Assembly (NCBI GenBank): GCA_002697475.1
Contig: NZVW01000178.1
Location: 1-36,694 of the forward strand
Length of the DNA stretch: 36,694 bases
Reading direction: 5' to 3'
DNA from: Aquimarina sp.
GTDB taxonomy: Bacteria; Bacteroidota; Bacteroidia; Flavobacteriales; Flavobacteriaceae
The position numbers were made by a program, and so were the translations under genes. The notes beneath the pieces are model-generated. The model was not told the DNA's origin and searched no databases. It worked only from the letters and a program-made list of their open reading frames with translations. Below are positions 1-36,694 of the stretch, piece by piece (position 1 is the first letter of the stretch; every line of letters begins with the position of its first letter).

Positions 1-354
1 CTTAAAAGTTTTTTCTATGTGCTGTCTGGTGAGGGGGAATGGGATTTTATTAAAACAGCTTATAAAATATAATCTATCTCCAAATACATTGAGTGGATTT
101 AGACTTTTCCGTTTGTAAATATCCAATAGTGTAGTACTGTCCAATCGGTAATAGTACTCGTAATCATTAAAGCTAAGGACATTGGAGAGTGCTTCTTTAC
201 TCAATTTTTTCTCTACCTGACGACCATCCAGAGGGGAACTGACCGATAACAGCAAGCTTTCCATATGGTATATGAGATCATAGATCTCGATCTTGGACAA
301 GCCTTCTACCTGCTTTAATAGTTGTAATAATTTTTGCTGCTGAAAATTTAGCAT
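1..354 (-). CDS. Partial hypothetical protein, C-terminus off the left edge
   Basis: Manual translation from ATG at 354..352 stays open to base 1: MLNFQQQKLLQLLKQVEGLSKIEIYDLIYHMESLLLSVSSPLDGRQVEKKLSKEALSNVLSFNDYEYYYRLDSTTLLDIYKRK... Not in the ORF track, probably because it is truncated. Confidence 0.7.
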   Translation of the reverse strand, partial: MLNFQQQKLLQLLKQVEGLSKIEIYDLIYHMESLLLSVSSPLDGRQVEKKLSKEALSNVLSFNDYEYYYRLDSTTLLDIYKRKSLNPLNVFGDRLYFISCFNKIPFPLTRQHIEKTFK

Positions 355-497
355 GTTATGATGGTTAGGTATTTAAGAGTTAAAAAAGGATTCCCGAACG
401 TGAAGGGATAACTATGTTTAAGGGAAAAGCTATCAATAATCACAATCAGCCACGCCGGGAAATCCTTAAAGCTGGGGTAACAATCACAAACTCAACT

Positions 498-932
498 TTA
501 ATAGATGATCACAGATGTTTCCTGATAATAATTAGAAATAGTGTTTAATAAGAGTCCCTCAATGGCTCCCCAACTGTATAGTTTACTTTCTGCAAGATTA
601 AAAGCATAGCGTAATATATTTTGCCTTTTTGCCAAAGGCAATTGCTTATAATCTTTATTGTTGTTTAGAGCTAAATACACTCTTTTGTAGACATTCTTTT
701 CATTCTTTTGTACTTCAGTGTTTATAATTTGACTGAGCCTGGCATCATTAATCAGGCTTATAGCTGCCATTACTGTTTTATCCTGCAGAAATGCCTGGTG
801 ACATACATCATAAATCAGGGATTCGTAATGTTCTCCATTCTTATAACCATCTATGACGGTTTCTTTTTCCGTATGTAGGTTCTTTGCAACATCGAATAAG
901 TAATTGTCAAAATCTGAAAGTAATGTGTTCAT
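498..932 (-). CDS. Hypothetical protein, 144 aa
   Basis: Intact ORF with coding-like composition, in the divergent arm opposite the repressor. Confidence 0.7.
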   Translation of the reverse strand: MNTLLSDFDNYLFDVAKNLHTEKETVIDGYKNGEHYESLIYDVCHQAFLQDKTVMAAISLINDARLSQIINTEVQKNEKNVYKRVYLALNNNKDYKQLPLAKRQNILRYAFNLAESKLYSWGAIEGLLLNTISNYYQETSVIIY

Positions 933-938
933 AGTACT

Positions 939-1187
939 TTATTTTGGGTTGTTAATTTCATATTCATTATTGAACTCATTGTATAAATCAAGAATAACTT
1001 TGTGTTTTTCCTTATGTACTTTAACCATATACTCAACTGCCTTTTTAAGATCTTCCCTATCAGTATCAATAGACTTTATTTTCTGGGTAAAGTAAAAATG
1101 TGAAAGTCCAAACAAATTGGCTGCCTTTTTAGATTCTTTTGAACTTAATTGCTTTCTTATAGAATGAGCGAGATCAGGTAAACCCAT
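939..1187 (-). CDS. Small hypothetical protein, 82 aa, divergent from the repressor
   Basis: ORF adjacent to the 144-aa ORF; shares an intergenic region with the plus-strand repressor. Confidence 0.6.
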   Translation of the reverse strand: MGLPDLAHSIRKQLSSKESKKAANLFGLSHFYFTQKIKSIDTDREDLKKAVEYMVKVHKEKHKVILDLYNEFNNEYEINNPK

Positions 1188-1265
1188 TTATTAATCTTAA
1201 TTTTGTACTTTTACTTGGCAAAACACAAAATGCATTATTTTTGTTTTGATTTGTTTTCAAATATA

Positions 1266-1295
1266 TAAACATATCTAAACATATAAAAACATTTT
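1266..1295. promoter_or_regulatory. Candidate repressor operator: three 10-bp tandem units
   Basis: TAAACATATC (1266) TAAACATATA (1276) AAAACATTTT (1286) between divergent ORFs, next to an HTH gene. Confidence 0.45.
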
Positions 1296-1336
1296 TTAAT
1301 CTTTTTTATCGTTTTAATTTTTATTTTGGATTAAGT

Positions 1337-1765
1337 ATGACTCCTGGGGAAAGAATTTTGTTTGTTATTGACCATCTGAAAATTTCGAAAAACAAATTTT
1401 CTACCAAAATGCTTGGATTGTCAGCAAGTACAAAGATTGATCATATTATAAAAGGCAGAAACGATATTACGCCTGATTTTGCGACAGAAATTTGTAAAGT
1501 AGTTCCAGAAATCAATTATGATTGGTTACTTAAAGATGAAGGAGAACCGTTTACAAAACAATTCAAATTTAAAGATGCTAGTTATAACTATAGTAAAAAG
1601 GAATTAAATAATTTGGCAGATACCATAATAGAATACGAAGATGACCTGATAGAAATTCCTAAGATCAAAAAAATGATAGAACGACACGCACTGATAATGC
1701 TCAATGAAAAATTACCTGATTTAATAGACCGAATTTATCAAACTAAACTTAAATCGCAATCATAG
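1337..1765 (+). CDS. XRE/CI-like HTH transcriptional repressor
   Basis: MTPGERILFVIDHLKISKNKFSTKMLGLSASTKIDHIIKGRNDITPDFATEICKVVPEINYDWLLKDEGEPF resembles HTH repressors of Bacteroidota mobile elements; the only convincing plus-strand gene. Confidence 0.75.
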   Translation: MTPGERILFVIDHLKISKNKFSTKMLGLSASTKIDHIIKGRNDITPDFATEICKVVPEINYDWLLKDEGEPFTKQFKFKDASYNYSKKELNNLADTIIEYEDDLIEIPKIKKMIERHALIMLNEKLPDLIDRIYQTKLKSQS

Positions 1766-2053
1766 AATATGATCTTTGAGATAAATATGATTAAACTCTG
1801 TAAATATTATATTACGCAGTGTTTCTTGGTCAATATTATATTCCATTACAACTTGATGAAGACGATTTAAATTATTTAATAACTTATCATTTTCTTCTTT
1901 AATTCTTTTATCCAGACGTTCTTCAGCTTCTTGTAGAAAACTAATTTCTTCCAATAAAAACTTCTCAAATTCTTCGGCAGTACATTCTTTGTTCAAATAT
2001 AAGTCAACGGTCTTTTTATGATCCGTGAACCTTCTTATTATTCTATTTAGCAT
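1760..2053 (-). CDS. Hypothetical coiled-coil protein, 97 aa
   Basis: Intact ORF rich in E/K heptad-like sequence; converges on the repressor with a 6-bp 3' overlap. Confidence 0.6.
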   Translation of the reverse strand: MLNRIIRRFTDHKKTVDLYLNKECTAEEFEKFLLEEISFLQEAEERLDKRIKEENDKLLNNLNRLHQVVMEYNIDQETLRNIIFTEFNHIYLKDHIL

Positions 2054-2085
2054 GTGAAAAGATATTAAGAGCTTGAGAATTAAAA

Positions 2086-2598
2086 TTAATTGTTCGTTAA
2101 TTTCGATTTCAAATAACTTAACCCATTATTTAAAACTGTCTCTCTATAGCGACTTAATCTTTTCATTGATTCAATATAGCTGCTAATTCTTTTAAAAATA
2201 AGTAATGAGATTGCGCATATGAAAATTGATAGAAATACGTAGGCTAAAAGATCATAATTTACATTGGGGATAAAAACCCAAGAACAATAAAATATTGCAG
2301 ATATAAAAGGAGATATAAGTGCGTAACGCAGATGCACTTGGACTGCTCTATATTTCTGATGGTCTGCAATAGCCGAAATGGATAAAAGTACACCTAATGT
2401 TAAACACAAAATACTGAGGTGAACACCAAATGAATATAAAAAGGATTGAATACTGGTAAACCCGAAGATTTTATTTTCTAATTTTTCAAATTTTACAAAA
2501 GAGTGCAAGAATGGTAAAAGACCACTCAATAAAATCAGCAGATATCCAACCCTTTCTATTAAAAAAAGTTTTTCAATTTTATTTTTGTGTAATGCATT
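2086..2598 (-). CDS. Four-TM hypothetical membrane protein, 5' end uncertain (track start at 2748)
   Basis: Hydrophobic segments VGYLLILLSGLLPFL, SFLYSFGVHLSILCLTLGVLLSISAIA, ALISPFISAIFYCSWVFIP, LLAYVFLSIFICAISLLIF. The only in-frame ATG (2748) lies inside the lipoprotein gene. Confidence 0.55.
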   Translation of the reverse strand, partial: NALHKNKIEKLFLIERVGYLLILLSGLLPFLHSFVKFEKLENKIFGFTSIQSFLYSFGVHLSILCLTLGVLLSISAIADHQKYRAVQVHLRYALISPFISAIFYCSWVFIPNVNYDLLAYVFLSIFICAISLLIFKRISSYIESMKRLSRYRETVLNNGLSYLKSKLTNN

Positions 2599-2824
2599 AA
2601 TTTCCGCCTTGACCTCCTGGTGGTTCAACGTTTTCTTTATCGATTTTTTCAAAGAATCCTTCTCCCGTGGTTGATCCGCTCTTGTCCCCTTGTCCTCCTG
2701 GTGGTTCGACGTTTTCTTTGTCAATTCCAAGTTGAATTTCTGTTTCATTACTTAAATCTGGTTTTTCACAACTGCTTAGAATCAAAATAAAGCCTACAGC
2801 TAAAGGATAAATAAAATTTTTCAT
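2597..2824 (-). CDS. Small secreted lipoprotein with duplicated IDKENVEPPGGQG motif
   Basis: Start at MKNFIYPLAVGFILILSSCEKP (lipobox LSSC); two copies of IDKENVEPPGGQG in the mature part. Confidence 0.7.
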   Translation of the reverse strand: MKNFIYPLAVGFILILSSCEKPDLSNETEIQLGIDKENVEPPGGQGDKSGSTTGEGFFEKIDKENVEPPGGQGGN

Positions 2825-2907
2825 TTTTAATAATCTAATATGGTTAATTATTAAAAATACCAATTAATGTCCACTTAGATTATTGTTTTAGAAAAGAAAT
2901 TATTTCC

Positions 2908-3050
2908 TAAACATATTGCTTTAATTATTGACAATCGGGGTAAAGTCAGTTAAATTAGTTACTTAAGCAAAGTAAACAAATATCTTTAAATTTCAATTAC
3001 GGTATAACCTCGTATTTTTTTCTAAACATAAAGTGATTTTTCTAAACATG
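2908..3050. promoter_or_regulatory. TAAACATA repeat cluster, candidate additional repressor sites
   Basis: TAAACATAT at 2908, TAAACATA at 3023 and TAAACATG at 3043; the last two lie exactly 20 bp apart in the same TTTTTCTAAACAT context. Confidence 0.35.
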
Positions 3051-3133
3051 TTCTGTTTTTATTCTGAAGACAAGAACATTAATGGCATTTCCTTAGCTAT
3101 AAAACTATTCATTATAATTCATTCGTTAATGAA

Positions 3134-4123
3134 TCAACCCACTTTAAAAGCTGTAAAAAATAAACTCTGATTACTCCCCACAGTCCAATAAGGAAGTAGA
3201 CTTTCACTATCACTCGGAGAATCTAAAAACCATTGTCTCAGAAATAGTATGTTTCTGTCAAAATCCTGAGGATCAACCTCTGATAACGTCATTAAAGTTC
3301 GTACTGACGAGAAGTTATAATTCAATTTGTAAAACTTAGAGGTTTCAAAAGAAACTGTACCACCAATCTCCTGAGTCCATCGCCTATACCTTGAGCATCC
3401 ACCGTACATTTGATTTGAAGTACCGTTAATAATTAATAATTGTGATTCCGCTTCAAATAACGGGACTGGACCCAGATTTTGAACATTAATAGTATTACTA
3501 CCCATACCAAGTAACCCAGTACCATCTGTTTCCTCCAGGGTAAAGACTACACTGAAAGAAAGATCATCACATCGTTTCCAACGAAATCCACTAAACTTTA
3601 TAGCGCCTTCAAACTCTTCAATGCTGCTTGTGGCTTGCAAACTTCTAGCACTATCCTGTGAAACTGACACTCCTGTAGTCATTTCCAATCCCAAATCCAG
3701 TATCGGGGTCGTTCTTAAATCAATCCATTGTGGGTTTACGACGACTATCCCTTCGTTTCCAGTAAGTCCTGAGTTCAACTCTACATTATTCACGACTACA
3801 GTAAACCTTCCTTCAGCTACTCCAGAACTTACCACAGCTTCAATACGCCCGGGATGTATAAAGTTTACACGACCAATACGAGGATAGAATCCAGATTTAG
3901 TCACATCATTACCATTCTGGTCTTTGAGTGTAATAGTTACATCAGGAGTAAAATGATATCCTTTGATTTCTATCCTTCGAGAGGTATTGGTTGGCATTCT
4001 TCCTCTGCAGACCTCTGAGATAAATGGAGCTAATCCTTGTCCTGGTGTATTGTTTTCAGCAGTTGTAGTACTGGTAGCATTTCCTCCTCTGATAAAACGC
4101 TGTGTTCGTATGGTTCTCAGAGG
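3134..4123 (-). CDS. IPT/TIG-like beta-rich protein; open frame continues upstream of the annotated ATG (3997) to an in-frame TAG
   Basis: ...APFISEVCRGRMPTNTSRRIEIKGYHFTPDVTITLKDQNGNDV resembles an IPT/TIG domain start; the frame has no stop back to the TAG at 4126..4124. Confidence 0.6.
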   Translation of the reverse strand, partial: PLRTIRTQRFIRGGNATSTTTAENNTPGQGLAPFISEVCRGRMPTNTSRRIEIKGYHFTPDVTITLKDQNGNDVTKSGFYPRIGRVNFIHPGRIEAVVSSGVAEGRFTVVVNNVELNSGLTGNEGIVVVNPQWIDLRTTPILDLGLEMTTGVSVSQDSARSLQATSSIEEFEGAIKFSGFRWKRCDDLSFSVVFTLEETDGTGLLGMGSNTINVQNLGPVPLFEAESQLLIINGTSNQMYGGCSRYRRWTQEIGGTVSFETSKFYKLNYNFSSVRTLMTLSEVDPQDFDRNILFLRQWFLDSPSDSESLLPYWTVGSNQSLFFTAFKVG

Positions 4124-4681
4124 CTATCCTAGTTGTGCTGTTTTGTAAAATTGAATACGCAATACCGGTGTTGCTTTTTCCTGAATACCCACGACCTTAA
4201 AATTACGCAAGTTCTTTGCTCCTACAAGTTCAAAGATATCCTGATTGCCTAATCCAAATCCTGAAATACGAGAAGGGGAAGCTCCGTTCTCTTTGAACCG
4301 TACTACGGCAGAAGAATCGGTTTGTAGTAATTGTACCACACCATCAGCACTAATCAATCTTTCTTTTGTTACAGATGCCGATGCTATTATGGATTCGGAT
4401 TCGTCCGGATCTGTATCGTTATCTTCATCTGTTCTACCTTGTTCTACCATAATCGTTGCAGAGACTGCTCCTTCAGGAACTTCAAGAGACACTACTTCTC
4501 CAAAAGGCACAGCAACATCCTGATACCCGTTTTGATCCTGATCTATAGGAACAAGTCCTACTTCCTTGGCATTGATCAGTACCAACTCTTCCAAATAATT
4601 GAGAATGGTTGCCGTATTGTGTCGCTGCGGATAGACCTGCTTTTGTATTCTGTCTCTTAGCATAACTAGCTTTTTATACAA
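4124..4681 (-). CDS. Beta-rich putative structural protein, 185 aa
   Basis: MYKKLVMLRDRIQKQVYPQRHNTATILNYLEEL... with an acidic linker, then ISGFGLGNQDIFELVGAKNLRNFKVVGI; ends in TAG, in frame with the next ORF. Confidence 0.7.
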   Translation of the reverse strand: MYKKLVMLRDRIQKQVYPQRHNTATILNYLEELVLINAKEVGLVPIDQDQNGYQDVAVPFGEVVSLEVPEGAVSATIMVEQGRTDEDNDTDPDESESIIASASVTKERLISADGVVQLLQTDSSAVVRFKENGASPSRISGFGLGNQDIFELVGAKNLRNFKVVGIQEKATPVLRIQFYKTAQLG

Positions 4682-5210
4682 ATGGATTAATAGGTGGTGT
4701 TGTCCCTGAAGGATAACCCCATGCTACATATTGTTTCTTGGTTTCATCAGTATCCAAGTGCACAAAGGTTTTTCCGACACCAATCCGTTTAAAACCAACC
4801 TGCTTTGCTGCCCATACAATTTTATTTCTGATGGCTGTGGTAGGTGCTTTAATATCTACTGCCTTACAAATGGGTATTTTATGGGAGGAATTAGATACAC
4901 CTCCTACCTTAGTATTCCAATAGGAAGACCTTGCTCCGGAGTTTATCATCTCAAAGATTGGGAGTCGGGTAACCTTAGCTAACTGATGCAGCTTTTTCAA
5001 TAATTCCCTGTCCATACATTTGCCTGATCCTTTCTGGTCAGGGCTATCAAACCTGGACAGGTCTATTTTAATTTTCTTTTTGTGACGAGCCATTCCTATA
5101 ACTCCGATAACAACCAGTGCCGTTATACCCATTCCTAATCCTATGTGCCACTTCTTATTTCCCACTGCACTTACACTGCTGTTTCCCTTTTCGTTTTTCG
5201 CTCCATTCAT
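4674..5210 (-). CDS. Membrane-anchored M15-type peptidase-like protein
   Basis: N-terminal TM (GLGMGITALVVIGVIGMA), then GARSSYWNTKVGGVSNSSHKIPICKAVDIKAP...FVHLDTD, matching the SxH...D...HxD layout of M15 peptidases. Confidence 0.7.
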   Translation of the reverse strand: MNGAKNEKGNSSVSAVGNKKWHIGLGMGITALVVIGVIGMARHKKKIKIDLSRFDSPDQKGSGKCMDRELLKKLHQLAKVTRLPIFEMINSGARSSYWNTKVGGVSNSSHKIPICKAVDIKAPTTAIRNKIVWAAKQVGFKRIGVGKTFVHLDTDETKKQYVAWGYPSGTTPPINPFV

Positions 5211-5298
5211 AAATCGCCACTCCGGTTCTGACGATACTGACCACCAGAAAAGCTCCGAATATGATGTTTATCGTTCTGTCTCCTTTATCTACATTCAT
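5155..5298 (-). CDS. Small single-TM protein, 47 aa, absent from the ORF track
   Basis: MNVDKGDRTINIIFGAFLVVSIVRTGVAIYEWSEKRKGKQQCKCSGK*; its start overlaps the stop of the 105-aa gene (ATGA). Confidence 0.55.
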   Translation of the reverse strand: MNVDKGDRTINIIFGAFLVVSIVRTGVAIYEWSEKRKGKQQCKCSGK

Positions 5299-5612
5299 TT
5301 CTTTTGTTGGTATTTTTTTAATTTATGTTCCAGTTCTTCGATATAAACTTCCAAATCATTAATCCGCTCCCGCTGTCTGGTAATGGTGGCACGCATCTCC
5401 TTATTGTTCTTTTCCAGTTCCTGAATCCTTTCTTCCATTTTATCACTCCAGGAAATCCAGTTACCAATGACACGCTCATTGGTCTGTGATCGGATATCCT
5501 GCATCTCTGCGGTCTTTAATTTTCTTTGCCACCTGTAGTTGATCAGCATTTCTGCGAACTTCCAAAATGCTGAAGCTCCAATCACTACAGCAGCTAGTTT
5601 TAGGTACTCCAT
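5295..5612 (-). CDS. N-terminal TM plus coiled-coil protein, 105 aa
   Basis: MEYLKLAAVVIGASAFWKFAEMLI followed by a long heptad-rich helix. Confidence 0.7.
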   Translation of the reverse strand: MEYLKLAAVVIGASAFWKFAEMLINYRWQRKLKTAEMQDIRSQTNERVIGNWISWSDKMEERIQELEKNNKEMRATITRQRERINDLEVYIEELEHKLKKYQQKK

Positions 5613-5617
5613 ATGCT

Positions 5618-6238
5618 CTACGTTTTACTATTCTTATATACGGCTATAACTATCAGAAGTATGCTAATGCCTACTACACTGATCGGGAATAGCAGCTTTG
5701 GTTTCCTTTTATGTAATCCTTTGGCGACAATAATCTTCTCGATCTCACGCATAATGCGTTTTATTTTATCCGCATAATCAGGATCTGTTGCATAGCCCGC
5801 CTTTGCCACCTCTTCTGCAAATCGATACGGGTTTTGTCTGTGCTGGAATGCATTGCCATACCTGCTGTTTTTTAGGAGCAATCCCGCCCAATCCATAAAG
5901 GAAAAGAAGGGGTTAGGGTATGCCCGAAATACATCCTTGATCTTATACTTCCACTTTCCGCTACTTAGCTGTACCGGATATCCCGGATATACAAACGGAA
6001 AGTGCCGACTCGGCACAGAGGAGTATTCGGTTGTAGTTATCAGTTGACTGTGACCTTGCCATCCTCCGTAGTTCTTTCCTGATCCTTTTTTTACCCCGAA
6101 CATCATATGGCCTTTTACCGATTTGCCCCAGCCGGATTCCAAGGCACTTTGCGCCAAAGCAAACAAAACAGGTATCCCGGAACGCTCAGCCGCTTTTTGG
6201 GCAAATGGAAAATAGGTTATGACAAACTGTTCTTTCAT
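5618..6238 (-). CDS. Glucosaminidase/FlgJ-like muramidase with C-terminal TM
   Basis: VLFALAQSALESGWGKSVKGHMMFGVKKGSGKNYGGWQG...YATDPDYADKIKRIM is glucosaminidase-like; C-terminal TM LLFPISVVGISILLIVIAVY. Confidence 0.85.
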   Translation of the reverse strand: MKEQFVITYFPFAQKAAERSGIPVLFALAQSALESGWGKSVKGHMMFGVKKGSGKNYGGWQGHSQLITTTEYSSVPSRHFPFVYPGYPVQLSSGKWKYKIKDVFRAYPNPFFSFMDWAGLLLKNSRYGNAFQHRQNPYRFAEEVAKAGYATDPDYADKIKRIMREIEKIIVAKGLHKRKPKLLFPISVVGISILLIVIAVYKNSKT

Positions 6239-6250
6239 AGGTCTATGATG

Positions 6251-7042
6251 CTAAGGTTGCGGGGAATCAAATACAGGTGTCTCCGGAAATTCAACAGGCA
6301 TTTTAGCGATATATGACGGAAAGTTGAGTACCAGCTCATCTGTATCCGAGGTCAGTTCTCCTCGTATATTTACCACGCCTAATCCGCTTAATCTGCAAAA
6401 AAAAGGGTTGTTCTCTGTACTGAGCGCAGTCCAGGAGATAAACCCACTTACCCCTTCAGGTACGGGTAATTTCAACACCGTACCCGAAGTACCATTCGGT
6501 CCAAAGACTCCTGCGCCTCCTACCTTTCTTAACCGTATATCTGAACATACGATGAGATTCCCATTAACGATTAGATACTTATTTTGTGCGTTGGCATAGA
6601 ACACACTATTCAGGTCAATCTGTTCGTCTGCAATGGATCGGACTTCCGAATTATTACTGCTGATCCCTGCGGGCAAAATCCCTGTCAATACCTGAAAACA
6701 CGCTCCGTCAAATACGAGTGTATACACCACATTTGTCTTGAGATCGCCATTATCAATGGCAGTCAACGTATCTCCATTGAATCTCTTTATCGGTACTGCT
6801 CCCTGTCCGTCTATATCCAATGTAGCTGTAGCCGTATTGCCCTGATGAAAACGTATATGCAAGGGCAATCCTGCTCTGTAGGTTTTAGTCAAAGAAGGTT
6901 CTAACCTTAATTCGTAACTATTATCTTCTTTCGAAGTTGTCACACCATAACCTCCTAAACTTTGCTCTAAAGGAAAATTACCATCCCCTGCGATATCCGT
7001 AATTCTTAGTTTCACATCTGACTGATATCCTGATAAACTCAT
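6251..7042 (-). CDS. Putative virion appendage/fibre-like beta protein, 263 aa
   Basis: RLEPSLTKTYRAGLPLHIRFHQGNTATATLDIDGQGAVPIKRFNGDTLTAIDNGDLKTNVVYTLVFDGACFQVL resembles repeats in phage tail-fibre/appendage proteins. Confidence 0.6.
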   Translation of the reverse strand: MSLSGYQSDVKLRITDIAGDGNFPLEQSLGGYGVTTSKEDNSYELRLEPSLTKTYRAGLPLHIRFHQGNTATATLDIDGQGAVPIKRFNGDTLTAIDNGDLKTNVVYTLVFDGACFQVLTGILPAGISSNNSEVRSIADEQIDLNSVFYANAQNKYLIVNGNLIVCSDIRLRKVGGAGVFGPNGTSGTVLKLPVPEGVSGFISWTALSTENNPFFCRLSGLGVVNIRGELTSDTDELVLNFPSYIAKMPVEFPETPVFDSPQP

Positions 7043-7049
7043 ATGCTTT

Positions 7050-7469
7050 TTATTTAATGATGACTACTACGCCTAAAACTATTAAACTGGTACTTAACAG
7101 CACTTTATGCCACTTACCACGTCTGAGCTTTTTATCTCTTTGCCGTATTTCCTTTTCCAAAAGCCCTATACTCTGATTATTGTTATGAACTATTGTGGTA
7201 TAATGATCAAGCTGTTCCGACTGAAAAGCAATGATCTGATCCTTTTGTGCGAGCAGTTGCTGAAATTTCCCTACCTGATGTGATAGCGCAGTAACCAGTG
7301 AGTCATTAAATTTTCCAAATTCCAATAATCCGGCGATCTCTTTGGACTGTTCCATAGTAAAGCAATAGTGTTTTTCACCTTGGATGTGCTGTAGCTTGGG
7401 TTGTAAAGTTTGTGAAATACCAATACAGCTCGTCATCAGTATAACTATCAATATCCTTAACTTTTTCAT
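7050..7469 (-). CDS. Rz-like/u-spanin-like protein: N-terminal signal with possible lipobox, coiled coil, C-terminal TM
   Basis: MKKLRILIVILMTSCIGISQ..., coiled coil, WHKVLLSTSLIVLGVVVIIK. Confidence 0.5.
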   Translation of the reverse strand: MKKLRILIVILMTSCIGISQTLQPKLQHIQGEKHYCFTMEQSKEIAGLLEFGKFNDSLVTALSHQVGKFQQLLAQKDQIIAFQSEQLDHYTTIVHNNNQSIGLLEKEIRQRDKKLRRGKWHKVLLSTSLIVLGVVVIIK

Positions 7470-7734
7470 ATCGCTGCGCTTTTAAGTGTTCTATATACTT
7501 CTCATCACTTTTGATCAATTCACTGAGGCTGTCTGTTCTTTGGATCAACAGTGTTACTTTTTCTTCCAGTACCCCATTATGCTCCAGAAGCGTGCTGTTT
7601 TCTCTTTTCAACTCTTCAATTGCGATGTAGGGTTTGTTATCTTCTAAAGCTTCCTCTGCAGGAATGATCCAAAAAAGTGCAACACCTATGCCCACAATGG
7701 CTATGAGCGGTAGTATCCATCTGTAATGCTTCAT
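7375..7734 (-). CDS. N-terminal TM coiled-coil protein, i-spanin/Rz-like
   Basis: MKHYRWILPLIAIVGIGVALFWIIP plus coiled coil and DIDSYTDDELYWYFTNF; 3' end overlaps the next gene by 95 bp in another frame. Confidence 0.5.
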   Translation of the reverse strand: MKHYRWILPLIAIVGIGVALFWIIPAEEALEDNKPYIAIEELKRENSTLLEHNGVLEEKVTLLIQRTDSLSELIKSDEKYIEHLKAQRYEKVKDIDSYTDDELYWYFTNFTTQATAHPR

Positions 7735-7773
7735 ACGTAGTTTTTGAAATGTTATGTTTTGCTAAATTCTGAT

Positions 7774-8115
7774 TTATAGCAGATCTTCCTGATCGACTTT
7801 TCCCGGTTTTGGTACTATGCGTTCCAGCAGTACTTCCAGTAAAAACTTATGGAATACCGTGGCAAAGAAGAAAGAGATGATCAGTGTCCCTATACCTTTT
7901 ACCTCATAATCCCGGATAAAAAAGATGAGTATGGCATACACCACTCCTATAAGAAGTACCTGATATCTGTTCTTTAGTTGGAGTTCTAATCCTCTTCCTA
8001 TGAATTGCGGTATCTGATAGTATTGTATAACATAGGTGATCAGAATGAACGAGAAGATATAAAACCAATCCAGAGCGTTCATAAAATTTGTAAATTGTGT
8101 AAGTACGATGTCCAT
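7774..8115 (-). CDS. Multi-TM protein, holin-like
   Basis: 113 aa with about 3 TM segments and a charged C-terminus, upstream of the spanin-like pair. Confidence 0.5.
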   Translation of the reverse strand: MDIVLTQFTNFMNALDWFYIFSFILITYVIQYYQIPQFIGRGLELQLKNRYQVLLIGVVYAILIFFIRDYEVKGIGTLIISFFFATVFHKFLLEVLLERIVPKPGKVDQEDLL

Positions 8116-8123
8116 AATGCTAT

Positions 8124-8363
8124 TTATTTAAGGTTGTTTTTAATGTGTACTATTTCCTTTTGAACTGCTGCCAATTGCGCATTGGGAAAAGCATTTTTGA
8201 TCAGATTTGCTACAAGTACTATAGCAGCTCCTGAAACCAGTAATCCCATAATGATCTTCAGTAAGGTTTCATTAGTCAGGGTGATGGTCACTTCTGTTTT
8301 TAGTCCGTCCTTATCTACAAGGGCATCCAGAAGAGTATTGATATTGCGTTTCTTATTTTCCAT
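8124..8363 (-). CDS. Small single-TM protein, 79 aa
   Basis: TM segment LLKIIMGLLVSGAAIVLVANLI. Confidence 0.65.
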   Translation of the reverse strand: MENKKRNINTLLDALVDKDGLKTEVTITLTNETLLKIIMGLLVSGAAIVLVANLIKNAFPNAQLAAVQKEIVHIKNNLK

Positions 8364-8368
8364 AACTT

Positions 8369-8803
8369 TTAACCTTTGATAAGTTCGTGAATAGGGATAC
8401 CCATTTGATAATGCTCATAGGTGCTTCTGTTCAGATAGGTCTTTTTAAACCGCTTTCTGACAAGCCTGTCTGTTTGTTCATCATAGATGCCTGTGACGGG
8501 TCCTTTCCATCCGTGATTTCTTAAAAGCCAGATCTGTAAACGTTCTACTTCCTTTCCCTCACTTCCGGGTTGTAATGGCCAGATCGTTGGTGGTTTTTTT
8601 GTTACGGGAGTCTCTTCTTTTTTTTCCTTTTCGCTTTGGGTAGTCTGTTGTGGTGCTGTTGTAGGCGTTACAAAAGGGTCTTCCGTGGTTCCCTGAGTTT
8701 CTGTTTGTGGTTTGGCTTTGCTCTTCTTTATCAGGTAAAGCGTCAGCAGTCCCACACCCAGACCCAATCCTACCATTGTCCATGTTTGTTTTGTCATTTT
8801 CAT
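8369..8803 (-). CDS. N-terminal TM protein with PG_binding_1-like C-terminal domain
   Basis: TWTMVGLGLGVGLLTLYLIKK; WPLQPGSEGKEVERLQIWLLRNHGWKGPVTGIYDEQTDRLVRKRFKKTY. Confidence 0.65.
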   Translation of the reverse strand: MKMTKQTWTMVGLGLGVGLLTLYLIKKSKAKPQTETQGTTEDPFVTPTTAPQQTTQSEKEKKEETPVTKKPPTIWPLQPGSEGKEVERLQIWLLRNHGWKGPVTGIYDEQTDRLVRKRFKKTYLNRSTYEHYQMGIPIHELIKG

Positions 8804-9252
8804 TTGCGTATGGTTTTCATTGCGGTTTTCATTCCTTCTATATCCTTTTTGGCAAAAGAGGTTTTCCCTAAATGGAGTTTTGCTGCTTTATTGGTTTTGT
8901 TGCCAAACATTCCATCTACCCCGTCATTGGCTTTACCGGAACTGCCCAGCTCAGCTTTGTAAATGTTCTTCAGGTAGGCCTGTAGTACTTCCACATCTTT
9001 ATGACACGTACCATAGGATAACGGATAGCTGCGACTACTGCATCTAAAGCGAGAACTTATCGTTACCGGTTTGGTATCTTTTGTAGTTGTAGTGATTTGG
9101 GGATTATCATCTGTGGAGAAAAGGAGCATCTCCTCCTTTCCTTTTCGGTGACGGTAGTACCAGTATCCAACACCAACCAGCACTAGCGTAGTTACGCCAA
9201 TCACCAGCCATAATTGTTGATCTTCTGTCAGTGTATTTTTCGTTGTTTTCAT
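8800..9252 (-). CDS. N-terminal TM protein with divergent PG_binding_1-like domain
   Basis: LWLVIGVTTLVLVGVGYWYY; YPLSYGTCHKDVEVLQAYLKNIYKAELGSSGKANDGVDGMFGNKTNKAAKLHLG. Confidence 0.6.
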   Translation of the reverse strand: MKTTKNTLTEDQQLWLVIGVTTLVLVGVGYWYYRHRKGKEEMLLFSTDDNPQITTTTKDTKPVTISSRFRCSSRSYPLSYGTCHKDVEVLQAYLKNIYKAELGSSGKANDGVDGMFGNKTNKAAKLHLGKTSFAKKDIEGMKTAMKTIRK

Positions 9253-9274
9253 ATGCTATTTTTCTGTTGTTTCG

Positions 9275-9802
9275 CTATGCTACTAATCGGTAATTGGGTA
9301 AGCTGCGTACCTGATCGTAAACCAGTTCCTTCAGCTCACTGTCACTCAGAAAACTTCTGAGGTACTGCCACATATCCCTTCGTCCATATTGGTAATAAAA
9401 GGCTCTGGACAGACTGGCGACCTGCGTTTTATCCTGTAGGCTTTTAAATACCCGTGCTACCGCCTGCTCATCATCATTGAATGTCCCTTTTGCATTGAAT
9501 AACTTTGCTGCAAAATGCTTAGCCACGGATTCCGGTAGTTCTTTAATTTTTTTGCCCCCTAACCAGGTATTCACATCCTTGTTATAGTTCATATCAAAAG
9601 GATTCTTCCAATTGGGTTCTGTAACTGCTGTTGCCGTTCCACCTCCCTGAGCCACGATGACAGGTTTATCTAAAGTTCCTACTCCCATAAATACGTGATC
9701 TTTTTTGTTGTTTTTTCCAAAAAACAGCACATACAGTCCTATCCCAAGTCCTATAGTGCCTGCTCCACCTACTACCCACCACATTGTTTTTGATATTTTC
9801 AT
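9275..9802 (-). CDS. N-terminal TM protein, paralog of the neighbouring 164-aa protein (true start likely 9802)
   Basis: MKISKTMWWVVGGAGTIGLGIGLYVLFF start; domain FNDDEQAVARVFKSLQDKTQVASLSRAFYYQYGRRDMWQYLRSFLSDSELKELVYDQVRSLPNYRL. Confidence 0.7.
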   Translation of the reverse strand: MKISKTMWWVVGGAGTIGLGIGLYVLFFGKNNKKDHVFMGVGTLDKPVIVAQGGGTATAVTEPNWKNPFDMNYNKDVNTWLGGKKIKELPESVAKHFAAKLFNAKGTFNDDEQAVARVFKSLQDKTQVASLSRAFYYQYGRRDMWQYLRSFLSDSELKELVYDQVRSLPNYRLVA

Positions 9803-9821
9803 CCTGTATTTTTCTGTTGTA

Positions 9822-10316
9822 TTAAAGTGTTCTGTATTTCGGTAAGCCGGAGATGATCTTGAGTACCTGTGTGATTTCCTCCTGATCAAAACTGTCTTTC
9901 AACTGGTCTTTAAGTGATACTTTGTAATCTCTTTGATATGCCCTGGCTACCTGAGATACCTGTACCTTGTCTTTTAAACTGCCCAAAAGGGCATACACGC
10001 CTTGTTCATCGTCACCTCCTTTATACCACGGCTTAAAAAACTGATGGATATCCTTTGCCAGTCGTGTGGCTACTGTCTCTTTCAATACAATGACTTTTGA
10101 GGTCACTCCCTGCATCACCCTGTCTTTATAATGCATACTTAAGGCATCTTCTGCATCCAGACCCTGAGTTACCGGATGCAACTGCTTATTGACTGCTGCC
10201 AGTACAGCCTGTGCCAAACGGTCTCTATTGCGCTTTCGCACTAAGATCACCGTTGTGCCTATACAAAGTACGCCCAGTACACCTACTGCTATATATAATC
10301 CTTTAGTACTCTTCAT
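9822..10316 (-). CDS. N-terminal TM protein, paralog of the downstream neighbour
   Basis: LYIAVGVLGVLCIGTTVILV; GGDDEQGVYALLGSLKDKVQVSQVARAYQRDYKVSLKDQLKDSFDQEEITQVLKIISGLPKYRTL. Confidence 0.7.
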   Translation of the reverse strand: MKSTKGLYIAVGVLGVLCIGTTVILVRKRNRDRLAQAVLAAVNKQLHPVTQGLDAEDALSMHYKDRVMQGVTSKVIVLKETVATRLAKDIHQFFKPWYKGGDDEQGVYALLGSLKDKVQVSQVARAYQRDYKVSLKDQLKDSFDQEEITQVLKIISGLPKYRTL

Positions 10317-10331
10317 ATCCTTTTGCCGATG

Positions 10332-10778
10332 TTAGCGCTTTAGTATTTTTCCTGCCTTTCCCACCGGAGTGAACTGTGCCACATCTGCCAGTGTTGCTTT
10401 TTTAGTGGTATTCCATAACACCACACCTATGATCGCCAATACCAGCGCCAGTGTCATCGGCACACCAATGGACAATATTTTGGACAGGTTTTTGCCTAAA
10501 CCCATAAAATTGCTGCCGATCGCTGAGGCATCTGCAATGGCTCTGGTGGCTGCACTAGACACATCAATACGGTTTTTCTTAAGCCAGCTGTTAAATTCCA
10601 CATTGGTAGTACAGCTTGAGGATCCGTTGGTTTTCCAGGTGACCAGCCAGATCGTTCGTGCATTTTGACTACCCAGATGTGTTTGTAAGCTCTTGAAATA
10701 GCCTACCCATAATTCGCAGGGGTCTCCCCGCTCGGGAACTACAAAATGTGTATCGTGTATGTTCAGTGTTATAGGCAT
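10332..10778 (-). CDS. C-terminal TM hypothetical protein, 148 aa
   Basis: TM MTLALVLAIIGVVLW near the C-terminus. Confidence 0.65.
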   Translation of the reverse strand: MPITLNIHDTHFVVPERGDPCELWVGYFKSLQTHLGSQNARTIWLVTWKTNGSSSCTTNVEFNSWLKKNRIDVSSAATRAIADASAIGSNFMGLGKNLSKILSIGVPMTLALVLAIIGVVLWNTTKKATLADVAQFTPVGKAGKILKR

Positions 10779-10783
10779 GGGAT

Positions 10784-10972
10784 CTACTTTTTTATAATGG
10801 CATTGGATTGTGTACTGGCTTCCCTGGCAGACAATCCCAAATCTTCTAACACTTCCATCAGGTGTCTTTTGATGCTGGCTTCTTTCTTCAGGGCTTCCTG
10901 CTTATCGTAGCGCATATAGATATGCCTGCCAATCAGAATTCCTATAGCCAGGGTGATGATCGTATTTTTCAT
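10784..10972 (-). CDS. Small N-terminal TM protein (62 aa, start reassigned)
   Basis: MKNTIITLAIGILIGRHIYMRY...; ATG overlaps the upstream TGA (ATGA). Confidence 0.65.
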   Translation of the reverse strand: MKNTIITLAIGILIGRHIYMRYDKQEALKKEASIKRHLMEVLEDLGLSAREASTQSNAIIKK

Positions 10973-11478
10973 CCTGCGTCCTGTTTCGGTTTTTTGTAAA
11001 TATGTTGCTCGGCAATACCAATCTCTTCCAGCCATATGGAAACATCAAAGCCCGGATTTTCCGCTCCTGCCTTTGCAGGGGCTTCGTCGAATCCCAATAC
11101 CTGAACATTGGGGAATTTTAAAATGTAAAAGCGGACGATGGCTTCAAGCGCCTGGAGTTGGGCTTTGGTACGGCTATCTTTGGGTTTCACCTCTTTTTCC
11201 GTTCTGCCTCCGACATAAGCGATATGCTTATACCTTCCTTGTATAGCGTCCTTTCCTTCGGATAGCCCCCAAAGGTCTACATCTGTCGGGCTTTCTTCTC
11301 CAATCAGAGTGTCCATACGCCCATCGGCGTGAATGAGGTAATCTATTCCCGGACGTTTCCAGCCATACCCGCCTTCTTTGATCGCGGTGGTATGTAAGGC
11401 TATGATATCTGCAGGGGTTACTGCTACACCTTCTCCGGTGGCTGTGCTTTGAATTACGATATAATCTACTTTTTTCAT
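10969..11478 (-). CDS. Amidase_2-like protein apparently lacking the zinc ligands
   Basis: YIVIQSTATGEG...GIDYLIHADGRMDTLIG...VQVLGFDEAPAKAGAENPGFDVSIWLEEIG resembles the T7-lysozyme/Amidase_2 fold with substituted ligands. Confidence 0.7.
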   Translation of the reverse strand: MKKVDYIVIQSTATGEGVAVTPADIIALHTTAIKEGGYGWKRPGIDYLIHADGRMDTLIGEESPTDVDLWGLSEGKDAIQGRYKHIAYVGGRTEKEVKPKDSRTKAQLQALEAIVRFYILKFPNVQVLGFDEAPAKAGAENPGFDVSIWLEEIGIAEQHIYKKPKQDAG

Positions 11479-11518
11479 CTTTCTCTATTTTTAGTTCATA
11501 TGCTTTCTATAGTGCTAT

Positions 11519-11956
11519 TTAGGAGGTATGTATATCTCTAAATCCCAGCAGTCGATACGTGGGATAGGGACGTATACACACACTATTATTCTGATTGCCT
11601 CCAAGGGTATAGATGTAATCTTTCTGTTCGCTAAACCCTATAAAGAAGCCTACATGTCCCTTCCAACTGGTCTTACGTTCTCTCCAGTACACCACTATAC
11701 TACCAAGGGCAGGGTTGGATATTTCTTTTCCAACCTCCAGCCATGATCGTGCAGTTAACGCTCCACTCCGCTGGCAGCCTGCTTTTAGGGCGACCCAATT
11801 CGCGAACGCGGAGCACCACGCCGTTTGATCCGTAGTCACCCACTGGTGTCCTATGTCTTTAAAATATTGCAGGATACGGGGATGCGAAGGTTGCCCTGTC
11901 TTTTCCTGAACGCCGTATTCTGCCAGGGCTATATTGATCAGCTGTGTTGTATTCAT
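11519..11956 (-). CDS. TIGR02594/NlpC-P60-like cell wall hydrolase
   Basis: TAWCSAFANWVALKAGCQRSGALTARSWLEVGKEISNPALGSIVVYWRE...GHVGFFIG...LGGNQNNSVCIRPYPTYRLLGFR. Confidence 0.85.
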   Translation of the reverse strand: MNTTQLINIALAEYGVQEKTGQPSHPRILQYFKDIGHQWVTTDQTAWCSAFANWVALKAGCQRSGALTARSWLEVGKEISNPALGSIVVYWRERKTSWKGHVGFFIGFSEQKDYIYTLGGNQNNSVCIRPYPTYRLLGFRDIHTS

Positions 11957-13680
11957 TGGTTTTCAAGTATTTGGTTAAACAAATCGGTTTGGGGTTGTGT
12001 GTAGTAGGTGAGCAGGGTGATCGTCTGTCTCCCGCCAATCTTAAACACCCAGCCGTGTTTTCCGTCGATGATCGTGCCTTTCATCTCAAAGACTTCGGCT
12101 ACATTACCAAAATTCTGAGGGCTGTGGTATCCGGAAAAGGAGATGGGTTGTACGGTTGTGGTTCCGGTAACGCTTTCTTTTTCCAGTTTCAACACCCTGA
12201 AACGTGCTGTCCCGGATAACACAAACTTGACGTGCTCTACCAGTGCAGGTTTGAACTTAAAATCGTCCCGTTTTGCCTCGTATTCTTCATTGATGGTTAC
12301 CGCACTGCTTTCGGCGCTATAGGAAATGAGTCCTATACTTCCTCCATTGGGATTGGTGCTAAATAACCGATCGCTGGCAGGGTCAACTGCCAATCCTATG
12401 TTTACCACACCTAAAGCAAGGGTATTGACCACATTGTCATTTTGATCGATGATGGTAAAGGTGTTATCCCCTCTGTTCCCTACATATAACAGTTGACTAT
12501 TGGGATGGTATACGATAGCATAGGGTCGGTTTCCAACGGCTATTGGCGCTTGCACACTCATCGTCTCCAGAGCTATAGGAACCACAGCATTGCCATCCCC
12601 TGCTACTACATATAACTTTTGGGTCAAAGGATGATATACGGCAGTAGTAAGTCCCTCTCCAAGATTTCCCAGGGTTTGAATGGGCTGATCTTCTGCATTG
12701 AGTATCGTTAGGGTATCGTCTCCGGAGTTTATGACAAACATAGCTCCAGTCTCCGGTTGCACGGCAATACTCCTTGGGGATTTCCCTACAGCCACTGTAG
12801 TAATGACATTCTCTGTAGCAGTATCTATCACAGTTGCTGTATTTTCAGCGATATTGGCGGTATACAGTTTTCCTGTAAAGGAATTGAATTGAATAGCCAC
12901 AGGTCGTAACCCTACCGGAATCCTGTGGGTAATGCTTAATTCGGTACTGATTACGGCTACCGTATCTGCAATACAGTTGGCCACGTAGACCTTGCCAAAG
13001 TTTGGGGAATCGGTTTGGCTATTCACGGCAAGGGCTACAGGCCCCCAGCCATAGGCTGGATGTGATGAACCACTATGGTTATGGGCTGCTACATCTATAA
13101 ACCGGATCAGTGTACCCTTTTTATCCAGTACACTGATCGTGTTGGATAATTGATTGGCGATATAGGTAAAGCCGTTGAATGGGTTCACTACAATTCCCTG
13201 AGGGTACACTCCTGTTCCTAAGCTAGAACTCACTTGTATGGTTTGGAATACGTGGTCTGCTATATCTCCGGGTAATGCAGGGCTTAACGGTGGTTTTTTA
13301 TTGCCTGCCCATAAGCGTACTTCCCGTTCAATATCCGAATGGTTGGTAATGGTGAGTTGGGTAACTTCATACTCCTGTTGTAACTTTTTATAAAATGCTG
13401 CACTGCCCAGCATCGCTGCTGTACGTCCTAATCCCGGTAATTCAATACTTTGAGTTCCGGTTTTAGAGTGAGGTGTTCTAAGTTTGGTACGGTAGGGCGA
13501 AATACGAGTGGTCAATGATCTTGTATAATTATCCTCCCGAGCTGGTTCTCCTGAATCTTCTTTCTCTAAAGCACGGGTTTCCGTATCCGGTAGCTGACCT
13601 TCCTGGGCATACCACGCCCATAAGACCGCCAGTCCTACTCCTGTAGTAATCCATACCATTTCTGTCGTTATCGTTCTCAT
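11953..13680 (-). CDS. N-terminal TM protein with seven-bladed YVTN-type beta-propeller
   Basis: VWITTGVGLAVLWAWYA; repeated blades ending TYIANQLSNTISVLD, KVYVANCIADTVAVIS, KLYTANIAENTATVID, AMFVINSGDDTLTILN, KLYVVAGDGNAVVPIA, LLYVGNRGDNTFTIID, RLFSTNPNGGSIGLIS. Confidence 0.85.
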   Translation of the reverse strand: MRTITTEMVWITTGVGLAVLWAWYAQEGQLPDTETRALEKEDSGEPAREDNYTRSLTTRISPYRTKLRTPHSKTGTQSIELPGLGRTAAMLGSAAFYKKLQQEYEVTQLTITNHSDIEREVRLWAGNKKPPLSPALPGDIADHVFQTIQVSSSLGTGVYPQGIVVNPFNGFTYIANQLSNTISVLDKKGTLIRFIDVAAHNHSGSSHPAYGWGPVALAVNSQTDSPNFGKVYVANCIADTVAVISTELSITHRIPVGLRPVAIQFNSFTGKLYTANIAENTATVIDTATENVITTVAVGKSPRSIAVQPETGAMFVINSGDDTLTILNAEDQPIQTLGNLGEGLTTAVYHPLTQKLYVVAGDGNAVVPIALETMSVQAPIAVGNRPYAIVYHPNSQLLYVGNRGDNTFTIIDQNDNVVNTLALGVVNIGLAVDPASDRLFSTNPNGGSIGLISYSAESSAVTINEEYEAKRDDFKFKPALVEHVKFVLSGTARFRVLKLEKESVTGTTTVQPISFSGYHSPQNFGNVAEVFEMKGTIIDGKHGWVFKIGGRQTITLLTYYTQPQTDLFNQILENQ

Positions 13681-14432
13681 TGTGCCAGTGCGTATTGGTC
13701 TATAAATTGGATAATATCTTTGGTGCGTTTTACCTGAAACTTACCTACCAGTTCGGGATGTAAACTGAAGATTTTCGTTGCGGCATAGACGGCTTCTATT
13801 TTTGGAAAACCATAGTCCAGGTAGTGACGTATCCCACAGAGGTCTGCGGTGGTTTCACTGCGTGAGTTTAAAAACCAGTGGCAGCCTTCGTGTGACAGGA
13901 TTGCTACCCGTACCGGAATAGTAAAGGTTTTAAACAGGCGCTGCGAAATCTGTACCCTGGGCATTTTTCGGTTGATCCGTGCCGGGGTAATCAGCTCCTT
14001 CCCATAGGCATCCACAATACCGGGCAGGTATTGGAATAGAAACTCTCCCGTTGGGCTATCGTAAAAGCCCGCAGGGACATATCCTGCTTTCTGCGCAAAC
14101 TGAATGGCGAAATCCATAAAGCGTTGCTGCTCCGGTGTTGCCCAAAGTTTGGCAGCTGGCATAGGGATGATCTTAAAATCTTTCACAGTAATCCCTCCTG
14201 CATCCCCTGTTTTTTTATCATAGATTTCCAATTCCAGTTCCTCGGGGGTAACAGGTAGCGGTATATAAATCTTGCGCTGTTGTCCTCGTTCCAAATAGGC
14301 TTTCCTTCGGAAATAGTCCGTATACGGATGCAAGGGGTCTGAGACCTTAAAGCCTAAGGACATAGCCCTATCTACCTTTACAGTAATGGCAATGGTAAAA
14401 CGCCTTTTATGTGATGGAATCGGAATGATCAT
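13677..14432 (-). CDS. Putative HEXXH zinc metalloprotease with N-terminal beta domain
   Basis: VAILSHEGCHWFLNSRSETTADLCGIRHYL contains HEGCH plus downstream E/D candidate third ligands. Confidence 0.65.
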   Translation of the reverse strand: MIIPIPSHKRRFTIAITVKVDRAMSLGFKVSDPLHPYTDYFRRKAYLERGQQRKIYIPLPVTPEELELEIYDKKTGDAGGITVKDFKIIPMPAAKLWATPEQQRFMDFAIQFAQKAGYVPAGFYDSPTGEFLFQYLPGIVDAYGKELITPARINRKMPRVQISQRLFKTFTIPVRVAILSHEGCHWFLNSRSETTADLCGIRHYLDYGFPKIEAVYAATKIFSLHPELVGKFQVKRTKDIIQFIDQYALAQ

Positions 14433-14433
14433 A

Positions 14434-14922
14434 CTACCCTGAAATACTACCTATATGTTTGTTCTTTTGACCCTGATAGATGACAAGCCCTACAACGGTG
14501 ATGACAACCACAACACCTCCTGCGATAAGCAGGGTTTGTGTAGTGTTCTTTTTAGGTTTTGGCGTATCTTCCCCGTCATCGCCCAATTGGACGGAAAAGT
14601 CTGAACCTCCAGGGGCATTGCCTGTAGGGAATTGTTCGGAAACACTCATGGGTTCGGGCTTTCTGATCAGGGTATCAATAGCACCTCCTATGGCTGCGCC
14701 ACCGCCTAAATCTTCATAGGCTTTGCCTAGCTTTTTAAAGAATACTTTGCGCTTTTCTTTTCTCGCAATTCTTTTGGGATCTGCTCTTCGTTCTGCTCGT
14801 TTGGCTTTACGGGCTGCTTTTCTGGCTTCCCTTTTTTCTTTATTGCCAAAAAAGAGAAAATCATCATAGGACGCATCACCTAAGTGGTCTGCCCATAACA
14901 TTTCTGTTTCTCCTGCGATCAT
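14434..14922 (-). CDS. Basic protein with C-terminal TM, 162 aa
   Basis: KEKREARKAARKAKRAERRADPKRIARKEKRK...; TM TLLIAGGVVVVITVVGLVIY. Confidence 0.65.
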   Translation of the reverse strand: MIAGETEMLWADHLGDASYDDFLFFGNKEKREARKAARKAKRAERRADPKRIARKEKRKVFFKKLGKAYEDLGGGAAIGGAIDTLIRKPEPMSVSEQFPTGNAPGGSDFSVQLGDDGEDTPKPKKNTTQTLLIAGGVVVVITVVGLVIYQGQKNKHIGSISG

Positions 14923-14950
14923 ACATCTGGTTTTTTAAGATTTTACTGTT

Positions 14951-15178
14951 TTACAGGACATACATCACCCTTAAGGTGGAGTCTATAGGATCAAAGGGTT
15001 TTGCAGCATGGGGTTTCCCTACAAAAGGGTAGCCTTTGGCTTCTCCGGGAGCAAGGGCGACATTATTGACCATAGCCGGAGTATCCCCGATATTCTTTAC
15101 CGAGGCAAACAGGAACCCTAAAGGGATTTCTCCTGCTTCCCGGTAGTCTTGCTCTATAGTATTAGCGAGTACGTCCAT
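14951..15178 (-). CDS. Small beta-rich protein without TM, 75 aa
   Basis: IPLGFLFASVKNIGDTPAMVNNVALAPGEAKGYPFVGKP...STLRVMYVL. Confidence 0.6.
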   Translation of the reverse strand: MDVLANTIEQDYREAGEIPLGFLFASVKNIGDTPAMVNNVALAPGEAKGYPFVGKPHAAKPFDPIDSTLRVMYVL

Positions 15179-15896
15179 GGGCTGCTGATTTTGTTTTTAA
15201 GGCATACATCACCACACCGACCGTAATCAGGCTGAGTGCTGCAATACCGATGATATTTCTCATCGCTCTTTTTTGTTTGTCCTTAGTGGTCTTCTCTTCT
15301 GCGCTTTGGTTCATAGTTGTGATTTCTGAGGTTTGAGGTGCTACAGTAGTTTGCTGCTGTGGTATAGTTTCTTTTGAAGGAATGTTTTTCCTCGGTATTG
15401 GTTTTTCTAAGGGTTTGGATTTTCCTGTACCGTCCTTTCCTTTATACGGCAAGACGATATCTTTGCTGCCCTTTTTTACGGGTCTTGATTTGGTCTGTTG
15501 TATGTTGCGTCGCTGACTCGGGTCTCCCGGTAGTATGGGTACTCCTTTATACTTTCGGTTGTACCTGCCAATTTTTGAAATACCGCCGTATCCTTCAACA
15601 TCACGGTGTATAGGATTTCCGAATGGGACAGGGTAATACGTAGAAGGTTTTTTCTTCCCTCCCTGTACTGCTATGTTGCGTTGGTTTACATTTCCTTTTG
15701 GGGTTGCTTTTCTTCCGGCTTTTGGTCTTCGGTATGGATGCTTTACGGAATTCCGTAGTGCGCGCATGGCCTTTTGCCTGTTGATCCCTAACTGCACTAC
15801 CTTTCCTTTATATATTCTTCGCTTTTGGGGTCGGTAACGGATAAAGGAATCATAGGTATGGGCATCTAATGCTGAATGTATAGGATAAGGGATCAT
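15162..15896 (-). CDS. Basic, low-complexity protein with C-terminal TM, 244 aa
   Basis: KR-rich N-terminal two thirds; TM NIIGIAALSLITVGVVMYAL. Confidence 0.65.
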   Translation of the reverse strand: MIPYPIHSALDAHTYDSFIRYRPQKRRIYKGKVVQLGINRQKAMRALRNSVKHPYRRPKAGRKATPKGNVNQRNIAVQGGKKKPSTYYPVPFGNPIHRDVEGYGGISKIGRYNRKYKGVPILPGDPSQRRNIQQTKSRPVKKGSKDIVLPYKGKDGTGKSKPLEKPIPRKNIPSKETIPQQQTTVAPQTSEITTMNQSAEEKTTKDKQKRAMRNIIGIAALSLITVGVVMYALKTKSAAHGRTR

Positions 15897-15921
15897 AACA
15901 GGTGGTGTTTATTATTTACGG

Positions 15922-16650
15922 TTAGCGTACCATTGTTGGTGGTGCCGGTGCTGGCAAATAGGAGACCGCTCTGCCTCCTCCTTTTGAGGTAGCTACCACG
16001 ATTCCGATGACTGCCAACAGGGCAATTCCTCCACCCACCATAGCGATGGTTTTGGTCTGGTTCTTTTTGGCTTCTGCTTCCTTTTTTAGTCTTTCTTCTT
16101 CAGCGCGTCGGCGACGTTCTTCTTCTTCACGTCTCCTGCGCTCTTCAGCTTCCCGCTCCCGTTGCATACGTTCCTGCATCTCCCGCATTCTTCTTTCCAT
16201 ATCCCGCTTCGCCTGTGCTGCCTGTGCCTTGGCTTGAGCAGCCGCGGCCTGGGATGCTGCTACGGCAGCATTGTTACCGCCACTACTGCGTTTCTTCTTT
16301 TTAAACAAACCGCCTACAATACCTATAGCGCCTTTAGCCAGTGCGCCCCAAAACTCATCTTCATCTTCTCCTGCATAGGCACTGAACTCTTTGCGCTCCA
16401 AAGCCAGCATTTCTTTTCCCCTGTACTGTATATGGGTAGTCAGTAGCTGACCTAAGTCCTGCTCGAATTTGGGATCGTTGCGCTTTAGTAACTCGACGAC
16501 TTCATTTATGATATGCAGTCTCGTGGGCTTGCCTTTAAACACAATACCGTGCTTAGCCAATAATCCTAAAACAGGTTTGGGCTTGGTCAGTATCAAATGA
16601 CTGATCAGGTTGATGGCTTCATTGTATTGTTGTTGAAAACGTGGTTTCAT
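15922..16650 (-). CDS. Helical/charged protein with C-terminal TM, 242 aa
   Basis: Long ERRRREEEERRRRAEEE region; TM TIAMVGGGIALLAVIGIVVA; N-terminal domain similar to that of the 233-aa neighbour. Confidence 0.7.
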   Translation of the reverse strand: MKPRFQQQYNEAINLISHLILTKPKPVLGLLAKHGIVFKGKPTRLHIINEVVELLKRNDPKFEQDLGQLLTTHIQYRGKEMLALERKEFSAYAGEDEDEFWGALAKGAIGIVGGLFKKKKRSSGGNNAAVAASQAAAAQAKAQAAQAKRDMERRMREMQERMQREREAEERRRREEEERRRRAEEERLKKEAEAKKNQTKTIAMVGGGIALLAVIGIVVATSKGGGRAVSYLPAPAPPTMVR

Positions 16651-16673
16651 CTGTTTTTTATTTTTTATGATCC

Positions 16674-17306
16674 TTATCCTGCCAGACGACTGGCTCCGAC
16701 TAAATACCCTGCCATAAATACCACTCCCATAAGCAGTAATTCCTCCCTGCCAAAAAGGGTAGACTTTTTAGGCGCAGAAGGTTCGGAGGATTGTTCTTTA
16801 TCTATAAGCTTGCGCTGACGCAGTTCGTTCCATACCAGTTGTACCTCTGAGGCTAGCTTTTGATCCTTGGGATTGGCATTGGACTGCTTGCGGATACGGT
16901 CATAGTAACTTTTGACTTCTTTATCCGATAGTTCTGAAAACTGATCTAAAAAACTGTCTTCGTCTCCTGAGCCGTTGTAGTTGGAATGTCCGCAGGCACC
17001 ACAAAAATTGTCTTCGTCATTGTATTTCTCATTGGCACACGAATGACAGTAATTTTTGGGTGTACTGGTGTTCAGCTTTAGTATGGCTTTACGGTCAGGA
17101 TGTGCTTCCAATAGTTTTGGGAGTACCTGTTTGCCTTCTCTTTTGACCAGTTCCTTGGTGGCTTTTACCAGCGTATGTACATCGTCAGGAACTTCAAAAC
17201 CGCAATCATAGATCAGTTCCCGAACGGGTTCGGGATTGCTGTATACGATATAGTCAATACTGTTTTGTGCCAGTGTTTTTCTGGTAGTTCTTTTTAAGGT
17301 GTTCAT
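16674..17306 (-). CDS. Zinc-ribbon protein with C-terminal TM (start reassigned to 17306)
   Basis: CHSCANEKYNDEDNFCGACGH ribbon; C-terminal LLLMGVVFMAGYLVGA. Confidence 0.65.
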   Translation of the reverse strand: MNTLKRTTRKTLAQNSIDYIVYSNPEPVRELIYDCGFEVPDDVHTLVKATKELVKREGKQVLPKLLEAHPDRKAILKLNTSTPKNYCHSCANEKYNDEDNFCGACGHSNYNGSGDEDSFLDQFSELSDKEVKSYYDRIRKQSNANPKDQKLASEVQLVWNELRQRKLIDKEQSSEPSAPKKSTLFGREELLLMGVVFMAGYLVGASRLAG

Positions 17307-17408
17307 AAGCGTTGCTTTATATAGGGTGATACCTGCCGGAGCAAAGATCTCTCTCCTTGCTCCGGGGTACCACATTTGAAATTGGGATGTTCCGGCTGCT
17401 TATGCAAA

Positions 17409-18293
17409 TTATCTCCATCTGCGTCTGCGAAGCACAGGGGCTGGATATCTCCTTCTGGGTTTAACGCGACGTACGGGTCTTCTTCTCACCACTCTGCGCT
17501 TTACGGGTTTTATCCCAAAGGCGGTGGGTTTCTTTTTTCTACGGATCAGATCTATCTGTGGTAGCCCTGTTGTTCTTGGAACTCTGGACAGCTCTGCCAC
17601 ATTGTTTCCTTTAAGCAGGTTGCCCATATTGGCTCTCGCCTTGATCGTAAAGGTGAATACTGCTGTAGTATCCGGATTGATGGTAACTCGCAGTGAATCC
17701 TGACCTGTTACATTCAGCTCAAAGTTATCATCGTCAATAAGCTGCTGGGTAAAGTTCTGTGGAGAGGTAGCATTACGGGGTTGGTACACTCGTACGGTGT
17801 TCGATCCGGCTGCTGTTCTTTTGGTCAGGCGCAGTACGTTATCGAACTGTAAGGGGTTGCTTACCGAATACTTCATCCCGGAAATCTTGAACGGATTTGC
17901 CTTGGATTCCTCACGGACTTCCTTATGACTGGATTCTTCTACTTCCACAGTAACTCCTGCGGGTTGGGCTGCTTCTTCGTTTCCTCCGAAAACAACTGCC
18001 TCGGCTGCTTCACCGGAAGTGTTGCGTACCACAACGGTTAGGGTACGGTCATTAGGGTCTATCTTTCCGATGGAAGTACGGGTGTAATCATCATAAAGGT
18101 CTTCTTCATAGTCATCGATATACTCGTCTTCGTATTCTTCATCATAAGCGTCTTCGTTTCCTTCAAATCCGGTATCGAAGTCGTCTTCATAGTCATCATC
18201 ATACCCGTCGTAGATGTCCATTTCGCCATCGTAATCATCGTAACGATCTTCTGCATCGTCCTGATAGCGCATTAATTCATCATTGTAATTCAT
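17409..18293 (-). CDS. Non-TM beta-rich protein with acidic N-terminus and Arg-rich C-terminus; candidate major capsid/core protein
   Basis: N-terminal D/E/Y tract, beta core DRTLTVVVRNTSGEAAEAVVFGG...FELNVTGQDSLRVTINPDTTAVFTFTIKARANMGNLLKG, C-terminal RRRPVRRVKPRRRYPAPVLRRRRWR. Confidence 0.4.
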   Translation of the reverse strand: MNYNDELMRYQDDAEDRYDDYDGEMDIYDGYDDDYEDDFDTGFEGNEDAYDEEYEDEYIDDYEEDLYDDYTRTSIGKIDPNDRTLTVVVRNTSGEAAEAVVFGGNEEAAQPAGVTVEVEESSHKEVREESKANPFKISGMKYSVSNPLQFDNVLRLTKRTAAGSNTVRVYQPRNATSPQNFTQQLIDDDNFELNVTGQDSLRVTINPDTTAVFTFTIKARANMGNLLKGNNVAELSRVPRTTGLPQIDLIRRKKKPTAFGIKPVKRRVVRRRPVRRVKPRRRYPAPVLRRRRWR

Positions 18294-18398
18294 AATTCTT
18301 TAGGTTTTGTTGCGCTCCTTAGCGCAATGTTTGACTTGTGCCGGCTCCCTGTTTTATATTCCGTAACTATGGCATCACTGATGCCCCTCTCTAAAGGG

Positions 18399-18563
18399 TT
18401 AGGATTTTTTTGTGGTTGGGGATGGGGTGGCTGCCAGCTTTTTTGCTTTTCTCTTGTCCAGCATAGGGCGTACGTAAAATGCTCCTACTGCCGTGAATGC
18501 AATTGCAGATACCAGGATTACTGCCCCAATTGCCTGGTAGTTTAATTCTTTTGAATTTGCCAT
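18399..18563 (-). CDS. Small single-TM protein, 54 aa, first gene of the late block (absent from the ORF track)
   Basis: MANSKELNYQAIGAVILVSAIAFTAVGAFYVRPMLDKRKAKKLAATPSPTTKKS* translated manually. Confidence 0.65.
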   Translation of the reverse strand: MANSKELNYQAIGAVILVSAIAFTAVGAFYVRPMLDKRKAKKLAATPSPTTKKS

Positions 18564-19061
18564 TTCTCTAGTATATTATGGTGAATATTTGGCTCGGTAT
18601 CTAAACCTTTGATGGCTAAATTCAGTAACTAAAATGGGAATTACACGTACCTTTTATGTTCCGTGTGACGTATAAAGTAATCGAGTTAGGTATTGACAGG
18701 AAATCCCAAAGGAGAAAGCGGTACGAAATTTCTCGGTATATATTTAGCTAATCTGTGAAAGTAATCGTCTTACAACTATTCTGGAATATTTCTAAGTCGA
18801 GAAGAAGAGTTTTAATTGAGACGCACTTGGTTTTATAGAAAGTATTGCATACCCTTTATCATTTTAAGACCTCTTTTTGAATGATTTAAAGTAAAGCAAT
18901 TTAGTGGAGTAGGCAGTTAACGAAATAATTTCTGACTTAAATGGGAATGAAGTTAATTAACAGCTATTTGTGGGTTATAATGATAAATGGATAGCTTGTA
19001 CAATAGTAAATTTTTCTTAATTATAAAGGAAATACACTCTTAAACAAAAAACTAAATCTTG

Positions 19062-20012
19062 TTAATAACCATCTTTCTTCTTATTCCAGTATTCATTTAT
19101 GACATCTCGAATATGTCTAGGTTCTTGCCATAATGGAGTTTCTCTTGAATTTATAATAGTATCTACTGGTTTTAACGATATATTAATCAGACAGTCAGAT
19201 CTTTCCCAAATGGCACAAACGTATTTCACGTTTGCCTTAACCAAAAAATCCCTTTCGAAGGTTTGAATACTTTGATAAAGTGGAATAACTTGATTTTCCT
19301 TTTTAAAGGCATTTTCACTTACTTTAAAATTAAGAACATTAGGCTCTTCCTTCGATTTAGGAGTAGCGTGTTTCATTGCTGAGTCATCGGCTAATTTAAT
19401 ATCGGCTAAAAGACTTTCAGGATAAAGTACTCTAACCAGAAAGTTCCCATTCCTTATTACATATATAACATCCATATTCTCTAATGCTGAGAGTTCACTC
19501 CACGTAATTTGATACTCATTTCGCATTATAAATCCATAAATGGTTCGACCATTTCCTTCAAATTGACAGATTTTACGAAGAAAATATCTTTCTTTAACCC
19601 CTAATCCAGCTAAAACTTCCCTATCGTAATTGTTTAAAGATTTTTGAATACCATCTATTCGAAGACGTTCTGTTTCCTTTTCCTCCTCGATACGCTTTAA
19701 ACGTTTCAATTCCATTTTAAACTCACATCCTTCACAACAATAATTGGACGTATTCATTAATTTTAAAAACCTTGTTTGACTAAATGCATTTTCATTGAAA
19801 TAATCGTCACATTGGATACATTTCAAAACGATAACCATAGTAGAGTTATCGCGAACTACCTTTGTGACTTCTTCTATGGTCATTCCTAGTTTTTCAGCCA
19901 GGTCTGATCGTTTATTCACGAAAACTCCATCAACAAACTTCCAATACTTCTTTAATAGCTTTAAAATTTCCTTTGAGACATCTTCTTTAATAACTAAATT
20001 GTAATAATTCAT
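19062..20012 (-). CDS. Hypothetical zinc-ribbon protein, 316 aa, possible cargo gene
   Basis: CIQCDDYF...YCCEGCEF; more AT-rich than its surroundings, flanked by long noncoding gaps. Confidence 0.65.
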   Translation of the reverse strand: MNYYNLVIKEDVSKEILKLLKKYWKFVDGVFVNKRSDLAEKLGMTIEEVTKVVRDNSTMVIVLKCIQCDDYFNENAFSQTRFLKLMNTSNYCCEGCEFKMELKRLKRIEEEKETERLRIDGIQKSLNNYDREVLAGLGVKERYFLRKICQFEGNGRTIYGFIMRNEYQITWSELSALENMDVIYVIRNGNFLVRVLYPESLLADIKLADDSAMKHATPKSKEEPNVLNFKVSENAFKKENQVIPLYQSIQTFERDFLVKANVKYVCAIWERSDCLINISLKPVDTIINSRETPLWQEPRHIRDVINEYWNKKKDGY

Positions 20013-20297
20013 ATATCCTATAATTATTGCTTAGTAATAAAAACACATACAATTTAGTCAAAATGATTTTCGTAGATTATAATGAGTAAAATCTAGTTAA
20101 TAACCTAAAGCGACATTCATATTGGATATAACCTTATCTCAGGCAAAAATCGACGAAGTTGGCTAATATCATTATTTTAAGTAGAAATATCAATGATACC
20201 AAAAAGACTGAAAATAACCTTACTATCTAAAAATCTTTAACTACCGAATTCAGATTTAGAATTACAAGTGCTAATTTAATCTTTTATTGAATCAATT

Positions 20298-20516
20298 TTA
20301 CTCTTCTATAGCTTTGACAGTATCAAGCTTCCAATAAATGATACTCTTTCCTTTATCCAGATCAATTTTTTCGTAGAATTGAACGTGTTGATTATTGATA
20401 CAAACAGATCGAGTATCATAAATATTGTCCGGTATTTCATCTATAACCTTGATCAGGTACTCCTGACTTCTTCCTGTAATCCTGTGATATTCTAATAAAG
20501 TTTCTTCTATACTCAT
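20298..20516 (-). CDS. Small hypothetical protein, 72 aa
   Basis: Intact ORF MSIEETLLEYHRITGRSQEYLIKVIDEIPDNIYDTRSVCINNQHVQFYEKIDLDKGKSIIYWKLDTVKAIEE. Confidence 0.5.
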   Translation of the reverse strand: MSIEETLLEYHRITGRSQEYLIKVIDEIPDNIYDTRSVCINNQHVQFYEKIDLDKGKSIIYWKLDTVKAIEE

Positions 20517-20965
20517 TTTGTTATTCCCAAAATTTTAATTCCGATATATCCCGCAAGAATTTTAATCTTCGTAAAATAAATCCTTTCGATTCTTACAGGG
20601 AATAGTAGATTTAATGCGCTCAAGATACTCAAATTAAATAATAGGTATAGAAAATATCCTTTCTATGAATATGGAGTTCTAAGTCAGCACTATTATTCGG
20701 GAATAATCCCAAGTAAAAAAAAATTAGATGAGTACTATTTAAAGAATGGAGAGATCATATTTTAGTATTGATTCTTTTTCAATTTTATAGACAATACTGA
20801 ACAGGTCCTAAAACTTATCAAGGTCTTCATTACTAGACATCTTAGGTTATAAATTTGATGAAAATTTTTTTGATAAAGAAAAATTAAAAATTAAGAGTAG
20901 GGTTGGGCTTCTGCTTTAGGCTATAAGAATAGAATGGGTAGAAGTCTAAACCTTAAATAATACAA

Positions 20966-21784
20966 CTAAACACCACAAACACCCTCACATTCTTCGATCA
21001 ATTCCGGAAACATATCCAGCTGTTTAGAAGCCAACGCTTTTCCTTTGATTAGATCAACTATCACCTCTTTTATCGGTCTACAGGTACGATGCAGATAACA
21101 TTCATCATTGATCCCCGGATAATTGCGAATCGTTTCATCCAAAGTAATTGCAGCTTCAAAACTATCCGGTTCATTTTCATAAATCCAAAGCCAATACCTA
21201 TCCGAATGGTAAGGACACACTACACAACTGGAACGTACCGGTACGGGAAGCTGGTACGCTCTAAAGTTTGTAATACAATCAATTCTTCTAAGTCTCTTTT
21301 CAATCAATGGAAACCGATGGGTAATCCACTTGACATTGGCTTGTTTCATCCGTTGCATTTCATCATAGCTAATTCCTAACCATAAAGAAACCCTTTTGGC
21401 TTTAGGAAGTACTTTGCGGATATGTCTTCTCACAGGTCGTATTTTATAATCTCCCGTACATTGTCTCCGTATAATACCCTTTTTACCTGTCACCCGGTTT
21501 TTCGTATAGTAGGGTATTCCTTCAGAACTTTTACTCTCACCTGTTACATATGCTAGCGCATCTTTAAAAATGTTTCCTGTAGAGACCACATCAATAGTAA
21601 AATGAAACTCTTCCTGCACAAATCTTTGTAACCACTCCAGATATTTGTACACCCCCTTGGGTTCATTACCTGTATCTGAGAATATAGCGTGGGAGGGAAT
21701 GACATCAAATTCACCCCTCAACCCACGCAAAAGCAAATCCGTAGACTGTGTACCTGCTCCCAATGAAATAATATGATGTTCCAC
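20966..21784 (-). CDS. PAPS reductase/adenine nucleotide alpha-hydrolase (PP-loop) family protein
   Basis: MEHHIISLGAGTQSTDLLLRG...HAIFSDTGNEPKGVYKYLEWL...VRRHIRK...CVVCPYHSDRYW. Confidence 0.8.
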   Translation of the reverse strand: MEHHIISLGAGTQSTDLLLRGLRGEFDVIPSHAIFSDTGNEPKGVYKYLEWLQRFVQEEFHFTIDVVSTGNIFKDALAYVTGESKSSEGIPYYTKNRVTGKKGIIRRQCTGDYKIRPVRRHIRKVLPKAKRVSLWLGISYDEMQRMKQANVKWITHRFPLIEKRLRRIDCITNFRAYQLPVPVRSSCVVCPYHSDRYWLWIYENEPDSFEAAITLDETIRNYPGINDECYLHRTCRPIKEVIVDLIKGKALASKQLDMFPELIEECEGVCGV

Positions 21785-21808
21785 AAGCTAAGTTTGATTT
21801 AAAATAGA

Positions 21809-22744
21809 TTATTCAATTTCCTGAGTCCCGGGATCGTGATATAAGGTGTAGTCACATATCATTTTGATAATGGCTGCATTACGATCTTTATATTTCAGTT
21901 TACCTTTGAAATCCCGCTCCTGCATTAACATCCGTACTTTCTTTCCTTCTTCCTGATCAATGTAGCGTTTACAAGCCCGGATAAAAGCAGCCTTGCTACA
22001 TCCCATAATTTTGCGTTGTCGCATATTGACATACACAAAGAAACTTTTTTGCTTTTTGTACTCCTGCTCGGCAATAGTACCCTCTACAAAAGCTCTGGTG
22101 CATAAATCGTATTGTTCATCCACGATAAGCTGTGCTATACGTACCATCTGATATTTAGGAATACGATCGCGGTAACGGGTAACATCATCCACCTGATGAT
22201 GCAAGCGCAGCCATGTACAATTCTGCCACTCGGAAGTACTAATTTTCGCAATGGATTGATGTGTAAGGAGCACGTCTATTCCTTTATGTCTTACTGTACA
22301 TAAAGCGCCAATCATAGACTGCCCTTTAGCTCCTGCCATATAATGATCTATATCGTCCAGTACGATCATCCCGTTTCGATAGTGTTTCAGGATTTTATCC
22401 ACTACTTCCTTTTTATCATTATCATCCATTGGAGATCCGTCCGGCTTAAACGGACGAATCCTGCGACACGCAATGGCAGTAAGCGCTTTGAGATAATTTG
22501 GGTTTACGGTCTGAAATTCCGGATAATCATCATCATTGGTATCAAATGCCAATACCTTTCTTCCCTTTTTTCCTGTAGCAGGATTATCCTTCAGGTACTT
22601 TAGAATTTCAAGTTTGTTCCTGTAGGTCTTTCCGACTCCTGTTTCTCCACATACAACTACAATCACATTTTGCCGTTCGAGATCTTCCTTTCTGTACGCT
22701 ATGGGTTTACGACCACGGGTAGCTTTATTCTTTGATTTTCCCAT
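21809..22744 (-). CDS. FtsK/HerA-superfamily ATPase, candidate P9/A32-type genome-packaging ATPase
   Basis: Walker A VVCGETGVGKTYRNK, Walker B GMIVLDDIDHYM, then RHKGIDVLLTHQSIAKIS; no TM segment. Confidence 0.7.
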   Translation of the reverse strand: MGKSKNKATRGRKPIAYRKEDLERQNVIVVVCGETGVGKTYRNKLEILKYLKDNPATGKKGRKVLAFDTNDDDYPEFQTVNPNYLKALTAIACRRIRPFKPDGSPMDDNDKKEVVDKILKHYRNGMIVLDDIDHYMAGAKGQSMIGALCTVRHKGIDVLLTHQSIAKISTSEWQNCTWLRLHHQVDDVTRYRDRIPKYQMVRIAQLIVDEQYDLCTRAFVEGTIAEQEYKKQKSFFVYVNMRQRKIMGCSKAAFIRACKRYIDQEEGKKVRMLMQERDFKGKLKYKDRNAAIIKMICDYTLYHDPGTQEIE

Positions 22745-22747
22745 GGA

Positions 22748-23704
22748 CTACTGTTTTTCCGATTGCTCATCTGCTACTTCTACCACACTTTCCATCTCTA
22801 TGGGTTGTTCATCATACAAGGAGCTATCCGGCTCATCTTCATCATCTACTGTATGTTGTGCAGGAGGGTGATGTTCAGGTTTACCATTAATTTCTTCGTA
22901 TGCAGCATCCAAAATCTCTTCCTGGGAAGCAGTATCTTTCAAATCCTGATCGGAGTACCCTTTTTCCTCACGGACAATATCCAGTATCCGTTCTACCAAA
23001 GCTTCGTTTTCGGCGCGCACTTCCATAACGGTCTGTGCTTTTTTAAGCACAATTGACAAAGCTGCACCCATCAACTGCTGCTCGGGAGTCAGGTGTTTTG
23101 CTTTTTTCTTGAGTACCTGAACTAAGGGAGGCTTTAATAATGCTTTATCTTCCTTATCCAGTTTGATCCGGTTGACATTTTTTTCATTCTGGGTGTCGAT
23201 AAGTTCATTGATCTCGTCATACTCATAGAACTCTTTATGCTTTTTGATCTTAACTACATACCCTCCGCCTACAGCCAGTACATTATTGGCCATTCCCAGG
23301 ATGGTATCCGCTGCCTGCTTTGCCGTAGCGGTGGGCAATTCAAAGTCGGACTCCGACTGCGACTCAGACGCTGAGTCCGAATTAAAATTTTTATCTGCGG
23401 CATTGCCACCATTGCTACCAATTTCCTGTTCGGGAGCATCGGTGGGAGAGGTATCCGGGATTGGTGCAAAGGATTCTGGTCTTCCTTCAGAAACCACTCC
23501 TTCGCCTTCAGCATGGTCAGAGCGTTTTCTCTCACCGCCTTTCCAGATATTCCAATCATTATTAGAGGACTTGGTATCTGCGATATCTTTTTCAATGACC
23601 GCTTGATTTAATGGACTATATTGTTCTGATTGTATGGCTTCAAATTGTATCTGATCCGGGTTTTCTGTCAATACATTGACCACTTCTTTTTCAATGTCTT
23701 TCAT
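22748..23704 (-). CDS. Acidic hypothetical protein with conserved-looking central helical domain, 318 aa
   Basis: AKQAADTILGMANNVLAVGGGYVVKIKKHKEFYEYDEINELI...ALLKPPLVQVLKKKAKHLTPEQQLMGAALSIVLKKAQTVMEVRAENEAL between disordered arms; 3 bp from the ATPase gene. Confidence 0.65.
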   Translation of the reverse strand: MKDIEKEVVNVLTENPDQIQFEAIQSEQYSPLNQAVIEKDIADTKSSNNDWNIWKGGERKRSDHAEGEGVVSEGRPESFAPIPDTSPTDAPEQEIGSNGGNAADKNFNSDSASESQSESDFELPTATAKQAADTILGMANNVLAVGGGYVVKIKKHKEFYEYDEINELIDTQNEKNVNRIKLDKEDKALLKPPLVQVLKKKAKHLTPEQQLMGAALSIVLKKAQTVMEVRAENEALVERILDIVREEKGYSDQDLKDTASQEEILDAAYEEINGKPEHHPPAQHTVDDEDEPDSSLYDEQPIEMESVVEVADEQSEKQ

Positions 23705-23710
23705 CTTGTA

Positions 23711-24169
23711 CTAGTTTATTTTTGCTAAAAATTGAATGACGTTTCGCTCCAAAAGGTGATAAGTGCTCATAAAACTTTTATGGAATTGAGGAATAGACAG
23801 TACATCTTTGCACTTATTATGATGGTGGATGACCGCACGTTTTGACTGCCCGAATCGTTTACCAATCTGACTATAACTTAAATCTGTATATGTTTTGATA
23901 AGATGATACGTGGTCATCCGGGCATCCAGACATTCTTTGGTATTCTCGTGGTCTGTCACCGATACTTCACAACCAAATAGTCTTCTGCTTTCCGTTGTAA
24001 TAAAAGTTACCAATAGCTGTACTTTCTGTTTTTCATTTTTAACAGACCGGGGTTCCCCTGAGAGATGATGTACAATGGTAATTGCTTTGGTCATACCGAA
24101 CTTTGTAATGAGCTTATCTATCTCTCGCTGTAACTCCGAATAACTATGTTCCTTTTTCTTTTGTTCCAT
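23711..24169 (-). CDS. Orphan DnaA-domain-IV-like DNA-binding protein
   Basis: DARMTTYHLIKTYTDLSYSQIGKRFGQSKRAVIHHHNKCKDVL resembles Bac_DnaA_C; no AAA+ domain. Confidence 0.65.
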   Translation of the reverse strand: MEQKKKEHSYSELQREIDKLITKFGMTKAITIVHHLSGEPRSVKNEKQKVQLLVTFITTESRRLFGCEVSVTDHENTKECLDARMTTYHLIKTYTDLSYSQIGKRFGQSKRAVIHHHNKCKDVLSIPQFHKSFMSTYHLLERNVIQFLAKIN

Positions 24170-24181
24170 GATCCGATCTAT

Positions 24182-24679
24182 TTATGCAGGTTGAACAATC
24201 CTTTTACTTCTTCTCAGCAGGTGTTCGGGTATCCTGCTCTTCGGTTCCAGAGATTCGGCAATAGGTAACAGGTAATAGAGATGTTGATGCTCCCGGATTC
24301 GGACTAATTTTAGTCTTCCTAAAATGGTCGTATTCCAATCCAAAGAAGCTTCTAATCCCATTGCTCTTAGTTCTGATAGGGAAATCCCCTTAGTCCATCT
24401 CAGTTTTTTTAAGGTTATAAGAATCTCTTTGTCATCGGTTGCCCTGGCTTTCACTTTGTGGATGAAATAAGTACGTATAGCTTGCAAAATTTCTTCATCT
24501 GCTTTTATGAGTGCGTTAAAATCATCTTTATTCGATTCTTCCCTGGCAGTGTTTGCATGGAAAAGGGTTAACTGGTCTTCAAAATTTTTGATCTTCTCTT
24601 TAATGCTATGATGTAGGAAGTAGGGACTTATCTTATTATCCTGTAAAAAATTCCTGAATGTTATGTGTTCATATTTCAT
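24182..24679 (-). CDS. Hypothetical protein, 165 aa, paralog of the next gene upstream
   Basis: FRNFLQDNKI...DKEILITLKKLRWTKGISLSELRAMGLEASLDWNTTILGRLKLVRIREHQHLYYLL. Confidence 0.65.
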   Translation of the reverse strand: MKYEHITFRNFLQDNKISPYFLHHSIKEKIKNFEDQLTLFHANTAREESNKDDFNALIKADEEILQAIRTYFIHKVKARATDDKEILITLKKLRWTKGISLSELRAMGLEASLDWNTTILGRLKLVRIREHQHLYYLLPIAESLEPKSRIPEHLLRRSKRIVQPA

Positions 24680-24736
24680 AATACTGTTCGTTTTTTGATG
24701 ATGATGGATGTTGTGATATCTTATGATAATGGATGA

Positions 24737-25219
24737 TTACTCCTGCACTATAATATCATAGTAGTAATAGAACCAATTGGTTTTTCTTTTGATCAGGTAC
24801 GGACCAATAGGGGTATTGACACCTAATTTGGCTTTGATACCCATTTCTTTCAGTTCGTCTTTGGTCAGATTTTTCGTTCGACCCATATCCACTAATTCCT
24901 TGAGGATTACTTCATCGGTACGGATGTTCTCTTTCACCTTTTTCTTAAGGGATTGCTTTACCAATGGGGATTTCATTAATTCTTCCCATCGGTCATTATT
25001 TTCCAGCTGATCTTCGTATTCTTCCTCGATATCCCCTAGGATTTCATAGTCGAGCTGCTCCAGTTGTTCCAATAACTCCTGACGATCAGCAGCCTGAATG
25101 CTGTCCAGTAATTCATAAAGCTTCCAGAAAAGACTGATCTTTTCTACAAGCGGTCTGGGAAAGTCCTTTTTATCCAGTGTATTCTTTTCCAGAAATGCTT
25201 TGAACATTACTTTTTTCAT
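24737..25219 (-). CDS. Hypothetical protein, 160 aa, paralog of the 165-aa protein
   Basis: FKAFLEKNTL...DEVILKELVDMGRTKNLTKDELKEMGIKAKLGVNTPIGPYLIKRKTNWFYYYY. Confidence 0.65.
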   Translation of the reverse strand: MKKVMFKAFLEKNTLDKKDFPRPLVEKISLFWKLYELLDSIQAADRQELLEQLEQLDYEILGDIEEEYEDQLENNDRWEELMKSPLVKQSLKKKVKENIRTDEVILKELVDMGRTKNLTKDELKEMGIKAKLGVNTPIGPYLIKRKTNWFYYYYDIIVQE

Positions 25220-25253
25220 AATTTCGTTTTTTGATGAATGTTATGTTTAGTGT

Positions 25254-25505
25254 TTATGTGGTAACCGGAATGGCACCTGATTTTCCCTCCAAAGATTTTT
25301 CTATCTGATAGGAAATAAGTGCCGTAAGCGCCGATGTGGCTAATACGACACCCATATTTTTAGCCAGCTCCTTGCCTTTAGGTACGCCAAACTTGAACTT
25401 TTCCCTATTGGCGTTGGTTCCCAGATTATAGTATATCAAGGCTTCAGCAAAGCCTATGGCCAATCCGACCCCTGTGATGATGATCACTGTTTTATCTACT
25501 TTCAT
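25254..25505 (-). CDS. Small two-TM protein, 83 aa
   Basis: TVIIITGVGLAIGFAEALIYYNL and MGVVLATSALTALISYQI. Confidence 0.65.
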   Translation of the reverse strand: MKVDKTVIIITGVGLAIGFAEALIYYNLGTNANREKFKFGVPKGKELAKNMGVVLATSALTALISYQIEKSLEGKSGAIPVTT

Positions 25506-25525
25506 ATATATTTCTTTTAGTGGTG

Positions 25526-26158
25526 TTACGCTTCCAGTTTTTCTTCTATTTTTTCATACTTCTCCTTGATCTCATTCTGATCCCGCTTGACACTTCTAAG
25601 CGAGGTCATTTTAAAGTTGTTCAAAAGATCCCGATGGGTTTTCATCAATATTTTTTTGGTCACACGCTGTGTTTCCAGATCGTCCTTTAGTTTTGGCGGA
25701 ATAAGGTTTGCCAATCCCAGAATATGTTTTTTAATACGCTCATATCGCGTTGGAGGCGGTTTTTGCGGAAGTAATTTTCTGCGCTCTGCCCGAAATGCTT
25801 TTAATTCCCGATCACATCTTTGTAGGCTTTCGCTCATTTCCAGAGCATCTGCTTTTGTGGTTTTCGGGGTTTCTTTTTTTACCTTTTTTTTGACTTTTGT
25901 TTTTTTGCGTTTCGGTTTTGGCTTTTGTTCCTCCGGATCGGCGCAGGGGCTTTCCTGTGGCTTCACATCCAGTGCATCTGGAGAAGTAACTTTGACCAGT
26001 TCATAGATGGTATCTATACTGGACTGCAGTTCTTTTTCAAAGAAAGCTTTATCTTCTGCCTTCCCATGTTCTGAAATGATGTTTTTGACCTGTTTTTGTA
26101 ATTCCGGATCCTGAATTTTCTGCTGATCCAGTTGTAATACATCCTTAATTGTTGCCAT
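25526..26158 (-). CDS. Hypothetical protein with central Lys-rich linker, 210 aa
   Basis: KPKPKRKKTKVKKKVKKETPKTTK between helical segments. Confidence 0.6.
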   Translation of the reverse strand: MATIKDVLQLDQQKIQDPELQKQVKNIISEHGKAEDKAFFEKELQSSIDTIYELVKVTSPDALDVKPQESPCADPEEQKPKPKRKKTKVKKKVKKETPKTTKADALEMSESLQRCDRELKAFRAERRKLLPQKPPPTRYERIKKHILGLANLIPPKLKDDLETQRVTKKILMKTHRDLLNNFKMTSLRSVKRDQNEIKEKYEKIEEKLEA

Positions 26159-26176
26159 ATCTATATGTTTAAATGG

Positions 26177-26704
26177 TTATGCACTGTTACGTTTTAATTT
26201 GAGCCTGAGCGCCAGTAATGCCAGTTCGGTTTCCTTTTTTACTTTCAGTATGCGAATCTGCTCATTGGTGAGGCGCTCCTTATCTTTTTTCTTTTCCGGA
26301 GTAGGTTCAACTCCAAATTCCTCCCAGCTCTCAAAGTCCTTTTCGTTTGTGATGAGATGTTCGGTTTCCTCTTCGCGATGGATCCCAAAAACCTCCTGAT
26401 TATCCTTAAACCGCTTTCTTGCTTCCTCAAGGGAGATCATATTCCAGGTGAACCCCTCAATGGTCGTATAGGGTGCGCCTGCTTCCCCATCTTTGGAAGA
26501 TGTGCGATGCACTACGTCATATAGCAAAGCATCTGCTTTTTCTGCCTGCGCATTGGGTACTGTAAAATCTTTGGATTCTTTTTTAATAAGTTGGTGCGCT
26601 TCCAGAAGGTTCAGTTCACTTCCGATATACTGCACAATCTCTGCCTGATTCCTGATTTCAATCTGGTTCAGTTCTTCCGGGGTGATGTCTTTTGTTTTAT
26701 ACAT
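26177..26704 (-). CDS. Hypothetical protein, 175 aa
   Basis: Intact ORF within the collinear minus-strand block. Confidence 0.6.
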   Translation of the reverse strand: MYKTKDITPEELNQIEIRNQAEIVQYIGSELNLLEAHQLIKKESKDFTVPNAQAEKADALLYDVVHRTSSKDGEAGAPYTTIEGFTWNMISLEEARKRFKDNQEVFGIHREEETEHLITNEKDFESWEEFGVEPTPEKKKDKERLTNEQIRILKVKKETELALLALRLKLKRNSA

Positions 26705-27059
26705 GCGTTCTTAATTTATGGTCCATAGCACATTCCTGCAGGTACAGTGTTTTTAGACCGTTAAAAAAAGCGTTAGCTTCTTCCTGATCGGAGTAATGAA
26801 TGGAGCAATGTTGTGGTGTTCCGTCCATTTCAAAACACTCATAGCGGTAACATTGTTCAGGGCGGTCAATATCGCTGATATCAATAGTGGTCCATCGTAG
26901 AATAAGGGTATTGGGATGGGCTGCTGATACCATAATTCTAAAATCCCGGCAATGTGCTTTACATGCCTGATCAATATGAACAGCCCTGTTCATTATGGAG
27001 GTGATTACTTTCTTGGTCACACCTAATTGCTTTTCTACTGTTGCGTTTTCTGTTTTCAT
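26697..27059 (-). CDS. Hypothetical protein, 120 aa
   Basis: Intact ORF overlapping its neighbours by a few bp. Confidence 0.65.
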   Translation of the reverse strand: MKTENATVEKQLGVTKKVITSIMNRAVHIDQACKAHCRDFRIMVSAAHPNTLILRWTTIDISDIDRPEQCYRYECFEMDGTPQHCSIHYSDQEEANAFFNGLKTLYLQECAMDHKLRTHV

Positions 27060-28066
27060 CTGTTCTTTAATTTTTGGGTATACATCGTTATGATTTTTAT
27101 GACTTCGTCAACGGCGGCATCCATACTATAACTTTGTTCAAATACAACACCTCCTAACCCAAGAGCGTTTACAAAATCCTTACCTACATCCGGCTTTGCA
27201 CTTCCTAAACCCGGTGGTATGGTGAGTCCAAAATAATTGCTCAGAGCGATCAGCGCTTTAAAACCACGATACCGGAAATACCTCGGATCACTGCTGAGCA
27301 ATAGCAACTGATTTTTATCGAGGGGATCTCCAAACTGTTTTAAGCGTACAACACCCATAGGATAAGACCCTTTGAAAAAGGTTTCAAACAGTACATTTAC
27401 TTCTACTGCAATACCCCGTAACTCCATAAACTCCACCAGTTCTGCACATGCCAGACCGATATACAGCAATTGATCTCCCTGAATATTGGCATTTGCCCCG
27501 GCGGTGATATACAATTGAAGCGAGGGTAAGGAAGCAGCACTATCTTTGATATGGGCAAATACATTTTTGATCATCGTGGTCTTGTTATCCCTGTCCAGTT
27601 CAATCTGCATTTGGCTGATATTCTTATGCATATCCGTATGTGACAACGTGGGTTGCATCCTATACAGCCCCATAGCCGCTCTGTCAAAAGAAAATACCCC
27701 CAATCCCTTATCGTTATATTCCAATTTGGGTTTCGGGAAGGTTTGGTCTTCTACCATTACGATATAGCGTTCCAATAGCGTGCTGAGCTTAGGTCTGATC
27801 TTCTCCATAAGGGGCATCCCTAAAAAATGATCATGATATATGATCTCATCCATAGAACTTACCACAGGTGTACCGTACCATTCACTATTCTGATGTACCG
27901 CTGATATAGTGCGTTGATGTACACTTTGAAAAATTTTGGAATTCTCAGGGGTTAGATGTCGGATTTGATGATCGACAAAACCATGGAAGTCCGTAACACT
28001 GTCAAAGCGGACATAATGTGCCGTTCCATTTTGTAAAGGAGTGGTATGTATCAAGGGAGTGCTCAT
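27056..28066 (-). CDS. VWA-like protein with degenerate MIDAS, MoxR partner candidate
   Basis: LPSLQLYITAGANANIQGDQLLYIGLACAELVEFMELRGIAVEVNVLFE; overlaps the MoxR gene by 4 bp. Confidence 0.5.
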   Translation of the reverse strand: MSTPLIHTTPLQNGTAHYVRFDSVTDFHGFVDHQIRHLTPENSKIFQSVHQRTISAVHQNSEWYGTPVVSSMDEIIYHDHFLGMPLMEKIRPKLSTLLERYIVMVEDQTFPKPKLEYNDKGLGVFSFDRAAMGLYRMQPTLSHTDMHKNISQMQIELDRDNKTTMIKNVFAHIKDSAASLPSLQLYITAGANANIQGDQLLYIGLACAELVEFMELRGIAVEVNVLFETFFKGSYPMGVVRLKQFGDPLDKNQLLLLSSDPRYFRYRGFKALIALSNYFGLTIPPGLGSAKPDVGKDFVNALGLGGVVFEQSYSMDAAVDEVIKIITMYTQKLKNR

Positions 28067-29031
28067 AAGGTCAACAAACCGTTTCGTCTTTTGTACTCGT
28101 GAATAAATACCTGCTTCATTTCTGCCCCTTTATAGCGGTTCAGAAATTCCTCCAGATTGACCTCTCTTCTGATATGGGCTGCCTTCTCGCGGTTCATTAC
28201 TAAAAAGTAACTCTCCAGGCAGTCTTTTAGGGTTTTTCCATTTCGTACAGGTTTACTTATTTTTTTTGAGGTGTTCGTCACCCCTGTCTGGCGTAACATT
28301 TCCTGAATGTAGATCCGTTGAAAATTAAGCATGGTGCGAAGGGTCATAATATCCTCCATATCACCGGCGGTATTGTCTTTTCCTTCATATTTGAGTATGG
28401 AACTGCGAATAGCGATACAGATATCCACCAGCGGAGGATACACCAGAGAGCGTTCCAGTTTTTCATTGAACCCGATCTCATAAATGCTTCCGCTAAACCG
28501 ATCCAATAAGGAGCTGTCCTGTCTGTTGTTTCCTACATAGGTGCTACTGACCGCTTTTCCGGTGACATTTCCGGTGGCAATACATCCGAAATCGGGATGC
28601 TTAACTACAGGTTCATTTAATCCGTTAAAAATGATAGCTCCTTCTTTAGCACTTTTAGCTAAAGGGTCATTAAGCAGCCCTGCGGTATTGGGATCGAGTT
28701 TGGGCATTTCATCAATGATCAGGATTTTACCATCCCGCCAGGCTTCAATCAATCCGCCCTCTTTATAGCCATACATCGTCTGTCCTCCCTTAATATCGAT
28801 AGGAGAAGTATACTGGTTACAGCTGATGATGATAAATGGCAATTCCTTTTTATCATTCTCCCTGCGTCCAAAATGGGCATAGGCAACTTTTTCCCCGAGG
28901 GTGGTTTTTCCGGTTCCGGCTATACCTTTCAGAAACACGTTGTTTCCAACGCTCAAATCATCTAGAATCTTCATAAAGTTGGGGATCTGATCTATTTCAG
29001 GGATATCTAAGGTTTGTGGGTATGTTCTCAT
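28063..29031 (-). CDS. MoxR/CbbQ-type AAA+ ATPase
   Basis: NVFLKGIAGTGKTTLGEKVAYAHFG, DGKILIIDEMPKLDP, FGCIATGNVTG, LLDRFSGSIYEIGF. Confidence 0.85.
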   Translation of the reverse strand: MRTYPQTLDIPEIDQIPNFMKILDDLSVGNNVFLKGIAGTGKTTLGEKVAYAHFGRRENDKKELPFIIISCNQYTSPIDIKGGQTMYGYKEGGLIEAWRDGKILIIDEMPKLDPNTAGLLNDPLAKSAKEGAIIFNGLNEPVVKHPDFGCIATGNVTGKAVSSTYVGNNRQDSSLLDRFSGSIYEIGFNEKLERSLVYPPLVDICIAIRSSILKYEGKDNTAGDMEDIMTLRTMLNFQRIYIQEMLRQTGVTNTSKKISKPVRNGKTLKDCLESYFLVMNREKAAHIRREVNLEEFLNRYKGAEMKQVFIHEYKRRNGLLTL

Positions 29032-29063
29032 TACATTTTACGGTTTACTTGTGATTATCGTGA

Positions 29064-32000
29064 TCAGGAAGCCTGGTGCTCATAAGCCAATTGGAGCTTG
29101 TCCAATAGAATAGCCATAGGTTCTATGACCCCAATGGTGTCCTCATAGATGGCTTTACCTAGTTGCTGGGCAGTATAGCGTCCAAATACAAATTCTGTAT
29201 TTCCGTCCTCGTGGGGATGGTTGGTCATAAAATAGCCCAACTGATCTATCGCTTTATAGACAGGCAGCTGTCGGGCCTCACGGATCACCTCTTTGAAATC
29301 TTTGGCGATGGGTGTGCCTTTGATCGCCTGTTGCCATTGCTGATAGGGAACGGCTATGTTTTTAAAGATGGGAATTAGGGAATAGTTGTATTTTTCCTTA
29401 TCCTTTAGTACCCGATCATATTCCACAACGCCATAGGGATACTGCGAATTGGGCTCTTCATATCCGGTAAACCCAAATTGCGGGTTGCTGCCGTTGCCAT
29501 ACGGTCTTCCCAGCTCGTATCGGTATCGTGTAGTACCAATGGCTGTTCTTTCATCCCAGTCGGCTTCATTTTCAATTTCCCAATCTTCAAGCTCTTTTGC
29601 CTGTCCCTGTATTTTTAATCCGAACTCATCGAGTTTCTTTAAAAAAGGGGGTAGATTTTCTTCTGATAGTACTCCTGTCATATCCCCGGCATTCTGAATA
29701 AATTCAGGTAATTCTTCAGCGGTTTGCCCTTCCTGACGCATGATAAGTTTACGCAGCGTAGGATCAAGAGGAAGTTTGTAGTGCTGCTTTTTCTGAATAT
29801 ACACTTCAAAGTAGTGTTTGCCTACCCGCTTGAATTTGATACCATACTGATGATCTTCAAGTACTGCATCAACCTCTAATGCTATAATAGCCTGTAAACC
29901 TTCAGAGATAGGAAGCAGCGCATAATGCTCTTTATCCTTACCGTAATCCCTCGACATCAGAATGCCGTTTTTGATAGTTCCGGCTTTGGTATTGTACTTG
30001 ATCAGCTTGTTATGGGCTCCTATCTCATCAGAAACCGCCAGAATATTTTCAGTAAGGATATAACGTTTCTCTCGTTTGGAAGAAGCTTTTTTGATCAGGT
30101 CATTCCAGTTCGCGGTCACTGCTGCACGCTCTTCTTCCGTTAATTCCCGGCTCTCAGCATAGATACTGGCAAGATAATCACTCCCGTTTTTCAAGTCATA
30201 GGTGATGGATTTACGACCATCGACAACTGCAAAATTAAAGGAGATGTTGGCCAGGGTATAGGGGTTGCTGTTACCTTTTCCTATGCGCACTCCCATAAAG
30301 ATTCCGAAGGAAGCTTCCCGCGTAGATCCGATAAAAGGAACTTTCACCACTTCACCAACCATCCAATACCCTATATATCTTACGATTCTTTTTTGAACAG
30401 CTAACAATTCCTGCTCATAAGTAGCCAGGGCATTTCTTTTTTCATCGATGCGGCTTTGTTGTCGTTCCCGAAGCTTTATAATCTTCGCATTGGCTTCTTC
30501 ATCCTTTCCGCTACCTTCCTTGGGCATATCTGCGAGTTCCTGCTCCATAGTTGCAATCACTTCCATTCGTTTAGCTTTTCGTGTAGCGATCAATGTTGGA
30601 TATTCTGCTTCCAGTTCCAGTAAGAGTACATCTTTTGCCCGTTGCGGGGTAATACCTTCTAATTGTTTGGCAATACGCTGATCTACTTCTCCCTTGGTAA
30701 ATGGACGTTGTAGGTTATTGACAATGGTATGTTCACGAACAGTATCCTTACCGAAAGGGGTATGCCCTCCGTTACCACGGTATTGCAAAAAGCGTTTTTT
30801 TACTTCTGCATCCAGTGGTAAAAACTCGGTTTCCAGATCATATGTACCTTGTTGCTTTTCTATGGTGATCTGATGATTGTAGCGTTGTACAAGATCATTA
30901 AACAGTACATCCTGTTCTTCTACAAATAATAAGCCCGCGCGCCCTGTGACCTGACGTATGGCGCCAACTTTACTTTTGGCCCGTTCGAGTGTACCATTGG
31001 CCTTTCTGGTATAGGTCGGGTTTCCCAGTTTTTCAGCCATATCCTTATTTTCCTCAACCCATTGCCAGGCAACTTCATCCCCATACTTATTAAAGAGATC
31101 AGGACTTTGAAAGGTGGTATCACTGGTCTTCTGTGATCCTGTAGTATTGGCATCCAGTGATTTGAGTTTTCCTTTCAGCATGGTCATCAAACGGACTTCC
31201 ATAGGAATATCACTGGCGATATAACGGTATCCGGGTAATACTACCTGTCCGGTTCTGTTGATACGTCCGATTTTTTGGATTTCAATGTTGATATCGAGTT
31301 CAAACTGGTGGCTGATCATCATCCGCTGGCGTTGATCCTTAAAATCTTTGGAAGCGTGGGCAGAAGCCCCGGTACTTCCGCTTTGATTGATGAGCAATAC
31401 ATCATAATCCCCTTGATTAAACAGTCGAAAGGCTTTTTCAGTATCACTTCTAAAGGAACTCACCACTGCTTCATCTCCCTCAAAATAGAGTTTCTGGTTT
31501 CTCCCGGTCACTTCAGCTACTTTAAAATGTAATCCTTGATGCCCGCCAAGTCCCTTGGGCTTTTGTTCCTTTTCTATGAGGTGGATCAACTGGTCAATAG
31601 GACTGACCGTCAGTCCTGAACTTTCAGAGAGCATTTCCTTTTTGATGCGATGATATTCGTCAATTCCACTTTGAGGCAGGGAACTGAGTGGTACACGTTC
31701 CTTGCTTTTCTTGCCGGAGATATCCGTATAGTTATACCCAAATACACTATCCAGTCCCTTGACCAGGGTTTTGCTAAAATCCAGTTCTTCCATGGCCACC
31801 ACATCACCCGTAGCCAGTTTCATATCTTTAAGAAACGTACCCATGGTAGATTTAAAGGCAATGACCACTTTTTTATCCTCCCGTAACAATTCCAGGGTAT
31901 GTTTAGCCACTTCTTCAACTTTCAGGGCAAATAATAGCTGGTCTACAATATTAAATACCCTGGAAAAGTATGGAGCTTGCTTTACTCCAAGCCCTTTGGG

Positions 32001-33317
32001 TTTTTGCTTGATGGATTCATCTACTTTTTTAGCTTCTTCATGAATGTCCCTGAGCCTGTCATTGATGTATTCCTGCTCAAATTGTACGACATCATTCATC
32101 AGGGTAATGATGCGGTTGACACGTTCACGGTTCAGGCTTCGTGCAGGCTCCTGATCCAGAATGACATATTCGATTTCAATACCTTCATTAGAGCGTTGAC
32201 GTCTGATCAGCTGTCCGCTTTCCGAAAGATTGGAGGCGACAATCTCCTGTAGGGCTAAGCCTCCTTTGGTCATGGCAATAACCAGATTTTCATCACTTAA
32301 TCCGGTTTCCAGTATCGCCGTCTTTTTACCGTAAAAAGGCATGACCTCGGGATATTTGGCAAAAGTGGCACTTAAAAAACAGCAGGCTCTGGTGGCAGGC
32401 AATACCTCACGCATCCAATGTCCGATTTTGGAATCGTATCCCCCCGCCATATGGGATTCATCAAGGATGAATACCACCTCTTTACGGGTATGGCTTCCCT
32501 CTACACCCTGTGCACACAACTGTTGTAACCAACTTCGCTTGAAAGGGTGGGCGCTTTGAATTTGAGAATAGGTGGTAAAGATGACATTATATTCCCCAGG
32601 CAGGTAATCGAAACTATGGGTAAGGGTTACCTCCGGTACAGTTTCAGGGTCGGGTAAGGGAATCCCTGATTGTTTATGCCACTGGATAGATTCGGGACTT
32701 TCAGTGGGATAGGTATGCTGTTCGGTGATGAGTTCCATCTGTGCTTTGGGCGATAATGGGCTGAACATCACACTACCATCCTCATCTTTAACGGCTGCCT
32801 GATCTGTATTCAAAATAAAAGGCTTGATATCTTCAAAACCAATGGCTTTCAAATCCCTGTAGATATCACTGAACAGGTTCGCGGAGCGCGTGAAAAAGAC
32901 GGGTAACAATCCGTTCATAATGGCATGGCGTAGTACTGCTGCTGCCTGTCTGCCTTTTCCAATCCCTGTCTGATCTGCTATGATAATGCCCTGTCGGCGC
33001 TCAAACTGTTTTAAATACAAGGCTATTCCATCTACTTGCTCTGCAGAAAAGGCTTTCCATAAGGTTGCCGTGGAAATGTATTTTAACGCATTGCGTACGT
33101 AATTATCAATATTCCCCTTTTCCTTGACAATCCGGTTTAACGATTTCTGTACCTCAAATGCCATGTTTTTAGGGATCAGGGTATGCATCCTGTAGGTAGC
33201 ACCGGATTTCGGGATATAGGGAACCAGTGCACTCTGGGAAGCTGCCATCCTGGCAACTTCACTGGCTTCCTGCGTAAATTCCTCTTGCTGTGTTATCAGT
33301 TCTAAGTTTTCTTCCAT
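29064..33317 (-). CDS. Strawberry-notch-type SF2 helicase (DarB C-terminal-like)
   Basis: GIIIADQTGIGKGRQAAAVLRHAI, VVFILDESHMAGGYDSKIGHWM, INQSGSTGASAHASKDF, INIEIQKIGRINRTGQV. Confidence 0.85.
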   Translation of the reverse strand: MEENLELITQQEEFTQEASEVARMAASQSALVPYIPKSGATYRMHTLIPKNMAFEVQKSLNRIVKEKGNIDNYVRNALKYISTATLWKAFSAEQVDGIALYLKQFERRQGIIIADQTGIGKGRQAAAVLRHAIMNGLLPVFFTRSANLFSDIYRDLKAIGFEDIKPFILNTDQAAVKDEDGSVMFSPLSPKAQMELITEQHTYPTESPESIQWHKQSGIPLPDPETVPEVTLTHSFDYLPGEYNVIFTTYSQIQSAHPFKRSWLQQLCAQGVEGSHTRKEVVFILDESHMAGGYDSKIGHWMREVLPATRACCFLSATFAKYPEVMPFYGKKTAILETGLSDENLVIAMTKGGLALQEIVASNLSESGQLIRRQRSNEGIEIEYVILDQEPARSLNRERVNRIITLMNDVVQFEQEYINDRLRDIHEEAKKVDESIKQKPKGLGVKQAPYFSRVFNIVDQLLFALKVEEVAKHTLELLREDKKVVIAFKSTMGTFLKDMKLATGDVVAMEELDFSKTLVKGLDSVFGYNYTDISGKKSKERVPLSSLPQSGIDEYHRIKKEMLSESSGLTVSPIDQLIHLIEKEQKPKGLGGHQGLHFKVAEVTGRNQKLYFEGDEAVVSSFRSDTEKAFRLFNQGDYDVLLINQSGSTGASAHASKDFKDQRQRMMISHQFELDINIEIQKIGRINRTGQVVLPGYRYIASDIPMEVRLMTMLKGKLKSLDANTTGSQKTSDTTFQSPDLFNKYGDEVAWQWVEENKDMAEKLGNPTYTRKANGTLERAKSKVGAIRQVTGRAGLLFVEEQDVLFNDLVQRYNHQITIEKQQGTYDLETEFLPLDAEVKKRFLQYRGNGGHTPFGKDTVREHTIVNNLQRPFTKGEVDQRIAKQLEGITPQRAKDVLLLELEAEYPTLIATRKAKRMEVIATMEQELADMPKEGSGKDEEANAKIIKLRERQQSRIDEKRNALATYEQELLAVQKRIVRYIGYWMVGEVVKVPFIGSTREASFGIFMGVRIGKGNSNPYTLANISFNFAVVDGRKSITYDLKNGSDYLASIYAESRELTEEERAAVTANWNDLIKKASSKREKRYILTENILAVSDEIGAHNKLIKYNTKAGTIKNGILMSRDYGKDKEHYALLPISEGLQAIIALEVDAVLEDHQYGIKFKRVGKHYFEVYIQKKQHYKLPLDPTLRKLIMRQEGQTAEELPEFIQNAGDMTGVLSEENLPPFLKKLDEFGLKIQGQAKELEDWEIENEADWDERTAIGTTRYRYELGRPYGNGSNPQFGFTGYEEPNSQYPYGVVEYDRVLKDKEKYNYSLIPIFKNIAVPYQQWQQAIKGTPIAKDFKEVIREARQLPVYKAIDQLGYFMTNHPHEDGNTEFVFGRYTAQQLGKAIYEDTIGVIEPMAILLDKLQLAYEHQAS

Positions 33318-33342
33318 ACTCGTTCCGTGTTTGGTTTCCGCC

Positions 33343-33786
33343 CTACCTGGTCTGGTGGAGCAATGCTTCTAAATAGGATCTTAGGGTAGTTTCAGCATAC
33401 AATTGTGTAGCTTCTTCTTTCGACAGGCCTCCGTACATCCTGGACATTTCAGGTAGCGAGGTATCTATGGCATCCCAGCTTTCCTGTAGGGACCATAGTG
33501 CCTGATGCATCCTGTCGGTCTGGAATAAAAAGGCAGCCATCTCATTGATCATTTCTCCTCCCATGTATACGATCTCCAGATATTCCTCTATGAGCATTAC
33601 AGGGTTTTCGCCTTCGGCAATCGCACGTTCTATGAGTTCGTGTATCTGGATATAGATTCCTGCTTCGTGATCATTGTAGCCTTCAAAAGGCACGGGATTA
33701 CTAACCATATACAATACGGCATCCTCCCTTGTTTTCATCAATTGATTGTTATAAAATATCATCGGTCTCGATTTTAAGTTTTTCAA
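33343..33786 (-). CDS. Hypothetical protein, 147 aa (possible start MIFYNN at 33762)
   Basis: Between methylase and helicase genes; start overlaps the methylase 3' end. Confidence 0.6.
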   Translation of the reverse strand: MKNLKSRPMIFYNNQLMKTREDAVLYMVSNPVPFEGYNDHEAGIYIQIHELIERAIAEGENPVMLIEEYLEIVYMGGEMINEMAAFLFQTDRMHQALWSLQESWDAIDTSLPEMSRMYGGLSKEEATQLYAETTLRSYLEALLHQTR

Positions 33787-36625
33787 TAAGTAGTGCTAAA
33801 GGGGTTTTAATACTGGATTTTATCCGCTCCCATAAGGCTTCAAAAGTGTCTACCACTACATCCAGGCTACCCGCCTGTTTACGGGTCGGTGCTATGGATG
33901 TATTCGAGGGGTTGTGCTTTCTTCCGCTGATAAGCACAAGCATTGTTTTCGGAGTAGCACCTTGTTTGTTGTACAGGGTAAATCCATTTAAATTGATCAC
34001 ATCATCCACACGATAATGCATGTACAGCCAATTGAAAAAGGGGCGGGCTTTGGCAATAAACCCCTGATCATCAAAATAGAGATGTCCCATTAAAATCAGG
34101 GCTGCCTTGCCGCTATCCTTTAGCGTATGCAACGCCAATCCGGACATCACATGCTCCAGACGCAATCGGTTTTTATCCAACCTTCTATACTTGTTAAAGT
34201 ATTTTCGTACGATTCGTTTTTTATCAAAGTCATCGGCATCCCAGGTAGCAAAGGGTGGATTGGTAACCATCACATCAAAGGATTGGGTCAGGTCTTCCGG
34301 AAAGGGTTCAGCAGCATTGAAATGGGTAATGGTATGAAACCCCTGCTTTTCCAGTGAACTTCTTCGGTTTTTATCAATTTCGTTGACGTGAGTTTTCGCG
34401 GGATCTGCTCCCAAGACCAACAAACCATTTCCGGCACTGGGTTCAAAAATCCGTTGCGCACCAACCATCCCGGTATATTCGGCGATCATCGCTCCAATAG
34501 GACAGGGGGTCGAATATTGCTTGTAGAGTTCTTTACTGCTATCGGAATAGTCGTAACTCGGCTGTACCTCATTCCAGTAGCGGATCATAGCCTTTAACCG
34601 ATTTTCAAAGGCAACGGGTTCCTGATAGTAAAATTTATACCACAGTAGCCAACTGAGTTCCACAGCTTCCCAAAGCATTCCTAAATTGGGGACATTAGCG
34701 AGGTCTTTGATCTCTTCTACTTTTTTCCGACTCAGACGTCTTGCCTGCATGTAGTGATCGTGCATGATAGCAATCACCTTATCCATATAATCGGGATCAC
34801 CATCCCCGTTTGAATTTTCCTTTTCTTTAGGGAAATAGTTATCGATCAGGATTCGGACAGTCTTTCCGATGGGCATATCTGGACTGGTTTCAAGCAGCGT
34901 ACCTTTAAAGAGTGATTTCATCATATAGTTCCGAAACCCGGACAGCTTGTCTTCTGACAAGGTATGACCTTGTGTTTGTACTCTTTCCAGGATCGCTCCA
35001 AAAAGCTCCTGCCTGAATACCTGATCTTCCTCTTCCACTAATGTGGTCAGGTCTTCTGCTTCCCTTTCCAAAGCAGCAATACGTTCCAAACGGTGCATCT
35101 TACTCTGTTTGCTTTGCACGTCTTCTTTCCCGTCCAATGCTGTAACCTCTTTTTCCAGAATGGCAATCCATTGCTGAAACTCCTTTTCAAGTTTTGTATC
35201 CAGCTTTAGCTGGTTGTATCCCTGGCGTACGGCTAGTTCACTGAGGGCTATGTTTTTGGTAAACGCCTGTTTTCCGGTATAGGCAACCGTAAAGCCCTGC
35301 GCTTTGAACTGCCTGCGGATACGTTCGGATTCTTCCGGAGCAATAGCTTGTAGAATGGAGGTAGCGCTAACTTCTGTTGCTGACTTTACTTCAATAGCCA
35401 TAGGCTTCTTATCGGCATTGGGAATCGTTGCAGATAATTTCTCAGAACTGACCTCTAAGGCCTGTGTTGGTGATCCGTTTTGAACGGCTTTGAAGGGTAG
35501 GTTGGGTTTGTCATCCTTCGTTTGCCCTTTTGGTGTATCCTTTACCTTTTCAGGGGCGATATTGTTTCGATTGCTTTTCGCACGTGTAGGGGTTTGCTTT
35601 TTTGTTTTAGGTGCGTTTTTCTTTTCTGATCCCTTTTCATTTTCTCTCGTTACGTCTTCCTTTTCCTTTGCTTCTTGTTCTATGACAACCCCAAACTCCT
35701 TTGCAAAGGTTACTGTGGCGTGAAGCGCCTTTTCTAATGCCCGGTTTTTCTTGTCCTGATCGGAAATGATATAATCCCTGGTGGCAAGCTGCGATTTAAT
35801 TCTGGAAATAACTTGACGAAAAGCGATTTGTAAAGCTTCTTTTTTGGTGGAGTAGCTTTCACCTGTTTGGCTTACCGGAGAAGAAGTACTGCTATGATCC
35901 CCAAAGTTTTTAAGGATACTTGTGCCAAAACGGTACTGGTCGTTTTCATCTTTGACCACAGCAATCGTTACCTCATAATTCACCTGCTTTGGAATAGGAA
36001 CTTCCAGTTGTTCATAGCGATCTCCGGAATTCTCTTGCGTATATACACCCCTGCTGTTGGTCAGAGATTGAATAGTAGTTTCCGATTTGGATAATGGCGA
36101 GATTTCTTTTGTAGGTGTCTTAACCACTTCCTCCTGTGTAGGAATCACCAGGTTTGCTGCCAGTAAATCCCTGGCTTTCTTTTTTTGCATCCGGGGTGCT
36201 GCTTCCACGGATACGAACCGGTCTTTATACACTCGCACTCCGTATTGCTGTGCTATCGCTTCGGCTATTCTTTTATACTGATCAAAAACTACAAAGTTCT
36301 TCTTGCCAACCGATTTTCCTTTTCTGTAGGATATCGTTACGTAACTGAATTTGTTGTGAATGATATTGGATTCGTGAGGGATATGAGAAGGGCGCACCAT
36401 AATATCCCTATAGTCAAGATCTTTTTCCAAAACCTCTTTAAGGTCATTGGCAAAGAAATTATAGGCATCGTGATGAGGAGCGAAATACAATCTGGGTTTT
36501 TTAGGATGATACCTGTACCCTAATCGCTCCAGATAGTTGGAAAGGTCTTCATCCGGAGTTTTTACGAAATGTAATTCCCAACGATTGAGTCCTTTGTTAT
36601 GTCGTATGTCAAGATGTTTTTCCAT
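33749..36625 (-). CDS. Large protein with C-terminal N6-adenine DNA methyltransferase domain (DarB N-terminal-like)
   Basis: QRIFEPSAGNGLLVLGADPAKTHVNEID (SAM-binding) and SFDVMVTNPPFATW (catalytic NPPF). Confidence 0.85.
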   Translation of the reverse strand: MEKHLDIRHNKGLNRWELHFVKTPDEDLSNYLERLGYRYHPKKPRLYFAPHHDAYNFFANDLKEVLEKDLDYRDIMVRPSHIPHESNIIHNKFSYVTISYRKGKSVGKKNFVVFDQYKRIAEAIAQQYGVRVYKDRFVSVEAAPRMQKKKARDLLAANLVIPTQEEVVKTPTKEISPLSKSETTIQSLTNSRGVYTQENSGDRYEQLEVPIPKQVNYEVTIAVVKDENDQYRFGTSILKNFGDHSSTSSPVSQTGESYSTKKEALQIAFRQVISRIKSQLATRDYIISDQDKKNRALEKALHATVTFAKEFGVVIEQEAKEKEDVTRENEKGSEKKNAPKTKKQTPTRAKSNRNNIAPEKVKDTPKGQTKDDKPNLPFKAVQNGSPTQALEVSSEKLSATIPNADKKPMAIEVKSATEVSATSILQAIAPEESERIRRQFKAQGFTVAYTGKQAFTKNIALSELAVRQGYNQLKLDTKLEKEFQQWIAILEKEVTALDGKEDVQSKQSKMHRLERIAALEREAEDLTTLVEEEDQVFRQELFGAILERVQTQGHTLSEDKLSGFRNYMMKSLFKGTLLETSPDMPIGKTVRILIDNYFPKEKENSNGDGDPDYMDKVIAIMHDHYMQARRLSRKKVEEIKDLANVPNLGMLWEAVELSWLLWYKFYYQEPVAFENRLKAMIRYWNEVQPSYDYSDSSKELYKQYSTPCPIGAMIAEYTGMVGAQRIFEPSAGNGLLVLGADPAKTHVNEIDKNRRSSLEKQGFHTITHFNAAEPFPEDLTQSFDVMVTNPPFATWDADDFDKKRIVRKYFNKYRRLDKNRLRLEHVMSGLALHTLKDSGKAALILMGHLYFDDQGFIAKARPFFNWLYMHYRVDDVINLNGFTLYNKQGATPKTMLVLISGRKHNPSNTSIAPTRKQAGSLDVVVDTFEALWERIKSSIKTPLALLIEKLKIETDDIL

Positions 36626-36694
36626 CTGCTAAATCTTCTCTGTTCTATATGCGGCTCGTACCGATGTTAAAAGCAGCATCGAGCTGTGTATTTC

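Follow-up and report, generated by a model that had tools for sequence, protein, structure and literature searches.

The window, a stretch of 36.7 kb, is an entire contig, and both of its ends truncate one copy of a conserved mobile element. As originally predicted, it holds one minus-strand series of about 45 genes: approximately 44 open reading frames tile positions 2086–36625 (−). The CI-like repressor is present as a gene at 1337–1765 (+), but has no counterpart in any relative, and no relative has a counterpart of the minus-strand genes within 1–2748. The main features are listed below (TM, transmembrane segment).

3134–4681 (−): g06–g07, fibre-like, beta-rich and variable, patchily conserved, located at the distal end
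4674–5210 (−): g08, M15-type peptidase with N-terminal TM (PF08291, 2.1e-9)
5618–6238 (−): g10, glucosaminidase with C-terminal TM (PF01832, 1.5e-26)
6251–7042 (−): g11, fibre-like, with a domain common to phage tail proteins (phrog_4900, 3.6e-6)
7050–7734 (−): g12/g13, overlapping pair, putatively spanin-like
7774–8115 (−): g14, two-TM protein, putative holin
8124–10778 (−): g15–g20, small syntenic single-TM proteins; g16/g17 with peptidoglycan-binding-like domains
10969–11478 (−): g22, N-acetylmuramoyl-L-alanine amidase-like, candidate endolysin (PHROG amidase, 2.7e-19)
11519–11956 (−): g23, CHAP endopeptidase-like (CHAP, 6e-7), Cys48/His101 conserved
11953–13680 (−): g24, g31-like domain plus beta-propeller, candidate spike/turret or second capsid protein
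13677–14432 (−): g25, beta-rich candidate virion metallopeptidase, HExxH motif (H181, E182, H185) conserved, no Pfam match, 57 loci
14434–17375 (−): g26–g30, C-terminal TM proteins of basic or coiled-coil type; g27 is a 75-aa beta protein
17409–18293 (−): g31, candidate major capsid (or penton) protein
20966–21784 (−): g34, PAPS-reductase-like, homologue of SSIP-1 gp25 (phrog_424, 2.3e-34)
21809–22744 (−): g35, candidate P9/A32-like genome-packaging ATPase
22748–28066 (−): g36–g44, conserved early/middle block; g37 DnaA-C-like DNA-binding, g44 DUF7192
28063–29031 (−): g45, MoxR/CobS-type AAA+ ATPase (AAA_5, 4.1e-11; phrog_249, 1.7e-23)
29064–33317 (−): g46, Strawberry-notch-type, DarB-like helicase (Helicase_C_4, 2.7e-27; AAA_34, 4e-18; weak DarA_C)
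33749–36625 (−): g48, Eco57I/N6-type DNA methyltransferase

A scan with g31 as the query identified relatives of the element at 66 loci in at least 54 assemblies of Bacteroidota, providing the collinear loci for which the original prediction had proposed to search. Their hosts comprise Aquimarina, Kordia, Dokdonia, Nonlabens, Fulvivirga and groundwater Bacteroidetes. Synteny is kept in ten copies from Aquimarina genomes and in the 66 loci across the phylum, and at the sequence level the TM-protein array, two related beta-barrel-domain proteins and the P9-type ATPase co-occur as a conserved set. Complete copies (n = 2) measure about 48.5 kb. The element is found in a minority of genomes, sometimes in multiple copies (for example, three in Kordia algicida); its genes are under purifying selection (dN/dS 0.05–0.2), while the cargo varies between copies, with defence- or toxin-like genes nearby. 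Neither g35, g31 nor g25 had a match in 50,697 catalogued phage records; g31 was also unmatched in 72,556 plasmids, where g35 gave a single weak and unrelated TniB match. A circular-contig signature was not found in the window or in the other short contigs.

One end of the 48.5-kb unit is formed by a recombinase gene located next to a tRNA-Arg or tRNA-Met, as read from the sequence. The window has no integrase because the contig is cut at both ends, which is an artefact. A serine recombinase occupies the same relative position in the copies G011a, G007a, G109 and G114 and adjoins tRNA-Arg in G011a, G109 and G114; at this tRNA-Arg site, two of the three species compared hold serine recombinases of their own. 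Long att repeats were sought for the serine-recombinase copies and not found, as is expected for this recombinase class. The copies G011b and G002 carry a tyrosine integrase at tRNA-Met, flanked by a 43-bp att repeat that corresponds to the 3' half of the tRNA. Integrase and att duplication, which mark a temperate integrating virus, are therefore found in relatives, the window itself being truncated, and in a relative copy the integrase is accompanied by a replication-initiator-like HTH gene. In G011b, 82 kb lie between the att sites, and some copies are thus far above 48.5 kb; packaging of such copies may fail, which counts against a viral reading.

The ATPase g35, originally described as FtsK/HerA-type, is most similar to the packaging ATPases of the PM2/PRD1 type. 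Its top match was PM2 P9, ranking first of 1,032 profile comparisons (134 columns, probability 89%), and it matched a five-member packaging-ATPase alignment with a probability of 92% (E 6.6e-7), whereas a control AAA+ gene aligned with packaging ATPases over the Walker A stretch only. This P-loop ATPase is without a TM segment and shows weak Zot and AAA Pfam matches as well as a weak match to a PHROG labelled 'terminase large subunit', a label that PRD1 P9 and PM2 P9 also bear there. With moderate statistical support, g35 provides the P9/A32 ATPase by which Varidnaviria are recognized.

In agreement with the original prediction, no convincing match to terminase, portal, tail-tube, sheath, tape-measure or conjugation families was obtained for the approximately 40 proteins scanned. 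Likewise, the Caudoviricetes hallmarks (terminase, portal, HK97-type shell, tail) were not found in the proteins scanned, and Pfam matches to relaxase, coupling protein or T4SS were absent from about 30 window proteins. Similarities are confined to domains: 6251–7042 has a stretch in common with a tail protein and 11519–11956 one with a baseplate lysozyme, and chance-level matches, among them a tape-measure family (E 0.06), came from the coiled coil at 15922–16650. Two observations named beforehand as speaking against a tailless virus, tail genes and a conserved gene order as in conjugation or secretion loci, did not appear. Genome size, lysis genes and the TM-less ATPase lead us to exclude an inovirus.

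The candidate capsid protein g31 consists of an acidic N-terminal tail, a single beta-barrel core (residues 82–219) and an Arg-rich C-terminal tail, with mean charges of −31 for the N-terminal and +23 for the C-terminal tail. It occurs in 66/66 loci, being the protein with which they were searched, and strong purifying selection acts on it (dN/dS about 0.06). Its AF2 model, of modest confidence (pLDDT 62, pTM 0.45), is a single jelly-roll-type beta-barrel, for which Foldseek returned mostly single jelly-roll capsids and PRD1 P5, together with nucleoplasmin cores (E ≥ 1.9e-3); no PDB match reached an E-value of 1e-3 or better. The anticipated propeller protein is g24, in which a beta-propeller is inserted between the second strand and the helix of a g31-like domain (g31 versus g24 in hhalign: probability 95%, E 3e-8). 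Its model (pLDDT 82.7) retrieved propellers only, among the matches listed. Since 41% of g24 homologues contain a hydrophobic segment, a membrane-anchored spike fits better than a shell protein. No sequence match of g31 or g24 to any known capsid protein was found, PDB sequence searches were empty or at chance level, and, except for the ATPase, the structural genes were unmatched by sequence in PRD1, PM2, P23-77, SH1, STIV and SSIP-1. Because of these missing capsid matches and the single barrel of the only modelled capsid candidate, the suggested membership in the double-jelly-roll PRD1/PM2/STIV group is not supported.

The many small membrane proteins were confirmed: a likely TM segment was detected in 17/23 proteins encoded at 4674–17375, compared with 13/23 in PRD1 and 1/20 in lambda, and this pattern is retained across relatives. 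For example, g26 and g28–g30 have a TM in 97–100% of homologues, synteny of g26–g30 is conserved, and g30 contains a Zn-ribbon-like Cys motif. Cell-wall-active domains were also recovered, namely an M15 peptidase, a glucosaminidase, CHAP, an amidase (PHROG) and two weak PG_binding_1 matches. Within the putative spanin pair, g13 combines an N-terminal TM with a coiled coil, and g12 a lipobox-like N-terminus with a C-terminal TM. The DarB-like module is borne out as a predicted pair of helicase (Helicase_C_4/AAA_34) and Eco57I methylase at 29064–36625.

Altogether, the window probably represents about three quarters of an Aquimarina provirus belonging to a family of temperate, tailless dsDNA viruses of Bacteroidota, likely with an internal membrane. 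What stands of the original idea of a larger tailless membrane virus with a DarB-like module is a tailless-virus-like mobile element of about 48.5 kb with a P9/A32-like ATPase, membrane proteins and muralytic enzymes, from which we infer virions and a membrane. Upon induction, g31 would assemble into an icosahedral shell enclosing a lipid membrane rich in the TM proteins, g24 would contribute either a spike that bears the propeller or a second protein of the shell, and g35 would drive the genome in via one vertex. At entry, the membrane-anchored muralytic proteins g08, g10, g16 and g17 may aid DNA passage through the cell wall, and the helicase/methylase g46/g48 could protect incoming DNA against restriction. 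Exit would involve g14 as holin, g22/g23 as endolysins and g12/g13 as spanins.

Different assignments of the shell have to be considered. In a tailless membrane virus with an undetected double-jelly-roll shell, g31 would be the penton only and g24 the spike, comparable to PRD1 P31 and P5. P31 and the base of P5 share a domain, as do g31 and g24; PRD1 P5 is among the Foldseek matches of g31, and PM2, whose P9 is nearest to g35, is a double-jelly-roll virus. However, the module contains no other conserved soluble protein that is large and beta-rich enough, and the sole other candidate, g25, retains its HExxH protease motif, making this arrangement rather unlikely. Slightly less likely still, g31 could be a viral DNA-condensing or histone-chaperone-like core protein with a nucleoplasmin-type barrel, as its charged tails and the nucleoplasmin-core matches would allow; against this, g24 bears the same domain together with a propeller, and no clear other shell protein would remain.

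Two further readings appear less plausible. Strong purifying selection, wall-active and membrane proteins and nearby defence- or toxin-like cargo would suit a domesticated particle or trans-envelope device kept by the host (gene-transfer agent or secretion machine), an alternative raised originally. We regard it as very unlikely because of the recombinases, the att duplication, the several copies per genome and the variable cargo; differing insertion sites and the minority of genomes carrying the element point the same way. Alternatively, the ATPase could serve DNA transfer in an integrative plasmid, a conjugative element or a phage satellite. This would account for the integrase, the replication-initiator-like HTH gene and the variable cargo, but is highly improbable in view of the lack of relaxase, coupling-protein and T4SS matches among about 30 window proteins, the absence of g31 from the plasmids searched, and the lysis gene set and large TM-protein set.

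For the tailless membrane virus, we see about even chances that the element is an undescribed temperate lineage of family or order rank, with genomes of about 50 kb and a new single-barrel capsid family, one paralogue of which has a whole beta-propeller inserted in its barrel, and that it occurs as a common provirus of marine Bacteroidota. To the best of our knowledge, very few isolates of large membrane-containing tailless phages exist. Members of the family described here reside, with apparently intact integrases, in sequenced strains of Aquimarina, Kordia and Dokdonia that can be cultured, which makes this virus type directly testable by induction. If true, the size range of P9-type packaging would be extended, and sequence-based prophage finders may overlook a frequent provirus of marine Bacteroidota; the element could further serve as a model for propeller acquisition by a jelly-roll-like capsid domain.

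Among known systems, PM2 (Corticoviridae) and PRD1 (Tectiviridae) of the Bamfordvirae likewise combine a P9-type ATPase, small membrane proteins and membrane-associated muralytic enzymes, but have genomes of 10–15 kb and double-jelly-roll shells, to which no capsid homology was found. The two related barrel-domain proteins of the element are possibly comparable to the two single-jelly-roll capsid proteins of P23-77/SH1 (Helvetiavirae), and P23-77 also has a PAPS-reductase gene; however, VP16/VP17 and VP4/VP7 are without sequence match in the element, its fold matches are of low confidence, and genomes of that group span 17–31 kb. We know of no propeller-bearing capsid gene in the P23-77/SH1 group. 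The polyvalent DarB-type proteins of phage P1 also join a Strawberry-notch helicase with an N6-methylase, whereas here the module is split over two genes in a tailless element. Among flavobacterial viruses, a membrane is present in the FLiP group (Finnlakeviridae) and in the temperate Flavobacterium virus PhiCjT23 (PMC9719478, PMC8682789), but for FLiP an ssDNA genome of 9 kb within a double-jelly-roll shell is described (PMC6260650, PMC8682789). Salisaeta icosahedral phage 1 (SSIP-1), a tailless icosahedral dsDNA phage with an internal membrane, is the nearest precedent; at 43.8 kb (PMC6260650), SSIP-1 was overlooked by the original statement that such genomes usually measure 10–20 kb. It was described as nearly without similarity to GenBank sequences (PMC6356626). 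In SSIP-1, the ATPase matches packaging ATPases at Walker A only, and a test for capsid homology revealed none detectable among the structural proteins. Both share a host on the Bacteroidota/Rhodothermota side, an integrase, a large methyltransferase, a lysozyme-like protein and a PAPS-reductase-like gene, the last being the only homologous gene in common (g34 versus gp25: 39% identity over 278 aa, 1e-65).

The window comprises the entire contig C17 (36,694 bp, G+C content 41%) of a genome that is 55% complete, and no circularity signature was found at the contig ends. Its minus strand carries about 44 ORFs between positions 36625 and 2086 (genes numbered up to g48; homologues in relatives bear the same numbers), without the integrase arm of the element. 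A partial second copy on another contig of the same genome (C107, L032:1-9465) comprises homologues of g35–g37 and g39–g44 with 30–74% identity.

We analyzed the distribution of the element using two of its genes:
17409-18293, minus strand: capsid candidate g31
21809-22744, minus strand: ATPase g35

The ATPase gene was found in 9/38 related genomes (own genome counted), all of the same genus and one with a fragment only. The gene order over g08–g31 and g35–g48 is common to ten copies, up to where the contigs stop. An alignment of g31 compared with 85,488 species genomes yielded 66 loci in 54 assemblies (our own tally), among them Aquimarina, Kordia, Dokdonia, Nonlabens, Winogradskyella, Flavivirga, Fulvivirga, Splendidivirga and groundwater Bacteroidetes, with three copies in K. 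algicida. The g11–g31 block is syntenic throughout these hosts, providing the collinear loci in other Bacteroidota that the original prediction had proposed to look for. Within the host family, g31 occurs in 8/301 genomes (own genome counted). As judged from these sequences, the element is conserved and mobile. Phage records gave zero matches to g35, g31 and g25, and we found no earlier description in the literature searched, the coverage of which is incomplete.

Searches with Pfam, PHROGs and PADLOC, covering most window proteins, revealed no terminase, portal, HK97-type shell, tail or conjugation protein, in agreement with the gene content initially proposed. A weak match of g35 to phrog_2666 'terminase large subunit' (7e-5) involves a label that public records also assign to PRD1 P9, PM2 P9 and P23-77 ORF13. 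Profiles of 12 window families were compared with the proteins of SSIP-1 (Salisaeta icosahedral phage 1), P23-77, PRD1, PM2, SH1 and STIV. Of these 1,032 comparisons, g35 against PM2 P9 ranked first (probability 89%, 134 columns), followed for the g35 family by PRD1 P9 (32%), which fits the likeness to viruses with P9/A32-type ATPases drawn originally. Compared with an alignment of five packaging ATPases, g35 matched with a probability of 92% (E 6.6e-7) across Walker A, Walker B and the Gln motif, whereas the control AAA+ protein g45 and SSIP-1 gp40 aligned over 20 columns only, at Walker A. Its conserved motifs are GETGVGKT, VLDD.D and R..G.D...THQ. This putative packaging ATPase is the sole homology tie of the element to Varidnaviria.

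The capsid candidate g31 is present at every locus and shows a dN/dS of 0.06, a constraint equal to that of the ATPase. Its model, of modest confidence (pLDDT 62), contains one nine-stranded domain (residues 82–219) between a strongly acidic N-terminal and a basic C-terminal tail. All Foldseek hits listed had E-values of 1e-3 or higher; along with further beta-sandwich proteins, they included many single jelly-roll capsids (CMV, STMV, CPMV), nucleoplasmin barrels and the spike protein P5 of PRD1. Profile comparison placed the same domain in a second gene (probability 95%, E 3e-8):
11953-13680, minus strand: propeller-bearing gene g24

In the g24 model (pLDDT 83), the strand order of the g31 domain is kept, interrupted after the second strand by a beta-propeller. 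No sequence match of g31 or g24 to a known capsid protein was found. The faster evolution of g24 (dN/dS about 0.19) and a hydrophobic segment in 41% of its homologues suggest that g24 serves as a surface spike; it may instead be a second shell protein.

According to a hydropathy rule, 17/23 proteins of g08–g30 contain a TM segment, and these segments are kept across homologues; the same rule gives 13/23 in PRD1 and 1/20 among the head-tail genes of lambda. This abundance fits an internal membrane, without proving one. The candidate lysis set, with functions predicted from the genes, consists of:
g22, minus strand: amidase
g23, minus strand: CHAP protein
g14, minus strand: protein with two TM segments
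g12/g13, minus strand, g12 at 7050-7469: overlapping pair

Here, g12 has a lipobox-like sequence at its N-terminus and a TM segment at its C-terminus, the layout of a one-piece spanin. The DarB-like module recognized earlier was recovered as a Strawberry-notch helicase and N6-methylase pair (g46/g48).

In relatives, the element extends 8–17 kb past g48. This stretch encodes a recombinase along with a CI-like protein, a MerR-like regulator and an HTH protein resembling replication initiators. The recombinase is of the serine type in G011a, G007a, G109 and G114 (copies named by genome), adjoined by tRNA-Arg in all but G007a; the insertion sites of G011a and G114 share the same YqeY/ftsZ neighbourhood, though the genera differ. 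Unit length differs between copies. With distal borders set by gene content, the complete units are those of G109 at 1677173 to about 1725600 (about 48.5 kb) and of G114 at 67546-115837 (48.3 kb). G011b and G002 differ in having a tyrosine integrase, which adjoins tRNA-Met; in G011, 43 bp of the tRNA-Met 3' half are repeated 82.4 kb away, and insertions may account for the extra size of this 82-kb copy. On G011 C1, copies of this 3' half lie at 1021882, 1036041, 1118452, 1187972 and 1192928 (L157, L019, L158), two of them in intact tRNAs, an array of apparent tandem integrations at a single attachment site.

Variable cargo occupies the g31–g35 interval and the g06 end. The following genes were identified by eye, without profile search:
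G018 C5 (L037/L038 region), between g31 and g35: type III restriction-like genes and a UvrD-like helicase
G008 C34, L030:579-7825, beside the distal end: type I restriction-modification genes
G114 C3:60736-66795 (L063 region), adjoining the distal end: Wadjet/Jet-like SMC defence genes, perhaps element cargo

Genes of YD-repeat/toxin-like type, likewise identified by eye, form a set with small lipoprotein genes that was observed both at the end of G011a (L016 flank) and in the middle of G011b (L018 cargo). At the edge of G011b (L070:1477-5968), there are two reverse-transcriptase/maturase ORFs, nearly identical to each other, that appear to be group II introns.

Of the known systems, SSIP-1 comes closest in size, host side and kinds of gene; it is a circular dsDNA virus of 43.8 kb with T = 49 (PMC6260650), described as having hardly any similarity to GenBank sequences (PMC6356626). 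Its PAPS-reductase-like gene is shared with the element as g34 (39%), and this gene type also occurs in P23-77. Since g34 (20966-21784, minus strand) matches the PADLOC SspD model (1.7e-17), its role may lie in DNA phosphorothioation or in evading this modification rather than in sulfur assimilation. Neither a double-jelly-roll shell nor SSIP-1-like virion proteins were found in the element, and it is therefore not assigned to a named family. Read from its genes, the element would belong to the tailless membrane-virus kind, and resembles these viruses in working principle.
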